The position numbers and the translations under genes were made by a program. The notes under the pieces are model-generated. The model searched no databases. It was given only the letters and a program-made list of their open reading frames with translations, and had not been told where the DNA came from. Positions 1-64,000 of a stretch of 64,000 nt of DNA are shown here, piece after piece. Source of the stretch: Jannaschia pagri (GTDB lineage: Bacteria; Pseudomonadota; Alphaproteobacteria; Rhodobacterales; Rhodobacteraceae); assembly GCF_019655435.1 (NCBI RefSeq), contig NZ_BPFH01000007.1, forward strand, positions 62,001-126,000, in the 5' to 3' direction. Position 1 is the stretch's first letter; the number at the start of each line of letters is the position of its first letter.

Positions 1-414
1 GCGCGGCGTCGCGCGGATGGGCGCGACCAGCGACGGAGCAGGCTTAGGCGCCTCGGCCACGGGGGGGGCGGTTGGGGGCAGGGTGGGCTCCGGCACGGCG
101 GCCTCCGGCTCCTCGACCGAGGCCATATGGGCGTCCCAGGCGGCGGCTTCCTCGTCTGGCAGGCGCTCCGCCATCCATTGATCCAAGCGCTCTAGCAGGG
201 CTTCATCCGGCGCCTCGGCGTGCATGGCGCTGTAGCGTTGGACGAGCAGGGCGACCCGCAACGTCTCTGCATCGGCGGCGAAGGCGTCGGATTGCTCCGC
301 CGCCATAAGGGTGTCCGTGTCGAAGGATTCCGCGATCAGCAAATCGCCGTCGTCTTCGTGTCGCGCGGCCTCTAGCGCGGCGCGCAGCCGCGCCGCTTCG
401 TCTTCGGTCACCAT
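1..414 (-). CDS. hypothetical protein, acidic and Ala/Glu-rich (3' end outside window)
   Basis: This open frame runs from an ATG at 414 to the window edge without a stop, giving at least 138 codons. It starts 16 bases after the livF stop, with AGGAAG about 10 bases upstream of the ATG, so it is probably the last gene of the liv operon. The visible N-terminal part begins MVTEDEAARLRAALEAAR, is rich in Ala, Glu and Asp, and becomes Pro-rich after about residue 105. A segment near residues 80-95 (MAERLPDEEAAAWDAH) looks like the helical start of anti-sigma-type zinc-finger proteins, but no Cys/His cluster is visible. Family not recognised. Confidence 0.6.
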   Translation of the reverse strand, partial: MVTEDEAARLRAALEAARHEDDGDLLIAESFDTDTLMAAEQSDAFAADAETLRVALLVQRYSAMHAEAPDEALLERLDQWMAERLPDEEAAAWDAHMASVEEPEAAVPEPTLPPTAPPVAEAPKPAPSLVAPIRATPR

Positions 415-430
415 ATCTAGCGCATCTTCC

Positions 431-1276
431 TCAGCTCAACCAACGCTTACGCCGCCGGTAAGATCGGACATCCCGAAAGGATTTGCGCCCTTCATCGGAC
501 ATCCCCAGGTAGAACTCCTTCACGTCGGGGTTCTCCCGCAGATCGGCGGCGGGGCCGTCCATCACGACGCGACCCGACTCGAGGATATACCCGTAGTGCG
601 CGAAACGCAGGGCCACATTGGTATTTTGTTCCGCCAGCAGAAACGACACGCCCTCTTTCTCATTGAGCGACTTCACGATGCCGAAGATTTCCTCGACCAA
701 CTGGGGGGCCAGCCCCATGGACGGCTCGTCCAGCAGGATGGTTTCCGGTCGGCTCATCAACGCCCGTCCGATGGCGCACATCTGCTGTTCCCCGCCCGAG
801 GTGTAGCCCGCCTGGGATGTCCGACGTTCCCGCAGCCGGGGGAAGTAGTCGTAGACCATTTCCAGGTCGTCCTTGATCGCGCGCCCCCCGTCCGAGCGGG
901 TATAAGCGCCTGTCAGCAGGTTTTCCTCGACGGTCAGGTGCTCAAAGCAATGCCGCCCCTCCATCACCTGAACCACACCACGCTTGACCAGTTCGGCGGG
1001 CGACAGATCCTGGATCCGCTCGCCGCGATAGGTGATGGCCCCTTTGGTCACATCCCCCCGCTCGCTGCGCAGCAGGTTCGAGATCGCCTTAAGCGTCGTC
1101 GTCTTTCCCGCCCCGTTGCCGCCGAGCAGGGCCGTGATCCCGCCCTTGGGGACACTGAGCGAGACGCCTTTCAGCACCAAGATCACGTGGTTGTAGATCA
1201 CTTCGATGTTGTTGACCTCCAGCAAGGCGTCGGTCTGCGCCGCCGCTGCCGTCGTCTCGGGTGTGGTGTCCAGCAT
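431..1276 (-). CDS. livF: branched-chain amino acid-type ABC transporter ATP-binding protein LivF
   Basis: This is a 281-residue cytoplasmic ATPase of the LivF type, one of two ATP-binding subunits powering a LivH/LivM membrane pore. Visible motifs are Walker A GGNGAGKTTTLK, the ABC signature SGGEQQ and Walker B ETILLDEPSMGLAP, followed by the H-loop region LLAEQNT, where LivF proteins carry Q rather than H. I chose the ATG at 1276 because GGAGGCA lies just upstream and the protein then begins at the normal place; the frame remains open upstream to 1477. It lies about 630 bases downstream of livK and 16 bases before the next gene. LivF identity is firm; the substrate is not. Confidence 0.93.
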   Translation of the reverse strand: MLDTTPETTAAAAQTDALLEVNNIEVIYNHVILVLKGVSLSVPKGGITALLGGNGAGKTTTLKAISNLLRSERGDVTKGAITYRGERIQDLSPAELVKRGVVQVMEGRHCFEHLTVEENLLTGAYTRSDGGRAIKDDLEMVYDYFPRLRERRTSQAGYTSGGEQQMCAIGRALMSRPETILLDEPSMGLAPQLVEEIFGIVKSLNEKEGVSFLLAEQNTNVALRFAHYGYILESGRVVMDGPAADLRENPDVKEFYLGMSDEGRKSFRDVRSYRRRKRWLS

Positions 1277-1832
1277 GGGCTGCCTCCTAGAAATCTGGGA
1301 CCAGGTCGCAGGGGTGCGCCGCGCTTGGCCTGTCGATGGGTGTTGTCCGGTGTTTGTTGTCGCTGCGGTCGACCAGAATGGCGTTCCTGCGGCGCGCGAG
1401 GCCGCCCATAGCGATGGCTTGATGGGCGTGGGGGCTGGCTGACTGCCCCGCTCGCGAGCCTGGCCGCCCCGAGGCAATACGCCGGGCGCTTAGCTTGGCC
1501 GCGACCACGGAGTATCTCTCTTTGGCAAGGGGCTTAGATGCGGGGACCAGCGAGCGAACGCATCCGTCTCCCCATGGCCGCGGAGCGACTACGGCTCGCA
1601 TTCTGTCCGACTGCCAAGGATCTTTCGTCACAGATCCCACGTCAAAGGTGGCATCGCCTCCACTCGCGTACTCTGTCCCGAGACCAAACGCCCTGCGCCC
1701 ACTCACGGATGCCGAGGTTGCTAAGGTCGCAACCCGCCGACGGACCGTTTTGACGGGCCGCACCAAGGAGCATCCAGCGCGGTCCATCACCGTCGCCAAA
1801 TCCGCCAACCATGGCAGAGCGCGCGCCTGCTG

Positions 1833-1860
1833 CATCACGGGTCCCCAAGTACTCAAATGG
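1833..1860 (-). repeat. dispersed repeat family 3, copy 1
   Basis: Read on the minus strand this has GAGTACTT, two bases, then GGACCCGTGATG. The same string with few changes occurs at 18009-18037 in the same orientation. It lies just downstream of the livK terminator hairpin. Confidence 0.5.
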
Positions 1861-1862
1861 AA

Positions 1863-1894
1863 CGCCCCGGCCGGGCACAGACCAGGCCGGGGCG
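1863..1894 (-). terminator. putative livK transcription terminator
   Basis: A perfect 10-bp inverted repeat (cgccccggcc and ggccggggcg, 12-base loop) starts 10 bases after the livK stop. No long U tract follows on the minus strand (only TT), so it may act as an mRNA-stabilising hairpin or partial terminator rather than a full stop. Confidence 0.5.
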
Positions 1895-1903
1895 CGCTGT
1901 CCA

Positions 1904-3181
1904 TCAGCCGCAGACGGGCGTGATGTTGTTCTCGGCGGCATAGGCGCCCGAGTCTTCGGCGATCAGCGGGTCGATCACGGCGCGGTCGCTGTCGATCCAG
2001 TCGGTGATGATGTTCCACTCACCGGCGGCAGCATCCCACTGCTGCACCTTGGCCTGGCCAGAGCCGCCATGGTTTTCACAGGACACGCTAAACGCCGGTC
2101 CGAAATTCGGCATGCCTAGGCTTTCCATTAGGGCCTCATCCACGACCAGAGCTTCCATTCCGTCGCGCATCATCGCGGGGGTGATGTCGGCCACGCCGTG
2201 AATTTCTTGGGCCTTCTTGGTCGCCTCAGCGGCCAACATGGCAGCATAGAATCCACGGTTGTACAGGACAGTCCCCACCTGATCGCCATTGCCCGCGGCT
2301 TTGCCCGCGTCGATCACATACTGGTTCAGATCGGCGTAGATCGGGAAGTCGGTCCCCACATTGTGCATGGCCAACGACTTGTAGCCATTGGCGGCCTCAC
2401 CCACGGGCAGCACGTCGTTCTCGGACCCGGCCCACCAGTTGCCGATGAAGTTCTCCATCGGAAAGCGGATGTTGGCGGCCTCTTGGATGGCGACCTGGTT
2501 CATCACGCCCCAGCCCCACATCACGACATAATCGGGACGCTCACGGCGGATTTGCAGCCACTGGGACTTCTGCTCCTGACCCGGGTGGTCAACGGCCAGC
2601 AGGGACAGGTCAAAGCCATGCTTTTCCGACAGCTCCTCCAGGGTGCGGATCGGCTCCTTCCCGTAGGCGGAGTTGTGGTAGACCAGCGCGATGGTCTTGC
2701 CCGACAGGTCGCCGCCGTTTTCCTCCAGCAAGTGGTTCACCGCGATGGAGGCACCGTCCCAGTAGTTCGCCGGGTAGTTGAAGACGTTGTTGAAGATGGA
2801 GCCATTGGCGGCTGACGTCCGGCCATAGCCCATCGTGTGGAGCGGGATGCCGTCAGCGGCCGTCTTGGGGATCAGCTGATAGGTGATGCCGGTCGACAGC
2901 GGCTGATAGACCAGCGCGCCTTCGCCCTTGGTGGACTCGTAACATTCCACACCCTTTTCGGTGTTATAGCCCGTCTCACACTCCAGCACGCGGGTCATGA
3001 CACCGCCGATGCCGCCATCGCGTTCGTTCAGCAGGGTGAAGTAATCCGCGTATCCATCGGCAAAGGGGATACCCCCTGCCGCGTAAGGCCCCGTGCGGTA
3101 CGATAGCGACGGATAGACCAGATCGGCCATTGCGGGGGCCGCCGCACAGATCGCCGCAATCGTCAGTGTTCCTAGTTTCAT
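1904..3181 (-). CDS. livK: branched-chain amino acid-type ABC transporter substrate-binding protein LivK
   Basis: This 425-residue periplasmic binding protein belongs to the Leu/Ile/Val (type I periplasmic) family. It starts with a Sec signal peptide (MKLGTLTIAAICAAAPAMA, cleavage after AMA) and continues LVYPSLSYRTGPYAAGG. Cys residues near positions 68, 77 and 390-425 suggest disulfides. It sits between livM and livF. The substrate cannot be told from sequence; the acyl-CoA ligase at the operon head argues for a carboxylic acid or aromatic or branched ligand as much as for an amino acid. The ATG at 3181 has GGGAGG upstream and opens directly into the signal peptide. Confidence 0.92.
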   Translation of the reverse strand: MKLGTLTIAAICAAAPAMADLVYPSLSYRTGPYAAGGIPFADGYADYFTLLNERDGGIGGVMTRVLECETGYNTEKGVECYESTKGEGALVYQPLSTGITYQLIPKTAADGIPLHTMGYGRTSAANGSIFNNVFNYPANYWDGASIAVNHLLEENGGDLSGKTIALVYHNSAYGKEPIRTLEELSEKHGFDLSLLAVDHPGQEQKSQWLQIRRERPDYVVMWGWGVMNQVAIQEAANIRFPMENFIGNWWAGSENDVLPVGEAANGYKSLAMHNVGTDFPIYADLNQYVIDAGKAAGNGDQVGTVLYNRGFYAAMLAAEATKKAQEIHGVADITPAMMRDGMEALVVDEALMESLGMPNFGPAFSVSCENHGGSGQAKVQQWDAAAGEWNIITDWIDSDRAVIDPLIAEDSGAYAAENNITPVCG

Positions 3182-3277
3182 CGGTTCTTTCCTCCCTAAG
3201 GTGTTCCGATTGTTGTTCGGCGGGCCTCCCCCGCCTCCTCCCGAAGGGCCGCGCCTGGGCGCGACCCCGATCCGTAG

Positions 3278-3295
3278 GGCGGGGGTCCCCCCGCC
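3278..3295 (-). promoter_or_regulatory. GC hairpin between livM and livK
   Basis: The inverted repeat ggcgggg...ccccgcc (7-bp stem, 4-base loop) lies in the 120-base livM-livK gap. It has no U tract. A hairpin at this place could protect the abundant livK message from exonucleases; that role is inference from other binding-protein operons. Confidence 0.35.
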
Positions 3296-3301
3296 GTCCC
3301 C

Positions 3302-4378
3302 TCAGTGGGGGAAGGGCCAAAGCCGCAGCTTCTCCTTGGTCAGGCGCCACAATTGGGCCAGGCCGTGGGGCTCCACCACAAGAAAGAAGATGATGAGCGC
3401 GCCGACAATGACCAGGTTCAAATGCGCCACGATATCCGTGGGCCAGCCGAGCAGATCCACGCCCACCAGTTTCAGCACCACAGGCAGCAAGACCAGGAAC
3501 GCCGCGCCAGCGAAACTGCCGAAGATCGAGCCCAGGCCGCCGATGATGATCATGAACAGCACCAGGAATGACTTGGTGATGCCATAGACTTCCCCCACCT
3601 CGACCGCGCCGAGGTAGACCGTGAAGAAGAGCGCGCCCGAGATGCCCACAAAGAACGAGGACACCGCAAAGGCCGTGAGCTTCGCGCGCAAGGGGTTCAC
3701 CCCGATGATCTCGGCGGCGATGTCCATGTCGCGGATGGCCATCCACTGCCGCCCCACGGTGCCCCGCGTCAAATTCCGCGCGATCCAGGCAAGGGCGATG
3801 ACGAATATCAGGCAGAACAGGTACTGCGCCCAGGCTTGGGTGTTCGGCCCCGTCACGATGATCCCAAAGACCGACCGCTCCGGCGCGTTGATCTGACCGG
3901 AAGCCGAGTAGTTGTAGAACCACCCCACTTTGTTGAACATCCAGACCAGAAAGAACTGCGCCGCAAGCGTGGCTACGGCCAGATAGAACCCCTTGATCCG
4001 CAAGGATGGCAGCCCGAAGGCCGCGCCCACAGCTGCGGTGATGAAGCCCGACAGGATGGTCACCGTGAACATGTCCATCCAGGGGAAGGCCGTCATCAGC
4101 TTGTAGGAGGCATAGGCCCCCACGGCCATGAACCCGCCGGTCCCCAGGCTGACCTGACCGCAGTATCCCGTCAGGATGTTCAGCCCCAGGGCCGCGATGG
4201 CATAGATCAGGAACGGGACCAGGAAGGACGACGCCCAGTAGTCCGTTATGATGAACGGCACCACCAACACGGCGACCGCCAGCAAGGCCCAATAGCCGAC
4301 GCGATCGAACTGGATGGGAAAGGTCTGATTGTCAGCGGTATAGGACGTTTTGAAATCGCCCGCCTCACGGTACAGCAT
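3302..4378 (-). CDS. livM: branched-chain amino acid-type ABC transporter permease LivM
   Basis: This 358-residue inner-membrane permease of the LivM type has about ten hydrophobic segments. The family signature appears as LGLNILTGYCGQVSLGTGGFMAVGAYAS near residues 65-95, and the conserved coupling segment as GLPSLRIKGFYLAVATLA near residues 125-145. The C-terminus ends with the usual VEPHGLAQLWR. It pairs with LivH to form the pore. The ATG at 4378 is followed by a soluble lead of about 28 residues. The small membrane gene at 4522 lies between it and livH. Confidence 0.93.
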   Translation of the reverse strand: MLYREAGDFKTSYTADNQTFPIQFDRVGYWALLAVAVLVVPFIITDYWASSFLVPFLIYAIAALGLNILTGYCGQVSLGTGGFMAVGAYASYKLMTAFPWMDMFTVTILSGFITAAVGAAFGLPSLRIKGFYLAVATLAAQFFLVWMFNKVGWFYNYSASGQINAPERSVFGIIVTGPNTQAWAQYLFCLIFVIALAWIARNLTRGTVGRQWMAIRDMDIAAEIIGVNPLRAKLTAFAVSSFFVGISGALFFTVYLGAVEVGEVYGITKSFLVLFMIIIGGLGSIFGSFAGAAFLVLLPVVLKLVGVDLLGWPTDIVAHLNLVIVGALIIFFLVVEPHGLAQLWRLTKEKLRLWPFPH

Positions 4379-4521
4379 CTCTCATCCCCCTCCCAAGGGC
4401 GCGCAGGATCTTACGGGCGTGCGCGTGTCACACGGCCCTTGCAGGTTTAGTGGTGTTCTGTGGGTCTCTTGTGTTCGGCGATCCCGCCAGGGTCCCGACC
4501 ACGGCTGACGCGAGGCTGTGC

Positions 4522-4881
4522 CTACAGCTTGCGCAAGGCCGACACGATATGGGCGTTGGCCCGGGTCAGCCGCACCTCGCCCACGAAGCGGTAGAACGAC
4601 CGCAGCGCGATGACCAAGGCCAAGATCGACAGCATTGTCCAATCGGGGTCCCCGGCGGCGGCCAACACGGCGTTGAGATCCGTCAGCAATTCCGGGTTGG
4701 TCCGCGCGTCCACGTGGTCCGTCATCTGGACGATGGCCTCTTGCAAGGCCTGCTTGCGCAGATGCTCCAACCGACCGAAGAACACCGCAACCGCACCCCA
4801 GGCCAAAAACACGAACAAATGTGCGGGTTTGCCCTGCGTCTGTTGGTCGTCGTCTGTTGGGGACTTGCTTGCTGGAAACAC
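4522..4881 (-). CDS. small membrane protein of the liv operon
   Basis: The 119-residue protein has a charged N-terminus (about residues 1-20), a hydrophobic segment (LFVFLAWGAVAVFFG, about 22-36), a helical soluble stretch with many Gln, Glu and Asp residues, and a second hydrophobic segment (WTMLSILALVIALRSFYRFVG, about 80-100). It therefore probably has two membrane helices. It lies between livH and livM in the same direction, which suggests an accessory role for this transporter. I do not recognise a named family. The start at 4881 is a reasonable ATG; others nearby would shift it only slightly. Confidence 0.7.
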   Translation of the reverse strand: MFPASKSPTDDDQQTQGKPAHLFVFLAWGAVAVFFGRLEHLRKQALQEAIVQMTDHVDARTNPELLTDLNAVLAAAGDPDWTMLSILALVIALRSFYRFVGEVRLTRANAHIVSALRKL

Positions 4882-5060
4882 GGCGCTGTCCGGGTAAAAA
4901 TGACCTTACGTCATCTTCGCAGACAAATCCGGCATTTCTATGTCTTTGACGTGGGGTCGAAATCGGCTGTTTGACCGATTGTCCGTTCCAGTTGACGCAA
5001 ACTGTCAATACTTTTGAGACATCGCTCGCAACAAACGGGCCGCAACGATCCCCCATATCG

Positions 5061-6050
5061 CTAGACCCGTTCAATGATCTTCTCCCCAAACAGGCCTTGG
5101 GGGCGGAACACCAGGAAGATCAGCGCCAGCACATAGGCGAACCAGTTCTCGGTCGCCCCGCCCAGGTATGGGGCACCGATGGCAAACTCGAACAGCTTCT
5201 CGCCCACGCCGATGATCAGTCCACCAACAATCGCACCGGGAATTGAGGTGAAACCGCCCAGCATCAGAACCGGCAAAGCCTTCAGAGCGATCAGCGACAG
5301 CGAAAACTGCACGCCCGATTTGGTCCCCCACATGATCCCAGCGACCAGAGCCACAAAGCCCGCGATGGACCAGACCAGCACCCAAATGAAGTTGAGCGAG
5401 ATGCCCACAGACAGGGCCGCCTGGTGGTCATCCGCCACAGCCCGCAGGGCGCGGCCCTCTTTGGTATATTGGCTGAACGCCACCAGTCCCAGGACCAGCA
5501 ATGCCGCGATGATCGTCGCCACGATGTCCAGGTTGTCGATAAAGAACCCATAGCCAAAGGCATCGAAAGTTGTCGTATCGATCCAGTCGTTGATGCCTTG
5601 CGGCAGGCCCACGTCCAGCTTCTTGATCTCAGACCCCCACATCAGGTCGGCCACGCCCTCCAGGAAGTAGGCCAGCCCGATGGTCGCCATGAACAGGATG
5701 ATCGGCTCCTGGTTGACGAGATGGCGGAAAATGTAACGGTTCACTGCCCAGGCGAAGGCCGCCATGATCACCACTGTCAGCAGGATCGCGGCCAGGGCAG
5801 GGACTTCCCACCCGAAGTGATGGATTTTCGTGCCGAAGGTCGCGTTGATCAGATGGGCGAAGGGCACCTGGCCGTTCTGAATGCCGACCAGCGTCATCGC
5901 TGCAAACAGCGCCATGACCCCCTGGGCATAGTTGAAGATGCCCGAGGCTTTGAAGATCAACACGAAACCAAGCGCCACCAAGGCATACATCACCCCGGCC
6001 ATGAGCCCGTTCAGGGACACCTCGATGGCAAAAAGGAGTTGGTCAGGCAT
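5061..6050 (-). CDS. livH: branched-chain amino acid-type ABC transporter permease LivH
   Basis: The 329-residue permease of the LivH type has about eight to nine membrane segments. Typical features are the N-terminal MAGVMYALVALGFVLIFKAS, followed by IFNYAQGVM (the family NFAQG-like motif, near residues 38-46), and the C-terminal coupling region with KALPVLMLGGFTSIPGAIVGG near 260-280. It begins 3 bases after the stop of the preceding exported-protein gene, so the two are co-transcribed. Partner of LivM, LivG and LivF. Confidence 0.94.
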   Translation of the reverse strand: MPDQLLFAIEVSLNGLMAGVMYALVALGFVLIFKASGIFNYAQGVMALFAAMTLVGIQNGQVPFAHLINATFGTKIHHFGWEVPALAAILLTVVIMAAFAWAVNRYIFRHLVNQEPIILFMATIGLAYFLEGVADLMWGSEIKKLDVGLPQGINDWIDTTTFDAFGYGFFIDNLDIVATIIAALLVLGLVAFSQYTKEGRALRAVADDHQAALSVGISLNFIWVLVWSIAGFVALVAGIMWGTKSGVQFSLSLIALKALPVLMLGGFTSIPGAIVGGLIIGVGEKLFEFAIGAPYLGGATENWFAYVLALIFLVFRPQGLFGEKIIERV

Positions 6051-6053
6051 GTC

Positions 6054-6578
6054 TTAGACCCCCAGCTGGGCGCAGGGCACATGGGCCCCGGCCAAATCAA
6101 AGTGAAAGTAAGCGGACGTCATCTGCGTTACGCTTTTCAGGTAAAAGCTGCGGCCATCGAAGGTGCAGCCACGCCAAACATCCGGAAAGCTCCGTTGGTC
6201 TTCGGCGTGAAACGACAAATCCGCATCGGCGATATCCGTGAGCAGCGCGCGCACGGCGCGACCGCGTCCCTCGTTACCCGCGAAATTGGACCCCGGCGTG
6301 GTGGCGCAGATCGTCGCGACGTGATCGGGCCAATGAGCGGGGGGCAACACATCTAAACCGACAGTCCAGACGCCATGGGAGAGCCGTACTGTCGTGTTGC
6401 CGACGTCTGTCAAAGCCCATCCGTCTAAGTCCTGAAGGTCCCCGGTGGTGACCACATGCAAACAGGCGGAGATGGCCTCCGACCAAGCCTGTGCTTCCTC
6501 GGGCGGTATCACGACCGCATCCGCTATCGCGGGCGATGCCACACACCAGGCGGCGGAGATCAGGGCCTTACCCTTCAA
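6054..6578 (-). CDS. exported hypothetical protein inside the liv operon (TTG start)
   Basis: I place the start at the TTG at 6578, because it opens directly into a signal peptide (KGKALISAAWCVASPAIADA), has GGGAGA just upstream, and overlaps the 3' end of the previous gene by 11 bases, which suggests translational coupling. The frame is open upstream to an ATG at 6680, but that would bury the signal peptide inside the previous gene. The 174-residue product is predicted to be periplasmic, with four Cys after cleavage. Family not recognised. It precedes livH by 3 bases. See also the exported neighbours at 6568-7062 and 7893-8663. Confidence 0.6.
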   Translation of the reverse strand: MKGKALISAAWCVASPAIADAVVIPPEEAQAWSEAISACLHVVTTGDLQDLDGWALTDVGNTTVRLSHGVWTVGLDVLPPAHWPDHVATICATTPGSNFAGNEGRGRAVRALLTDIADADLSFHAEDQRSFPDVWRGCTFDGRSFYLKSVTQMTSAYFHFDLAGAHVPCAQLGV

Positions 6579-7062
6579 GGTCCGTCTCCCGAACCAGATA
6601 GCCGTCTGCCAGCGCTTCAACCTCGATCCGAGGCTCACGCCAGCGGTCTGATTGCCAAACGCCCGCTCTGACTTCGGCATAGCGGCGCCCGTCCGACCGC
6701 CCCATGAGCCGCGCCGAGAGCGATGCCGTCGCCGCCCCTGTCACCGCGCAGGTCGACTCCGTCGTTATGACCCGCAAGCCGCTCCCGTCGGACCAGGCAC
6801 CATTCGCATCGGTCAGACCCCTCATGTCGGGCGTCAACAGATGCTCATAGGGCAAGAGGCATCGCCGTTCGAACGTGTCCCAAAGCCTGTCCCCGGCGGC
6901 AAAGCTCGGCTGCGCCAGGCAAGCCGCTAGGGCGCCAGCCACGACCAGCGGGACAGGCCCGAACCCGCCCTTCGATGTTCCACAAATATGCCGGGGGGGA
7001 TCGGCCAAAGGCCGATGGGGGGCTGGCCCCCCACTCCGCCCGAGACGCGTCCCGTCAGTCAT
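6568..7062 (-). CDS. exported hypothetical protein with a repeat-derived N-terminus
   Basis: The ATG at 7062 overlaps the livG stop (ATGACTGA), a typical coupled start. After MTDG, codons about 5-31 come from a dispersed repeat (hairpin plus core, 6971-7040) and read through to HICGTSK. Only then comes a normal signal peptide (VPLVVAGALAACLAQPSFAAG). The mature part begins GDRLWDTFERRCLLPYEHLL and holds three Cys. If translation starts at 7062 the signal peptide lies about 32 residues from the N-terminus; a GTG inside it would give too short a signal. Family not recognised. 164 residues from the ATG. Confidence 0.62.
   Translation of the reverse strand: MTDGTRLGRSGGPAPHRPLADPPRHICGTSKGGFGPVPLVVAGALAACLAQPSFAAGDRLWDTFERRCLLPYEHLLTPDMRGLTDANGAWSDGSGLRVITTESTCAVTGAATASLSARLMGRSDGRRYAEVRAGVWQSDRWREPRIEVEALADGYLVRETDLEG
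6971..7040 (+). repeat. dispersed repeat family 1, copy 1 (inside a coding frame)
   Basis: The core TTCGATGTTCC, two bases, AAATATGCC occupies 6971-6992. It is followed by two hairpins, atcggcc/ggccgat (7000-7016) and ggggggc/gcccccc (7017-7032). The minus-strand gene starting at 7062 is translated through it. This copy carries an extra hairpin compared with those at 23857 and 60693. Confidence 0.8.
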
Positions 7063-7870
7063 GGGCTACACCGAGATACGCGTCGATCACGTCTTGGTTC
7101 GACCGCACCTCATCGGGTGTGCCATCCCCGATCTTGCGCCCGTAATCCATCACGACGACGCGGTCCGACAGGTCCATGACAACACCCATGTCGTGCTCGA
7201 TCAAGGCAATGGTCGTCCCGAACTCGTCGTTCACATCCAGGATGAAGCGGGACATGTCCTCCTTCTCTTCGACATTCATGCCCGCCATGGGCTCGTCCAG
7301 TAGAAGCAGTTTCGGCTCGGCGGCCAGGGCGCGGGCCAATTCGACCCGCTTCTTCAATCCATAGGGCAGACGACCGACTGGCGTTTTGCGGATCGCCTGG
7401 ATTTCCAGGAAGTCGATCACCCGCTCTACAGCCTCGCGGTTCTCCACCTCTTCGCGGGCTGCGCGGCCCCACCAGAGGCCCTGGGCGAACAGGTTCGAAG
7501 ACATATAGCCCAGGCGCCCCGTCATCACGTTGTCCAGAACGGACATCCCCTCGAACAGGGCGATGTTCTGAAATGTGCGGGCGATCCCTTGCTGGGCGAC
7601 TTGATAGGGCTTCATCGGCGGACGCGGCGCGCCGCGGAACCAGACCTCGCCCTCCTGTGGAATGTAAAAGCCCGAGATGACGTTAAGCATCGACGATTTG
7701 CCCGCCCCGTTCGGGCCGATGATCGCGCGGATTTCGCCCTCGCGGATATCGAACGAGATGTTCTTGATCGCCTCCACCCCGCCGAAGCGCAGCGTGATGT
7801 TGCGCAGGTCGAGGACGGTGCCGCCGATGGTCCGACCGTCTGCGGTCGTGGTGGTTTGCGTGTCTAGCAT
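7055..7870 (-). CDS. livG: branched-chain amino acid-type ABC transporter ATP-binding protein LivG
   Basis: This 271-residue ATPase is the LivG partner of LivF. Walker A is GPNGAGKSS, and a Q-loop region ARTFQNIALFEGMSVLDNV follows. The signature segment is unusual: LPYGLKKRVELARAL in place of LSGGQQ, a variant seen in LivG proteins. Walker B is LLLLDEPMAGM, and the H-loop is ALIEHDMGVV. The stop overlaps the ATG of the next exported-protein gene by 8 bases, and 22 bases separate it from the exported protein before it. The substrate is unknown. Confidence 0.94.
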   Translation of the reverse strand: MLDTQTTTTADGRTIGGTVLDLRNITLRFGGVEAIKNISFDIREGEIRAIIGPNGAGKSSMLNVISGFYIPQEGEVWFRGAPRPPMKPYQVAQQGIARTFQNIALFEGMSVLDNVMTGRLGYMSSNLFAQGLWWGRAAREEVENREAVERVIDFLEIQAIRKTPVGRLPYGLKKRVELARALAAEPKLLLLDEPMAGMNVEEKEDMSRFILDVNDEFGTTIALIEHDMGVVMDLSDRVVVMDYGRKIGDGTPDEVRSNQDVIDAYLGVAHD

Positions 7871-7892
7871 GTCGCTCTCCGTTGGGCGGGGG

Positions 7893-8663
7893 TTATCCCG
7901 CCGTCGCCCCTTGCGTGCGGGGGTCGCGCGTGGCTGATCCCTGTCTGTTCTGTGCCGTCAGCAACGATGGCCCACCGCATGTCGGAACATCCGCTTTCTC
8001 ACTGACGGCGCTGCGAAAATAGCCGGTGGCGGGCTCTACCGTCAGGCTAGCGATGACCGAGCACTCTCGCGCATTTGGTTGGTGCAATTCCATGCCCATG
8101 CGACGGGTGCGGTCGTCGGACCGGAGCGTCACCGCCGTCCAGGCGCCCGTTGCCACGGCACGGTCGCGCATGTCGCCATAGGCATCCCGAAGCAATTCCA
8201 TCTGCGCTGCCGTCAGGCCGGGGCCGCCGCGCCTCGGGATGATCTCGCAGATGGTCCGCGTCCCGGGCCGGGTTTTCATCTCGATCACCCGGAGTTCCAG
8301 GGATCCGCCCGGTCGCCCCCAGACACCCCTCGGGGCCGTTGTTCCGACCCGGGCGACGCCCTGGCCGATGTACCGTCGGGTGCCATCGGTGAGACGGCGA
8401 TTGTAGGTCAACGTGGGCGCCCGCTCCTCCAAGCCGGATAGGTCGATGGCAGAGGCCCCCGCCACGGCTTGGCCGCATCGCGCTTGCAGATCGCGCCACT
8501 CCGTCAGCATATCCGCCGAGGCCGGTGACGAAACTGTGGCGAGCGCCGCGAGGCCAACAAGGGCTGGGGCCAGGCCCCTACGCCGCCAAGGCGACCTGGC
8601 GGCGGCCCGACGACGACCCCCACCAGTGGTCGCAAAGGCGCGGGAGCGAGATGACAGGATCAC
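7893..8663 (-). CDS. exported hypothetical protein between acyl-CoA ligase and livG
   Basis: The GTG at 8663 overlaps the stop of the acyl-CoA synthetase (GTGA), so the gene is translationally coupled. The first 30 residues are very basic, then comes a hydrophobic signal segment (LAPALVGLAALATVSSPASA) with a likely cleavage after ASA. The mature protein begins DMLTEWRDLQARCGQAV and has four Cys. The N-terminal pattern Trp, then Cys about six residues later, resembles the two other exported proteins of this operon. 256 residues from the GTG; a start nearer the signal peptide is possible. Family not recognised. Confidence 0.65.
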   Translation of the reverse strand: MILSSRSRAFATTGGGRRRAAARSPWRRRGLAPALVGLAALATVSSPASADMLTEWRDLQARCGQAVAGASAIDLSGLEERAPTLTYNRRLTDGTRRYIGQGVARVGTTAPRGVWGRPGGSLELRVIEMKTRPGTRTICEIIPRRGGPGLTAAQMELLRDAYGDMRDRAVATGAWTAVTLRSDDRTRRMGMELHQPNARECSVIASLTVEPATGYFRSAVSEKADVPTCGGPSLLTAQNRQGSATRDPRTQGATAG

Positions 8664-10612
8664 TCCGCCGCCTCCAGGACCTTACCGAGCGTCGGAACGA
8701 CCTCCGCATCAACCATCTGCAAGGTCGCGCGGATGGCGCCCTTGCGGCCGTCCTCGTAGGTGACCTCGGTTTCCGTGTAGACCTCGTCCGAGCCATCATA
8801 GAGACCCGCAATCAGATCGGCATATTTCGCCTCAATCGTGCGGCGCTTGACCTTCTGGGTGCGCGTCATCTCCTCGTCGTCGGCATCCAACTGCTTGTGC
8901 AGCACGAGGAAGCGGTGGATCTGGCAACCGGACAGCATCTCATCCTCGGCCACGGATTTGTTGACCGCGGCGACGTGGCTGCGCATCGTCTCGATCACGC
9001 GGGGATGGCCCGCCAATTCCTGGTAGGAGGCATAGGCGATGTTGTTCCGCTCCGCCCAGTTGCCGACTGCAGTCAGGTCGATGTTGAGGAAGGCCACGCA
9101 GCGGTCCTTGCCAGCGCCGAAGACCACGGCTTCATAGATTTCGGGGAAGAACTTCAGTTTGTTCTCGACAAATTTCGGCGCAAACAGTGCGCCGTCGGCC
9201 ATTTTCCCTACGTCCTTGGCACGGTCGATGATGCGTAGGTGGCCCGTCGCCTCTTCGATGAATCCCGCGTCACCGGTTGCGACCCAGCCCTCGGGGTCCT
9301 TGGTCGAGGCGGTCGATTCCGGGTTGTTGTAATATTCCTGGAAGGTGCCGGGCGAACGATAGAAGACCTCGCCCGATGGGGCGATCTTCAACTCCACCCC
9401 AGGGGTTGGCGTGCCCACGGTGTCGGAGCGGACCTCATTGTCCTTTTGTTGGGTGATGAAGACCGAAGCCTCGGTCTGGCCATATAGCTGTTTCAGGTTG
9501 ATCCCGATGGAGCGGTAGAAATCGAACAGCTCCGGGCCGATGGCCTCACCCGCCGTGTAGCCGACACGCACGCGGCTCAGCCCCAAGGTGTTCTTGAGCG
9601 GGCCGAAGACCAGCAGTTCGTTCAACTTGTAGCGAAGGCGGTCGCCGAGCCCCACGTCTTCGCCATCCAGAAGTTTTGGGCCGATCATCTTGGCATGGGC
9701 CATGGCGCTGTGGAACAGCTTCTTTTTGAAGGCTCCAGCGTCCTCCATACGGATCATGACGTTGGTCAGCTGGGTTTCGAAAACGCGGGGCGGGGCGAAG
9801 TAGTAGGTCGGCCCGATCTCGCGCAGGTCATGCATGATCGTATGTTCGCTTTCGGGGCAGTTCACGCAGAAGCCCGTGACCATGGCCTGACCGATGGAGA
9901 AGATGAAATCGCCCACCCAGGCCATCGGCAGATAGGCCAGGACTTCATCCGTCTGGCGCAGCCCGTCAAAGGTGGAGGAGGCCTTGGATGTCTCGACGAT
10001 GTTGTCGTGGCTCAGCACGACGCCCTTGGGCCGCCCCGTGGTCCCCGACGTATAGAGCATCACACAGGTGGTGGCGCCCGTCTGTTGGGCGCGGCGCCGA
10101 TCCAACTCGGCCCGGTCGGCACTGCGGCCCCGCTCCTGCAAGGCCTCCATCGACGACATGGCGGAATGGTCGTACTTCCGCAGGCCGCGCCCATCCAGGT
10201 AGACCACGTGGCGCAGACCTTCGATCTGATCCCGGACCTCCAGAACCTTGTCGACCTGCTCCTGATCGGCGGCGATCACGAATTTGGCGGCGCAATGGCC
10301 CAGGACATAGGCGATCTCTTCGCCGACCGCGTCCTGATAGAGGGGCACGGGGATGGCCCCCGCGCATTGGGCGGCCACCATGGCCATGTAGAGTTGCGGA
10401 CGGTTGCGACCGATGACGGCGATATGTTCCCCGATTTCGATCCCCTCGGCGATCAGGCCGAGCGCCAGCTCTTCGATGTCCGCCTTGGCCCGCGCCCAGG
10501 TCCATTCCTGCCAGATCCCGAATTCCTTCTCGCGGTAGGCCGCTGATCCGGCAAAGGCCGTCGCATTCCGGTCCAGGAATTGCGGGATCGTCCGCAAGGC
10601 GGTGTCGGTCAT
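8660..10612 (-). CDS. AMP-dependent long-chain-type acyl-CoA synthetase
   Basis: The enzyme activates a carboxylic acid to its CoA thioester by way of an acyl-adenylate. It is 650 residues long, in the range of FadD15-like long-chain ligases. Motifs: the AMP-binding P-loop MLYTSGTTGRPKGVVLSH near residues 185-202, YGQTEAS near 380-386, and TGDAGFIEEATGHLRIIDR near 455-473. It is the first gene of the liv operon and is coupled to the next gene by a GTGA overlap. The context suggests that it activates the acid imported by the transporter, or a product of that acid. No close substrate can be assigned. The ATG at 10612 is preceded by GGGAGG. Confidence 0.9.
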   Translation of the reverse strand: MTDTALRTIPQFLDRNATAFAGSAAYREKEFGIWQEWTWARAKADIEELALGLIAEGIEIGEHIAVIGRNRPQLYMAMVAAQCAGAIPVPLYQDAVGEEIAYVLGHCAAKFVIAADQEQVDKVLEVRDQIEGLRHVVYLDGRGLRKYDHSAMSSMEALQERGRSADRAELDRRRAQQTGATTCVMLYTSGTTGRPKGVVLSHDNIVETSKASSTFDGLRQTDEVLAYLPMAWVGDFIFSIGQAMVTGFCVNCPESEHTIMHDLREIGPTYYFAPPRVFETQLTNVMIRMEDAGAFKKKLFHSAMAHAKMIGPKLLDGEDVGLGDRLRYKLNELLVFGPLKNTLGLSRVRVGYTAGEAIGPELFDFYRSIGINLKQLYGQTEASVFITQQKDNEVRSDTVGTPTPGVELKIAPSGEVFYRSPGTFQEYYNNPESTASTKDPEGWVATGDAGFIEEATGHLRIIDRAKDVGKMADGALFAPKFVENKLKFFPEIYEAVVFGAGKDRCVAFLNIDLTAVGNWAERNNIAYASYQELAGHPRVIETMRSHVAAVNKSVAEDEMLSGCQIHRFLVLHKQLDADDEEMTRTQKVKRRTIEAKYADLIAGLYDGSDEVYTETEVTYEDGRKGAIRATLQMVDAEVVPTLGKVLEAAE

Positions 10613-11006
10613 GGTATCCTCCCCTCGGGCTGTCCCTCCCCGGACGGGCCCGCTCGGTCGGCACCGTGGCGGGTGACTCTTGCAAAGGTATTTCCGAAAT
10701 CTTTCGAATTGTAACAGGTCGGGTGTGCCTGCCTTTCGTGGCTAGGCCGGCACCCTTGGGGTGTCACAGTCAGCCTTGGGGGCAAAGACGACTGGCCAAT
10801 GTGCGACCCCAACGACCGACATGCGGCGGTGGCAAAACGTCCTGAGCCTACCGCCGCGGCGGCGTTCCGGGGTACTCAGGCAAGGCCTATCGCAATCGCG
10901 ATGAAGGCCAGGGGGCTCACACCTCGAACGAGGGTTTCACCAGCACACGCAGGCCGTTTCCATCCCAACCGTTAGGGGGATCTTCGCGCCCAACCCTTGC
11001 GCAGGT
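10613..11006. other. gene-free stretch upstream of the liv operon
   Basis: About 390 bases separate the start of the acyl-CoA ligase (read leftwards) from the end of a lipoprotein gene. The only notable feature is an AT-rich island near 10681-10715 containing aatctttcgaatt, in the position expected for the operon promoter. I cannot assign -35 and -10 boxes with confidence. No gene is seen. Confidence 0.4.
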
Positions 11007-11630
11007 CTACCCGCCCGCAGCCTGCACGTATCTGGTGCTCAATTCACCGCGCGCCCGTTTCCACTCGAAGACCTCTAGCCGTGGCGTCCAGTTATACCGG
11101 GTGTCGGCACGCACCGTCTTCCAGGTTAGAACGCCGCCTTGGCGCCAGGGGTCCAGGACCATCCCGTCATACATGCTTGCCCCTTGGGCGCTGACGATGA
11201 CGGTGGAATGCTCCAGCCGGAAGTTGTCATAATTCGCGATGGCCCGGTGCAGGTCCAAAGTGCGGAACCCCTCGGCCTTGAGACGGGTCTCGATGTCCTC
11301 CGCCCAATGCCAGCAGAGCCCGCGAGGTCGCAGCCCCCGATTGACCTTCCAGTTGTGGAGCATCGCATTGTCCGTAATCCGGTACTCATGGCGCAACTGG
11401 GCCGTGTATTCATAGGCGATGCGCGCGGCGCGGGCGGCCTCAAGCGGGTCGATGTTGGACCCAAGCGCCTGAATGCCAGCCGTGAGTGACCGGATATCGG
11501 CCTCACGCTCGGCCAGGCGAGTTGCGCTGATTGCCGGGGGTGGGCCGCTCGCCGGGGGCACCGGGCCGCCGCAGGCCGCGATCAGGGCGAGGCACAGAAC
11601 GGCGCAGATCTTGAGGGGTAGGCCCGGCAT
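11007..11630 (-). CDS. putative lipoprotein
   Basis: A 207-residue protein with a lipoprotein signal (MPGLPLKICAVLCLALIAAC, acylated Cys at about 20) followed by a Gly/Pro-rich linker. The body is a single domain with a Trp-rich C-terminal half (motifs RGLCWHWAEDIETRL, WKTVRADTRYNWTPRLEVFEW). The conserved-looking CWHWA with later Asn and His residues suggests a small folded domain, but I do not recognise it. It is a single gene, divergent from the kinase gene at 11872. Confidence 0.75.
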   Translation of the reverse strand: MPGLPLKICAVLCLALIAACGGPVPPASGPPPAISATRLAEREADIRSLTAGIQALGSNIDPLEAARAARIAYEYTAQLRHEYRITDNAMLHNWKVNRGLRPRGLCWHWAEDIETRLKAEGFRTLDLHRAIANYDNFRLEHSTVIVSAQGASMYDGMVLDPWRQGGVLTWKTVRADTRYNWTPRLEVFEWKRARGELSTRYVQAAGG

Positions 11631-11871
11631 CTTCGGTCGTCTCTCCGATGGTGTCTTTGCGTGCTAGTCGGTTTCGCATCCCCTGAAAAGTCCACCCGCG
11701 CCCGCACGGGCGGGATCCCTCATCGCTCATTTGTCTGTGGCCCCTGACGGTCCAAGCAAGCGTAAGGCCAGGCTGCCCTTTGGGCCGCGCGACCACCCCG
11801 ATGGACCGCCCCGCTGCCCCACGCCTTGCCCTTGCCCGCGCCGGTGGTACGCTCCGGCCCCAGGGGGAGTG

Positions 11872-13779
11872 ATGGCGAAACAGGCAACACCAACGACGGC
11901 GCGGATGACCCAAGCGGGGTTGAACCTGATTGGGCAGGCTCTCTCGATTTATAACGCGGATCTGCGCCTGGCCGTCTGCAATCGCATGTTCGCGACGATG
12001 TTTGATCTGCCCGATCACCTGACCCGACCCGGTGTCCCCTTTGCCGATACGATCCGCCATTTGATTGCGCGCGGGGAATACGGCCCCGCGGATGACATCG
12101 ACCGCATGGTGGCCGAGCGGGTGGCCCAGGCCCGCGCGTTCGAGCCCCATTACTTGGAGCGCACGCGCCCCAATGGGCAGGTGATTTCGGTCGAAGGGTC
12201 GCCATTGCCCGAAGGCGGTTGGGTCACCGTCTACACCGATATCACGGCCATCAAGACCCAGGAGCGTTTGCTCCGCGCTCGCTCCGAAGTGTTGTCAGAC
12301 CAACTGTTTGTCCGCGCCGAGGAATTGGCCCAGGCCAACCGTCAATTGGCCGCCGCCAATGCCGCTCTGCGCACGGCCCAAGCCGATGCGACCGAGATGG
12401 CAGCCCGGATCCGCCTCACGACCGAGATGCTGCCAGCCCATATCGCGCGGCTCGATCGTGACCGGCGGTACAGTTTCTCCAACCGGCGGTTGGCGGCTGT
12501 CTTCCCAGGGGCCCAGGCGGATATCGTCGGCCTGACCATGGAGGAGGCACTGGGCAGCGGGCCCTATGCCACGATTGCCCCCCACCTGGATGCGGCCCTC
12601 GGTGGCGACGCCCCGGTCTTTGAGATGACCCATGATCCCACGGGGCGGCGTATCCGGGTCTCCTTCACGCCCGAACTCGCCTCGGACGGCGATGTGATCG
12701 GGGTCTATGCCCTGTCCATGGATGTCACCGAAGAGGCGCAGGCCCGCGCCGCCGTGGCCCAGGCGGCGGGGCGCCAAGTGGCGGCCCAACTCACGTCCGG
12801 CATGGCCCATGACTTCGGCAACCTGCTCACAGTGATCTTGGGGCTACGCGATAAGCTTGGCTCAATGGACCTGCCGCCCCCCGCGCGGGAGGCCGTCGAG
12901 GCCATCGGCGTCGCCGCCACCCGGGGCGGTATGTTGATCGAACAGATCTCGGGCCTGTCTGGGCCACGCGATCTGCAACCCCGTGCTGTGGACCTGCGGG
13001 CGCTTTGGTCCGAACTGTCGGTCCTGGCGGGGGCGTCGCTGCCCCGGGCGGTCACGCTCGACACGCGGGTCCATGGCTTGGATGAGCCGGTGCTGTTGGA
13101 CCCGGACGCGCTGCGCGATGCGGTCCTGAACTTGATCCTGAATGCGCGCGATGCCATCGGCCCACGCCCCGGCACCATCACGCTCAGCGCGCGGCCCCAT
13201 CGGGACACCTGGCTAGAGGTAACCGTCCGGGACACTGGGCCAGGCTTTTCCGAAGACGCCTTGGCACGGGGGGCGGAGCCCTTCTTTACCGAGAAGGGAG
13301 AGGACGGCACCGGCCTGGGTCTGAGCATGGTCTATGATGTCGTCAAACTGGCCGGGGGGCGGACGCAGCTGTCGAATGCGCGCGACGGTGCTCAGGTGAC
13401 CCTGCGCTTGCCCCTGCGGGTGCCGCCACCAGGTTTGCCGCCGACCCTCGTACTCGTGGTCGAGGACGCCGCCCATATCCGAGAGGCCGTGCGCGACCGG
13501 CTGCTGGCGGCTGGGCATACGGTGCTGGAGGCGGGCAGCGTGACTGAGGCGCGCGGCCTTCTGGACATCGAGGGGATCGGCCTCGTCCTGTCGGACATCA
13601 TGTTGCGCAGCGCCGAGACGGGCCTGGACCTGGCCCGAGATGCGGAGGCGCGGGGGTTGCCGGTGGCGGTCATGACGTCTCTGCCAGCCGATGCGCCGCT
13701 TTACCGTGAGGCAGCCGCCCATTGGCCCGTGGTGCGCAAACCCTTTTCGGTCGAAAAGCTGTCGGCGGTCTTGGCATGA
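11872..13779 (+). CDS. PAS-domain hybrid sensor histidine kinase
   Basis: A 635-residue cytoplasmic kinase with no membrane segment. Order: PAS (about 15-110), a coiled-coil helix rich in Ala, Glu and Gln (about 125-180), a second PAS (about 185-295), a HisKA/H-box with MAHDFGNLL (His313, Gly where HDFNNLL is usual), a HATPase domain (N box NLILNARDAIG near 420, G boxes DTGPGFS and GTGLGLSM), and a receiver domain from about 523 with Asp575 in LSDIML. I chose the ATG at 11872 because GGGGGAG precedes it; the frame is open upstream to 11731. The stop overlaps the response-regulator ATG by 4 bases. The signal sensed is unknown. Confidence 0.9.
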   Translation: MAKQATPTTARMTQAGLNLIGQALSIYNADLRLAVCNRMFATMFDLPDHLTRPGVPFADTIRHLIARGEYGPADDIDRMVAERVAQARAFEPHYLERTRPNGQVISVEGSPLPEGGWVTVYTDITAIKTQERLLRARSEVLSDQLFVRAEELAQANRQLAAANAALRTAQADATEMAARIRLTTEMLPAHIARLDRDRRYSFSNRRLAAVFPGAQADIVGLTMEEALGSGPYATIAPHLDAALGGDAPVFEMTHDPTGRRIRVSFTPELASDGDVIGVYALSMDVTEEAQARAAVAQAAGRQVAAQLTSGMAHDFGNLLTVILGLRDKLGSMDLPPPAREAVEAIGVAATRGGMLIEQISGLSGPRDLQPRAVDLRALWSELSVLAGASLPRAVTLDTRVHGLDEPVLLDPDALRDAVLNLILNARDAIGPRPGTITLSARPHRDTWLEVTVRDTGPGFSEDALARGAEPFFTEKGEDGTGLGLSMVYDVVKLAGGRTQLSNARDGAQVTLRLPLRVPPPGLPPTLVLVVEDAAHIREAVRDRLLAAGHTVLEAGSVTEARGLLDIEGIGLVLSDIMLRSAETGLDLARDAEARGLPVAVMTSLPADAPLYREAAAHWPVVRKPFSVEKLSAVLA

Positions 13780-14468
13780 GCGCGACCATCGCGATCCTGG
13801 ATGACGACCCCGCCATCCGGTCGATCTTGACCGATGCTTTGACCGACGCCGGGATGCAGGTCACGGCCCATGCCCGAGCGGATGCCTTCGAGGCGCAGGT
13901 GCGCCGCGCCATGCCGGACCTCTGTCTCGTGGATCTTGGGCTGCCGGACAGGGACGGTTTGGCGGTCGTGTCCCGTCTCGCCCTAGAGGGGGGCGCAGCC
14001 ATCATCATCATCTCTGGCCGTGGACAGGTGCAGGACCGGATCACCGGGTTGGAGCTTGGGGCCGACGATTACGTGGTCAAACCCTTTGAGCCCGCCGAAA
14101 TCGTAGCGCGCGTCCGGGCCCGCCTGCGCAAGGCCGCGCCGCCCAGCCAATCGCGCGCGACCTTTGGGGAGTGGTCCGTGGACTTCGACCGCTACGTCCT
14201 GAGCGGCCCGCCGGGGGACGTCAGTTTCAGCCAGGCCGAAGGAGAGGTGCTGCGCTTGTTTCTCGACCGTCCGCGGCGGCTGATCTCTCGCGCGGATATG
14301 CAGGAGGCCTTGGGCGGCGCGGCCTCGGAGGCGTTCGACCGGGCCATCGACGTCCGCATCTCGCGCCTGCGGGCCAAGCTGGGCGAGGATCCAAAGAACC
14401 CCGCGTTGATCAAGACGATATATGGCGCCGGGTATCTCTTCTTAGGGGATGTGCACTGGCAGGGGTGA
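13776..14468 (+). CDS. OmpR-family response regulator
   Basis: A 230-residue regulator with an N-terminal receiver (acidic pocket LDDDP, phosphorylatable Asp53 in LVDLGLPDRDG, Lys in VVKPFEP) and a C-terminal winged-helix DNA-binding domain (about 125-228, with RAIDVRISRLRAKLGEDPKNP and IKTIYGAGYLF). The ATG overlaps the stop of the hybrid kinase (ATGA), so the two are made together and this is its cognate partner. The 3' end overlaps the 3' end of the opposing amidotransferase gene by 59 bases. Confidence 0.93.
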   Translation: MSATIAILDDDPAIRSILTDALTDAGMQVTAHARADAFEAQVRRAMPDLCLVDLGLPDRDGLAVVSRLALEGGAAIIIISGRGQVQDRITGLELGADDYVVKPFEPAEIVARVRARLRKAAPPSQSRATFGEWSVDFDRYVLSGPPGDVSFSQAEGEVLRLFLDRPRRLISRADMQEALGGAASEAFDRAIDVRISRLRAKLGEDPKNPALIKTIYGAGYLFLGDVHWQG

Positions 14469-15240
14469 GGTGCCGAAGGGGCGACATCTGCGCCCCATCT
14501 GCGGTTACGGTCACCAGCGTGTCGTCCGGCACCGCAACCCAGTTGGCCGGGCACCCGTCCAGAGGTTCTGAGGCCAGGGCACGACCGCCGTGGTCCAACA
14601 CCCCGCGCGACAGATAGAGCGTCGGCGTGCGCCCATCGCTGGCGTGTCGAACCCCGAGCAAACGGGCGCCATCGGACAGAAGACACGTGATCCGCGTGGG
14701 TTGCCGGGCCGGGCCGGTCACATCTTGAACCTGTGCCAGAGTCGCGGTGATGGCCGCCTCGGCGTCGTCGTCCAACCCGTTGGCCAACAGCATGAGGAAC
14801 AGCAGTTCGCTATCCGCAGACCCCTGCCGCAGGGCATAGGCCCAATCGGGAAGGGTCGCCTCCAAAGCGCGACGGTGGTGACCAAAGTCTCCGATCTGGC
14901 CGTTGTGGGCGAACGACCACCGGCCATGGGTGAACGGATGGCAATTGGCGCGGCTTGTCCCGCCCGTGGTCCCCGCTCGTACATGGGCCAGGAACAGTTC
15001 TGAGCGAAGGACGCGGCACAGGCTGGCCAGATTGGCGTCTGACCAAGCCGGTTGCACATCGCGGTAGAGGCCCGGCTCGGGCGTCTCTGGCACGTACCAC
15101 GCCATGCCGAAGCCATCGCCGTTGACGGCCAGTTTGGCCTCATCGGCGTGCTGCGATTGCTGCAGGAGGGAATGGCGCGGGCGGGTGACGATCCGCTCCA
15201 GTGGGATGGATGGGCCAACATAGCCCACAAGGCGACACAT
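14410..15240 (-). CDS. class II glutamine amidotransferase (EgtC/YafJ-like)
   Basis: A 276-residue protein of the N-terminal nucleophile glutamine-hydrolase fold: Cys2 directly after the start Met (MCRLVGYVG), NGDGFGMAWY near residue 40, LFLAHVRAGTTGG near 83, and CHPFTHGRWSFAHNGQIGDF near 100-120. This matches the YafJ/EgtC group, where some members hydrolyse the ergothioneine precursor; no other ergothioneine genes are in the window, so that role is not supported here. It starts 3 bases after the DUF6356 gene and is probably co-transcribed with it. Confidence 0.85.
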   Translation of the reverse strand: MCRLVGYVGPSIPLERIVTRPRHSLLQQSQHADEAKLAVNGDGFGMAWYVPETPEPGLYRDVQPAWSDANLASLCRVLRSELFLAHVRAGTTGGTSRANCHPFTHGRWSFAHNGQIGDFGHHRRALEATLPDWAYALRQGSADSELLFLMLLANGLDDDAEAAITATLAQVQDVTGPARQPTRITCLLSDGARLLGVRHASDGRTPTLYLSRGVLDHGGRALASEPLDGCPANWVAVPDDTLVTVTADGAQMSPLRHLTPASAHPLRRDTRRHISS

Positions 15241-15243
15241 GGA

Positions 15244-15462
15244 TCAGTGCCGATTGTGGATGCGGGCATAGAGGGTCTTCACCTTGCGGCTGGCCGTCGT
15301 TTCACAGAGCGGCGGCACAAAGGCATGCACCAGCGCCGCGCCGCCGGCCAGGAACAAAGCCGCCGCAAACCCCAACGCAAAGCGCATGTGGCCGAAGTAG
15401 GTTTCATCCACCGAAGCCGGATGATCGCGAAAGGCACGCAGAAAGGTGTCGATTTGGGACAT
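15244..15462 (-). CDS. DUF6356 family small membrane protein
   Basis: A 72-residue protein with the pattern of the DUF6356 family: FLRAFRDHPASVDETYFGH at the N-terminus, one hydrophobic segment MRFALGFAAALFLAGGAALV, then HAFVPPLCETTASRKV. The function of the family is unknown. It probably spans the inner membrane once. It is followed by the amidotransferase gene after 3 bases. Confidence 0.8.
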   Translation of the reverse strand: MSQIDTFLRAFRDHPASVDETYFGHMRFALGFAAALFLAGGAALVHAFVPPLCETTASRKVKTLYARIHNRH

Positions 15463-15573
15463 GGGAGCTCCGATCCGTGGGTGAGGTTCCGACAGTTTGC
15501 CCCGTCCAGACGGGCGTTTGGTCCCAAAAGAGGATGGCGGTTACTCATATTTTGGGATAAATGCCCAGCGTAG

Positions 15574-16032
15574 ATGGTTGATATAGACGAAACAGATCGC
15601 CGCATCCTGCGTGTGCTGCAAAAAGATACCACGCTGAGCCTCGATGCCCTTGCCGACATGGTGGCGCTGTCGCGAAACGCCTGTTGGCGCCGCGTGCGGC
15701 GAATGGAAGAAGCGGGCATTATCACGGCCCGTGTCGCCCATCTGAACGCAAGCGCCCTTGGTCTTGGACTGACCGTGTTCGTGATGATCCGCGCGGGCGC
15801 CCATGATCCCGATTGGCTGTCGCGCTTCCAGGCGGCCATCGCGGCCATGCCCGAAATCCAGGGCGCGCACCGGATGACAGGGGATCTGGATTATGTGCTG
15901 CGCGTCCGGGTGGAGGACGTGGCGGGCTATGACCGGTTCTACAAGGCGCTGATCGCGCGGGTGCCTGTGGCCGATGTCTCGGCCAGTTTCGTGATGGAGG
16001 ATATCAAGGACACGACCGAGTTGCCCATCTGA
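15574..16032 (+). CDS. Lrp/AsnC family transcriptional regulator
   Basis: A 152-residue regulator: N-terminal helix-turn-helix (ETDRRILRVLQKDTTLSLDA, then SRNACWRRVRRMEEAGII) and a C-terminal RAM ligand domain (about 65-145; GDLDYVLRVRVEDVAGYDRF). Proteins of this kind sense amino acids or related metabolites. It converges on the amidohydrolase gene 13 bases downstream. The AT-rich stretch at about 15541-15565, just before the start, is where an autoregulatory operator would sit. Confidence 0.9.
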   Translation: MVDIDETDRRILRVLQKDTTLSLDALADMVALSRNACWRRVRRMEEAGIITARVAHLNASALGLGLTVFVMIRAGAHDPDWLSRFQAAIAAMPEIQGAHRMTGDLDYVLRVRVEDVAGYDRFYKALIARVPVADVSASFVMEDIKDTTELPI

Positions 16033-16045
16033 CGGTCCGGCCCCC

Positions 16046-17221
16046 TCACGTCAGTCGCGCGGCGGCATCCGCCAGGATACGCAAGCAAGTCACCAGGTCG
16101 TCCTCTGCCGTGTCCTCGGCGAAGTCATGGCTGATCCCCCCGATGGAGGGCGCGAACAGCATTCCAACGGGAAGGACGCGCGCGACGTTTGTGGCATCAT
16201 GGAGCGCGCCAGACGGCATATGCCGCCACCGGCCCGGCGCGTGGACCGCGGCGGCTTCTGCCAGGGTTTCGCGCAGTCTCTGGTCCATGGTCGTAGGCGG
16301 CAGGCCGGCGGTGTCCGATACGTCCAGGGTCAGCCCCGTCGCCGCCGCCACATGGGCCAGGGCGCCACGAATGGCCCTTTCCATACGGTCCAAGCGATCC
16401 CTGTCGCCGTCGCGCCATTGCACCGAGAACCGCACCCGACCGGGTACAACGGAAGGCGCGTTGGGGTGCAGGGTAACATGGCCAATCGTCCAGACACTTT
16501 CCGGTGTGACGACATTGCGGAGGTGATCGGCAATGGCGATTTGCGCTTGGGCCAGCCCTGCCAGCGCATCTCGCCGGAGGCGCATGGGCGTGGTGCCTGC
16601 GTGGTTTTGCTGCCCGGTTAGGGTGACCGTCACCTGGCGCAGCCCCACGATGGCGGTGACAACGCCCGCTGTGTCCTGGGTCGTGTCCAGGACCGGGCCC
16701 TGTTCGATATGCGCCTCCAGATAGGCAGTGAACCGCGCGGGGTCCGGAAAATCCCCGGTAGGGGGCAGGGCCTGTGGTGCCGTGCCAAATCGTATCCCGT
16801 CCAGATCCTCCAGGGCGTCCGCCGCCTCCAGGGTGGTGGCCCCAGACCAGATCTCGGATCCGGTCGTTGCGCCGAACCGCCCTTCCTCGTCCTGAAAGCT
16901 GACGACCGAGACGCCGGGCGTGACCCGCGCCACTTCTAGCCCGGCGACCACGCCAAGGGCCCCGTCCAGCCAACCGCCCTCTGGCTGCGTATCGGTATGT
17001 GACCCGATCAGCAGCGGCCCGCCCAGCCCCCAGACGTTGCCAGCGGGGTCGATGTGCGGCTCCAATCCGGCCTCTGAAAAGCGGCCGGCCAGCCACCGGC
17101 GGGCGCGCACATCGTCTGGATCGAAGGCGCGACGCACAACGCCCGAGCCACTGGCCCCGATGGCGCGCAGGGCGTGCAGGTCGGCAAGGAAGCGGTCGGG
17201 ATCGAGCGGGTCGGGTAACAC
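16046..17221 (-). CDS. Zn-dependent amidohydrolase, allantoate / N-carbamoyl-L-amino acid type
   Basis: An M20-family amidase of about 391 residues that removes carbamoyl or ureido groups. Metal-site motifs: [19 protein letters not shown] (His, Asp) and FQDEEGRFG (two Glu), plus a dimerisation domain with QNHAGTTPM and a late [10 protein letters not shown] carrying the final metal His. I chose the GTG at 17221 because GGAAGAGG lies 7 bases upstream; an ATG at 17239 (397 residues) is the main alternative but has no good ribosome site. In a genome with xanthine dehydrogenase nearby, allantoate is a plausible substrate, but other N-carbamoyl compounds are equally possible. Confidence 0.82.
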
Positions 17222-17330
17222 TTTGGTCCTCTTCCGCATGAAAGGTCGGTGTCTGTGGTGGCGAGTATTCTCCCTGTTCCGGCCAAGGGTCAAACCACCC
17301 AACACTGGCGTCTAAGCACACCGCGCAGCG

Positions 17331-18023
17331 ATGATCCGGCGCCACGGTCCCATTCGCGGCTATGATCCACTGTCGCCCGGCCCGGCGGACCTTTTATCGG
17401 CGGCGCACACCGATCATATCCTACGCCTCGACCTCTCGGCCCACCTAGTGCCCCACGAGTTTCAAACGGCCCGCCGCCTATTGTGGTGGCGTGACGGTGG
17501 CGACGGGATCCGGCACCTCCTCCTTCTGGCGCGGTGAACAGGCGGGGCGATACCGGAGGGTTTTGGCCTCTCGCTGGACTTTGTTCTCCATGTATCGGGC
17601 GGGCGACCCGTGGCCTGGCACCGGACCCCCGCCACCCTGCGTCTAGACATCCGGGTGACGCCGCCGTCCCAGTGGTTGGATCTGACATCGCTTCGGGGCG
17701 CGGCACACCTTCGCAAGGGATGCGCCCTTGTCCTTCCCCGCGCTGTGAAACAGGCACTGGCCTTTCTTGACCCGATCCAAAGCGTAGCAGACCCGACCGA
17801 CAGGTTTCTATGGGCCGAACGGCACTCGGCGGCCAAGCGATCCTGCGTCGAGCCGCAGCACGATCTCGCCAAGGCTGTCGTCACGGCCCGACTCGGCAAT
17901 GCCAGCCAGGGAGCGGCGCAACTGGCCGCCTGGGTCGCCCAGCACCAGACCCTCGACCCAGCTGCCATCCGCAAACTGGAAACCCACCTGAGGACGGCCG
18001 CCTATCCCCATCACGGGTCCTAA
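17331..18023 (+). pseudogene. conserved-looking ORF split by an in-frame TGA (17535-17537)
   Basis: One reading frame runs from an ATG at 17331 to a TAA at 18021-18023 and is interrupted only by TGA at 17535-17537. Before it the protein reads ...RHLLLLAR; after it TGGAIPEGFGLSLDFVLHV, with no change of frame. A TGG Trp in place of the TGA would restore a 230-residue protein. The downstream part could start by itself at the GTG at 17610 (137 residues). GC at third positions is lower than in neighbouring genes, as expected of a decaying gene. I do not recognise the family. The TAA lies inside a family 3 repeat. Confidence 0.5.
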
Positions 18024-18037
18024 AATACTCATAGGGC
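18009..18037 (-). repeat. dispersed repeat family 3, copy 2
   Basis: On the minus strand it reads GAGTATTT, two bases, GGACCCGTGATG, and matches the copy at 1833-1860 closely. It overlaps the stop codon of the broken ORF at 17331-18023. Confidence 0.5.
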
Positions 18038-18114
18038 AACGCGCATCCCAGGCGCCCCCTTGACCGAGGGTCTGCACCTGTCGGACCGACCGCAATCGAA
18101 CGTCTGCGCCCCCG

Positions 18115-21100
18115 TCAGACTTCCTCGACCATGGCCACCCCAGGCAGCGACCGCAAAGCCCCCTTGATCTGGGGGTTCACGGGATAGGTGTCGGGCAACA
18201 GCATCTCCACCTCGCCAGGCAGATCCTCGCCCAATAAACATAGGTGAATGGGGCCGCGCCCGCGCGTGCTGCTCTCGGTCGAGACGCGGGTCAGCAGGCT
18301 CGACAAGTTGGGCAGGGCGTCGGGCCGTTCGACAAAGATGCGCAGTCCGATCTGGGGGGCGGCTTCGACCGCGTCGTCCATGGGCGTGGCCGACCGGGCC
18401 AGCAGCTTCAACTGGTCCGCTTCCTGGGTGGCCTCCACCTGCAAAATCACGCGGCACCCCGGTTCCAAGTGTTGCCGAGACGTGTCCAGCGTGTCCGAGA
18501 ATACCATCGTCTCATAGGCCCCCGTAGGATCGGAGACCTGTAGAAAGGCGAAGCGGTTGCCGCGCGCCGATTTCCGTTCCTGACGGGCGGCCACGATGCC
18601 CGCCATTTTGGCCACGCGCGGGCCGGCGGCTGTCATCTCCTGCACTTCCGCTAGGGTTTTCACGTCCTGGCGCTTGAGGCTGGGCATGTAGTCATCGAGG
18701 GGGTGGCCCGACAGATAGAAGCCGATGGCCTTGAATTCCTCGGACAGACGCTCTGCCGGGAGCCAGTCGTCGCGGTTGGTCAAACGGGGCTCTGGCAGGT
18801 CTTCGCCCGCCTCACCGAACAGGCTCACCTGGTTGGAGGCCCGTTGTTCGTGGATCGCCGCCGAATAGCCGACCAAGGCGTCCAACGCGTCCAGAACACG
18901 CGCGCGATTGCTGTCCAGCGCGTCGAAGGCCCCGGCGCGGGCCAGCATTTCCAACGGGCGTTTGCCCACGCGCTTGAGGTCGACGCGGCGGGCAAAATCG
19001 AACAGCGTCGCAAAGGCGCGCCCGTCGCGCCCCGCCGCCAGCAACTCCATGGCGTCCACGCCCACGTTCTTCAACGCGCCCAGCCCGTAGATCAGCTTGC
19101 CGTCCCCGACCGTGAACCGCGCCTCCGACCGGTTGACGCAGGGCGGTACGATTTCCAGTCCCAGGCCGCCGCGCTCCTGAGGTTTGCGGACTTCCTCGGC
19201 GTAGACGGCCAGCTTGTCCGTTAGATGGATGTCAGAGTTCATGATCCCGGCCATGAACTCCACCGGGTGGTTCGCCTTGAGCCAGGCCGTCTGATAGCTG
19301 ACAACCGCGTAGGCCGCCGCGTGGGATTTGTTGAAGCCGTAGTTGGCGAATTTATCCAGCAGGGCCCAGACTTCGTCCGCTTTCTTTGCGTCCACCCCAT
19401 TCTTGGCCGAGCCTTCCAGGAAGATCGGCTTCTGCGCGTCCATCTCGGCCTGGATCTTTTTGCCCATGGCGCGGCGCAGCAGGTCCGCGCCGCCCAGGGA
19501 ATAGCCCGCCATTTCCTGGGCGATCTGCATCACCTGTTCCTGGTAGACGATGATGCCCTGGGTCTCGTCCAGGATATGGTCGATGGAGGGGTGCAGCGTG
19601 TCGCGCGCCGACAAGCCGTTTTTGACCTCGCAGTATTTCGGAATGTTCTCCATCGGCCCTGGTCGATACAGCGCCACCAGCGCCACGATATCCTCGATGC
19701 AAGTGGGCTTCATCCGGCGCAGGGCGTCCATCATGCCGGTGGATTCCACCTGGAACACCGCCACCGTGCGCGCCGCTGAGTAGAGGTCGTAACTCGCCTT
19801 GTCGTCCAGCGGGATGGCGTTGATGTCGTTCACCGTGCCTGCCGCAGGCTCATAGAGCTGTCGCCCGTCGGCGGACATATGGATGTCGCGTCCCTGGGCT
19901 CGGATCAATTCGACCGCGTTCTGGACCTGGGTCAGGGTCTTCAGCCCGAGGAAGTCAAATTTCACCAGCCCCGCCTTCTCCACCCACTTCATGTTGAACT
20001 GGGTCGCGGGCATGTCGGAGCGTGGGTCTTTGTACAGGGGCACCAGCCGGTCCAGCGGTCGGTCCCCGATCACGACACCCGCCGCGTGGGTCGAGGCGTT
20101 GCGCAGCAGCCCCTCCAGCTTTTCCGCGTAATCGAGCAGGCGTTTCACCGGGTTGGTGCGCCCTTCGCGGCGGTCTTGCTCGGTCTCTCGGGCCTCCTCC
20201 CTGAGGCGGGGTTCCTCGGCCAGGGCCTTGGTGATCGAGACCGGTTTGACCCCTTCCACTGGGATCATCTTCGACAGTTGGTCACATTGGCCGTAGGGCA
20301 TCCCCAGGACCCGCCCCACGTCGCGGACGGCGGCCTTGGACAGAAGCGCCCCGAAGGTGATGATCTGGCCCACCTTGTCGCGGCCATATTTCTCTTGGAC
20401 GTAACGGATGACCTCCTCACGCCGGTCCATGCAGAAGTCGATGTCGAAGTCAGGCATCGACACCCGCTCCGGGTTTAAGAACCGCTCGAACAGCAGGGCA
20501 TAACGTAGCGGATCCAAGTCTGTGATGGTCAGCGCGTAGGCCACAAGCGAGCCTGCGCCAGACCCCCGACCAGGCCCGACCGGAATGTCATGATCCTTGG
20601 CCCATTTGATGAAGTCGGCCACGATCAAGAAGTAGCCGGGGAAGCCCATGCCCTCGATAATCCCCAATTCATACTCGAGGCGTTTTTCGTAGTCCTCCAC
20701 CGGGGCGGCATGGGGAATGACTGCTAGCCGCGCTTTCAGACCCTCCTGGGACTGGCGGCGCAATTCCGCGACCTCGTCGTCGGCGAACTTGGGCAAGATC
20801 GGGTCGCGACCATAGGTCTTGAAGGCGCAACGCTGGGCGATCTCGAGGGTGTTGTCCAGGGCCTCAGGCAGGTCCGCGAACAGAGCAGCCATCTCAGCCG
20901 CTGATTTGAACCGGTGTTCCGGCGTCAGGCGGCGGCGCGCGGCCTGTTGGTCCACGTAGGCGCCGTCGGCAATGCACAACAGGGCGTCATGGGCCTCGTG
21001 CATCTCAGCCTTGGGGAAGTAAACGTCATTTGTGGCGACCAGGGGCAGGCCTTTGGCATAGGCGGCCTCGACGTGGAATTGCTCCGTCGGCTCCGGCAGG

Positions 21101-21633
21101 CGGTGGCGTTGCAGTTCCACATAGAGGCGGTCGCCGTAGATTGTCCGTAGCCGGTCTAAAAGGGCCTCCGCCTTCGGGATCTGTCCCGCCGTCACAAATC
21201 GCCCCAGCGGCCCGTCAGGCCCCCCTGTCAAACAGATCAGGCCCGCCGAGAACTCCGCCAGTTCCTCAACCGTGACCTGGGGCAGCATATCGGGACGTTC
21301 CAGATAGAGGCACGAGTTGAGCCGCATCAGGTTCTCGTATCCGCCCTCATCCTTAGCCAGCAGGACGATGGGCGCCGGGTCGCGTGGGCGTTCCCCAGGG
21401 GCGGCCGGGTCATACATCAGATCGATTTGGCAGCCCATGATCGGCTGCACACCCTTGCCCGACAGACCCGTCGCCGCCTCGAGCGCAGCAAACATGTTGT
21501 TGGTGTCCGTCACCGCCACGGCGGGCATCCCGGCCCCGGCCACCAGATCCGGCAGTTTCTTGAGGCGAACGGCCCCCTCCAACAACGAATATTCGGTGTG
21601 CAGGCGCAGGTGTATGAATCGATGCTCGGACAT
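18115..21633 (-). CDS. dnaE: DNA polymerase III subunit alpha
   Basis: The 1172-residue catalytic subunit of the replicative polymerase, of normal DnaE1 length. It has an N-terminal PHP domain (LRLHTEYSLLEGA), the polymerase core with catalytic Asp residues in MPDFDIDFCMDRREEVI, the palm/fingers segment GPGRGSGAGSLVAYALTI, the helix-hairpin region NYGFNKSHAAAYAVVSY, and a C-terminal OB-fold (GIVAARQERKSARGNRFAFLQ). It is transcribed alone, divergent from the arsR-type gene. Confidence 0.97.
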   Translation of the reverse strand: MSEHRFIHLRLHTEYSLLEGAVRLKKLPDLVAGAGMPAVAVTDTNNMFAALEAATGLSGKGVQPIMGCQIDLMYDPAAPGERPRDPAPIVLLAKDEGGYENLMRLNSCLYLERPDMLPQVTVEELAEFSAGLICLTGGPDGPLGRFVTAGQIPKAEALLDRLRTIYGDRLYVELQRHRLPEPTEQFHVEAAYAKGLPLVATNDVYFPKAEMHEAHDALLCIADGAYVDQQAARRRLTPEHRFKSAAEMAALFADLPEALDNTLEIAQRCAFKTYGRDPILPKFADDEVAELRRQSQEGLKARLAVIPHAAPVEDYEKRLEYELGIIEGMGFPGYFLIVADFIKWAKDHDIPVGPGRGSGAGSLVAYALTITDLDPLRYALLFERFLNPERVSMPDFDIDFCMDRREEVIRYVQEKYGRDKVGQIITFGALLSKAAVRDVGRVLGMPYGQCDQLSKMIPVEGVKPVSITKALAEEPRLREEARETEQDRREGRTNPVKRLLDYAEKLEGLLRNASTHAAGVVIGDRPLDRLVPLYKDPRSDMPATQFNMKWVEKAGLVKFDFLGLKTLTQVQNAVELIRAQGRDIHMSADGRQLYEPAAGTVNDINAIPLDDKASYDLYSAARTVAVFQVESTGMMDALRRMKPTCIEDIVALVALYRPGPMENIPKYCEVKNGLSARDTLHPSIDHILDETQGIIVYQEQVMQIAQEMAGYSLGGADLLRRAMGKKIQAEMDAQKPIFLEGSAKNGVDAKKADEVWALLDKFANYGFNKSHAAAYAVVSYQTAWLKANHPVEFMAGIMNSDIHLTDKLAVYAEEVRKPQERGGLGLEIVPPCVNRSEARFTVGDGKLIYGLGALKNVGVDAMELLAAGRDGRAFATLFDFARRVDLKRVGKRPLEMLARAGAFDALDSNRARVLDALDALVGYSAAIHEQRASNQVSLFGEAGEDLPEPRLTNRDDWLPAERLSEEFKAIGFYLSGHPLDDYMPSLKRQDVKTLAEVQEMTAAGPRVAKMAGIVAARQERKSARGNRFAFLQVSDPTGAYETMVFSDTLDTSRQHLEPGCRVILQVEATQEADQLKLLARSATPMDDAVEAAPQIGLRIFVERPDALPNLSSLLTRVSTESSTRGRGPIHLCLLGEDLPGEVEMLLPDTYPVNPQIKGALRSLPGVAMVEEV

Positions 21634-21680
21634 GGGCCAGATGTAGACCCGAGAGGCGGTCGCAGGAAGTGGTGGAATAG

Positions 21681-21737
21681 TTAGCCATAAAGAAAACTAT
21701 CTTGACCGTCGTGCAGGTCATCCTTTACTTAGCCATA
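21681..21737. promoter_or_regulatory. direct repeat TTAGCCATA before the ArsR-type gene
   Basis: The 9-mer TTAGCCATA occurs at 21681-21689 and again at 21729-21737, where it runs into the start codon. The two copies are 48 bases apart and lie between the divergent dnaE and arsR-type genes. This could be an autoregulatory operator; that is inference from position. Confidence 0.35.
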
Positions 21738-22069
21738 TGGATAACCATCAACTCGACGCCCTGTTCGCGGCTCTGGCGGACCCGACCCGCCGCGCCATCG
21801 TCGCGCGTCTGACCGAGGGCGAGGTCACCGTCTCCGACTTGGCCGATCCCCACGATATGGCGCTGCCCAGCTTTCTAAAGCACCTGACACGATTGGAGGC
21901 GGCGGGCCTTATCCAGACGCGCAAGCAAGGGCGCACGCGCATCTGTACGCTGCACCCGGAGGCCTTGTCGGAGGCCACGACCTGGATCGACCGTCAACGG
22001 ACCGCGTGGGAGGGGCGCCTGAACCGCCTAGAGGCGCTGCTGTCCCAACCGGACACGCCCGACACTTGA
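21737..22069 (+). CDS. ArsR family transcriptional regulator
   Basis: A 110-residue winged-helix repressor (LFAALADPTRRAIVARLTEGEVTVSDLA, then SFLKHLTRLEAAGLIQTRKQGRTRI). It lacks the Cys pairs of metal-sensing ArsR/SmtB members. Such metal-free members usually sit beside an SRPBCC (AHSA1) gene, as here 16 bases downstream. The start codon overlaps a direct repeat that may be its own operator. Confidence 0.9.
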   Translation: MDNHQLDALFAALADPTRRAIVARLTEGEVTVSDLADPHDMALPSFLKHLTRLEAAGLIQTRKQGRTRICTLHPEALSEATTWIDRQRTAWEGRLNRLEALLSQPDTPDT

Positions 22070-22085
22070 CCTGTAGGAGACCGCC

Positions 22086-22553
22086 ATGCCCGACACCGAC
22101 CCAAAGACCCTGGTCTTTTCCCGCCTGCTCCCGGCCTCGCCCCAACGGACCTATGACGCCCTGATCGATCCCGCCGCGCGTCAAATCTGGGGTCCACCCG
22201 ATGCCGACAGCGTGGTGTTGATCGATGGGGATCAACCCGTGGTCGAAGGCGGGCGCGAGACCTCGCGCTGCGGGCCCAAGGACAACCCCTATGTGACCGT
22301 GCTCACGGATTGGATCATCCTCGCGCCCGGGTCCCGGCTCACCTATGCCGAGACGCTTGTTGCCGAAGGCGCGCCCCTGGGGGTCACCCTGGCGACCGCC
22401 GATTTGGAGCCCGACGCCAACGGGACGCGGCTCACGCTGACGTTGCAGATCGTCAGCTACGTCGGCTCGGAGATGCTTGCGGAATTCGAAGGCGGATGGA
22501 CCCACGCGATTACAAACCTGGAGGTTTATGTGTCTGAGGGGCAAACGGGCTGA
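22086..22553 (+). CDS. SRPBCC (AHSA1-like) domain protein
   Basis: A 155-residue single-domain protein of the START/Bet v 1-like SRPBCC group: N-terminal strand LVFSRLLPASPQRTYDALIDPAARQIW, central strands, and the closing helix LAEFEGGWTHAITNLEVYV. It binds a hydrophobic ligand in related proteins, but the ligand here is unknown. It forms an operon with the upstream ArsR-type regulator; GTAGGAG serves as the ribosome site before the ATG. Confidence 0.85.
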   Translation: MPDTDPKTLVFSRLLPASPQRTYDALIDPAARQIWGPPDADSVVLIDGDQPVVEGGRETSRCGPKDNPYVTVLTDWIILAPGSRLTYAETLVAEGAPLGVTLATADLEPDANGTRLTLTLQIVSYVGSEMLAEFEGGWTHAITNLEVYVSEGQTG

Positions 22554-22935
22554 ACGGGCGCACCCAAACCGGCATCGGTGCGCGAAGTCGCATCCGTTGG
22601 GCTTAATCTCAAGGACACGACTGCGTCGCTCGGTGGCTCAGATCGGTAGGATCGCGTTGCACAGGGCGTGGCGAGCGCCGGTCTTTGCGTGGGACACTTA
22701 AAGCAGCCCGAGCCACGGCCCCGAACGGTCGCGGATGGCGCCGGACCGGTCCCTCGTCAGGATATGTACGCTAAATGCGCATTCCGCCGAGGTTCGAGCG
22801 TCCCCCGCCCGTCAGCAGAACCGCGTTAAGACCTCCAGAACGCTGTGCTCACCTGCTGCCGTTTGCCAATCCACGGCGAGCCCTTAGTGTGTCACAACGA
22901 GCGGGCGTCTCCCCCTCACAATCGAAGGTACGCCG
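22554..22935. other. gene-free stretch upstream of the SMR exporter
   Basis: About 380 bases without a credible gene. I looked for guanidine riboswitch signatures because Gdx exporters often carry them and found no repeated ACGR-loop hairpins. A piece near 22632-22660 resembles a tRNA D-arm (ggctcagatcggtagg) but no complete cloverleaf can be built. Confidence 0.4.
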
Positions 22936-23253
22936 ATGCTTCCGTGGATCCTCTTGCTTGTCGCAGGCTTGCTCGAAGTCGTCTGGGCCACGGCGCTCAA
23001 AGCCTCCGACGGTTTCCGCCATACGGGCTATGCGGCCCTGACCGTCGTTGCGGCTGCCGGAAGCTTCTGGTTGCTCGGCTTGGCCATGCGGCACCTTCCC
23101 CTTGGCACGGCCTATGCCGTCTGGGTCGGCATCGGCGCCGTCGGCGCGGTGATCTTTGGCATCATCTGGTTCGGCGATCCCGCGACATTTTTGCGCTTGT
23201 TGGCCATCGGGCTGATCTTGCTCGGCGTCGCGCTGCTGAAGGTCGCGGGCTAG
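22936..23253 (+). CDS. SMR-family exporter, Gdx (SugE) type
   Basis: A 105-residue protein with four membrane helices, and the conserved Glu14 in helix 1 (AGLLEVVWATALKASDGF). That segment and LPLGTAYAVWVGIGAVGAVIFG in helix 3 are the pattern of the SugE/Gdx group, whose characterised members export guanidinium, rather than the EmrE multidrug group. It stands alone upstream of xdhA in the same direction, with a 110-base gap. Substrate assignment is by subfamily only. Confidence 0.87.
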   Translation: MLPWILLLVAGLLEVVWATALKASDGFRHTGYAALTVVAAAGSFWLLGLAMRHLPLGTAYAVWVGIGAVGAVIFGIIWFGDPATFLRLLAIGLILLGVALLKVAG

Positions 23254-23363
23254 GGGCTTGCAATTGCTGGGCGACCGGTCCCCTATTGGTGCGACGCTCG
23301 CCCCTCCTACGCCGCATCGGGGGGGATTTCCGGGCAGGACAGGTAAGGCGGCGGACCGACCCC

Positions 23364-24755
23364 ATGGACATCTCCTTCCGCCTCAACGGACAGGACGCGC
23401 GTGCTCGGATCGACGATCCGACAGAGACCCTTTTGGATTGGCTGCGCACAGAGCGTGGCCTAACGGGAACCAAAGAGGGCTGCAACGAAGGCGATTGCGG
23501 CGCCTGTTCGGTCGTCGTCACGGGCTCCGATGGTGTCCCCCGGGCCCTGAACGCCTGCATTCTTTTCCTGCCCCAACTTGTGGGCAAGGCCGTCCGCACG
23601 GTCGAAGGGCTCAGCGCGCCGGACGGCACGCTCCACCCGATCCAGCAGGAAATGATCGCCGAACACGGCTCCCAATGCGGATTCTGCACCCCCGGGTTCG
23701 TTACGACGCTTGCCGCAGCCCATGCCCGCGGCGACACGGACCACGTCGATCAAATCGCGGGCAACCTCTGCCGCTGTACGGGCTATGCCCCAATCCTGCG
23801 CGCCGCCGCCAAGGCCGCCAAGGCGCCCGTCCCAGACCATCTGCGCGATCCTCCCCTTCGATGTTCCGAAAATATGCCGGGGGAGCGCGAGGGGGCTGGC
23901 CCCCTCGCCCCGACCTCCTCGGATGTACTGGCGGATCTCTATCTGGACGATCCTGAGGCCACCTTGATCGCCGGGGCCACGGATGTGGGGCTTTGGGTCA
24001 CCAAGCAGTTCCGGGACCTGGGGACGGTTATCTTCCTGGATCGCTGCGCGGACCTTCGCGGGGTTGAGGTGGCCGCGGACCACATCCGCATCGGCGCCAT
24101 GACCGACATGGAGACACTCCGCCACGCTATCGCGCCCCATCACCCCAGTTTCGCGGAATTGCTTCGCAGGTACGGCTCAGTCCAAGTGCGCAATGCGGCC
24201 ACCGTTGGTGGAAACATCGCCAATGGGTCCCCGATTGGGGACAGCCCGCCGGCGTTGATCGCGCTCGGTGCGCAATTGCACCTCCGTCAAGGCGCCCGTC
24301 GGCGCACCATACCGTTGGAGACCTTCTTCCGCGCCTATGGCAGCCAAGACCGCGACCCCGGCGAATTTGTCGAGGCTGTCACAATCCCACGGCAACGGGA
24401 TGCTCTGCATTGTCATAAGATTTCCAAGCGGTTCGACCAGGATATCTCGGCGGTCTGCGCCGCGTATAACCTGCCGCTCCAGGATGGGGTGATCACCGGC
24501 GCGCGCATTGCCTTCGGGGGGATGGCGGGCACCCCGAAACGGGCGCCCTCGGTCGAGGCCCTGTTGGAGGGACAGGCGCCGTCCGAAGAGCTGTTCGAGA
24601 CGGCGGCAGAGGCCTTGGCGCAAGATTTCACGCCGCTCAGCGATATGCGCGCCAGCGCGGACTACCGGTTGGAGGCGGCGCGCGGGACCCTGATGGCGAC
24701 CTATCACCGGATGACCGGCGGCGCCTCCGTGAACGTTTTGGATGTTCGCCCATGA
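23364..24755 (+). CDS. xdhA: xanthine dehydrogenase small subunit
   Basis: The 463-residue Fe-S/FAD subunit oxidises hypoxanthine and xanthine to urate together with XdhB. The first [2Fe-2S] cluster uses Cys40, 45, 48 and 65 (CNEGDCGAC, then NAC); the second uses Cys105, 108, 136 and 138 (CGFC, CRC). The FAD domain follows (IAGATDVGLWV near 197-207; GSVQVRNAATVGGNIANGSP). In the linker between them, residues about 162-184 are encoded by a family 1 repeat in frame. The start is the ATG at 23364; the frame is open far upstream but without homology. Coupled to xdhB by ATGA. Confidence 0.95.
   Translation: MDISFRLNGQDARARIDDPTETLLDWLRTERGLTGTKEGCNEGDCGACSVVVTGSDGVPRALNACILFLPQLVGKAVRTVEGLSAPDGTLHPIQQEMIAEHGSQCGFCTPGFVTTLAAAHARGDTDHVDQIAGNLCRCTGYAPILRAAAKAAKAPVPDHLRDPPLRCSENMPGEREGAGPLAPTSSDVLADLYLDDPEATLIAGATDVGLWVTKQFRDLGTVIFLDRCADLRGVEVAADHIRIGAMTDMETLRHAIAPHHPSFAELLRRYGSVQVRNAATVGGNIANGSPIGDSPPALIALGAQLHLRQGARRRTIPLETFFRAYGSQDRDPGEFVEAVTIPRQRDALHCHKISKRFDQDISAVCAAYNLPLQDGVITGARIAFGGMAGTPKRAPSVEALLEGQAPSEELFETAAEALAQDFTPLSDMRASADYRLEAARGTLMATYHRMTGGASVNVLDVRP
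23857..23908 (+). repeat. dispersed repeat family 1, copy 2 (inside xdhA)
   Basis: The core at 23857-23878 is followed after 8 bases by a 10-bp hairpin, gcgagggggc / gccccctcgc (23887-23908). It is read in frame as part of the XdhA interdomain linker (LRCSENMPGEREGAGPLAP). Confidence 0.85.
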
Positions 24756-27061
24756 GCGTGGCCAAACCACTCCCCCACGAAAGCGCTCGCCTGCACGTCA
24801 CGGGGACGGCACGTTATACCGACGATTTTCCCGCCCCGGCGGGTTGCCTGCATTTGGCCTTTGGATTGTCGGAGGTTGCCTCGGGCACGTTGAATGCCCT
24901 GGATGTGAGCGCGGTCCGCGCCGCGCCAGGGGTTGTGGCGGTCCTGACCGCAGACGATTTCGCGGCGATGCCCGATTGCTCCCCCAGTAACCATGATGAG
25001 CCGTTGCTCTGTACGGGGCGCATCCATTATGCGGGGCAGCCGCTCTATCTGGTCATCGCCGAAAGCCACCTGGCAGCCCGGCGCGCCGCGCGTTTGCACA
25101 GGGCCGATGTCACCGAGGCCACGCCGATCCTGACCATTGAAGAGGCTCTGGCTGCGGAGGCCTGGTTCGACGGTGGCCCCCGTGTCTGGTCCGACGGAGA
25201 TGTTGCCACTGCGCTCGCCGAGGCGCCCCACATCCTGCAGGGACAGCTTGAGGTCGGCGGGCAGGAGCATTTCTATCTTGAGGGACAAGCCGCCCTTGCC
25301 CTGCCTGGCGAAGGCGGGGACATGCATGTTCTGACCTCCACCCAGCATCCGACGGAGATTCAGCACAAGGTGGCGGATGCGCTTGGCGTGCCCATGCATG
25401 CGGTCCGGTCAGAGGTTCGGCGCATGGGGGGCGGTTTCGGTGGCAAGGAAAGCCAAGGCAATGCCTTGGCCATCGCCTGCGCGGTGGCCGCCGCGCGCAC
25501 GGGGCGCGCGGCCCGGATGCGGTACGACCGGGACGATGATTTCGTTGTCACAGGCAAACGGCATGACATGCGGATCGGCTATGAGGTCGGCCACGATGCC
25601 AAGGGGCGTCTGCTGGGCATTCGGTTCCGCCACTGGGTGCGCTGCGGTTGGTCCCAGGACTTGTCCCTGCCCGTGGCGGACCGCGCGATGCTGCATGCGG
25701 ACAACGCCTATGACATCCCGGCGATGGAGATCACGTCTTGGCGCCTGCGGACCAACACCCAGTCGGCCACGGCCTTTCGCGGGTTCGGTGGCCCCCAGGG
25801 CATGGTCGGGATCGAGCGCGTGTTGGACCACGTGGCCCATGCGGTCGGCCGCGACCCGCTGGAGGTCCGGCGCCTCAATTTCTACGCCGAAGCTGGCAGG
25901 CCAGCGGATAAGCATATTTTTGGAACATCGAAGTCAGGCGTCACGCACTACGGGCAGGAGGTTTCTGACTTTTGCCTCGGCGCCATGACGGACCAACTGG
26001 CGGCGACCTGCGACTACGCCGCCCGGCGCCAGCGGGTGGCGGAGTGGAACCGTGCGAACCCGGTCTTGAAGCGCGGCATCGCGCTGACACCTGTGAAGTT
26101 CGGGATCTCTTTCACCCTGACACATCTCAACCAGGCGGGGGCGCTGGTCCATGTCTACGCGGACGGGTCGGTGAATTTGAACCACGGTGGGACCGAGATG
26201 GGGCAGGGCCTGCATTCCAAGGTGGCGCAGGTCGCCGCGAGCCGCTTTGGCTGCGATCCGGCCCGCATTCGGATCACCGCGACGGATACGGGCAAGGTTC
26301 CGAACACGTCGGCCACGGCAGCCTCCTCTGGCGCGGACCTGAATGGCATGGCGGTACGGGCTGCCTGCGACAAGATCCGCGACCGTATGGCCGATTTCCT
26401 GGCGGCGGAGCACCAGACGGAGCGATCCCAGGTGATCTTTGCCGACGATAGCGTGCGCGTGGCCGGGGCGGAGTACAGCTTCGCGGAGGTGGCGGCAAAG
26501 GCCTACATGGCCAGGGTTTCACTGTCGTCCACGGGCTTCTACGCGACGCCCGAAATCTCTTGGGATCGGCAGGCGGGGCGGGGGCGTCCGTTCTATTACT
26601 TTGCCTATGGGGCCAGTTGTTCCGAAGTTGTGATTAACACCCTCACCGGCGAGAACCGGATCCTGCGGACCGATATCCTCCACGATGCGGGGGCGTCCTT
26701 GAACCCAGCGTTGGATATCGGCCAGGTCGAGGGGGGATTTGCCCAGGGCGCGGGATGGTTAACCATGGAAGAATTGGTCTGGGACGGGGCCGGGCGCCTG
26801 CGGACCCATGCGCCCGCGACCTATAAGATCCCTTGCGCGTCCGACATGCCCGAGGTTCTCAACGTCCTCCTCTGGCAGGGCGAGAACCGGGAAGAGACGA
26901 TCTATCGCTCCAAAGCCGTGGGTGAGCCGCCCTTCATGCACGGGATCAGCGTCTTTTTAGCCTTGTCCGATGCGCTGTCACAGGACGGAGGGGGGTATCC
27001 CGCTCTGGATGCGCCCGCGACGGCGGAACGTTTGTTGATGGCACATCGCCGCTTGGCATGA
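24752..27061 (+). CDS. xdhB: xanthine dehydrogenase large (molybdenum) subunit
   Basis: The 769-residue molybdopterin subunit carries the hydroxylation site. Motifs: GQEHFYLEGQAALA (near 170-183), the Gly-rich GGGFGGKESQ (near 227-236), FRGFGGPQGM (near 346-355), and the late VGEPPFMHG with the catalytic Glu. Residues about 380-395 contain the stretch KHIFGTSKSG from a family 1 repeat, just before GVTHYGQEV. The ATG overlaps the xdhA stop and the gene's own stop overlaps the xdhC ATG. Length is normal for bacterial XdhB, apart from the insert of about 15 residues. Confidence 0.95.
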   Translation: MSVAKPLPHESARLHVTGTARYTDDFPAPAGCLHLAFGLSEVASGTLNALDVSAVRAAPGVVAVLTADDFAAMPDCSPSNHDEPLLCTGRIHYAGQPLYLVIAESHLAARRAARLHRADVTEATPILTIEEALAAEAWFDGGPRVWSDGDVATALAEAPHILQGQLEVGGQEHFYLEGQAALALPGEGGDMHVLTSTQHPTEIQHKVADALGVPMHAVRSEVRRMGGGFGGKESQGNALAIACAVAAARTGRAARMRYDRDDDFVVTGKRHDMRIGYEVGHDAKGRLLGIRFRHWVRCGWSQDLSLPVADRAMLHADNAYDIPAMEITSWRLRTNTQSATAFRGFGGPQGMVGIERVLDHVAHAVGRDPLEVRRLNFYAEAGRPADKHIFGTSKSGVTHYGQEVSDFCLGAMTDQLAATCDYAARRQRVAEWNRANPVLKRGIALTPVKFGISFTLTHLNQAGALVHVYADGSVNLNHGGTEMGQGLHSKVAQVAASRFGCDPARIRITATDTGKVPNTSATAASSGADLNGMAVRAACDKIRDRMADFLAAEHQTERSQVIFADDSVRVAGAEYSFAEVAAKAYMARVSLSSTGFYATPEISWDRQAGRGRPFYYFAYGASCSEVVINTLTGENRILRTDILHDAGASLNPALDIGQVEGGFAQGAGWLTMEELVWDGAGRLRTHAPATYKIPCASDMPEVLNVLLWQGENREETIYRSKAVGEPPFMHGISVFLALSDALSQDGGGYPALDAPATAERLLMAHRRLA
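25892..25932 (-). repeat. dispersed repeat family 1, copy 3 (inside xdhB)
   Basis: The core lies at 25912-25932 in reverse orientation. A smaller hairpin, gctggc / gccagc (25892-25905), takes the place of the long GC stem. The gene reads through it as DKHIFGTSKSG. Confidence 0.8.
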
Positions 27062-27936
27062 CCCTAGAGCGCACCGCAATTGCCGACGTCCTGGCGCGGG
27101 AGGGCGCAGCCGTCCGCGTGTTGATCGCCGAGTCCCGCGGATCGGCGCCCAGGGCGGCGGGCACCGCGATGTTGGTCTGGGCCGATGGCTTTACGGGCAC
27201 AATCGGCGGCGGTGCCTTGGAATGGCAGGCTCTGGCGGCTGCCCGCGAGGTGTTGCGCCACGGAGGCCATCGCGTGCTGCGCCTGCCCCTGGGGCCAGCC
27301 TTGGGGCAGTGTTGCGGCGGGGCTGTGATCCTCGTGCTGGAGCATTTGGAGCAAGTTCCACCCGACCCTTGGGTGCGGCGGATCGAAGGGGATGCGCCGC
27401 AGCCCGATGCCCAGCCATTCGCTTTCGTCGATGGTTGGCTGATGGAAACCCAAGCCAATGCCGGTCGTCCCGTTTGGATCTGGGGCGCGGGCCATGTGGG
27501 GGCAGCCTTGGCGTGGTTGCTGGCCCCCTTGCCGGAATTGTCAGTGACCTGCGTCGACCATGCAGAGCGTTTGCCCGACCTGCCGCCAGAGGTCCGCGCC
27601 CTCCCTGCCGCCGATTTGTCCAAGGCGATGGTCTTGGCGCCCCCAGACGCGGCCCATATCATCCTGACCTACAGTCACGAGATAGACCTGGCGCTCTGCC
27701 ACGGGGCGCTGCGTCACGGGTTCGGGTTCTGCGGCGTTATCGGATCGGCTACCAAATGGGCGCGGTTTCGATCCCGGCTGTCGGCTTTGGGGCATGGGCC
27801 CGATGCCATTGCGCGCATAACCTGTCCCATCGGTGAGAGGGCACTGGGCAAGCACCCCCAGGCCATTGCGATTGGCGTGGCACGCGGTCTACTGTCGTGG
27901 GCGATGGATCCCCCCGGCCAGAGGACGCCCCCGTGA
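27058..27936 (+). CDS. xdhC: xanthine dehydrogenase accessory protein XdhC
   Basis: A 292-residue protein that binds and sulfurates the molybdenum cofactor before its insertion into XdhB. The N-terminal XdhC/CoxI domain has ESRGSAPRAAGTAMLV and GTIGGGALEWQAL; the C-terminal Rossmann-like domain has WIWGAGHVGAALAWLL and GVIGSATKWARFRSRL. It overlaps xdhB by ATGA, and its stop overlaps the GTG of the ABC ATPase gene, tying the enzyme and importer into one transcript. Confidence 0.93.
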   Translation: MTLERTAIADVLAREGAAVRVLIAESRGSAPRAAGTAMLVWADGFTGTIGGGALEWQALAAAREVLRHGGHRVLRLPLGPALGQCCGGAVILVLEHLEQVPPDPWVRRIEGDAPQPDAQPFAFVDGWLMETQANAGRPVWIWGAGHVGAALAWLLAPLPELSVTCVDHAERLPDLPPEVRALPAADLSKAMVLAPPDAAHIILTYSHEIDLALCHGALRHGFGFCGVIGSATKWARFRSRLSALGHGPDAIARITCPIGERALGKHPQAIAIGVARGLLSWAMDPPGQRTPP

Positions 27937-29447
27937 CCGCGCTGCTGACCCTCGAAGGGATAACCAAAACCTACCCGGGCGTCATTGCCAACGCGGACAT
28001 CTCGTTTCAGATCCAGCCGGGTGAAATCCATGCTTTGCTGGGGGAGAACGGGGCCGGGAAGTCGACCCTGGTCAAGACGATCTATGGTCTTGTGAGGCCA
28101 GACCGGGGCAGCATGCGCTTGAACGGCGCGCCATTTGCCCCGTCGGAGCCCCGCGCCGCCCGGGCCGCTGGCGTTGCCATGGTGTTTCAGCACTTCAGCC
28201 TGTTCGAGGCTCTGTCGGTGGCGGAGAACGTGGGCCTTGGGATGGAGTCGCCGCCGCCCATGCGGGACCTGGCCCAACGCATTCGGGACGTGTCCCAGAC
28301 CTATGGGCTACCGCTGGATCCGGGGCGGCGGGTCGGCGATCTGTCCGCCGGAGAACGTCAAAGGGTCGAAATCGTCCGCTGCCTTCTCCAGGACCCGCGT
28401 CTTCTGATCATGGACGAGCCGACCAGTGTCCTCACCCCGCAAGAGGCCGAGGTGCTGTTCGCCACGCTCCGCAAGCTATCGGCGGAGGGTGCGGCGATCC
28501 TCTACATCTCCCACAAATTGGATGAGATCCGGGCGCTTTGTGAGGCTGCGACGATCCTGCGTGGGGGGCGTGTCGTTGGGCAATGTGACCCCCGCGAGAC
28601 TTCGGCGGCGGACCTGGCGGAACGCATGGTTGGGACCCAGATTACAGCGTCCCAAGCACGGCCCTCGGCCCTCGGGGCGGCGCTGCTGACCGTGACGGAT
28701 CTGTCTCTGCTCCCGGCGACGCAGTTTGGCACCGCGCTCCGCCAGATTTCGCTGGAGGTTCGCGCCGGTGAGATCCTCGGAATTGGTGGAGTCGCTGGCA
28801 ATGGTCAGGATGAGTTGCTTGGGGCTTTGTCCGGGGAGAGGCTGTCCGCCCTTGGCACGGTTACCCTAGGGGGGCAGGACCTCTCCCGGGCGGGACCTGA
28901 CGCCCGCCGCCGCGCGGGCCTATTGGCCGCCCCGGAGGAGCGGTTGGGGCACGCTGCGGCTCCGGACATGAGCCTGACCGAGAACGCCGCTTTGACCGGA
29001 GTATCACGCAAAGGTTTGGCGCGGCGCGGGTTCTTGCGCTGGGGCGCGGCACGGAGCTTCGCCCAAGAGGTCATAGACCGCTTTGATGTGCGCACGCCGG
29101 GTGCAGGGGCCACGGCGCGCAGCTTGTCGGGCGGCAACTTGCAAAAGTTCGTCATTGGGCGCGAGGTCTTGCAAGCGCCCCGCGTGTTGGTTGTGAACCA
29201 GCCGACGTGGGGTGTCGATGCGGCGGCGGCTGCGGCGATCCGTCAGGCTTTGATGGACCTGGCGGCGGGCGGCGCGGGCGTCGTGGTGATCAGCCAGGAT
29301 CTGGATGAACTGCTGGCCGTATCGGATCGGTTTACGGCCTTGAACGAGGGCCGGTTGAGCCCGCCACGCCCGGCGTCCGAAATGACGGTGGATCGCATCG
29401 GCCTGATGTTGGGCGGGGCCGGAGATCTGGAGCCTGCCCATGTGTGA
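27933..29447 (+). CDS. purine/nucleoside-type ABC transporter ATP-binding protein (two ABC domains)
   Basis: A 504-residue protein with two ABC domains, like the YufO/NupA and RbsA group. Domain 1: LLGENGAGKSTLVKTIYG, DLSAGERQRVEI, LLIMDEPTSVLTP. Domain 2 (from about 250) has the degenerate Walker A GIGGVAGNGQDELLG and the signature SLSGGNLQKFVIGRE, with no strong Walker B catalytic Glu (VVNQPTWGVD), as usual for this family. I chose the GTG at 27933, which overlaps the xdhC stop (GTGA). It energises the two permeases and BMP protein downstream. Purine import fits the xdh context. Confidence 0.9.
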   Translation: MTALLTLEGITKTYPGVIANADISFQIQPGEIHALLGENGAGKSTLVKTIYGLVRPDRGSMRLNGAPFAPSEPRAARAAGVAMVFQHFSLFEALSVAENVGLGMESPPPMRDLAQRIRDVSQTYGLPLDPGRRVGDLSAGERQRVEIVRCLLQDPRLLIMDEPTSVLTPQEAEVLFATLRKLSAEGAAILYISHKLDEIRALCEAATILRGGRVVGQCDPRETSAADLAERMVGTQITASQARPSALGAALLTVTDLSLLPATQFGTALRQISLEVRAGEILGIGGVAGNGQDELLGALSGERLSALGTVTLGGQDLSRAGPDARRRAGLLAAPEERLGHAAAPDMSLTENAALTGVSRKGLARRGFLRWGAARSFAQEVIDRFDVRTPGAGATARSLSGGNLQKFVIGREVLQAPRVLVVNQPTWGVDAAAAAAIRQALMDLAAGGAGVVVISQDLDELLAVSDRFTALNEGRLSPPRPASEMTVDRIGLMLGGAGDLEPAHV

Positions 29448-29478
29448 CGTCAGGCGCAGACCTCCGAGGGGCGTGCGT

Positions 29479-29502
29479 AAAAATCCTTCTGAAAGGATTT
29501 TT
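29479..29502. repeat. AT-rich palindrome aaaaatcctt...aaggattttt
   Basis: A 10-bp perfect inverted repeat with loop CTGA lies in the 81-base gap between the ABC ATPase gene and the first permease. The AT stem stands out in GC-rich DNA. It could fold in the mRNA or act as an attenuator or terminator on either strand. Only one copy is present in the window. Confidence 0.6.
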
Positions 29503-29528
29503 CCTGCTCATACCCGGCGGGGGCGCCG

Positions 29529-30677
29529 ATGATCGCGTTGGAACGTCGGGTCGCGCCATCGCGGGCATGGCAGGCCATCGCACCGCTGCTGGCGGTTTTG
29601 CTGACCATGTTCGCAGGCGGCATCATGTTCGCCGCCTTGGGCACGGACCCTTTCGAAGCGATCCGCACGATCTTTTGGGACCCCATTTTTGGTGAGTTCG
29701 CGTGGTACTTTCGCGGCCAACTGCTTATCAAGGCGGGCCCCCTGATTTTGATTGCCGTTGGCCTTGCGATGGGCTTTCGGGCCGGGATTTGGAATATCGG
29801 GGCCGAAGGGCAGTACATCATGGGCGCGATCTGCGGGGCCGCCGCTGGCCTTGCGTTCTACCCATCGGAGTCGGCCCTGATCTTCCCGATGATGATCGCC
29901 TTCGGCGCGCTGGGTGGTTTTGCCTGGGCGATGATCCCGGCGCTTCTGCGGATCCGTTTCGGCACCAACGAAATCCTGGTCTCGCTGATGTTGGTCTATG
30001 TGGCAGAGAACGTTTTGGCCTCTGCCGCCGTCTCCTGGTTGCGCAATCCGGACGCCGTGGGCTTCCCTGGGTCCCGCAATCTCAGCCGGTGGGACGCTGC
30101 GGCCAACCCGGAATTGATCGCAGGCACCGGCGCCCATTGGGGCGTTCTTTTGGCGGTTTTGGTCGTTGTGGCGGCGCAGATCTTTTTGACGCGGCATCTG
30201 ATGGGGTTCCATATCCGCCTGACCGGCGCGGCCCCCCTTGCGGCGGCCTTTGCCGGCGTGCGCCCGGCGCGCCTGGTCGTATTCTGCCTTGGGTTGGCCG
30301 GGGCGCTGGCCGGGCTGGCCGGTCTGTTCGAGGTTACGGGCCCCGCTGGCCAGATCAGTATCGACTTCGCTTCGGGCTATGGGTTTACGGCAATCATCGT
30401 TGCTTTCCTGGGGCGCCTGAACCCCATCGGAATCTTGCTGGCTGGGATGCTCATGGCGCTGACCTATGTGGGGGGCGACAACGTGGCCACGAACCTCGGC
30501 CTGCCCATCGCGGCCATCAGTGCTTTCCAGGGCATGCTGTTGTTTTTCTTGCTCGCCTTGGATGTCTTGGCGAACTTCCGGCTGCGGCGCAGCATCGGGC
30601 GGAGGCAGGCGGTGACGTCAGGGGCTTCGCCGTCGCGGTCCGTTGAGGATGCCCCGTTGGGCGGAGCGGCGGAATGA
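29529..30677 (+). CDS. purine/nucleoside-type ABC transporter permease 1
   Basis: A 382-residue inner-membrane permease of the BPD_transp_2 fold with about nine helices, the longer of the pair as usual (YufP-like). Typical segments: AVGLAMGFRAGIWNIGAEGQ near 75-95 and FGTNEILVSLMLVYVAENVL near 140-160. It starts 81 bases after the ATPase gene, beyond an AT-rich palindrome. The C-terminal 30 residues are hydrophilic. Confidence 0.9.
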   Translation: MIALERRVAPSRAWQAIAPLLAVLLTMFAGGIMFAALGTDPFEAIRTIFWDPIFGEFAWYFRGQLLIKAGPLILIAVGLAMGFRAGIWNIGAEGQYIMGAICGAAAGLAFYPSESALIFPMMIAFGALGGFAWAMIPALLRIRFGTNEILVSLMLVYVAENVLASAAVSWLRNPDAVGFPGSRNLSRWDAAANPELIAGTGAHWGVLLAVLVVVAAQIFLTRHLMGFHIRLTGAAPLAAAFAGVRPARLVVFCLGLAGALAGLAGLFEVTGPAGQISIDFASGYGFTAIIVAFLGRLNPIGILLAGMLMALTYVGGDNVATNLGLPIAAISAFQGMLLFFLLALDVLANFRLRRSIGRRQAVTSGASPSRSVEDAPLGGAAE

Positions 30678-30918
30678 TTGGGCGGCCAAGGATCGAACCC
30701 AATCTTTCGTTTTTGTCCTGTCGTCGGCAGGGCGGGCCGGAGGCATTGGGATCAGCGGTCGCGCGGCCGATCTGGACGGGCGGGCCTGTTGTCGCTTGTC
30801 ATCGAGTGGGCATGCACAAAACCCTCACCGTCGGATCATGGCAACCCGACGCGACTGGTTTCGCCCGGCCGAGCGGCGCCCGCAGCCCCCGTCACATGTC
30901 GCTGAGAGGGACGGTCCG

Positions 30919-31848
30919 ATGGATTTGAGCGTCATCTCCCCAACGCTGCTCATCGCCTCTTTGATGGTGGCAGCGACGCCGATCCTTTTGGCGGCCATCG
31001 GAGAGATGGTCGTGGAGAAGGCGGGGGTCCTGAACCTCGGCGTCGAAGGCATGATGATCATGGGCGCGGTGATGGGCTTCATCGCTGCCCATGAAACCGG
31101 AGGTGTCTGGTTGGGGTTCGCCGCCGCGGCCCTGGCAGGGGCGGTCATGGCGCTGCTGTTTGGTGTGTTGACCCAATTCCTGTTGTCGAATCAAGTCGCC
31201 ACGGGGCTGGCGCTCACGCTGTTCGGTCTGGGTCTGTCGGCCCTGCTGGGGCAGGGCTATGTGGGCATCAAGGTCGATAGTCTGGCACGCTTGGACATGG
31301 GCGTCTTGTCCGATTTGCCGTTTGTCGGGCGCGTCGTGTTCAGTCACGATCCAATGGTCTATGTCTCATTGGCCCTGTGCCTTGGGGTTTGGGCCTTCCT
31401 GCGGTTCAGCCGCGCGGGTCTGATCCTGCGGGCCGTGGGCGAAAGCCATGATGCGGCCCATGCCCTGGGCTACAATGTGCGGCGTGTGCGTCTGCTGGCC
31501 ATTGCCTTCGGAGGCGCCTGCGCGGGGCTCGGCGGGGCCTATCTGTCGCTTGTGCGTGTTCCCCAATGGACCGACGGCATGACGGCGGGGGCGGGCTGGA
31601 TCGCGCTGGCGATCGTGGTGTTCGCGTCTTGGCGGGCGGAGCGTGTGTTGATCGGTGCCTATCTCTTTGGGGGGATTGCGGTCTTACAACTCAATCTCCA
31701 GACCGCCGGCGCCCGTATCCCGGTCGAAGTCCTGAGTGCTGCGCCGTACCTCATGACGATCCTTGTTCTTGTTTTGATTTCCCGCCGGGCCGGGCGGGCT
31801 GGACAGGCCCCGGCGGATCTTGGCAAGCCGTTCCATCCCGCATCCTGA
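30919..31848 (+). CDS. purine/nucleoside-type ABC transporter permease 2
   Basis: A 309-residue permease, the YufQ-like partner of the one at 29529. Segments: IGEMVVEKAGVLNLGVEGMMIMGAV near 25-50, LSNQVATGLALTLFGLGLSALLG near 90-112, and GAGWIALAIVVFASWRAERVLIGAYLF near 225-250. I placed the start at the ATG at 30919 because the protein then begins like its family; the frame is open upstream to 30643, overlapping the previous gene. The gap of about 240 bases before it holds no other feature. Confidence 0.88.
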   Translation: MDLSVISPTLLIASLMVAATPILLAAIGEMVVEKAGVLNLGVEGMMIMGAVMGFIAAHETGGVWLGFAAAALAGAVMALLFGVLTQFLLSNQVATGLALTLFGLGLSALLGQGYVGIKVDSLARLDMGVLSDLPFVGRVVFSHDPMVYVSLALCLGVWAFLRFSRAGLILRAVGESHDAAHALGYNVRRVRLLAIAFGGACAGLGGAYLSLVRVPQWTDGMTAGAGWIALAIVVFASWRAERVLIGAYLFGGIAVLQLNLQTAGARIPVEVLSAAPYLMTILVLVLISRRAGRAGQAPADLGKPFHPAS

Positions 31849-32197
31849 TGCCGCAGACCGACTGACGTGACCCAGGGACCCAGGATGGCGGACGGCGTGC
31901 TGTTTTGGCACGTCCTGAGCTGTCTGCCCGTGCTCCCGGCAGTTTTGAGTTTTGGAGCGGCGGTCGGAAGACCGCAGCCACGTCCTTGCGTTGGGTCTAT
32001 CGGTGCATTCGACGGCCGTCTCGCAAGCCCCCAATGAGCCATCGCGCCACCGACGAAGGCCAGCATAACTGGCCAATTTTTCACCGCTTGCACGCGGATG
32101 GTCCGGCTGGATGCTGTCGCTGGTCCGCCGGGTCTTGTCACCGCCGCGCTCCTGTCAGAGTTTGAGACAAACACAGAAAACAACTGGGGAGACATCC
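31849..32197. other. leader stretch before the BMP binding-protein gene
   Basis: About 350 bases with no gene. A short hairpin with a GGAA tetraloop (gcggtc / gaccgc, 31960-31975) is visible; otherwise I see nothing. It probably contains a promoter giving extra binding protein. Confidence 0.35.
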
Positions 32198-33289
32198 ATG
32201 AGATTCGCGACACTTCTGGCGGGCGCGCTGAGCCTCGCCGTGACCGGCGGCGCCTTCGCCGATGGGCATGAGACCACCAAGGTCGGGTTCGTCTACGTCG
32301 GGCCCATCGGAGACGGTGGCTGGACCTTTCAGCACGACCAGGGCCGCCTCGCCGTGGAAGAGGCCTATGGCGACAAAGTCGAGACCGTCTACCAGGAGAA
32401 CGTCCCCGAGGGCGCAGACGCGGAGCGGGTCATCACCCAGATGGCCCTGGGCGGGGCGGATATCATCTTCACCACGTCCTTCGGGTATATGGACCCGACC
32501 AACAACGTCGCGGCCAAGTTCCCCGATGTGAAGTTCGAACATGCAACCGGCTATCGGCGCGATCACCCGAACGTCTCGACCTACGACGCACGCTTCTACG
32601 AAGGCCGCGCGGTGATCGGCCATATCGCGGGCCATATGACCGAGACGAACAAGATCGGCTACATCGCGTCCTTCCCGATCCCAGAGGTCATTCAGGGTAT
32701 CAACAGCGCCTATATGCACGCCGCCAAGGTGAACCCCGATGTCGAAATGGTGGTGACCTGGGTCTATACGTGGTTCGACCCCGCTAAGGAGGCCGATGCC
32801 GCCCGCGCCATGATCGATCAGGGCGTGGACGTCATCATGCAGCACACGGATTCCACGGCGCCCCAAGCCGCCGCCCAGGAAGCCAACGAAAACGGTGGCC
32901 GGGTGTTCACCTTCGGCCAAGCCTCCGACATGGCGGCCTTCGCTCCCACACCGCGCATCGCGTCGATCATCGACGATTGGTCGCCCTACTACATCAAGCG
33001 CGTGGGTGAGTTGATGGACGGCACCTATGAGCAAACCGCCAGCTGGGGCGGCATGCCCGAAGGCGAAGTCGTCATCGGTGAGATCACCGAGGTCGTGCCC
33101 GCCGAGGTCAAGGCCGAGGCTGAGGCGATGATCGCAGCGATCACCGACGGCAGCTATCACCCGTTCACCGGTCCCATCAACAAGCAGGACGGAACCGCCT
33201 GGCTGGCTGACGGCGAAGTCGCCGATGACGGTGCCCTGGCCACGATGGACTTCTACGTCGAAGGCATGACGGGCGATGTTCCCAACTAA
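32198..33289 (+). CDS. BMP-family purine/nucleoside ABC transporter substrate-binding protein
   Basis: A 363-residue periplasmic protein of the BMP (basic membrane protein / PnrA-like) family. The Sec signal is MRFATLLAGALSLAVTGGAFA. The family segment VGFVYVGPIGDGGWTFQHDQG follows near 27-47, and later TTSFGYMDPTNNVAAKFPDVKFEHATGY. There is no lipobox Cys, so it is soluble. GGGGAG precedes the ATG at 32198. It completes the importer linked to xdhABC; a free purine or nucleoside is the likely ligand. A strong terminator follows. Confidence 0.92.
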   Translation: MRFATLLAGALSLAVTGGAFADGHETTKVGFVYVGPIGDGGWTFQHDQGRLAVEEAYGDKVETVYQENVPEGADAERVITQMALGGADIIFTTSFGYMDPTNNVAAKFPDVKFEHATGYRRDHPNVSTYDARFYEGRAVIGHIAGHMTETNKIGYIASFPIPEVIQGINSAYMHAAKVNPDVEMVVTWVYTWFDPAKEADAARAMIDQGVDVIMQHTDSTAPQAAAQEANENGGRVFTFGQASDMAAFAPTPRIASIIDDWSPYYIKRVGELMDGTYEQTASWGGMPEGEVVIGEITEVVPAEVKAEAEAMIAAITDGSYHPFTGPINKQDGTAWLADGEVADDGALATMDFYVEGMTGDVPN

Positions 33290-33343
33290 GGGGATTGTCA
33301 CCGTTACGGTTTCGGGTGTCCGACCCGGCGCCGTTCAAACCCG

Positions 33344-33372
33344 GGCCCGGCACATCTGTGTCGGGCCTTTTT
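33344..33372 (+). terminator. rho-independent terminator after the purine locus
   Basis: A 10-bp stem (ggcccggcac / gtgtcgggcc, one G-T pair, 4-base loop) is followed immediately by five T on the plus strand, about 55 bases after the BMP gene stop. It ends the xdh-ABC transporter locus. Confidence 0.85.
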
Positions 33373-33533
33373 GCGTCTTGCGACCCTCCCTGACGGGCCT
33401 CCTGCCGCGAAAGGTCTTTTGAGACACTGGACCAGGGCGTCCCGGCCGTGTGGTCCCGGTTTGTGTTCGATCAATGCCGGCGGGTCTGAGGCCTGACACA
33501 AGCATCCCAAAGAAACACTCGGGATGGGCAGAT

Positions 33534-34898
33534 ATGGCGATTGTGGGCACGCTCCTCCTGCCGCTGGGGATGATGATCTGGGCGGTCTACCGCGGTTGGC
33601 CCATCCTCCTGGTGGCACCGATCATGGCGCTGGCGGCGGCGGGGCTTGCCGGGGATCCGGTCTTGGCGACGCTGACCGAACGCTTCATGCCCGCGACGGG
33701 CCGGTTCGTGGTGGCCTTTCTGCCTCTGTTTTTGCTGGGCGCTGTCTTTGGCAAGCTGATGGAGGCCTCGGGCGCCGCCATGGCCATCGCGCGGGCCATT
33801 GTCGATCGGTTGGGCGCTGAAAAGGCTCTGGTCGCGGTTGTGCTGTCCTGTGCGGTCCTGACCTACGGCGGCGTGTCGCTCTTCGTGGTGGCCTTTGCGG
33901 TCTATCCCCTGGCAGTCGCCCTGTTTCGACAAGCGGACTTGCCCCACCGGCTTATCCCGGCGGCCATCGCCCTGGGCGCGTTCACGTTCACCATGAGCGC
34001 CTTGCCCGGTTCTCCGGCGATACAGAATGCGATCCCGATGCCGTATTTCGGGACCACGCTCTTCGCGGCGCCCGGAATTGGGATGCTGGCCGGTGGTCTG
34101 ATGGCGGTCGGGGGCGTGACCTATCTGGCACGGGCCGCACGCAGTGGCGCCGCGCCGGTGGCCCCGCGTTTGACCCGACAGGTGGAACAAGCGGACCTGC
34201 CGTCCCTATGGCTGTCGCTGACCCCGATTGTGGCTGTCTTTGTCGCCAACCTCGTGCTGGCGCAGGGCGTTCTCCCGCGACTGGACCTGAGCTATCTCGC
34301 TGACCCGGCTTGGGGGAATGTGACGCCGACCGAGGTCATTGGTCTCTGGGCTCTGATTTGCGCGCTTGGCTTGGCGACATTGATCGCGCTCGCCCTGTCT
34401 TGGTCCCGGCTTGCCGCCCCGAAGGAGACCCTCGGCGCTGGAGCCCAGGCGGCGCTTTTACCGCTGTTCAATACGGCGGTGTTGGTGGGGTTCGGCGCCG
34501 TGGTCGCCGGTCTGCCCGCGTTCCAGAGCGTCAGCGCCTTGACGGCGCAAATCCCTGGCGGTGTCCTGACGAGCCTTGCGGCCTCGGCAAGTCTGTTGGC
34601 GGGGCTGACGGGATCCGCCTCGGGCGGCATGTCCATCGCCCTCGACACGCTCGGCCCCCGCACGCTGGAGCTGGCGCAGCAACAGGCGGTCGATCCCGCT
34701 GCGTTGCACCGCATCGTGGCCTTGGCGACCGGTGGATTGGACGCGCTGCCACACAACGGGGCCGTTGTGACGCTGCTTGGGATCGCGGGCCTCACCCATC
34801 GAGAGGCCTATGGGCCGGTCTTCGTGGTTGCCGTCGTGATTCCGACGATTGCCCTGCTTCTCGCTTTGGCAACTGCGGTCTGGGTCGGCGTGTTTTAG
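33534..34898 (+). CDS. GntP-family permease
   Basis: A 454-residue carrier with about 12 hydrophobic segments. GntP-family features include FLPLFLLGAVFGKLMEASGAA near 65-85, LTYGGVSLFVVAFAVYPLA near 110-130, ALPGSPAIQNAIPMPYFGT near 160-180, and GSASGGMSIALDTLGP near 360-375. Members import gluconate, hydroxybutyrate or other short hydroxy acids by H+ symport. No catabolic genes lie next to it, so the substrate is open. The start is at 33534 (ATG before AIVGTLLLPLG); upstream Met codons lead into non-homologous sequence. Confidence 0.87.
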   Translation: MAIVGTLLLPLGMMIWAVYRGWPILLVAPIMALAAAGLAGDPVLATLTERFMPATGRFVVAFLPLFLLGAVFGKLMEASGAAMAIARAIVDRLGAEKALVAVVLSCAVLTYGGVSLFVVAFAVYPLAVALFRQADLPHRLIPAAIALGAFTFTMSALPGSPAIQNAIPMPYFGTTLFAAPGIGMLAGGLMAVGGVTYLARAARSGAAPVAPRLTRQVEQADLPSLWLSLTPIVAVFVANLVLAQGVLPRLDLSYLADPAWGNVTPTEVIGLWALICALGLATLIALALSWSRLAAPKETLGAGAQAALLPLFNTAVLVGFGAVVAGLPAFQSVSALTAQIPGGVLTSLAASASLLAGLTGSASGGMSIALDTLGPRTLELAQQQAVDPAALHRIVALATGGLDALPHNGAVVTLLGIAGLTHREAYGPVFVVAVVIPTIALLLALATAVWVGVF

Positions 34899-34927
34899 GC
34901 AGCCTACGGGCAGGAGATCTACGACAT

Positions 34928-34955
34928 CTGCCCGGCGAATGGGATCGCCGGGCAG
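34928..34955. terminator. hairpin between convergent genes
   Basis: An 11-bp perfect inverted repeat (ctgcccggcga / tcgccgggcag, 6-base loop) lies between the ends of the GntP permease and the EF-hand gene. It has no U tract on either side, so it is a possible rather than certain bidirectional terminator. Confidence 0.5.
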
Positions 34956-35013
34956 CTGCCCTGTGAGTGACAGTGTCTCTCTGGGGGGCTGGCGAAGCCC
35001 CGCTCGTCCGAGA

Positions 35014-35244
35014 TCAGGACGGCAGGATGCCCGCATCCACGGCGGCCTGCACCTCGGTCTCGTTCAGAACGCCGTCCGCATCTGTGTCGATGGCGGCAAA
35101 GGTGTCGGCGGTCGCGTCGGGATAGGCAGCCTGAAGCTCTTCCATCGACACATTGCCGTCGCCGTCCGTGTCCATCGCCATCTGCGCCCAGGTGGGTGCA
35201 GCAAATGCGAGGGTGATGGCGGCGGTCGTCAGGATCGTCTTCAT
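35014..35244 (-). CDS. exported EF-hand protein
   Basis: A 76-residue protein with a signal peptide (MKTILTTAAITLAFAAPTWA) and two EF-hand loops, DTDGDGNVSMEE and DTDADGVLNETE, each with acidic residues at the calcium-binding positions. It is predicted to be a small periplasmic Ca2+-binding protein. The start at 35244 is set by the signal peptide; GGAGCATACCC precedes it. No functional partner is obvious. Confidence 0.82.
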   Translation of the reverse strand: MKTILTTAAITLAFAAPTWAQMAMDTDGDGNVSMEELQAAYPDATADTFAAIDTDADGVLNETEVQAAVDAGILPS

Positions 35245-35564
35245 GGGTATGCTCCGATTTGGTCCATGTGATGAGCGGTGTGTTCCGCTCGACCCAGTGA
35301 TGACCCATCGGGCGGCAGCCTGCGCCCCCGGTTGCAAGTCCTGCCTGTTTCGCGCGCAATCCTGCAGAATGACGCTCTTTTTCTGCGCATGAACCCGCAC
35401 GGCCAAATGCCCGTCGGCGCGGTCGGCGGATTCAATCCGGGTCCTGGCGGGCGTTCCAGCCCGATCTTGCCGGAAGACAGGACCGGGGGCCGGTTCGCCT
35501 CATTGGCCGACAGATTCGCCCGATTGGGCGCATCCTGGATGATGAATGGCCCGCGCCGCTCTAA
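35245..35564. other. gene-free stretch between the dioxygenase-like and EF-hand genes
   Basis: About 320 bases. Short open frames are present on both strands but none has recognisable protein sequence or a good ribosome site. Probably holds the EF-hand gene promoter. Confidence 0.4.
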
Positions 35565-36740
35565 TCAATGGGATCGTTTGCGTCCCCGCTGGTCGGACAG
35601 GGCCTGGTCGAACCTCTCGGGCGTCCAGCCTTCTGTCAGGGCGCGCCGCATCAGGTCCTGTTGGCTCGACGGCGCCATCCCCGACAAAGGAGAGTCCAAA
35701 TCGAGGTTGGCCGGAAACGGATACCCCTCGGCGGTGGCCGCGATGATCGTCTCAACCTCGCGCGGGGATAGGTCGGCCATTTTTTCACGTATTGTTGGAT
35801 ATACCGCGCGGCACATGCGGTCCCTGTCCACGATCTCGATCGATCGCCCATAGGCGGACCCGATCTGCATCAGGTTGGCGAACCTCTGGATATTCTCGGA
35901 TCGGTTCTCACCGGCGGCGTGAAACGTGGCCGGGTTGAAGAATAGCAGATCCCCCTTGCTCAAGGGCAATTGCACGTAGCGTGCCTCGAACAGGTCGCGA
36001 AAAGCGGGCTCCAGCACCGCCAGGTAGCCGGGCAGATAGCTCTGCGAATAGGGCAACAGCTTTGTTGGACCGGAAATCACCGGCATATCCGTATGGGCGA
36101 CCGCCCCCTGTAGCGTCAGCCGTGCAGAGAGCGCGTGCTGAGATGCCGGATAGCGCGCCAGCACCTCCGCCGTCTGAAACCCCATGTGATAGTCCCGGTG
36201 CGCCACCTGCGCCGTCCCGCCTGGGCGCACGATGTTGACTTGGGTCGTCATCTGCCACGCCGGGCCCAGCCAGGCTTCGGCCACGTCCGCCACGATGGGG
36301 TTGGCCGCATAGGGAACAAAGGCCTCGGGCGCCGCGACGGCCAGCTTTTCGTGGGCGTTCCACAGACGGCTGTTGGCGCCAGCACTTGCAAAGTGATCGC
36401 CGGTCCCGGTGCCCTGCGCCTCCTCCGCCGCGATCAGGGTCGACAGGGTCGCCGTAACGCTGTCGAGGAGCGCGTCGTCATCATATCCGCGGCGGATCAC
36501 AATGATGCCGGGGCCGTCCAAAAACGCGCGATTCCATTCCGCCTTGGTGGATTGCCGCATATCTGCGTCCGCCTGGCGCAACGTATCGCCATCGTAAATC
36601 GGTATCTGCGACTGGATCTCATGGGCCAACGGATAGGCTTCAGGCGTGGTGACTTGGTCCAGATGCGATTTGAAGTCGGTGAGATCGCAACTGTCTGGCC
36701 CCAGCCAAACGGGCGCCGGCCCCTGTCCCTGGTCGCGCAT
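35565..36740 (-). CDS. phytanoyl-CoA dioxygenase (PhyH)-like protein
   Basis: A 391-residue protein of the Fe(II)/2-oxoglutarate-dependent PhyH type. The metal triad is visible as AHRDYHMG (His-x-Asp, near 190-197) and FHAAGENRS (distal His, with the Arg that binds 2-oxoglutarate, near 290-298). I chose the ATG at 36740, because GGGAGGA lies 6 bases upstream; the ATG at 36776 has no ribosome site. It is divergent from the aldo/keto reductase. The substrate is unknown. Confidence 0.82.
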   Translation of the reverse strand: MRDQGQGPAPVWLGPDSCDLTDFKSHLDQVTTPEAYPLAHEIQSQIPIYDGDTLRQADADMRQSTKAEWNRAFLDGPGIIVIRRGYDDDALLDSVTATLSTLIAAEEAQGTGTGDHFASAGANSRLWNAHEKLAVAAPEAFVPYAANPIVADVAEAWLGPAWQMTTQVNIVRPGGTAQVAHRDYHMGFQTAEVLARYPASQHALSARLTLQGAVAHTDMPVISGPTKLLPYSQSYLPGYLAVLEPAFRDLFEARYVQLPLSKGDLLFFNPATFHAAGENRSENIQRFANLMQIGSAYGRSIEIVDRDRMCRAVYPTIREKMADLSPREVETIIAATAEGYPFPANLDLDSPLSGMAPSSQQDLMRRALTEGWTPERFDQALSDQRGRKRSH

Positions 36741-36851
36741 CAGCCGTCCTCCCTTACGTGCAGATGGTCCCATCACTGTCGCAGATTTCGTGATTCGTGC
36801 CAGGTGTAGACGTCAGTCGAAACTGTCACATTGCTGCGCTACCTCTGGGCT

Positions 36852-37784
36852 ATGACAAAGATCCAAAGCCTCGACGGCACCCCGATTTCGCCCCTGTGTT
36901 ACGGCGCCATGCAGTTTGGCGGCACAGCAGATGCCGATGCCAGCCGGGCCATGTATGACGCCTGCCGCGCCGCGGGCCTGACGTTTTTCGACACGGCCCA
37001 TGTCTATACCGGCGGCGCGTCGGAGACCTTGCTCGGTCAGTTCATCGCGCCCGAGCGGGACCGTTTGGTGATCGCAACCAAAGCCGCCTACGAGGGCGGT
37101 GCGGGGCGCGACAACATCCTGAGCAGTGTGGAAGACAGCCGCCGCCGGATGGATCTGGAGGTGATCGACATCCTCTACATGCACCGCTGGGATCCGGTCA
37201 CGCCTTTGGAGGAGACGTTCGAAACACTCGCCCAGCTGCGGCACGCCGGGACGATCCGGTACGTGGCGGTCTCGAACTATGCGGCGTGGCAGGTGATGAA
37301 AGCCCAGGCCGTCGCGGCGTCCTTCGATCTGAGCATTTCCATGATGCAGCCGATGTATTCCTTGGTGAAGCGTCAGGCCGAGGTGGAAATCCTCCCCATG
37401 GCGCAAGACCAGGGAATTGCGGTTGTGCCTTATTCGCCCCTGGGTGGCGGGCTGCTGACGGGCAAATACGCCCGTGGCGGTGACGGGCGCCTGACAACAG
37501 ACAGCCGGTATGCCGCGCGCTACGGCCAGCCCTGGATGCATGAGACGGCTGCGGCCTTGACTGAAGTGGCAGCGGAGGCTGGCATCGACCCTGCGACCTT
37601 GGCGGTGGCCTGGGCTGCCCGCCACCCTGCCGTTGCCGCGCCGATCATCAGCGCGCGGTCCGTGGCGCAACTGGCGCCCTCCCTGGGGGCGCTGAGCGTC
37701 ACATTGGATGACGCGCTTTATAAAAAAGTCACGGCCCTGTCGCCCACGCCCGCCCCAGCGACTGACCGGTTGGAGGAGGGCTGA
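36852..37784 (+). CDS. aldo/keto reductase
   Basis: A 310-residue NADP(H)-dependent oxidoreductase with the (beta/alpha)8 AKR fold. Catalytic tetrad: Asp in FFDTAHVYTGGASETLLG (Asp near 44, Tyr near 49), Lys in IATKAAYEGG (near 77), and His in YMHRWDP (near 114). The nucleotide-binding region VAAPIISARSVAQL is near 265. Start at the ATG at 36852 (TKIQSLDG); an upstream in-frame Met at 36831 is possible. Transcribed alone. Confidence 0.88.
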   Translation: MTKIQSLDGTPISPLCYGAMQFGGTADADASRAMYDACRAAGLTFFDTAHVYTGGASETLLGQFIAPERDRLVIATKAAYEGGAGRDNILSSVEDSRRRMDLEVIDILYMHRWDPVTPLEETFETLAQLRHAGTIRYVAVSNYAAWQVMKAQAVAASFDLSISMMQPMYSLVKRQAEVEILPMAQDQGIAVVPYSPLGGGLLTGKYARGGDGRLTTDSRYAARYGQPWMHETAAALTEVAAEAGIDPATLAVAWAARHPAVAAPIISARSVAQLAPSLGALSVTLDDALYKKVTALSPTPAPATDRLEEG

Positions 37785-38076
37785 GGCGATTGGACTGACC
37801 GGCTTGGATCCGTAGACGGCAGTTGGGCGTGGCGCTGGTTTGTCATGCGTCACAGGTGAGCATCGTCGTCTACCCCTGCGGGCCCCGCGCTACTCCCCTT
37901 CCAAACTGTGGTGTGGCGACCCAACGCGGCGAAACGTCGGATCCTGGTTTCGAACCGGGTCAATCGGTCGTGCCACTAGCGGGAAAGCGAGCCTAATTTT
38001 AAAGGTATTGCCGGGTTCTTAGTCCGAAAGTCCTCGAAGTGGAAAAGGGCGAAGGTTGTCGGGCCGTGAAGCCGCT

Positions 38077-38403
38077 TCACCAGTTTCGCCGCGCGCAATG
38101 CCTGTTCAGGCTGATCAGAAAAGAAGACCGACGGGTCATCTGAGTATCCATCCAGATGTCAGGCCCCGTCAGTGCCGCTGGAAGGACCTTGATCGTATGG
38201 TGAAGAGCATCTGTCGTTGCTTGCATGGCGACGACTGACGGCCGTTGGATATGGCCGCTTTCCCAAAGTCGCTCCCACGATTTCGCAACATCCACAGCCG
38301 TTTTCATTTCGCACACATTGAGGAAGGAAAACGGTCCGCCCGACAGCGGCGTCTTACCGTCCGGATCGAGATACCCAAACAGATAGAGGTCGTTCCTACC
38401 CAT
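38077..38403 (-). CDS. orphan hypothetical protein, probably the C-terminal piece of a broken gene
   Basis: A 108-codon frame starts at an ATG with GGGAG 7 bases upstream. It reads MGRNDLYLFGYLDPDGKTPL, then SGGPFSFLNVCEMKTAVDVA. The preceding frame (38404-38586) ends in a TAA directly before this ATG and in the same frame, so the two look like one protein split by a nonsense mutation. The joined sequence faintly resembles the DUF1629/Imm11 immunity-type family (an uncertain impression). Base composition is more AT-rich than in neighbours. Could be expressed from its own start, or dead. Confidence 0.45.
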   Translation of the reverse strand: MGRNDLYLFGYLDPDGKTPLSGGPFSFLNVCEMKTAVDVAKSWERLWESGHIQRPSVVAMQATTDALHHTIKVLPAALTGPDIWMDTQMTRRSSFLISLNRHCARRNW

Positions 38404-38586
38404 TTATGACTCCCGCAGGATCTCCGCGACCGGCTCAGTGACCGCATATAGACCACCTACGTTGAAAATCGGCTGTGGCCTGGCTTTGTCGTCATCCGAA
38501 ACGAGGCATTTGGGGTGGTCTTCCGCCGGGATCGCTCCGACAGTCGCGACCCAGACGACTTCATCACTCCTGTCGACAGTCCATAC
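38404..38586 (-). pseudogene. N-terminal remnant upstream of the orphan ORF
   Basis: An open frame of 60 codons without a usable start codon reads EVVWVATVGAIPAEDHPKCL, then PQPIFNVGGLYAVTEPVAEI, and ends with TAA at 38404-38406. It continues in the same frame into the ORF at 38077-38403. An in-frame TGA at 38587-38589 bounds it upstream. The protein-like sequence together with two stops suggests a decayed gene. Confidence 0.4.
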
Positions 38587-38924
38587 TCATGTCCTTGGCC
38601 AATCGTGTTTACGTGTTCGGGCCACACCCCCTATTTCCGGCGAGGACCCAACCCAAGACCACGATCCTTGCAATCAAACCAATCGGTCGTCCTTTGGGCG
38701 CCCGATGCGCCGTCTCGCTGATCCTGAGTGACCGACCGGATAGATCGCCCAGGCTTTGGCTCGGTCCTTCCGAATGCCACACCCATACCTGCTATAATTC
38801 TTGAAGGTCACAAGTTGTGTATCCTGTGAGGACAGCGCCTGCCTTTGCACGCGACGAGGCGCAAACGGTCCATTTCTCGACCAAGGGTTTGTCGGGCACC
38901 CGACCCGCTGTATGAGATCGGGTC
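38587..38924. other. gene-free stretch before the DAO oxidoreductase
   Basis: About 340 bases of lower-GC sequence with no convincing gene. The wider area from 37785 to 38924 looks like decayed or acquired DNA. No insertion-sequence ends or direct repeats were found. Confidence 0.4.
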
Positions 38925-39992
38925 ATGGATACGGATTTCTTAGTCATCGGCGGAGGAATCGCCGGGACCTCGGCGGGGGCGGCTCTGTCGACCCTTGGGC
39001 AGGTGGTCCTGTGGGAGGCCGAGCCTCAGCTCGGCTACCATGCCTCCGGTCGATCCGCCGCGATGTTCGAAGAGGGGTATGGGCCGCCGTCCGTCGTGGC
39101 CCTGAACCGTGCATCCCGCGCCACCCATGCGGCCCATGGGGACCTGACGCCCCGTGGTTTTCTTGCCATCGCCCTGCCGGGGGAAGAGGCCCAGTTTGAT
39201 CGCGACCTTGCTGCGCTTGGCCTCTCGGAGGTCTCGCCGGACGAGGCCCGTGGTCTGGTCCCGATCCTGTCGCCGGATGTTGCGCGCGCGGCCCATCAGC
39301 CCGACGCCTGCGATCTGGACACCGACGCCATGCTCCAGCGCGCCATCCGGGTGATCCGCGCTTCGGGCGGGCGTGTCGAGACCGACCATGCAGTCACATC
39401 ACTGACGCCAATTCCTGGCGGGTGGAGGGCCCTGTCCGGCGACAGGGCCGTGACCGCGCGGCTTGTGTTCAACGCAGCCGGGGCGTGGGCCGATGCCGTC
39501 GCCCGCCTAGCATGTGTCGCGCCGGTCGGCCTACGCCCGTTGCGCCGGTCCGTTGCTCGGATCGCGGCGCCTGACGGTCACGATGTCTCCCCCTGGCCCA
39601 TGGTGATGGGCGCCGGAGAGACTTGGTACGCCAAACCCGATGCGGGTGCCTTGATCGTCTCACCGGCGGATCAAACGGCAAGCGACCCCTGTGACGCCTT
39701 TGCAGACGATATGGATCTGGCCATTGGTTTGGATCGCTATGCCCAAGCGGTGACGGTTCCACCCACCCGTCCCCTGGCCAACTGGGCCGGGTTGCGCACA
39801 TTTGCCCCCGATGGAACCTTCGTGCTGGGACCCTCGCAGCAGTCGGGGTTCTGGTGGGTCGCGGGGCAGGGCGGCTATGGCTTCCAGACGGCGCCCGCCG
39901 CGTCGGAGCTGCTTGCGGACATGGTCGCTGGCCGCCCGCCCCAGATCGCGCCCGAGGCCGTTGCGGCGCTCGACCCCGGACGGTTCGCGTGA
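38925..39992 (+). CDS. FAD-dependent oxidoreductase of the DAO family
   Basis: A 355-residue flavoprotein with the N-terminal dinucleotide-binding motif FLVIGGGIAGTSAGAALS and the Glu of strand 2 (LWEAEP). The middle LVFNAAGAWADAVA (near 180-193) and the C-terminal GLRTFAPDGTFVLGPSQQSGFWWVAGQGGYGFQTAP are DAO-family features. It likely oxidises an amine or D-amino or N-methyl amino acid. It couples to the methyltransferase gene by a GTGA overlap. Confidence 0.88.
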   Translation: MDTDFLVIGGGIAGTSAGAALSTLGQVVLWEAEPQLGYHASGRSAAMFEEGYGPPSVVALNRASRATHAAHGDLTPRGFLAIALPGEEAQFDRDLAALGLSEVSPDEARGLVPILSPDVARAAHQPDACDLDTDAMLQRAIRVIRASGGRVETDHAVTSLTPIPGGWRALSGDRAVTARLVFNAAGAWADAVARLACVAPVGLRPLRRSVARIAAPDGHDVSPWPMVMGAGETWYAKPDAGALIVSPADQTASDPCDAFADDMDLAIGLDRYAQAVTVPPTRPLANWAGLRTFAPDGTFVLGPSQQSGFWWVAGQGGYGFQTAPAASELLADMVAGRPPQIAPEAVAALDPGRFA

Positions 39993-40645
39993 AGCGGTCC
40001 ATCGTGACGCCCGACGGCGTGAGGGAGGCCGATGCGAACGGCCTCATGTGCGCCGCCGCAGCCACGCGGAACCTGCAACCGATCCTTGAAGGTCTGTTGC
40101 CGCACTTGCCCCGCGCCGGTGACGTGCTGGAGCTTGCCTCCGGCACGGGACAACATATCGCGGCCCTGGCGGCGCATCGTCCCGACTTGACATTCCACCC
40201 CACGGACGCAGATGCCGCACGGCGCGATGCCATCGACGCCCGGTGTCAGGGTCTGCCGAACGTCGCACCCGCAGGCGATTTGGATGTGGGGGTCCCAGGC
40301 TGGGCTGTGGCGGGGGCCGCCCAGGCGATCTTGATCGTCAATCTGCTGCACCTGATTTCTGACGGAGAGCTATCGGTCTTGCTGGATCAGGCAGAGCGCG
40401 CCCTGTCCGACGGCGGGCTATTGGCCATCTACGGTCCGTTCTTGCGGGACGGCGAAGCCACGAGCGACGGGGACCGTCGGTTCGATGCGGATTTGCGCGC
40501 CCAGGATGGGGCGATTGGATACAAAGACATCGGGGATCTGCAAACCGTTCTGACGGTTCTCGGGTTCGACATTCGCATCCAAGATATGCCAGCCAACAAC
40601 CTGATGATCCTGGCCCAAAAGGCGACGTCAGGCGGGGGGCTTTAG
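39989..40645 (+). CDS. class I SAM-dependent methyltransferase (DUF938 type)
   Basis: A 218-residue protein starting with a GTG that overlaps the oxidoreductase stop. SAM-binding motif I is VLELASGTGQHIAALA (near 48-63); LIVNLLHLISDGELS (near 113-127) is the motif IV/V region, with the DUF938 pattern of N-terminal AANGLMCAAAATRNLQPIL. The substrate is not known for the family. Co-transcription with a DAO oxidoreductase is the only clue. Confidence 0.85.
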   Translation: MKRSIVTPDGVREADANGLMCAAAATRNLQPILEGLLPHLPRAGDVLELASGTGQHIAALAAHRPDLTFHPTDADAARRDAIDARCQGLPNVAPAGDLDVGVPGWAVAGAAQAILIVNLLHLISDGELSVLLDQAERALSDGGLLAIYGPFLRDGEATSDGDRRFDADLRAQDGAIGYKDIGDLQTVLTVLGFDIRIQDMPANNLMILAQKATSGGGL

Positions 40646-41017
40646 CGGACCTGGGGCTTGGGGTCAGAGGCTAGCGGACGGCAGGTCACGGGCAGTTCAA
40701 AGGGCGAGAAACGCCCATGCCTTTGGTTGAGCGACGCACATATCGTGCGTTTTCAAGCCGTTGTCCCGAGGTCGTATGTCGAGCCGTCCGTCGATGATCG
40801 GCACAGGTTAAGCGGTGCGGTCATCTTCAAGCTGAGATCTACGATCCGGGTGAGGCACGTCCGCGAAACCTCCACTGTGGGCGCGTCGCTGACGATCATG
40901 GCCAATAGGCTCAAGGGCTGAAGCCCAACGCGAAACCTCGAGCCCCTATTCTCAGAACGTCGTCTCGACCAGCGCCCCCGCCCTCGACGAGATCTGAAAC
41001 CCAAGGGGCTCCGGACC
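40646..41017. other. gene-free stretch between convergent genes
   Basis: About 370 bases between the methyltransferase stop and the hisG stop. A weak terminator-like hairpin is at 40734-40753. The frame at 40658-40921 looks non-coding and I reject it. Nothing else is seen. Confidence 0.4.
40734..40753 (+). terminator. weak terminator-like hairpin
   Basis: A 6-bp stem (acgcac / gtgcgt) is followed by four T, about 90 bases after the methyltransferase stop. Confidence 0.35.
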
Positions 41018-41701
41018 CTAGGCCACCATGGCGCGGACGTCGTCCATCACGGCGTGCGCCGCCGTGTCCCACGGCGCTTTGCGAGACCGGAACAAGGTCG
41101 CCTGGCTTGCGTGGATCAGCCCGTCGCTCAGGATCTTAAGGTGATTGGCCCGCAAGGTTTCCCCCGTTGACGTGATGTCGGCGATGGCTTCGGCTGTGCC
41201 GTTCTTAACTGTCCCCTCGGTGGCGCCTTGGCTGTCGACCAGTTGGTAGTCGGCAACACCCTGGGCGCGCAGAAAGTCCCGCACCAAGCGGTGATACTTC
41301 GTCGCGATCCGAAGGCGGTGGCCGTGGCCCGCTCGAAACTGGGCGCAGACGGCATCCAAATCGTCCAACGTGTCCACATCGACCCAGGCCTTCGGCACCG
41401 CAAGCACGAGGTCCGCATGGCCAAAGCCCATGGGCGCGACGGCTTCGAGCTGGCTGTCCCAGCCGATGACGTTTTCCCGCACCAAATCGCTGCCGGTGAC
41501 GCCCAGGTGAATGTGTCCAGCCGTCAATTCGCGCGGGATTTCGGAGGCAGACAACAGCACCAGAGAGATATCGGCCCCGTCCACGCGTCCCGCATACTCA
41601 CGGTCCGATCCGGTGCGCACCAGGGTCAGGCCGCGTTTGCCAAACCACTGGAAGGTCTTGTCCATCAACCGCCCCTTTGACGGCACACCAAGGCGGATCA
41701 T
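41018..41701 (-). CDS. hisG: ATP phosphoribosyltransferase, short form (HisG)
   Basis: The 227-residue enzyme catalyses the first step of histidine biosynthesis, joining ATP and PRPP. The short form lacks the C-terminal regulatory domain and needs HisZ. Motifs: [11 protein letters not shown] at the N-terminus, GVTGSDLVREN near 88, and the PRPP-binding loop EAIADITSTGETLRANHL near 170-188. Its ATG overlaps the hisZ stop (ATGA), so both subunits are made together. Confidence 0.95.
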   Translation of the reverse strand: MIRLGVPSKGRLMDKTFQWFGKRGLTLVRTGSDREYAGRVDGADISLVLLSASEIPRELTAGHIHLGVTGSDLVRENVIGWDSQLEAVAPMGFGHADLVLAVPKAWVDVDTLDDLDAVCAQFRAGHGHRLRIATKYHRLVRDFLRAQGVADYQLVDSQGATEGTVKNGTAEAIADITSTGETLRANHLKILSDGLIHASQATLFRSRKAPWDTAAHAVMDDVRAMVA

Positions 41702-42789
41702 GGGGTGTCCTCCAACAAGCCAGGACGGATGACGCCGCCCACGGCGGGGATCGAGCGGCCCTGGCCCAGAACCGAGGTCAGCGCATCATAGCGCCCGCCC
41801 GTGGCCACTGGGGCCTGACCGGATCGGCCCCGCGCCGACAGGGTAAAGACGAAGCCGTCGTAATATTCCATCGCCGTGCGGCCACGGGCGGGTGCGAAGG
41901 GCAAGGTCTCGGGCGTCAGGCCCCGTCGCGCCATGGCCTCGGCACGGGCCTCCAAACGGTCGGCGGCGGGGCTGAGCGCGGGCAGGTCCACGGCCAGATC
42001 ACGCAGGGGCGAGAGCGCCTCGGTCATTGTCCCGTCCATAGTGAGCAGCGTATCGATCACCTCAGCCTCGGCCCGGGTGATGGCGGGCTCCTCTGCGTCG
42101 GCGGCCAGAGCGGCGAGCCGCGTGGCAACATCTGCAGGCGTGCGCAACCCCACGGAGGGACCGGCCTGATCGATGACCGACATGGCCCCTTCGGATCGGA
42201 CATGGTCCAACAGGGCCGCCCGTCCGGGCAGTGGCTCGGACTGCCCCGTATAGCGGTCCATCAATCGTTTGAAGCGACCGGGCCGCCAGATGTGACGCCG
42301 CAGCGCCGCGCGGCGGCGGTCGCTTGTGGTCAGGCCTTCGACGGCTGCAATCAGGATGCCAAGATCGCCGGTGGCGGGGACCGGTGCCCATGGGGCCAAG
42401 AGGTCCGAGATCAGCGCGAAAACCTCCGCATCGGCGTCGGCGGGACGCGCGCCGTCGAAAACCTCGAACCCCACTTGCAAGTATTCGCGGGCGCGGGTCG
42501 GGTCCTCTTCCTGGCGGCGAAAGACTTCGCCCATGTAGGCATAGCGCGCGGGCTCCGCCCCCTCGGCCATATGCGCCTGGACGACGGGCACCGTGAAATC
42601 GGGGCGCAGCATCATCTCACCCGCGGCGGGGTCTTGTGTGGTAAATGCGCGCGCCCGGATGTCCTCGCCATAGAGATCCAGGAGCGTTCCCGCCGGTTGG
42701 AGCAATGCCGCCTCGACCGGATGGGCGCCCGCTGCGCGCAGGCGGGCCAACAGGCTCTCGGCCCGCGCCCGTTCACCGGCGGTAATCAT
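41698..42789 (-). CDS. hisZ: ATP phosphoribosyltransferase regulatory subunit HisZ
   Basis: A 363-residue HisRS-like protein without tRNA ligase activity that binds histidine and activates short HisG. Class II synthetase-like motifs: [39 protein letters not shown]. It lacks the normal catalytic and anticodon-binding parts of HisS. The ATG at 42789 overlaps the hisS stop (ATGA); in-frame Met codons further upstream lie in hisS and are rejected. Confidence 0.93.
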
Positions 42790-44258
42790 GCCAGCAGCTT
42801 TCGCAGGAATGGCACAAGGTCTGCTATGGCCACTTCGGATTGGGAGGGGTTTTCCTTCCATTCCTCGACCGAGGCCTCCTCGGCCAGTTTGGCGCCCAGC
42901 ACCAGATCCTTGACCTGAACCACACCGCGCGCGGCCTCGTCCGATCCCTGGATGATCGCCGCTGGGCTGCCGCGCTTGTCCGCATACTTCAGCTGATTGC
43001 CAAAGTTCTTGGGGTTGCCGAGGTAGACCTCGGCCCGGATGCCCGCCTTGCGCAGATCTGCAACAATGGCTTGGTAGTCGGCCATGCGATCCCGATCCAT
43101 GACAGTGACCACGACCGGCCCCTGGATGTCGTCGGCAACCCGTCCTTTCGCAGCGAGCGCGGCGAGCAGCCGGTCCACCCCGATGGAGACACCGGTGGCA
43201 GGCACCGCCTGGCCGGTGAAGCGCGTCACCAGATCGTCGTAGCGTCCGCCCCCGGCGACGGAGCCGAACTGGCGGGGGCGACCCTTCTCGTCGGTGATCT
43301 CGAAGGTCAGTTCCGCCTCGTAGACCGGACCTGTGTAATAGCCCAGGCCCCGCACGACCGAGGGGTCGATGATGATGCGGTCTGGCCCATAGCCCTGGGC
43401 GTCGAGGAGGCTTGCGATCTGGTCCAGTTCGGCGACGCCTTCGGCCCCCACCGTGCTGTCCCCAACGACGTCGCGCAGCGCGGCTAGCGTTTCGGCGCCC
43501 GTCTCGCGCCCGGCGCCCATGAACGCCATGATTGTATCGGCCTGATCGTCGCTCAGGCCCGCGCCGTCGGTGAAGTCCCCGCTGTCGTCCTTGCGGCCCG
43601 CGCCCAGCAAGGCCCGCACACCGTCGGCGCCCAGCCGGTCCAGCTTGTCGATGGCCCGCAGGACGATGCCGCGCGCCGCGACCTTATCGTCGCCAGCCAG
43701 GCCGGCCACCTCTAGCGCGCCATTCAGCACTTTGCGGTTGTTGATCCGAACAACGTAGTCGCCCCGCGCGATGCCCACGGTCTCCAACACATCCGACAGC
43801 ATCGCGCAGATTTCCGCATCCGCCGCGACCGACGCGGCCCCTACGGTATCTGCGTCGCATTGATAGAACTGGCGGAAACGCCCCGGCCCGGGCTTTTCGT
43901 TGCGCCACACAGGCCCCATGGCATAGCGGCGATAGGGTGTTGGCAGCGTCTGACGGTTCTCTGCATAGACGCGCGCAAGGGGCGCCGTCAGATCATAGCG
44001 CAGGGCCACCCAATCGCTGTCATCCTCTTGCCAGGCAAAAACGCCTTCGTTTGGACGATCCACATCGGGTAGGAACTTGCCCAGGGCCTCGACCGTTTCC
44101 ACGGCTGAGGATTCCAGGGCTTCAAACCCATAGAGATGATAGACATGGGCGATGGCATCCAACATGGCCTTGCGCCGGGTGACCTCGGCGCCGAAATAGT
44201 CGCGGAAGCCCTTGGGCGGTTGTGCCTTGGGGCGGCGGGGCTTTTGTTGCTTTGCCAT
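42786..44258 (-). CDS. hisS: histidine-tRNA ligase
   Basis: A 490-residue class II synthetase. Motif 1 region: [17 protein letters not shown]. Motif 2: [20 protein letters not shown], then [10 protein letters not shown]. The histidine-binding loop is [11 protein letters not shown], with motif 3 [15 protein letters not shown]. The C-terminal anticodon-binding domain follows ([32 protein letters not shown]). The start at 44258 has AAAGGACGG upstream. It heads the coupled hisS-hisZ-hisG operon and is divergent from slyX. Confidence 0.96.
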
Positions 44259-44326
44259 GTCGTCCGTCCTTTCGTCGCGCGTCCAATACGGGGCGCGTCC
44301 CCAACCCGCAACCATAGGATCACCCC

Positions 44327-44521
44327 ATGCAGGACCTGGAAGAACGCATCGCGCACCTGACGCGCACGGTCGAGGACCTGTCCGATATCGTGGCACGTCA
44401 ATCGAAGCAGATCGATGTCCTGGAGCGGCGCGTCGCCATGTTGATGCAGCGGGCCGCCGAGGCGGAGTTGGACGCGGGCGGAACCGTCCCCCTGGCCGAT
44501 CAGCGCCCGCCCCATTGGTGA
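44327..44521 (+). CDS. slyX: SlyX family protein
   Basis: A 64-residue coiled-coil protein ([19 protein letters not shown], then [17 protein letters not shown]) ending in RPPHW, the conserved C-terminus of SlyX proteins. Its function is unknown. Divergent from hisS across about 70 bases. Confidence 0.87.
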
Positions 44522-44570
44522 GGGAACACGCTGACCGGGCCGCGTCGCCAGGGGGTCGCGTCGTGTCAGA

Positions 44571-44589
44571 GTATTTGGGCCGAGAAGAA
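44571..44589 (+). repeat. dispersed repeat family 2, copy 1 (core only)
   Basis: The string GTATTTGGGCCGAGAAGAA matches the cores at 48699 and 56868 but lacks their long GC hairpin. It lies 40 bases upstream of the P450 start. Confidence 0.65.
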
Positions 44590-44629
44590 ACAGGTTGCCT
44601 TGTTCCCAACAGGCGGGGACGGTTGCGAC

Positions 44630-45784
44630 ATGATCCTGACGGACCTGCCCACAGGCTTCCATAACGACCCTTGGCCCCATTACGCGGCCCTGCGCGACGC
44701 GGGCTTCGCCTGGCAGCCCGATGGCAGTTTGCTGCTCGGACGGCACGCGGACCTCTTGGCGATCTACAAAGACACCCACACTTTTCGGTCGGACAAGACA
44801 GAGGTGTTTGGACCGAAGTACGGGGTGGGCACGCCGCTCTACGTCCATCACACCACGTCTTTGGTCTTTAACGACCCGCCCCTGCACACGCGCGTCCGTC
44901 GCGTGTTGGCGGGGGCGCTGACCCCAAGGGCCCTGGCGCGTCTGCGACCCGGGCTTGAGGCTTTGGTGGACCACTTGATTGATAGCCTTTCGCCGCAACC
45001 GGACATGATCCGTGACTTCGCGATGGCGATCCCCATTAACGTGATCGGCGATCTGTTGGCCGTCCCGCGGTCGGAGCGGGCGCCCCTGCGCGATTGGTCC
45101 TTGGCCATTCTAGGCGCACTCGAACCGTCCTTGACGCCGCAGCATATGGCCCGAGGTACGGCCGCTGTGTCGGACTTCCTGGCCTACTTGCAAGATCTCG
45201 TGAGCCGCAGACGCGCGGCGCCTGGTGACCCGGAGGAAGACGTCCTCACCCGCCTTATCCAGTCGGGTGATCTGTCTGAGGCGGAGCTTTTGCACAATTG
45301 CATCTTCATTTTGAACGCGGGCCACGAGACCACGACCAACCTAATCGGCAACGCGCTCTGGCTGCTTGCAAAACACCCAGGGGCGCGGACGGGACCTGTT
45401 GATCGTATCGTCGAAGAAGTTCTGCGCCTCGAAAGCCCGAACCAATTCGGCAACCGCCAAACCACACGGGATCTCTTTCTGCATGGTGAGCGGGTCCCGG
45501 CTGGGACGGATCTTCACCTCTGTATCGGGGCGGCCAACCGGGACCCAGAAGTTTTTCGCGCACCGGATGACATGCGCCTAGACCGTGGCTCTGCGCGACA
45601 TCTGGCCTTTGGGGCCGGGCCGCACACCTGCGTCGGCCTGACGCTGGCACGTCTGGAGGCGACTATCGCACTGCAGCGGTTTCTTGCCCGGGTGACGTCC
45701 TACGAGCTGCACTCTGTCGTCCGTAGCTGCCGCATCCGCTTCCGAGGGTTCGAGAGCCTCAAGATCACGCTGCCCCCCACCTAG
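44630..45784 (+). CDS. cytochrome P450
   Basis: A 384-residue soluble class I P450. The I-helix oxygen motif is [11 protein letters not shown] (near 233-243), the K-helix ExxR is EEVLRLESP (near 265), and the heme ligand loop is [17 protein letters not shown] (Cys near 336). It needs a ferredoxin and reductase, which are not adjacent. I chose the ATG at 44630; a TTG at 44600 would add ten residues. A family 2 repeat lies just upstream. The substrate is unknown. Confidence 0.9.
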
Positions 45785-45797
45785 GGTGACCCCCTTT

Positions 45798-45839
45798 GTT
45801 AAGGTTAACCCCCGCCGCTTCGATGTTCCAAAAATATGC
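45798..45839 (+). repeat. dispersed repeat family 1, copy 4 (intergenic)
   Basis: The core at 45819-45839 (TTCGATGTTCC, AA, AAATATGC) is preceded by gttaaggttaac (45798-45809) and CCCCGCC. No long GC hairpin follows. It lies between the convergent ends of the P450 and DenD genes. Confidence 0.75.
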
Positions 45840-45890
45840 GAACGGAACGCGTCCCCAAAGCACGGCGGAAGGGGCGAAGACTGGCAAGGG

Positions 45891-46892
45891 CTATTGCCGC
45901 CCCCCCTCCGCCAAATCCTGAACCGGGATTTGGCCACCGAGTTCGTCTTCAATATGGACCTGGATGATCTGATCCATGTCCGTCTCTGCGCTGAACCCAA
46001 GGGCCAGGGCGCGCTGGGGGTCGAAGGCCTGGGGCCACCCGCCAACGATGGCCCCGACGGTCGGGTCATCGACCTTGTCGATCAAGGCCACGGCGTCCGG
46101 TCCCGCAACGCGCTCCAGGGCCTCGATTTCCGCGCCAACGGTCGCATCGACGCCTGGCAGGTTGAGCGCGCGGTCCAAGCCCAAGCTCTCTGTGGAAATC
46201 TCCGCCGCGTGGATCAGGAAGCCCACAGCCGACCGGGGGGAGGCGAACCAATGGCGCGTGTCTTCCGACACCGGCAGCTTGGCACGCTCTCCGATCAATG
46301 GCTCCCGGAGGATTGAGGAGTAGAAGCCGGAGGCCGCCGCATTGGGCTTTCCCGGGCGAATACAGATGGTTGGAAGGCGCAGGGAGACGGCGTCCAAAAC
46401 GCCCTTTCGGCTGAGATCGTTGAGAAGGACCTCGCACATCAGTTTCTGCGCGCCATAGCTGGTGAGGGGCTTTGGCGGGACGTCATCGCCGATTACCGGC
46501 GGCAAGGGTGCGCCGAAGACAGCAATCGACGAGGTGAAGACCATCCGCGGACGGTAGTCCTGCTGGGCTGCAATCGCATCGCAGAGCGCGATCGTGCCCT
46601 GTAGGTTCACGGCATAGCCCTTAGCCGTGTCTGCCTCGGCTTCGCCGGACACGATGGCCGCCAGATGGACGATGACATCTGGCCGCGTTTCAAGGAGGCT
46701 CCGCGCGGCGTCCGGGTTGGACAGATCGACGGCGAGGGCCTGTCCAGCGATGCCCGAGGGCAGTGTTGGTGGCACAACATCCGCCAAGGTCATGCCTGTG
46801 ATGGACGCCCCCCGCAGGTGGCCCCGCGCCACAAGCGCCGCCGTGAGTTTTTGCCCGATCATGCCAGCAGCGCCGGTGATAAGAATGTGCAT
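45891..46892 (-). CDS. denD: NAD-dependent epimerase/dehydratase family, D-erythronate dehydrogenase (DenD)-like
   Basis: A 333-residue extended SDR with GAAGMIGQKL at the N-terminus and the catalytic Tyr-x3-Lys in SYGAQKLMCEVLL (near 145-157), Ser in VFTSSIAVFG. The combination of LRLPTICIRPGKPNAAASGF with a C-terminal ESLGLDRALNLPGVDATVGAEI is the DenD pattern, oxidising D-erythronate (four-carbon acid catabolism). No otnI, otnC or denK partners are adjacent, so the role is inferred from family only. Confidence 0.8.
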   Translation of the reverse strand: MHILITGAAGMIGQKLTAALVARGHLRGASITGMTLADVVPPTLPSGIAGQALAVDLSNPDAARSLLETRPDVIVHLAAIVSGEAEADTAKGYAVNLQGTIALCDAIAAQQDYRPRMVFTSSIAVFGAPLPPVIGDDVPPKPLTSYGAQKLMCEVLLNDLSRKGVLDAVSLRLPTICIRPGKPNAAASGFYSSILREPLIGERAKLPVSEDTRHWFASPRSAVGFLIHAAEISTESLGLDRALNLPGVDATVGAEIEALERVAGPDAVALIDKVDDPTVGAIVGGWPQAFDPQRALALGFSAETDMDQIIQVHIEDELGGQIPVQDLAEGGRQ

Positions 46893-47073
46893 TCCGTGAC
46901 CTCCCCCAAGTCACAGCAGGGTGCCGCGCCATGGGGCCAAGGGCAAGGCGCAAGGGCCTTGGCCGAGACCCGCTGATGTCATGGGGTATCGCGGGCATGT
47001 CATTGCCTATCCCTGGCGTCTGGGCTTCGGTCGGTGTCGGCTGTCTTCCTTCGACCATTGGGAACGTCTCACC

Positions 47074-47598
47074 ATGCGATCCGTCGTCCTGCCAGTTTTG
47101 GCCGCCTTGGGCTTGTCCGGCTGTGCCGAACTGACCGAGCTCTATTGCTCTGGTGCCGATGGCTATCGGTTGGGCGAGCGTGTGGCCGCCCGGGGCGGCG
47201 CGTTCAGCGCAGTCGAACAGGACATTGCGGCCTGTAACGCCACCGCGTCGCCCTTGAATGCGGAGCGCGCGCGCGCTGGGTGGCAGGCGGGTCGCGCTGC
47301 GTATTGCACGCCGTCCAATGCGTTTGACCTTGGCGTCGAGCGGCGGGTGATCGGATCCATTTGCTCCCCTGCGGAACGGGCCGTCATGGAACGGTCCTAT
47401 CGGTCTGGCCGCTTGGCTGGGGACATCCGACGGGACATACGGGACCTTCGGCACCGTCAGTCAGAGATCAGGTCGCAGCTCGCCGCCCTGTCCAAGGACC
47501 AACAGGCGGAGCGTGCGCGCCTGCTGGCGGAGTTGCTGCGCCTCGACTTGCGGCGCGACCGTCTGGACCGACGTCTTTGGCTCCTGTCGCTGCGATGA
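47074..47598 (+). CDS. DUF2799 lipoprotein
   Basis: A 174-residue lipoprotein (MRSVVLPVLAALGLSGC, acylated Cys at 17). The DUF2799 pattern is present: YCSGADGYRLGERVAARGG, then GWQAGRAAYCTPSNAFDLG. The C-terminal third is a charged coiled coil (DIRRDIRDLRHRQSEI, then LLRLDLRRDRLDRRLW). Location: probably the outer-membrane periplasmic face. Function unknown. The start is set by the signal peptide. Confidence 0.82.
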   Translation: MRSVVLPVLAALGLSGCAELTELYCSGADGYRLGERVAARGGAFSAVEQDIAACNATASPLNAERARAGWQAGRAAYCTPSNAFDLGVERRVIGSICSPAERAVMERSYRSGRLAGDIRRDIRDLRHRQSEIRSQLAALSKDQQAERARLLAELLRLDLRRDRLDRRLWLLSLR

Positions 47599-47643
47599 CA
47601 GGAATCGGCCGCGGTCCCGGTTTAGGTACAATGCGAGGCGTTG

Positions 47644-48624
47644 CTACAGAAGGCCCTCAGATCGGAACAAATCCGCGATATCTGCTTGGGGCCTCGGCCC
47701 GATATGTCCAATGACTTCGCGTGCGCAGACAACTCCCATCCGCGCGGCCACCTCCAGATCCCGCCCGCAGGCCAAGCCATAGAGGAAGCCCGCCGCGAAT
47801 TGGTCGCCCGCGCCCGTGGCATCCACAACGGGGACCTTGGTGACGGGGGCTGAGACCCGCGTATCGCCGGATCGCACCCAAACGTCCTCACCCGACCGGG
47901 TGCAGGCCACCACCTCGCAGGCATCGGCAGCCATGCCAACGGCGCGGTCCAAATCATCCGTTTCATACAGCGTCAGCCATTCGGCCGCGTTGCCGATGGC
48001 GATGTCCATGTCCTCGGCAATCAGGCGCTGGAAATCGTCGCGATGGCGTTCGGCGCAGAACGGATCCGAGATGGTGATGGCGGATCGCCCGCCTGCGGTT
48101 TTCATCTTGGCGGCGGCCTCTGAGAAGGCCGTTTTGCCGTCGTCCTTGTCGAAGAGATATCCCTCCAAGAACAAGAGCCCACCGTCTGCGAAGATGTCTG
48201 GCACGTCTTTGGAGGAAATGTCCGCCCCGGCGCCCAGATAGGTGTTCATCGAGCGTTCACCGTCCGGCGTCACGAAGATCATGGAGCGGGTCGTGGGCAG
48301 GTCCACATCCATGGGGGCATTGGGGAAGGCAGTGCCCGAGGCCTCCAATGCCTCGGCATAGAACCGACCAAGGGCATCGTTCTTGACCTTGCCGATGAAG
48401 GCCGTGGACAGGCCCAGGGCGCCAATACCCGCCAGGGAGTTCGCCACCGATCCGCCCGGCGCCTGCACGCGGTCGGTCATGGCGGCATAGAGCAGCTCGC
48501 CCCGTTCGCGCTCGATCAACTGCATAATGCCTTTCTCGATCCCCATCTGGTCGAGAAAGCTGTCGTCGGCGTGGGAAATCACATCGACGACGGCGTTGCC
48601 GATGCCGATCACATCATAGGGCAT
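47644..48624 (-). CDS. PfkB-family adenosine kinase
   Basis: A 326-residue sugar-kinase-fold enzyme close to adenosine kinases: N-terminal IGIGNAVVDVISHADDSFL, APGGSVANSLAGIGALG (substrate Gly-Gly), and the C-terminal PfkB signature VVDATGAGDQFAAGFLYG with the catalytic Asp. It would convert adenosine to AMP for purine salvage, in line with the purine locus in this window. It stands alone; a family 2 repeat lies upstream. Confidence 0.9.
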   Translation of the reverse strand: MPYDVIGIGNAVVDVISHADDSFLDQMGIEKGIMQLIERERGELLYAAMTDRVQAPGGSVANSLAGIGALGLSTAFIGKVKNDALGRFYAEALEASGTAFPNAPMDVDLPTTRSMIFVTPDGERSMNTYLGAGADISSKDVPDIFADGGLLFLEGYLFDKDDGKTAFSEAAAKMKTAGGRSAITISDPFCAERHRDDFQRLIAEDMDIAIGNAAEWLTLYETDDLDRAVGMAADACEVVACTRSGEDVWVRSGDTRVSAPVTKVPVVDATGAGDQFAAGFLYGLACGRDLEVAARMGVVCAREVIGHIGPRPQADIADLFRSEGLL

Positions 48625-48669
48625 GGGGTGGTCCTTTCATGTTTCGAACCGCGTGCGCGGTCCGACCGG

Positions 48670-48718
48670 CTGGGGGCTCTGCCCCCAGACCCCCGGAGGT
48701 ATTTGAGCCGAGAAGAAG
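48670..48718 (+). repeat. dispersed repeat family 2, copy 2 (hairpin plus core)
   Basis: An 8-bp hairpin, ctgggggc / gcccccag (48670-48688), is followed by ACCCCCGGAG and the core GTATTTGAGCCGAGAAGAAG, ending at 48718. It lies between nth and the adenosine kinase gene. Confidence 0.75.
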
Positions 48719-48779
48719 ATCATCGGGTTCCCGGGGTATGGCGCGCGGGGGCAGTGGCGTCAAAGCGGGGTGTTACCTG

Positions 48780-49424
48780 TTAGGTAGTCTTTTCCTCGAA
48801 TTGGCAGAGGTCGTTGATAATGCAGGCGCCACACTTTGGTTTGCGCGCGATGCAGATATAGCGGCCATGCAAAATCAGCCAGTGGTGGGCGTGTTGCTGG
48901 AAGTCCACGGGAACGTGGTCTTCGATGGCGCGTTCAACGGCGTCCACGTCCTTGCCTGGGCAAATGCCTGCGCGGTTGCCAACGCGGAAGATATGCGTGT
49001 CGACCGCCTGTGCGGGGTGCCCCCACCACATGTTCAGCACCACGTTGGCGGTCTTGCGGCCCACGCCCGGCAGCCGTTGGAGCGCGGCGCGGCTGTTGGG
49101 GACCTCGCCGCCGTAGTCATCGACCAGCATTTGGCTGAGTTTGATGACGTTCTTGGCCTTGTTGCGGTAGAGGCCGATGGTCTTGATATGCTCGGTCACG
49201 GCCTCCAGCCCGAGGTTAAGCATCTTTTGCGGGGTGTCGGCCACCGCGAATAGGCCCCGCGTTGCTTTGTTAACGCCCTTATCAGTGGCCTGGGCCGAGA
49301 GGGCCACGGCAACCACCAGGGTATAGGCGTTTGTATGCTCCAATTCGCCCACGGGCTCCGCCTCGCTGGCTTGGAAGCGCGTGAAGATCTCACGCATGAC
49401 GGGGTAGGGGAGTTGCTTTGCCAT
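48780..49424 (-). CDS. nth: endonuclease III
   Basis: A 214-residue DNA glycosylase/AP lyase that removes oxidised pyrimidines. The helix-hairpin-helix LQRLPGVGRKTANVVLNMWWG carries the catalytic Lys, AVDTHIFRVGNRAG the catalytic Asp, and the C-terminal [4Fe-4S] cluster uses Cys in the C-x6-C-x2-C-x5-C pattern (CIARKPKCGACIINDLC). The start is the ATG at 49424 (MAKQLPYPVMREI); upstream frame is non-homologous. Divergent from the Ada-type gene. Confidence 0.94.
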   Translation of the reverse strand: MAKQLPYPVMREIFTRFQASEAEPVGELEHTNAYTLVVAVALSAQATDKGVNKATRGLFAVADTPQKMLNLGLEAVTEHIKTIGLYRNKAKNVIKLSQMLVDDYGGEVPNSRAALQRLPGVGRKTANVVLNMWWGHPAQAVDTHIFRVGNRAGICPGKDVDAVERAIEDHVPVDFQQHAHHWLILHGRYICIARKPKCGACIINDLCQFEEKTT

Positions 49425-49455
49425 TGGCGTCCTTGTGGCGCGCGGTGCGCGTGCA

Positions 49456-49501
49456 GGCAAGCGCTTGCCGCAAGAACCGGGTCGCGGGATTTGCGCGACC
49501 C
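49456..49501. promoter_or_regulatory. two adjacent palindromes between nth and the Ada-type gene
   Basis: A perfect 14-base palindrome ggcaagcgcttgcc (49456-49469) is followed by an 8-bp inverted repeat gggtcgcg / cgcgaccc (49479-49501). They lie between two divergent DNA-repair genes, where a shared operator is possible. Confidence 0.35.
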
Positions 49502-49535
49502 GCTTACGGTCATGCCAAGCTGAAAGGGTTCCGCC

Positions 49536-50378
49536 ATGCAGATCGAGACCGCCGAGGGCGCCTATCACTACCAAACCATGCGCCGCGCCATCGAGGTGAT
49601 CGACGCCCGCGCCGATGCGCCCCTGACGTTGGAGGAGCTGGCTAGCGAGATGCACATGTCGCCCGCGCATTTCCAACGGGTTTTCAGCGCTTGGGCGGGC
49701 GTGAGCCCCAAGCGATTTCAGCAGTACCTTACCCTGGGGCACGCTAAGGCGCTGTTGAACGAGCGGTTTACTTTGCTCGACACGGCGGCCAGCGCAGGGT
49801 TGTCGGGGACGGGACGGCTCCATGACCTATTTCTGCGGTGGGAGGCGATGTCCCCTGGGGAGTATGCGCGCGGCGGCGAGGGCTTGGCGATCCGGTATGG
49901 CTATGGGGATAGCCCCTTTGGCGAAGTGTTGGTCTTGGCAACGGATCGGGGGATCTGTGGCTTGGCCTTCACGGCAGAAACGGGGCGCGCGGCGGCCATG
50001 GCCGATATGCGGGCCCGATGGCCCAATGCAAATTATGTGGAAGGTGCGGACATTCCCGCCATGGCTGAAGCCCTGTTTCGGGGGGTGGGCGATGCGCGGC
50101 TGCACCTGATCGGCGGGCCTTTCCAAATCAAAGTTTGGGAGGCCCTGATGCAAATCCCGTCTGGCCATGTCACCACATACTCAGAAATCGCGACGCGCAT
50201 CGGATCGCCCAAGGCCGTGCGGGCTGTGGGCACGGCTGTGGGGCGCAATCCCGTGTCCTGGCTCATTCCATGCCATCGGGCCTTGCGGAAGTCGGGCGGT
50301 CTGGGCGGCTACCACTGGGGGCTGCCGGTCAAACGTGCCATGCTCGCTTGGGAAAGCAGTCGGGTGGAGGCGGGCTAG
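49536..50378 (+). CDS. Ada-type AraC-domain / methylated-DNA-protein-cysteine methyltransferase
   Basis: A 280-residue fusion: an N-terminal AraC-type helix-turn-helix (LTLEELASEMHMSPAHFQRVFSAW, near 30-53, and a second helix pair) and a C-terminal O6-alkylguanine-DNA alkyltransferase with the acceptor Cys in NPVSWLIPCHRALRKSGG. It lacks the N-terminal Zn domain with Cys38 found in E. coli Ada, so it is the Ogt-plus-AraC form. It repairs O6-methylguanine and may regulate genes. Divergent from nth. Confidence 0.9.
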   Translation: MQIETAEGAYHYQTMRRAIEVIDARADAPLTLEELASEMHMSPAHFQRVFSAWAGVSPKRFQQYLTLGHAKALLNERFTLLDTAASAGLSGTGRLHDLFLRWEAMSPGEYARGGEGLAIRYGYGDSPFGEVLVLATDRGICGLAFTAETGRAAAMADMRARWPNANYVEGADIPAMAEALFRGVGDARLHLIGGPFQIKVWEALMQIPSGHVTTYSEIATRIGSPKAVRAVGTAVGRNPVSWLIPCHRALRKSGGLGGYHWGLPVKRAMLAWESSRVEAG

Positions 50379-50410
50379 GGGGCGGTGTCAAGGGGACGGA
50401 CGGCACCTGT

Positions 50411-50423
50411 GTTATCCCATAAC
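50411..50423. promoter_or_regulatory. inverted repeat gttat-ccc-ataac upstream of the OmpA lipoprotein gene
   Basis: A 13-base inverted repeat, AT-rich against its surroundings, lies about 150 bases before the gene. It could be an operator or part of the promoter; that is inference from position and composition. Confidence 0.25.
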
Positions 50424-50573
50424 CACGGCTTTCTATTGCTTATCGGCGGGCGTGTGGTCATCTGCGGCGGAGCCTCGCGCATCGCGGTCGTTGGAGCGTC
50501 GGACCTTGGAACCCCGAGGGCCGCCATGCATTGAGGGTTCAGGCGCACAGCCCAATCACACGGAAAGACCCAT

Positions 50574-51224
50574 ATGAGCATGACCCGTAAAACCCCCGTT
50601 CTCTTTGTCACCGCGGCGGCCCTCGCCTTGACCGGATGTGTCACGACGCCCGAAGGCGACCCCAACCGCACCGCCAATGGCGCCATCCTCGGGGGCTTGG
50701 CCGGCGCTGTGGTCGCTGGGGTTGCCAGCGACGGGGATCTTGAGAAGGCCGTCATCGGAGGGGCCCTCGGCGCCGGTGTGGGCGCGGCCATCGGTCAGCA
50801 GTTGGACCGGCAGGCCGCCGACCTGCGCCGCCAATTGGGCGATGACCGGATCACGATCACCAACACCGGTGAGCAGCTAATTGTGACCATGCCCCAGGAC
50901 ATTCTGTTCGCGACCGACAGCGCCAACCTGCGGGGCGACCTGCAAGGGGATATTCGCGCCCTGGGGCAGAACCTGCTGCAATACCCGAACACGACCGTGC
51001 AGGTCATTGGCCATACCGACAGCGATGGCTCGGCGGATTATAACCAGGGATTGTCGGAACGGCGGGCCCGTGCGGTGTCTGGTGTGTTGCTGGAAACCGG
51101 CGTCCCCAGCAGCCGGATTGTGTCGTTTGGCCGGGGTGAAAGCCAGCCCATCGCGACCAACAACACGCCCGAGGGGCGTCAACGGAACCGTCGGGTCGAG
51201 ATCATCATCACGCCTAACCAGTGA
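50574..51224 (+). CDS. OmpA-family lipoprotein (YiaD-like)
   Basis: A 216-residue outer-membrane lipoprotein: signal with lipobox LALTGC, a Gly-zipper segment (AILGGLAGAVVAGVA, then GGALGAGVGAAIGQQ, about 38-85), and a C-terminal OmpA peptidoglycan-binding domain (about 100-215; ILFATDSANLRGD, VIGHTDSDGSADYNQGLSER, with the Asp and Arg that bind diaminopimelate). It links the outer membrane to peptidoglycan. Transcribed alone. Confidence 0.9.
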   Translation: MSMTRKTPVLFVTAAALALTGCVTTPEGDPNRTANGAILGGLAGAVVAGVASDGDLEKAVIGGALGAGVGAAIGQQLDRQAADLRRQLGDDRITITNTGEQLIVTMPQDILFATDSANLRGDLQGDIRALGQNLLQYPNTTVQVIGHTDSDGSADYNQGLSERRARAVSGVLLETGVPSSRIVSFGRGESQPIATNNTPEGRQRNRRVEIIITPNQ

Positions 51225-51291
51225 CGTTACTGGGCGCGCGCGGGGTGCGCGCGCCCATGTCGCGCGCCTATTACTTGCCCTTGGTTCGAGG

Positions 51292-51310
51292 TGGTCATAT
51301 CTTTTGACCA
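51292..51310. promoter_or_regulatory. candidate FadR-type operator TGGTCA-N7-TGACCA
   Basis: A perfect inverted repeat of TGGTCA half-sites with a 7-base spacer ends 16 bases before the ATG of a FadR-type regulator. The half-sites resemble the TGGT...ACCA operators of this family, so autorepression is likely. Confidence 0.55.
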
Positions 51311-51326
51311 ATTCCAAGGGGTTCCC

Positions 51327-52094
51327 ATGCCGTTCCAACTGATCGAAGCTGAAAAGCTCGCCTCTGCCGTTGTCCGTCAGATCGAGAACCTGATTCTACG
51401 TGGCATTTTGCGACCCGGCGATCGGCTGCCCTCGGAGCGGGAGCTGTCGGAGCGTTTGGGCGTCTCCCGGCCCAGCCTGCGCGAAGCGGTGTCGGAGTTG
51501 CAGACGCGGGGCCTTCTGGTGTCGCGCGCGGGGGCGGGCGTCTTCGTAGCCGATGTGCTCGGCTCCGCCTTCTCACCGGCCCTCATCCGCCTGTTCGCGA
51601 CCCAGGAAGACGCTTTGGAGGATTACATCGCGTTTCGCCAGGACATGGAAGGCTTGGCCGCTGCCCGGGCGGCGCGCAAGGGCTCCGACACGGATCTGGC
51701 GCTGGTGGACACGATCTTTCGCAAGATGGAGGCGGCCCACAGCAAGCGCGATCCGTCTGAAGAGGCGGGGCTCGATGCGGATTTCCACATGGCCATCATC
51801 GAGGCGAGCCATAATGTCATCATGCTCCACATGATGCGGTCGATGATGGACCTGCTGCGGGAGGGCGTGTTCTACAACCGCTCCATCATGTTCAAGCAGC
51901 GCAACACCCGCGATATGCTGCTCGATCAGCACCGCGCCATCAACCTCGCGCTCCAGGCCCGCGATCCGGAGGGTGCGCGCGCCGCCGTGGAGGCCCATCT
52001 GACATTTGTGAGAGGGGCCCTGGCCGATCAACGGGCTGCGGACCGTCACGAAGATGTGGCGCGTCTGAGACTGCAAAAGGAAGTCGGGCGATAG
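51327..52094 (+). CDS. FadR/GntR family transcriptional regulator
   Basis: A 255-residue regulator of the FCD (FadR/PdhR/LldR) subgroup. The winged helix lies near 10-70 (RQIENLILRGILRPGDRLPS, then ERLGVSRPSLREAVSELQTRGL), and the all-helical FCD ligand domain near 95-230 contains the metal-site His residues in DADFHMAIIEASHN and LLDQHRAI. I chose the ATG at 51327 with AAGGGG upstream; the GTG-region start at 51291 would overlap the palindrome. It has no adjacent catabolic operon, so its targets lie elsewhere. Probably binds its own promoter. Confidence 0.9.
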   Translation: MPFQLIEAEKLASAVVRQIENLILRGILRPGDRLPSERELSERLGVSRPSLREAVSELQTRGLLVSRAGAGVFVADVLGSAFSPALIRLFATQEDALEDYIAFRQDMEGLAAARAARKGSDTDLALVDTIFRKMEAAHSKRDPSEEAGLDADFHMAIIEASHNVIMLHMMRSMMDLLREGVFYNRSIMFKQRNTRDMLLDQHRAINLALQARDPEGARAAVEAHLTFVRGALADQRAADRHEDVARLRLQKEVGR

Positions 52095-52175
52095 CGTTTT
52101 CGTGGTCCCTCGCCCGATCCCTGTGGTTGCGTGGTGATCCCTGCGCTACCGTAGGGTGACGGCTTCGGAGGCCCC

Positions 52176-53222
52176 ATGGTCCGCGACTACTCCCAGTTCA
52201 TGCCGAACGTGAAACCACCTGCGCCCACGCCTCTAGCTGCGCTGGGATGGCAGACTCACTTTGCGATGCAGGTGACGCCAGAGGCTCTGAGTCAAGCGCC
52301 GCCGATACGGGTCACGCGGGTTGATCGGGTCGAGGTCCATGTGACCGATGGGGAAACCACTTGGACGCTGCCGCCCATCGCCGATGTGGCCGTGGGGGAT
52401 TGGGTGCTGCCAACGCAGCCGCCGACGATTTTGGATCGTAAAAGCCTGCTGAAACGCCGTGCGGCTGGCCATGAGCGTAGCGTGCAATTGATTGCCGCGA
52501 ACATCGACACGGTGTTCGTCGTCACGTCCTGCAACGCGGATTTCAATGTGGCCCGGCTAGAGCGGTTCTTGGCCCTGACCTTTGACGCGGGTGCTGACCC
52601 GGTGATCGTTCTGACCAAGGCGGATCAATCGGACCCGGCCCCCTACCTGGCCCAAGCTCAAGGTCTGTCCAAGGAAGTAGCCTGTGTGGCCGTGAACGCC
52701 AAGGACAGCGCGGCGGCAGAGGCGTTCGCGCCCTGGTGCCGCCCCGGGTGTACCGTTGCGTTTCTCGGGACTTCGGGTGTCGGAAAATCGACCCTGCTCA
52801 ATGCGCTCCTCGGGGAAGACCTGGCCGCGACCGGAACGATCCGCGAAGACGATGCCCGTGGGCGTCACACGACCACGCGACGGGAATTGCACGTGACGCC
52901 GGGCGGGTTCGCCGTTCTGGACACGCCCGGAATGCGGGAGTTGCAGTTGACGGATGTGGCCGCGGGGATCAGCGAGGTCTTTTCCGACATCACGGACTTG
53001 GCGGGCGCGTGCAAATTCAACGACTGCGCCCACGAAGCAGAGCCGGGTTGTGCCGTGCGCGCGGCCATTGCTGCGGGGCAGATTGATCCGGCGCGCCTGG
53101 AGCGGTGGCGCAAATTGGCCGCCGAGGACGCCTTCAACTCCGCCGACTTGGCGGAGCGGCGGCGCAAGGACAAGGCGTTCGGGAAAACGGTCAAACAGGC
53201 GCTCAGGTCCAAGAGACGCTGA
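52176..53222 (+). CDS. rsgA: ribosome small subunit-dependent GTPase RsgA
   Basis: A 348-residue circularly permuted GTPase for late 30S maturation. Domain order is OB-fold (about 40-100), GTPase with G4 VLTKAD first, then G1 GTSGVGKSTLLN and G3 DTPGMRE, and a C-terminal Zn-binding domain with CKFNDCAHEAEPGC. The order of G motifs confirms the permuted family. It is likely single-gene, with the start at the ATG at 52176. Confidence 0.94.
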   Translation: MVRDYSQFMPNVKPPAPTPLAALGWQTHFAMQVTPEALSQAPPIRVTRVDRVEVHVTDGETTWTLPPIADVAVGDWVLPTQPPTILDRKSLLKRRAAGHERSVQLIAANIDTVFVVTSCNADFNVARLERFLALTFDAGADPVIVLTKADQSDPAPYLAQAQGLSKEVACVAVNAKDSAAAEAFAPWCRPGCTVAFLGTSGVGKSTLLNALLGEDLAATGTIREDDARGRHTTTRRELHVTPGGFAVLDTPGMRELQLTDVAAGISEVFSDITDLAGACKFNDCAHEAEPGCAVRAAIAAGQIDPARLERWRKLAAEDAFNSADLAERRRKDKAFGKTVKQALRSKRR

Positions 53223-53330
53223 GGCCGGGCCATCTGGGCACATCGAGGCGCGACACTCTGCGCCCTCACGTCGCTTGCCGCGACCGGGGCCGCGGCGCAT
53301 TCTACCATTGTCCCTGACGCGAGATGACCC

Positions 53331-53795
53331 ATGCCCGATGTGCGAACCGTACCCTTACCCGCCGACAGTCGTTTGCATGCCCTGCGTCGCCCCGGCGATT
53401 TCCTAGACTGCTATGGGGTGGCCAGTGCCATGTCCCCCCGCGCCGCCGCGGGGATCATCACGGATTTTCCCGATTGGGCGCGCGGGTTGCTTCAGGTTCG
53501 ACGCCTTGTCACCTCGCCCTTTGGCCTGTCCCAGGATGGCCCGGAGGCGCCGGACAAGGTCGGCCCCTTCCCCGTGGAATATGACGATGAGGCGGAGTTG
53601 GTCGCGGGGTTTGACGACAAACACCTCAACTTTCGCGTCTCCGTCATGTCACAGGGCGGGCAGGTGTCATTGGCCACTTGGGTGGACCCCCATAACCTCG
53701 GCGGTCGTCTCTATTTGGCGGCAATCATGCCGTTCCATATCGCCATTGCGCGCAATGCGCTTGCCCGCGTGGCGCGGGCTCCGGCCGTGGCCTAA
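53331..53795 (+). CDS. DUF2867 domain protein
   Basis: A 154-residue protein with the DUF2867 C-terminal signature HNLGGRLYLAAIMPFHIAIA, a short N-terminal region and no signal peptide. Its function is unknown; members occur with NAD-binding Rossmann proteins in some bacteria. The 3' end overlaps the opposing DUF1330 gene by four bases. Confidence 0.78.
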   Translation: MPDVRTVPLPADSRLHALRRPGDFLDCYGVASAMSPRAAAGIITDFPDWARGLLQVRRLVTSPFGLSQDGPEAPDKVGPFPVEYDDEAELVAGFDDKHLNFRVSVMSQGGQVSLATWVDPHNLGGRLYLAAIMPFHIAIARNALARVARAPAVA

Positions 53796-54145
53796 CTCGG
53801 ATCGCCGTCATCCGGCGAGGTATCCGGCGGCGGGCTAACCTGCGCCACAGTTTCTGGCTCCAAACCGTCGACACTGACAAGACGAGCCGTTGCGGCGCGC
53901 TCACGGATTGATTTCAAACCGCGATAGACATCGCCCGTGTAGAACGCGTCCCAAGCCTCGGCAGAGGGGAATTCCAGCACAACCAACCGGCGGGGGCTCC
54001 AGGCGCCTTCGTGGACGCGATGGGCACCACCGCGTACCAAATACCGTGCCCCTGCCGCCTCAATGGCCGGTTTTACCCGATCCATGAAGGTCGCGTAGCG
54101 GGCTTGGTCGTGGATTTCGACGTCGAAGATCACATAGACCGGCAT
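53792..54145 (-). CDS. DUF1330 domain protein
   Basis: A 117-residue protein of the dimeric alpha+beta barrel DUF1330 family: MPVYVIFDVEIHDQARYATF, then AGARYLVRGG, RRLVVLEFPSAEAWDAFY, and a disordered Pro/Asp-rich tail. I chose the ATG at 54145 with GGGAG upstream. Function unknown for the family. Confidence 0.85.
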   Translation of the reverse strand: MPVYVIFDVEIHDQARYATFMDRVKPAIEAAGARYLVRGGAHRVHEGAWSPRRLVVLEFPSAEAWDAFYTGDVYRGLKSIRERAATARLVSVDGLEPETVAQVSPPPDTSPDDGDPS

Positions 54146-54206
54146 GGCGGCTCCCCCTTCCAGCAGCCTGCGTCGGGTCGGCCCGTAACGCAAGCGCCGC
54201 GCTGGG

Positions 54207-56438
54207 TCACCGCGTGCGGAGATACTCCATCACAGCCGGGCGCACCGTCTGTTCGCCCGCGTCCCGTGCTGCCGAGATAACCTCCCGCACTTCGGCCAGG
54301 TTAGAGCGCAGCAGGATATGTTTCACCGGTCCGATGGAGGCAGGCCGCATGGACAAACACCGCAGGCCCATGGCTGCGAAGCACAGGGCCTCCACCGGAC
54401 GACCGGCGTCTTCGCCACAGAAACTGACCGGCGTATCTGTCTCGGCGCAGCGCGCCACGATCTGCTCAATCAAGCTCAGGAACGAGACGTTCAGCGTGTC
54501 GTACCGCCGTCTCACCCGCTCATTTTCGCGATCCGCCGCAAAGAAAAACTGTTTCAGGTCGTTCCCGCCGATGGAGATGAAATCGGCCTCTTCAAAGAAC
54601 CGCCGGGGGGCGAAGGCCATCGAGGGGGTCTCTAGCATGGCGCCCACGCGCAAGGTCTCCGGCAGGGCATGACCAAGCGAGGTTTCGCGATGGATCTCCC
54701 GCAGCAGGTGGCCCCGGGCGGCAATGAATTCCTCCATCTGCGCAATGAAGGGAAACATCAGCGACAGGGGGCGCCCATTGGCGGCCCGCAGCAGCGCTTG
54801 CAGCTGCATCCGCATGACGCCCTTCTTGTCCAGCCCCACCCGGATGGCGCGCCAGCCCAGGGCCGGGTTCGGCTCATCCTGGGACTTCATGTAAGGGAGC
54901 ACCTTGTCGGACCCGATATCGAGCGTCCGAAAGGTCACCGTCTTGCCCTTGGCCGCTTCCATGACGCGGGCGTAAAGGCTCGCCAACTCGCCCCGCTTGG
55001 GCACTTTGTTGCGGGTCAGAAACTGCAATTCCGTGCGAAACAGACCAACGCCTTCGGCGCCCGACGATTCGAGCGAGGGAAGGTCCGCCATAAGGCCCGC
55101 GTTCATCAGCATCTCGATCCGATGGCCATCCGCCGTCACGCAGGCCCGATCCCGGATCGAGGCATAGCGCGTTTGCGCTTCGGCCTGCATGGCCAGCTTG
55201 TCGGCAAAGGCCGCCCGGACGGCTTCATCGGGGCGCAAGTGAACGATCCCCTGATCGCCATCCACCAGGATTGGGTCACCGGAGAGGGCCTCGGACGTGA
55301 TGCCACTCGCCTGCAAGACTAGGGGAATTGCCCAGGCCCGTGCGACAATGGCCGCATGGCTGCCCACGGCGCCGTCTTCCAACACCACGCCCCGCAGCCG
55401 CCGCCCATATTCGAGCAATTCACCGGGCCCGATGTTGCGTGCCACCAGCACCGCACCCTCCGGCAGGTCCGAGGTCGCCCGCCCCTGTCCGGTGAGCATC
55501 CGCAACAGGCGGTTCGACAGGTCATCCAGATCCGCAAGCCGATCGCGCAGGTACGGGTCTGCGCCCGCCATACGCGCCCGCGCGGCTGTCTGTTCCTTTT
55601 CGACGGCGGCCTCGGCGGTCAGGCCCGCGTCGATGTCGGCCTCCATCCGCCGCAACCAAGACCGGGAATAGGCAAACATACGAAAGGCTTCGATCACCTC
55701 GGTTTGTTCGCTGTCGCCCGAGGCATTGGTCAGCATTTGGTCGACCGAGACGCGCATGGCATCGATGGCTTCGGTCAGGCGCGCGCGCTCATGGTCTGGA
55801 TCGTCGCTAATGGGCTTTGTTATGACCACGCGCGGGTCGTGCAGGTGTACAACGCCCTCGGCGCTGCCTTCTTGGCCGGTAATGCCCCGCACCATGACCT
55901 GTTGCCGATGACGGGGACGCAGCGCCTCGCCTTCCCCGACGAAGGCCCCCAATTCGGTCATCTCGGCCAGGACCATGGCCACGACTTCTAGGGCGTAGAC
56001 CTCATCGTCGGTGTACGCGCGGGCATCGCGGGATTGCACGACCAACACGCCGAGACGTTCCCCTAGCCGCTGGATCGGCACCCCAAGAAAGCTGGAATAC
56101 ACCTCTTCGCCGGTCTCCGGCATGTAGCGAAAGCCCTTAGTCGATGGGGCATCCCGCGTGTTGACCGCGCGACGGGTGCGCGCGACCTGCCCGACCAGAC
56201 CTTCCCCCACGCGCATCCGTGTCACATGAACAGCCGCCGCATTCAGGCCGAAGGTCGCACAGAGTTCCAGGGTCTCCACATCGCGCAGCAAATAGATGGA
56301 GCAGACCTCTGTCCCCATGGAGGTTGCGACCAGATCGACGATCCGATCCAGCCGTTCCTGGCCCGCGTCGGCATCGGCCATCACACCCTGAAGACGCCGC
56401 AACAATTTGCGGCTTTCGCTTTCCTTGGTCAGCGGCAT
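54207..56438 (-). CDS. ptsP: PTS-Ntr enzyme I, phosphoenolpyruvate-protein phosphotransferase PtsP
   Basis: A 743-residue enzyme that starts the nitrogen-related PTS phosphorelay (PtsP to NPr to EIIA-Ntr). An N-terminal GAF domain (about 20-165) is followed by the EI domain with the phospho-His in GAVGSHAAIVARAWAIPLV, and the C-terminal PEP-binding barrel with GVGLFRTELQFL and the late FCGEDAGRP motif. I chose the ATG at 56438 (MPLTKESESRK) because normal PtsP begins there. It sits just before lysC in minus-strand order, separated by a 566-base gap. Confidence 0.95.
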   Translation of the reverse strand: MPLTKESESRKLLRRLQGVMADADAGQERLDRIVDLVATSMGTEVCSIYLLRDVETLELCATFGLNAAAVHVTRMRVGEGLVGQVARTRRAVNTRDAPSTKGFRYMPETGEEVYSSFLGVPIQRLGERLGVLVVQSRDARAYTDDEVYALEVVAMVLAEMTELGAFVGEGEALRPRHRQQVMVRGITGQEGSAEGVVHLHDPRVVITKPISDDPDHERARLTEAIDAMRVSVDQMLTNASGDSEQTEVIEAFRMFAYSRSWLRRMEADIDAGLTAEAAVEKEQTAARARMAGADPYLRDRLADLDDLSNRLLRMLTGQGRATSDLPEGAVLVARNIGPGELLEYGRRLRGVVLEDGAVGSHAAIVARAWAIPLVLQASGITSEALSGDPILVDGDQGIVHLRPDEAVRAAFADKLAMQAEAQTRYASIRDRACVTADGHRIEMLMNAGLMADLPSLESSGAEGVGLFRTELQFLTRNKVPKRGELASLYARVMEAAKGKTVTFRTLDIGSDKVLPYMKSQDEPNPALGWRAIRVGLDKKGVMRMQLQALLRAANGRPLSLMFPFIAQMEEFIAARGHLLREIHRETSLGHALPETLRVGAMLETPSMAFAPRRFFEEADFISIGGNDLKQFFFAADRENERVRRRYDTLNVSFLSLIEQIVARCAETDTPVSFCGEDAGRPVEALCFAAMGLRCLSMRPASIGPVKHILLRSNLAEVREVISAARDAGEQTVRPAVMEYLRTR

Positions 56439-57004
56439 TCTGCTCTCCCTCTCGGGACACGGGTATAGGGCAGCGGAACCCCGTTGGGGAGGCTTCGTTG
56501 CGTCATGGGCACCAAAGATGCACAGGATATGGACAATCGGACGTTGCACGCCGCCCAACATGGCACTCCTGATCCGCTTCCCGTCTGCTGCGGCGCCGTT
56601 AAGCGCCCAACACGCTCACCACTTGCGCAATCCGATCAGATGTCTGGGCGCATCTCCGGCCGTGCGGTGTTCGAACGCGTCTGCTTGGTCCAGATGGCCG
56701 CCGAAGCCGTTTGACGGAACTGCCACGCGACGGCGTCAGAGCCATCGTCGCCTATATCATATCCTGCCAAAAAATCCGTGACGCCCATGGATCGGACCAC
56801 TCGGAACCGGACGGTGCGCGCACACCAGGTCACACGTCAACCTCTCATTAAGGTTAACGATCCCCGCCTTCTTCTCGGCAAAAATACTTCCGGGGTCTGG
56901 GGCAGCGCCCCAGTCCGCCCCTCAGGTCCCGTGCTGTGGGTACACTGGGGCGCGCAAGGCAAAGCTGTCGCGCAGCAGGAGCCGCCCGAAGCGGCGACCA
57001 GACC
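56439..57004. other. gene-poor stretch between lysC and ptsP
   Basis: About 570 bases. A family 2 repeat is at 56868-56913, preceded by attaaggttaac (56847-56858). A minus-strand frame of 65 codons (56636-56833) is open but has no ribosome site or recognised family; I do not call it. The rest shows nothing. Confidence 0.4.
56868..56913 (-). repeat. dispersed repeat family 2, copy 3
   Basis: On the minus strand a 7-bp hairpin (ctggggc / gccccag) is followed by ACCCCGGAA, GTATTTTTGCCGAGAAGAAG. It matches 48670-48718 closely. It lies about 90 bases downstream of lysC and may serve as its terminator. Confidence 0.75.
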
Positions 57005-58240
57005 TCAGGCCGTTTCCAACTCGAACGCATCGTGCAGCGCTTGGACTGCGAGTTCCATGTACTTTCGGTCGATCAACACGCTGATCTTAATCTCGGACGT
57101 TGTGATGACTTTGATGTTCACGCCTTCGGCGGACAGCGCCTCGAACATCTTGGCGGCAACGCCCGCGTGGGACCGCATGCCAATGCCCACCACCGAGACC
57201 TTGCTGACCTCCGTATCCGCGATCAAATCGTGGAAGTTGATGTCACCGGAATCCTTGGCCTCGGCCATGGCTTTCTCGGCGCGGGCCACTTGATCGACGG
57301 GCAGGCTAAAGGTCATGTCCGTGCGACCATCTTCGGCGATGTTCTGCACGATCATGTCGACGTTGACGCCCGCGTCGGCCAGGGGGCCAAAGATGGCGGC
57401 GCTCACACCTGGGCGGTCGGCGACCGAGACCAGGGTCATCTTGGCTTCGTCGCGGCTAAAGGCGACCCCGGCGACCACATTGCTTTCCATGATGTCCTCC
57501 TCGTCGCAGACCAGCGTGCCCGCGTTGTCGCTCATTTCCTCGAAACTCGACAGCACCCGCAGGCGCACCTTGTAGCGCATGGCCAATTCGACCGAGCGCG
57601 TTTGCAAGACCTTGGCGCCCAACGACGCCAGCTCCAACATCTCCTCGAAGGCGATGGCATCCAGCTTGCGCGCCTTGCGGGTGACGCGGGGGTCGGTGGT
57701 GTAAACGCCGTCCACGTCCGTATATATGTCGCAGCGTTCCGCGCTGTGGGCGGCGGCAAAGGCCACGGCTGTGGTGTCCGACCCGCCGCGTCCCAGGGTG
57801 GTGATCCGGCCTTCGGGGCTGATCCCTTGGAACCCCGCAACCACGGCCACCTGCATCCCGGCGGAAAACTTGGCGTCGAAGTTGTCGGTGGGGATCTCTT
57901 CGATCCGCGCGGCGGAATGGGCAGACGACGTCTTCACGGGCACCTGCCAGCCCTGCCAGGACCGGGCCTCGATCCCGTTTTCCTGCAACACCAGCGCCAG
58001 CAAACCGGCCGTGACGTTCTCGCCCGAGGACACGACCGCATCGTATTCCCGCGCGTCGTACAGGGCGGAGGTTTCGTTCACCCACCCCACCAACTCATTC
58101 GTCTTGCCAGACATGGCCGAGACCACGACGATCACCTCATAGCCCTTGGCCACTTCAACGCCCACGCGTTTGGCGACGCGCTTGATACGGTCGAGGTTGG
58201 CGACGGAGGTCCCGCCGAATTTCATCACGAGTCGCGGCAT
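57005..58240 (-). CDS. lysC: aspartate kinase
   Basis: A 411-residue kinase for the first step of the Lys/Thr/Met pathway. N-terminal kinase domain: MKFGGTSVANLDRIK, VVSAMSGKTNELVG, and FLGRGGSDTTAVAFAA-like RITTLGRGGSDTTAVAFAAA; two C-terminal ACT domains (about 265-410; SVADRPGVSAAIFGPLADAG, VVGIGMRSHAGVAAKMFEAL) for feedback control. I chose the ATG at 58240. Transcribed toward ptsP. Confidence 0.95.
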   Translation of the reverse strand: MPRLVMKFGGTSVANLDRIKRVAKRVGVEVAKGYEVIVVVSAMSGKTNELVGWVNETSALYDAREYDAVVSSGENVTAGLLALVLQENGIEARSWQGWQVPVKTSSAHSAARIEEIPTDNFDAKFSAGMQVAVVAGFQGISPEGRITTLGRGGSDTTAVAFAAAHSAERCDIYTDVDGVYTTDPRVTRKARKLDAIAFEEMLELASLGAKVLQTRSVELAMRYKVRLRVLSSFEEMSDNAGTLVCDEEDIMESNVVAGVAFSRDEAKMTLVSVADRPGVSAAIFGPLADAGVNVDMIVQNIAEDGRTDMTFSLPVDQVARAEKAMAEAKDSGDINFHDLIADTEVSKVSVVGIGMRSHAGVAAKMFEALSAEGVNIKVITTSEIKISVLIDRKYMELAVQALHDAFELETA

Positions 58241-58362
58241 CGGGCGCCTCCGGGTCATTGGTCCGGGGCCTGTTAGGGCAGGGGGCGTCCGGGGGCAAGG
58301 TCAGCAGGCGCCCCACGTCTGCTCACATTGGCAGCTGCGGCCCAAAGCGGTAGAGCGGCCCC

Positions 58363-58908
58363 ATGCCGACCCTCGTCGTCACAGACATCCACGACGCGCC
58401 ATCCGCGTCCCGGTGCCTCTCGGCCCGGTGCGCCCGTCTCCAGCCGGTCAAGCGTCTGTCGTTGGCCGCGCTCAGCGATGCGCCGGGTCTCTCGGGCGCG
58501 GCATTGCATGATCATCTGTTCCGCCAGGATGGCATGGCCAGAGCCGTTGGAGCGCTCCGGGACGTGGACGTGACCGGTTGGATCGGCCTCGGCTACAGTG
58601 CTGGGGGCACAGCGCTCTGGCGCGCGGTCCAGCAGGGCGCGCCGCTCTCCCATCTGTTCTGCGTGTCTTCAACCCGCCTTCGGTCCGAGGGCCCAATCGC
58701 GATCCCGCATCGTGTGTTTTTTGGGGCCGAGGATCCCGCCAGGCCGAACGACGCATGGGTGCGCCAGGTCCCCAAACGCGCCACTGTTTTCGACGGCGCG
58801 GCCCACGACTACTACCTTGATACGGCATCTCGCGCCGTTCGGGAGACGGAGCGGCGGATCCTGTCCGACCTGAGCGATCCATCCACTTTGCCAAATCACG
58901 CCAAATGA
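58363..58908 (+). CDS. small alpha/beta-hydrolase-like protein
   Basis: A 181-residue protein with a nucleophile-elbow-like GLGYSAGGTALW (Ser near 77), an acidic residue in FFGAEDPARP (near 123) and His in DGAAHDYYLD (near 147), so a Ser-Asp-His triad in the right order can be drawn. It is shorter than usual hydrolases and family not recognised. The enzymatic role is inference. Divergent from lysC. Confidence 0.65.
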   Translation: MPTLVVTDIHDAPSASRCLSARCARLQPVKRLSLAALSDAPGLSGAALHDHLFRQDGMARAVGALRDVDVTGWIGLGYSAGGTALWRAVQQGAPLSHLFCVSSTRLRSEGPIAIPHRVFFGAEDPARPNDAWVRQVPKRATVFDGAAHDYYLDTASRAVRETERRILSDLSDPSTLPNHAK

Positions 58909-59249
58909 CGAAGCCGCCTGCGGTTTGTAGGGCAGGGGCCGAGGTAGTGTGCTCGGGACGGGACGATGCGGGCGCGTGCGAAGCTTGCCCGTTCTTGGCC
59001 CGTCCGTGCGTCTAAGCCGTACAACTTCCGTGACGGCGATCCATCCTCACAGGTCTTCAACCGACACGCCCATCGGTCGAACGATCCCCCCTTCTATCTG
59101 CCCCGGCAGCAGCACCTGGCTTTCTACAGACGGCGGCTCGGACCCGAAGGCGGCTCTGCCCTGCGGCGCTGGGCACACGCGACAGAGGCGCCGCGGCCTG
59201 CCATGATCCAGGTCAAAGCCCCACGGCCCAGTTTGTACGAGAGTACCCC
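58909..59249. other. stretch without a confident gene before the DUF2189 gene
   Basis: About 340 bases. A 95-codon frame (58966-59253) ends in a TGA overlapping the next ATG, and has fair codon bias, but no recognisable protein features, so I do not call it. Otherwise nothing is seen. Confidence 0.35.
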
Positions 59250-60026
59250 ATGAACCCGTCGCCCAACCTAAGAGATGTCACGCGATTGACCCTGTCCGAT
59301 TTGATTGCCGCACTCGGGGCGGGCCTTCGCGATTTCGTGACGGCGCCGCAGTACGGGCTGTTCTTTGCGGCGGTCTACGTGGTGGCCGGGTTCGCGTTGC
59401 TGTTTCTCGGGGCGGGGCTGTTCACCTGGACATTGACGCTGACCCTGGGTTTTCCGTTGCTGGCGCCGTTCCTCGCGGTGGGCCTCTATGAGGTGAGCCG
59501 CCGGTTGCAGGATGGGGGAACGCTGCGATTTGCGGATGTGCTGGCAGTGGTTTGGCAAGAGCGGACGCGTCAGATCCCCTGGGCGGGCGCGATGATGCTG
59601 ATCTTTTTCCTGTTCTGGTCCTTCCTGGCCCATATGCTGTTCGCGTTGATCATGGGGCCCGCCGCGCTTTTGGGGCCGCCGGATGATCTTGCCAGCTACT
59701 TGAATGGACGCGGCCTTATGATGATCGGGCTGGAGCTGGCCTTTGGCGGGGTCTGCGCGTTTCTGCTCTTTGCCTTGACTGCCATCAGCCTCCCCATGCT
59801 TCTTGAGCGGGAGGTGGATTTCGTCACCGCCATGCGGTTCAGCCTGCGTTTTACCCGCACGAACATCCGGGTGATGGCCGTTTGGGCGGGGCTGATCGCG
59901 ACGTTGACCATCGCGGCCTTGGTCCCGTGGTTTCTGGGGCTGTTCATCGTCCTGCCAGTGCTCGGCCATGCCAGCTGGCACCTTTATCGTCGCGCGCTCC
60001 CGTCAGAGCAGGGGCCGGTGGGGTAA
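59250..60026 (+). CDS. DUF2189 integral membrane protein
   Basis: A 258-residue inner-membrane protein with about six helices. DUF2189 features: an N-terminal soluble lead, DFVTAPQYGLFFAAVYVVAG, LGFPLLAPFLAVGLYEVSRRL, and the C-terminal DFVTAMRFSLRFTRTNIRVM with LPVLGHASWHLYRRAL. Function unknown. GAGAG serves as its ribosome site. Confidence 0.85.
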   Translation: MNPSPNLRDVTRLTLSDLIAALGAGLRDFVTAPQYGLFFAAVYVVAGFALLFLGAGLFTWTLTLTLGFPLLAPFLAVGLYEVSRRLQDGGTLRFADVLAVVWQERTRQIPWAGAMMLIFFLFWSFLAHMLFALIMGPAALLGPPDDLASYLNGRGLMMIGLELAFGGVCAFLLFALTAISLPMLLEREVDFVTAMRFSLRFTRTNIRVMAVWAGLIATLTIAALVPWFLGLFIVLPVLGHASWHLYRRALPSEQGPVG

Positions 60027-60067
60027 CCCCGCGCGCGACTAAGCCGTCGCCGATCCGCGCGGCCGAT

Positions 60068-60766
60068 CTATTCCGCTGCTAACTCACGAAACTCTGCGAC
60101 CCGCGCCGGGTCCCGCTTGGCAAGGTCCCTGAGCCATCCTTCAATGGCCTGGCGGATGAGCGGGCGCGCATCTCCCGACATCCCATGCGCCCAGGCCAAA
60201 ACCCTTTCGCGAACGGCAACATCGGCCTCCTTCGGGTGGGCCAGCTTTGCCCATGGCCGTGTCCCCTCGAACGCAAGCCGCCGCGCCCAGGGGCTGGCGG
60301 CTTCGGTCCAGCCCGCCACGACATCGAGACGCCCGGGCTCGGCCACCAGCCGCCGAGAGAGTGCCGCGGCCACGGCGTCGCAGATGACCCGACAATCGAC
60401 GTCAAACACCCAGCGCTCCAAAAGGGACCAAGCGCCCCCATCTGGCCGAATGCGCGCCTGGGTTAGGACTTTCGCCGCCAGAACCCGTGTATCGACCACA
60501 CCTTCGCGCCACAGCGCGTCGGCCATCAAAACGCGCCGATCCACCGTCAGGCCGTCCCGCATGGCCTTCGCGGCGTCGCCCAAGACATCCGCAGATAGGC
60601 CCCAGGTTTCCCGGGTCGTCCTGTTGGCTGCCTGGTCCCGCGCTGCCCGATCTGCGTCGCCATGGGATCTGAGCGCCTCCAGGAGCGCGTTCTTCGATGT
60701 TCCGGAAATATGCCAGGGAGCGCGAGGGACTGGTCCCTCGCCCCCGTCCTTTGCACCATCGGTCAT
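60068..60766 (-). CDS. DNA alkylation repair (AlkD-like) protein with a repeat-derived N-terminus
   Basis: A 232-residue HEAT-like repeat protein of the AlkC/AlkD group: MADALWREGVVDTRVLAAKV, LLERWVFDVDCRVICDAVA, and a C-terminal IEGWLRDLAKRDPARVAEF match family order. The ATG at 60766 overlaps the glmS stop (ATGA). Codons 5-26 come from a family 1 repeat that reads WHISGTSKN. No other start codon exists between the repeat and the family-like sequence, so the repeat must be translated. Last gene of glmU-glmS. Confidence 0.8.
   Translation of the reverse strand: MTDGAKDGGEGPVPRAPWHISGTSKNALLEALRSHGDADRAARDQAANRTTRETWGLSADVLGDAAKAMRDGLTVDRRVLMADALWREGVVDTRVLAAKVLTQARIRPDGGAWSLLERWVFDVDCRVICDAVAAALSRRLVAEPGRLDVVAGWTEAASPWARRLAFEGTRPWAKLAHPKEADVAVRERVLAWAHGMSGDARPLIRQAIEGWLRDLAKRDPARVAEFRELAAE
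60693..60741 (+). repeat. dispersed repeat family 1, copy 5 (N-terminus of AlkD-like gene)
   Basis: The core at 60693-60714 is followed by a 9-bp hairpin, gcgagggac / gtccctcgc (60722-60741), with loop TG. The hairpin base pairs differ from the copy at 23887 by compensated changes (ggggg to ggga; ccccc to tccc). Confidence 0.85.
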
Positions 60767-62568
60767 TCGACCGTGACCGATTTGGCCAGGTTGCGCGGCT
60801 GGTCCACATCGGTGCCCTTCTGGACAGCCGTGTGATAGGCCAGCAATTGCGCTGGCACCGCATAGACGATCGGGGCGAAGATCGGATCCACACGGGGCAT
60901 CGTCAGCACTTCCCAAACCCCGTCCGAGGCTTGCGCGGCGCCTTGCGCGTCGGTGACCAACAGGACCTGACCGTCGCGGGCCATGACCTCCTGCATATTG
61001 CTGATGGTTTTGTCAAAAATCGCGTCCATGGGGGCAAAGACCACCACGGGAAGCGTTTTGTCGACCAGGGCAATCGGCCCATGCTTTAGCTCTCCGCTGG
61101 CATAGGCCTCGGCGTGGATATAGCTGATTTCCTTCAGTTTCAGGGCGCCCTCATGGGCCATGGGATACATCGGCCCGCGCCCAAGGAAGAGGATGTCGGA
61201 GGCCTCGGCCAACCGCGAGGCGAGCGCTTCGCAGCGGTCCTCAATCGCCAAGGCAGAGGAGATCAGGCCCGGCAACGCGCGGAATCCGGCCACCAGTTCC
61301 GCCTCCCGGGTTGCGTCGATCAGGCCGCGCTGGACGCCCGCGTGAATGGCCAGAGACAGCAGGACCGCCAATTGGTTGACGAAGGCTTTCGTCGAGGCGA
61401 CGCCCACTTCCACGCCCGCATGGATCGGAAAGACCACATCGCTGTCCCGCGCAATGGTGCTTTCGGCGACGTTCACGACCGCCAGGATGGCGCGGGCCTT
61501 GCCCTTGGCGTATCGTAGCGCCGCGAGCGTATCTGCCGTCTCGCCTGATTGGCTGACGAAAAGGGCCGTGTTATCCGCCCCCACCGGTCCCTCGCGGTAG
61601 CGGTACTCGGAGGCGATATCCACATCGACGGGCAGGCGCGCGAGGCTCTCGAACCAGTATTTCGCCACAGAACAGGCGATCTGCGCGGTGCCGCAGGCCA
61701 CCATCTGGACCCGGTCCGTCGCGGCCCAATCATAGGCGGCGGGCGGGACGATCCGGTCACCATCGGTATAGGCGGCAATCACATCGGCGAGGGTTTGGGG
61801 CTGTTCATGGATTTCCTTGGCCATGAAGTGCTTGTGGCCCGCCTTTTCCATCTGACGGGCCTCGACCGTTACGCGGCGCACCTCCCGTCCCACTTGACGT
61901 CCCTCGGCATCGTAGATCTGGGCGCCATCGCGCGTCACGACGGCCCGGTCCCCGTCTTCGAGATAGGTCACACGGTCCGTCATCCCCGATAGGGCGATGG
62001 CGTCGGAGCCGACAAACATTTCGCCGTCTCCGTGGCCGATGGCCAAGGGGGGTCCTTGGCGGCCGCACACCAGCAGGTCACCTTCGCCCTCAAACAGGAA
62101 ACACAGCGCATAGGCGCCCCTGAGCCGGTCGATGGTGGCAAAGGCGGCATCGCGAGGCGCCAGGCCCTCGGCCATGAACCGCTCGCACAGGCGGACGACG
62201 GTTTCGGTGTCCGTCTGGCTTTCCCAGGGGCCGTCCAACTCGGCGCGCAACTCCTGAAAGTTCTCGATGATCCCATTGTGGACGACCGCGACGCGGCCCG
62301 CGCGATGGGGGTGGGCGTTGTCATGGGTGACGCCGCCATGGGTGGCCCAGCGGGTGTGTCCGATACCCGCGAAGCCCGGCAGGGGATCGGTCACCAGCAG
62401 GTCCGCCAGGTTCACCAGCTTGCCGACCGCGCGCCGCCGATCCAACACGCCATCCTGGACGGTTGCGATCCCCGCGCTGTCATAGCCGCGATACTCCAGC
62501 CGCCGCAGCGCTTCGACCATCATCGGGGCGGCTTGGTGGTTGCCCAGGATGCCGATAATCCCACACAT
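60763..62568 (-). CDS. glmS: glutamine-fructose-6-phosphate aminotransferase (isomerizing)
   Basis: A 601-residue enzyme that makes glucosamine-6-phosphate for the cell wall. N-terminal glutaminase (Cys2 in MCGIIGILG; HTRWATHGGV; DTETVVRLCE), then two SIS domains with CGTAQIACSVAKYW, SQSGETADTLAALRYAK and the C-terminal LAKSVTVE. The stop overlaps the AlkD-like start by ATGA. The start codon overlaps the glmU stop (TGATG). No ribozyme is expected or seen upstream. Confidence 0.97.
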   Translation of the reverse strand: MCGIIGILGNHQAAPMMVEALRRLEYRGYDSAGIATVQDGVLDRRRAVGKLVNLADLLVTDPLPGFAGIGHTRWATHGGVTHDNAHPHRAGRVAVVHNGIIENFQELRAELDGPWESQTDTETVVRLCERFMAEGLAPRDAAFATIDRLRGAYALCFLFEGEGDLLVCGRQGPPLAIGHGDGEMFVGSDAIALSGMTDRVTYLEDGDRAVVTRDGAQIYDAEGRQVGREVRRVTVEARQMEKAGHKHFMAKEIHEQPQTLADVIAAYTDGDRIVPPAAYDWAATDRVQMVACGTAQIACSVAKYWFESLARLPVDVDIASEYRYREGPVGADNTALFVSQSGETADTLAALRYAKGKARAILAVVNVAESTIARDSDVVFPIHAGVEVGVASTKAFVNQLAVLLSLAIHAGVQRGLIDATREAELVAGFRALPGLISSALAIEDRCEALASRLAEASDILFLGRGPMYPMAHEGALKLKEISYIHAEAYASGELKHGPIALVDKTLPVVVFAPMDAIFDKTISNMQEVMARDGQVLLVTDAQGAAQASDGVWEVLTMPRVDPIFAPIVYAVPAQLLAYHTAVQKGTDVDQPRNLAKSVTVE

Positions 62569-63917
62569 CAGTTCGTCGTCCTTGCTTTTGCTGCCTTCAG
62601 TCGGGCCATCAGCCGCGCGCCGAACCCATCTTTGTTGACCTGTTTGGACCGCGCGAGGGCCAGATCCCCATCGGGCACGTCCATGGTCACGACACTTCCC
62701 GAGCCTGTCATGGCGCCGTGGCCCACGCGCACAGGCGCCACCAGGGAGGTATTCGAGCCAATAAAGGCCCCGTCCCCGATGTCCGTGCGGTGCTTGAAGA
62801 CGCCATCATAGTTGCACGTGATGGTGCCAGCGCCGATGTTCGCCTTTGCGCCGACGCGGGCGTCGCCCACATAGCTGAGATGGTTGATCTTGGCCCCAGC
62901 CGCGACCTGTGCGGCTTTGACCTCCACGAAGTTGCCCACGCGGGCATCCCGGTCCAGTTCCGCGCCAGGTCGGAGACGTGCGTAGGGGCCGACGACGCAG
63001 CCGTCCGACACATGGCAGCCTTCCAGATGGCTAAAAGCGCGGATGGTCGCGCCGCTTTCGATGGTCACACCTGGGCCGAAGACCACGTTCTGTTCCACGA
63101 CCACGTCGCGGCCAATTTCGGTGTCGAAGGCGAAGAACACCGTTTCAGGTGTGGTCAGCGTCACGCCCCGATCCAGGGCCGTCGCGCGCGCGCGCGACTG
63201 GAACGCCGCCTCAGCGGCGGCGAGGTCCGCGCGCGTGTTGACGCCCAGCGTTTCTTCCTCAGTGCAGGTCACGACCCGGGCAGAGAGGCGTGCCGCCCGA
63301 GCGAGGCGCGGCACATCGGTCAAATAATACTCGCCCGCCGCATTATCGTTGCCCACCTGATCCAGCAGATCGAATAGGGTGCCCGCATCCGCCGCCAGCA
63401 CGCCCGAATTGCATAGGGTGATCGCCAGTTCCTCCGGCGAGGCATCCTTGGCTTCGACGATCTTTTCCAGGCGATCACCGTCGGCGACCAGGCGACCGTA
63501 CCGCCCCGGATCCGCCGCCTCAAACCCCAGGACCACGATATCGGCACCATCCCGGCGCGCCGCCACCATCGCCTCCAGGGTTTCGGGCTGAATGAAGGGT
63601 GTATCGCCGTACAGGACGATGGCGTCCCCCTCGAAACCCGCGAGCGACTCTCGTGCCTGAAGCATGGCATGACCGGTGCCCAATTGTTCGGTCTGGCGGA
63701 CCACAACGGCCGCCGGGTCTAGCTCGCTCACTTCGCGCGCCACCTTGTCTCCGCCGTGGCCCGCAACGACCACGGTTCGGTCTGGCTCCAACGACGCACC
63801 AGATGCCAGCGCATGCTGCAGCAGACTGGCGTGGGCGACCCTATGCAACACCTTGGGGCGGTCGGAGTGCATGCGGCTGCCCTGCCCAGCGGCCAGCACG
63901 ATCAAAGCTGTTGGCAT
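62568..63917 (-). CDS. glmU: bifunctional UDP-GlcNAc pyrophosphorylase / GlcN-1-P acetyltransferase
   Basis: A 449-residue enzyme for the last two steps to UDP-GlcNAc. N-terminal nucleotidyltransferase (LAAGQGSRMHSDRPKVLH, YGDTPFIQPETL, GEYYLTDVPRL); C-terminal left-handed beta-helix (CHVSDGCVVGPYARLRPGAEL, NHLSYVGDARVGAKANIGAG, NYDGVFKHRT). Starts at the ATG at 63917 and couples to glmS. It is the first gene in this window from that end; the promoter lies at about 63918-64000. Confidence 0.96.
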   Translation of the reverse strand: MPTALIVLAAGQGSRMHSDRPKVLHRVAHASLLQHALASGASLEPDRTVVVAGHGGDKVAREVSELDPAAVVVRQTEQLGTGHAMLQARESLAGFEGDAIVLYGDTPFIQPETLEAMVAARRDGADIVVLGFEAADPGRYGRLVADGDRLEKIVEAKDASPEELAITLCNSGVLAADAGTLFDLLDQVGNDNAAGEYYLTDVPRLARAARLSARVVTCTEEETLGVNTRADLAAAEAAFQSRARATALDRGVTLTTPETVFFAFDTEIGRDVVVEQNVVFGPGVTIESGATIRAFSHLEGCHVSDGCVVGPYARLRPGAELDRDARVGNFVEVKAAQVAAGAKINHLSYVGDARVGAKANIGAGTITCNYDGVFKHRTDIGDGAFIGSNTSLVAPVRVGHGAMTGSGSVVTMDVPDGDLALARSKQVNKDGFGARLMARLKAAKARTTN

Positions 63918-64000
63918 CTTCGGCCTTTCTTTCCTGATGGCTCCGTTCTACCTGCGCCGGAGGGTGTCGCAAGGGCGGCGTCGGCGAAAGGACACCGAGC

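What the first reader, a model, noticed from the sequence alone, without database searches (positions are those of the whole stretch)
6971..60741. A dispersed short repeat (family 1) that is tolerated inside protein-coding frames
Five copies share a core (TTCGATGTTCC, two variable bases, AAATATGC), at 6971, 23857, 25912 (reverse), 45819 and 60693. In four of them a GC hairpin follows (10-bp gcgagggggc stem at 23887, 9-bp gcgagggac stem at 60722, two hairpins at 7000-7032, a small gctggc stem at 25892). Compensated base changes in the stems argue that structure is kept. Four copies sit inside reading frames, in both orientations, with no stop: three read HI-x-GTSK and one reads CSENMPG. This behaves like the Rickettsia palindromic elements, but I know of no description of this element in this lineage.
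Basis: seen in the sequence. Interest (0 to 1): 0.85.

Follow-up and report, generated by a model that had tools for sequence, protein, structure and literature searches.

The report
Palindromic repeats inside bacterial protein genes
A short hairpin-forming DNA repeat is scattered through many bacteria of one family, mostly between genes but also, in frame, inside several enzymes, and its spelling differs between genomes, so it offers a new case of how repeats enter and change proteins.

Summary
The core lies at all five places (0.01 expected), with 43 exact and 57 near copies in the genome, none in the reversed control. The core is one dialect of a larger family: GC hairpin(s), CCCCGG, RTATTT, two free bases, then an 11-12 base "head" that differs between genomes. 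A general pattern hits 140 of 197 genomes of the family, own included. All four in-frame claims survive: xdhA, xdhB, the N-terminus of a DNA-alkylation-repair protein after glmS, and that of a probable secreted protein; a fifth, bchB, lies outside the window. Orthologs show occupied and empty sites. Where occupied, the head matches other copies of the same genome far more often than those of relatives: xdhB 14 of 15, xdhA 7 of 8 (p 2e-5, the floor). Hairpin stems covary (104 of 108 pairs). The insert is a low-confidence loop in the XdhB model; crystallised R. capsulatus XdhB carries what I read as a decayed copy. It works like Rickettsia palindromic elements, but is shorter, mostly intergenic, and this genome has no RAYT gene. 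The machinery that spreads or rewrites copies is unknown. Seven open-access searches found no description.

The parts
6971..7032 (-). Element copy: core 6971-6991, two hairpins to about 7032; in frame (..RHICGTSK..) near the N-terminus of ORF 6568-7062(-)
   Evidence: ortholog G002 empty, G003 occupied with another head
6568..7062 (-). Small ORF, probably secreted (hydrophobic stretch after the element; my reading), carrying the 6971 copy; no Pfam match
23857..23910 (+). Element copy: core 23857-23877 and a GC hairpin; in frame (CSENMPGEREGAGPLAP), element antisense to the gene
23364..24755 (+). xdhA, xanthine dehydrogenase small subunit; element lies in the linker between the Fe-S and FAD domains
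   Evidence: TIGR02963, above cut-off
25889..25932 (+). Element copy read in gene sense (..ADKHIFGTSKSGV..), core 25912-25932 on the - strand
   Evidence: DNA homology to a Rhodobacter xdhB ends at about 25889
24752..27061 (+). xdhB, molybdopterin-binding subunit; insert residues 383-394 have pLDDT below 50 in a model of mean 84
45819..45839 (+). Core copy without GC hairpin, intergenic between a P450 gene and an epimerase gene (convergent)
60693..60745 (-). Element copy with hairpin; in frame (GGEGPVPRAPWHISGTSK) in the N-terminus of ORF 60068-60766(-)
60068..60766 (-). DNA alkylation repair protein (PF08713), ATG overlapping the glmS stop
48655..48721 (-). Second-head copy (CTTCTTCTCGG-NN-AAATAC..CCGGGG, hairpin), intergenic by my caller; outer limits approximate
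56868..56925 (+). Second-head copy with hairpin, intergenic by my caller, preceded by TTAAGGTTAACG; outer limits approximate

Best explanation
A family of non-autonomous interspersed palindromic elements, about 50-75 nt long, widespread in one alphaproteobacterial family (Rhodobacteraceae in the broad sense). A typical copy is one or two GC hairpins with variable but paired stems, then CCCCGG-xRTATTT, a two-base hole, and a head of 11-12 bases. Each genome holds one to a few heads shared by its copies (some heads recur in several species), so copies are renewed within each genome. Most copies sit in gaps between genes. Some land in genes, and because the GC-rich element has few stop codons (my reading) they persist in frame where the protein tolerates an added loop: linkers, surface loops and N-termini. 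The same permissive sites (XdhA linker, XdhB loop, BchB linker, the N-terminus after glmS) are occupied, emptied and refilled by the current local dialect. Shown: occupied and empty orthologous sites, match of head to own genome, stem covariation. Inferred: that copies spread or replace one another by an enzyme recognising the RTATTT-NN-head site. The enzyme is not identified.
For: 57 near copies in the own genome, 0 in the reversed control. The same plan with other heads in 18 of 20 same-genus genomes, own included (one, G008, by a single doubtful match; the reversed pattern gave 4 hits in these 20), and in 140 of 197 family genomes (reversed pattern: 20 hits in 15 genomes). xdhB heads match other copies of their own genome at 9 or more of 10 positions in 14 of 15 genomes, xdhA in 7 of 8; other genomes reach that in 22% and 5% of comparisons; permutation p 2e-5, the floor. 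In G007, G009, G013 and G018 the xdhA and xdhB copies carry different heads, each matching its own genome. TATTT-bearing insert in 36 of 99 XdhB rows, all inside the Rhodobacteraceae-side group of 76, none of 23 outside; at least 22 changes, 10 forced by well-supported branches. Downstream of glmS a copy with intact TATTT in 3 of 20 genomes and a decayed one in G019. bchB linker: intact in the own genome and in Thalassococcus, decayed in Tateyamaria, perhaps a remnant in one Sulfitobacter, absent in 5 of 8. Stems: 18 distinct second hairpins, 104 of 108 outer pairs formed, shuffled maximum 92.
Against: No autonomous partner or transposase found; RAYT-type Y1_Tnp absent from this genome. No exact insertion boundary or target duplication could be shown, because no same-species empty site was available. 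In Paracoccus chromids the copies compared stay put between P. versutus or P. ferrooxidans and P. pantotrophus (about 5-11% divergence by region), and at one place hairpin and TATTT are better kept than the surroundings, which looks like selection rather than free mobility. Single copies mostly fold no better than shuffles. Own copies without a GC hairpin (over half) are not explained, and 3 of the 8 same-genus xdhA copies also lack CCCCGG. One xdhB head (G010) and one xdhA head (G016) do not match their genome's list.
Confidence: 0.62

Rival explanations
1. The RTATTT-NN-head is the binding site of a chromosomal protein (or RNA) whose specificity drifts by lineage. Copies are kept by selection as functional sites, including those in genes, and their spelling follows the protein, like dialects of DNA uptake sequences. 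Little or no mobility is involved.
For: Two blocks near invariant around a fixed two-base hole in 57 copies (copies were chosen with up to 3 mismatches, which favours this). Copies conserved between Paracoccus species. Fixed geometry across the family.
Against: Inserts with hairpins are present or absent at orthologous sites. Species of one genus hold quite different heads and hairpin types at the same xdhB site. Several heads coexist in many genomes.
Confidence: 0.24
2. The elements are transcription terminators or 3'-end RNA stabilisers: GC hairpin followed by a short T tract, enriched after stop codons.
For: Of 54 G018 and G013 copies with both neighbours called, 6 lie between divergent genes, 18 between convergent and 30 between tandem genes (my count, rough gene calls); paired stems.
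Against: No terminator-like site was called at 6850-7150 or 60600-60850 (other copies not scanned); both orientations occur relative to the neighbouring gene; the conserved head lies beyond the would-be end; copies inside frames would be expected to cut the gene's transcript (inference).
Confidence: 0.1
3. The peptides are ancient parts of the proteins and the likeness to intergenic repeats is coincidental GC-rich coding sequence.
For: Loops vary in length and sequence among orthologs.
Against: Same nucleotides occur in sense frames (xdhB, alkylation repair, secreted protein, bchB), in an antisense frame (xdhA) and in non-coding DNA; head-match test p 2e-5; outgroups have 18-36 nt loops.
Confidence: 0.02

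Closest known systems
Rickettsia palindromic elements (RPE); Wolbachia counterparts are recalled, not read
   Same: Short palindromic repeats inserted in frame in unrelated genes, several families
   Different: RPEs are about 150 bp and in one genome were integrated 44 times in metabolic genes (PMC10969869, passages). Here 50-75 nt, mostly intergenic, heads that differ between genomes with a two-base hole, same protein sites reused across genera
REP elements and RAYT transposases
   Same: Short, hairpin-forming, mostly between genes, sometimes inside ORFs; different REPs at about the same site of recB in two Xanthomonas species (PMC3733652, passages)
   Different: No GTAG or CGTC tag seen at the ends; no Y1_Tnp gene found in this genome; a head of 11-12 bases instead of a tetranucleotide
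MITEs (e.g. RUP, ERIC, NEMIS)
   Same: Non-autonomous, dispersed, occasional in-frame fusions (PMC10969869, passages)
   Different: No terminal inverted repeats seen beyond the hairpins, no target duplication shown

Membership tests
Rickettsia palindromic element | In-frame insertion in ORFs of unrelated genes | tested here: met
   xdhA, xdhB, alkylation repair, secreted protein, bchB with empty or decayed orthologous sites
Rickettsia palindromic element | Palindromic, stem-forming sequence | tested here: met
   Covarying stems, 104 of 108 pairs in G018 and G013 copies; over half of the own copies have no clear GC hairpin and would not meet this
Rickettsia palindromic element | Length about 150 bp (figure from PMC10969869, passage) | tested here: not met
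   About 50-75 nt by reading the copies
Rickettsia palindromic element | Sequence relation to a described RPE family | tested here: inconclusive
   No Rfam match in the window; five proteins give no RPE-named NCBIfam hit at E 1, but I did not verify that such models are in that library
REP / RAYT | GTAG or CGTC tetranucleotide at one end of the palindrome | tested here: not met
   Read by eye in the copies; no count made. CGTC occurs inside some second hairpins
REP / RAYT | RAYT (Y1_Tnp) gene in the genome | tested here: not met
   0 in the own genome; 3 of 20 genus genomes with any match, 2 over cut-off
MITE | Terminal inverted repeats and target-site duplication | tested here: inconclusive
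   No terminal inverted repeats seen; duplications not resolvable at the divergence available
Intrinsic terminator | GC stem directly followed by a T run | tested here: not met
   None called at two copies; other copies not scanned

The most novel reading that the evidence does not exclude
RTATTT-NN-head is the target of an undiscovered trans-acting system that overwrites dispersed copies, inside and outside genes, with the current local spelling: a homing or conversion-like process that keeps rewriting short stretches of enzymes such as xanthine dehydrogenase and the BchB subunit, leaving a two-base hole that it never reads.
Probability: 0.22. Interest if true: 0.88.

Novelty: new variant of a known kind. 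Interest (0 to 1): 0.7.

Why it matters
Protein-coding palindromic repeats are best known from Rickettsia (recalled; PMC10969869 passages). Here free-living bacteria carry a comparable element in well-studied enzymes, one of them (R. capsulatus XDH) with a solved structure whose sequence appears to include a decayed copy. Because heads differ between genomes, a copy can be traced to its source by sequence, so gain, loss and replacement inside proteins can be followed across many genomes and tested at the bench.

Tried and rejected
REP/RAYT: Y1_Tnp search negative in the own genome. Stress-sigma (EcfG, recalled) promoter reading of GGAAC...GTT: spacing to the TTAACC motif varies by eye and other dialects have no GGAAC, so dropped. 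Uptake-sequence reading: 57 copies looked far too few (recalled yardstick), not tested further. Terminator reading: scans negative at two copies. Rfam: nothing in the window. The first count of genic copies relied on a home-made codon-usage caller that missed two real genes; corrected with orthologs. A later open-frame scan leaves several further own copies (e.g. L026, L012, L042, L004, L033, L048, L009) as unresolved N-terminal candidates that I did not follow. In one search, L220 and L169 of the relatives may also lie in genes; not followed. The pattern had the head one base too short for most dialects (33 of 198 genomes) and was replaced. The first pairing test was wrong because arms were not trimmed (47 of 114 paired, 4219 of 5000 shuffles as good); one search repeats it on trimmed stems, and trimming by predicted fold itself favours paired stems. 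The first head test, (14 genomes, p 5e-5), was superseded after adding heads found with another hairpin type. The Paracoccus plasmid comparison was meant to give exact insertion boundaries and did not: the alignable sites were occupied in the close species. Literature: (listings and abstract starts) found no description; passages of PMC3733652, PMC10969869 and PMC2635572 were read; the library holds open-access papers only.
Full report
Check of the observation. The core TTCGATGTTCC-NN-AAATATGC is at the five stated places without mismatch; shuffles gave 0.01 expected. The genome holds 43 exact copies and 57 with up to three mismatches, none with the pattern read backwards. Outside the hole, 43 of 57 copies are perfect; the two N positions show 13 of 16 dinucleotides (copies were selected by likeness to the pattern, so invariance is partly by selection, but the hole is not). 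24 of 57 copies have a run of four G within 13 nt of the core, most of these followed by GC hairpins; a few others, such as 60693, have hairpins without it.

What it is. In 60 genomes (own included) the exact core occurs only here and in G002 (7 copies). But the complement, CCCCGG-x-RTATTT-NN-head, is general: it was found in 18 of 20 same-genus genomes, own included, with one to a few heads each (listing of G009 cut to a small part; G008 has one doubtful match; the reversed pattern gave 4 hits in these 20). Examples are GGAACATCGAAG here, GCCAGGATGAAG and GCCAGGAAGAAG in G018, and CCAAGAAAGGG in G013. Some heads are shared by several species: CCGAGAAGAAG occurs here (48704(-) and 56882(+) in the window; 11 of the 23 own sites), in G003, G005 and G015. 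The bases on the two sides of the hole go together: among the G018 copies read, all 9 with GATATTT carry GCCAGGAAGAA and none of the 32 with AGTATTT do. A looser pattern hits 140 of 197 genomes drawn one per genus from the family (own included), with up to 172 hits; the reversed pattern gave 20 hits in 15 genomes, so genomes with one or two hits may be chance (variable gaps count some sites twice). Copies come with one hairpin (CCGGGGGCCAGCCCCCGG-A-CCCCCGG), two hairpins, or a CCTCCGGCGG stem. I fetched 40 loci of the 63 G018 sites and 20 of the 35 G013 sites, giving 61 element rows. In the 27 of 61 with a recognisable second hairpin, 18 stems are distinct and 104 of 108 outer pairs form, against at most 92 when arms are shuffled; five of six pair positions change on both sides.

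Inside genes. XdhB: I compared the loop in 100 orthologs (20 same genus; 80 named). An insert bearing TATTT is present in 15 of 20 and 21 of 80 (the criterion is TATTT alone); distant relatives (Rhizobiales, Acetobacteraceae and others) have 18-36 nt loops without it. On a tree without the loop (99 rows), the 36 element rows all fall in the Rhodobacteraceae-side group of 76, and at least 22 changes are needed, 10 of them forced by well-supported branches (quick method). XdhA: the linker carries RTATTT in the opposite orientation in 8 of 20 same-genus genomes, 3 of them (G014, G016, G018) without CCCCGG, and shows AAATA in 13 of the 78 named loci that could be read (weak criterion). Downstream of glmS, 3 of 20 genomes have TATTT in an element within 150 nt (G000, G003, G009) and G019 a decayed one; in the own genome, and by my reading in G009 and G019, it is translated as the N-terminus of the next gene, while the nearest relative by GlmS, G002, has none. 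The secreted-protein ORF had orthologs in 4 of 19 relatives; of these G002 is empty and G003 occupied with another head, G018 was unclear, and G010 was not examined. bchB: copy L023 reads ..PPRHISGTSND.. in the linker between the nitrogenase-like and PCP_red domains. Of 8 orthologs examined (8 of 13 plasmid records), Thalassococcus has an intact element, Tateyamaria a decayed one and, by eye, Sulfitobacter S190 perhaps a remnant; the other 5 lack it.

Dialect test. For each genome with TATTT in xdhB (15 of 20) or RTATTT in xdhA (8 of 20), I asked whether its head matches other copies of the same genome, against lists of heads from 18 genomes. 14 of 15 and 7 of 8 match at 9 or more of 10 positions; the misses are G010 (6) in xdhB and G016 (8) in xdhA. 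Other genomes reach 9 in 22% and 5% of comparisons, as expected where heads are shared. Permutation p is 2e-5 in both, the floor of 50,000 draws. The lists came, were de-duplicated by me and differ in length; the G009 list is a small part of its 116 sites. In G007, G009, G013 and G018 xdhA and xdhB carry different heads, each matching that genome. This is hard to explain by one ancient insertion drifting on its own, or by selection on the peptide, since the same bases are read in sense, in antisense and not at all.

Where it sits in the protein. In an AlphaFold2 model of XdhB (31-sequence alignment) residues 383-394, the insert, have pLDDT below 50 while the mean is 84; seven other short stretches also fall below 50. 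The crystallised R. capsulatus XdhB (1jro and four more entries) has ERGGLSAPPSPPEPIATKKTQ at this place, which I read as a decayed copy; coordinates were not inspected.

Against free mobility. In Paracoccus chromids, orthologous copies are kept between P. versutus or P. ferrooxidans and P. pantotrophus at the places compared, with 43 nt of hairpin and TATTT identical at one of them while the head differs. In P. denitrificans one copy keeps its head side but has a wholly different second hairpin, and another is missing from the alignable sequence, by absence or rearrangement. So some copies are long-lived, and hairpins can be swapped as blocks. No enzyme was found: Y1_Tnp is absent here; no other transposase family was tested. 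No exact ends or target duplications could be measured.

Genic share. Five of 57 own copies are shown to be in genes, against 78.5% coding DNA in the window by my caller, which missed genes (binomial 2.5e-29). Unresolved N-terminal candidates could raise five to perhaps fifteen; genes would still be avoided.

Comparison with what is known. It works like Rickettsia palindromic elements in entering frames; it resembles REPs in living mostly between genes. It fails the length of the first and the tag and RAYT of the second. REPs inside ORFs, with different REPs at about the same site of recB in two Xanthomonas species, are known (PMC3733652, passages read), so reuse of a site is not without precedent. 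What I have not seen described is the family-wide element with heads that differ between genomes and a two-base hole; seven searches of open-access papers gave nothing.

Organism. Unnamed; by the XdhB tree its genus groups with Roseicyclus and Poseidonocella within the Rhodobacterales.

Noticed in passing
10 of 57 own copies within 60 nt before the core; also window about 56850 before the second-head copy: A TTAAGGTTAA(CG) motif lies upstream of some element copies, with either head; possibly CtrA-like half sites (recalled), unexplained.
   Followed up: partly
L078 (G004), XdhB loop: In place of the element the loop carries a GACGTC-rich repeat (CGTCATGACGGACGTCACGACG).
   Followed up: no
L098, L105, L111, L128, L130, L158 and L101, L103, L108, L120, L126 (XdhB loop): Two other recurrent coding motifs, like RFGGPHSP and DLASRGA, fill the same loop in other Rhodobacteraceae; they may be further repeat families or an older loop.
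   Followed up: no
L124 (Tritonibacter), XdhA linker: Half-hairpins appear repeated in tandem (AEPP..AEPP..AEPP), as if stems had been copied.
   Followed up: no
L015, L017, L026, L047, L054: A separate GC hairpin like GGGGGTCCGGGGGGCGTCCCCCGG, without RTATTT or head, recurs near several copies.
   Followed up: no
L219, L221, L211 (relatives): The purine-rich head followed by G runs sits about 8-11 nt before a called start codon in a few tandem gene pairs and could serve as a ribosome-binding site there.
   Followed up: no
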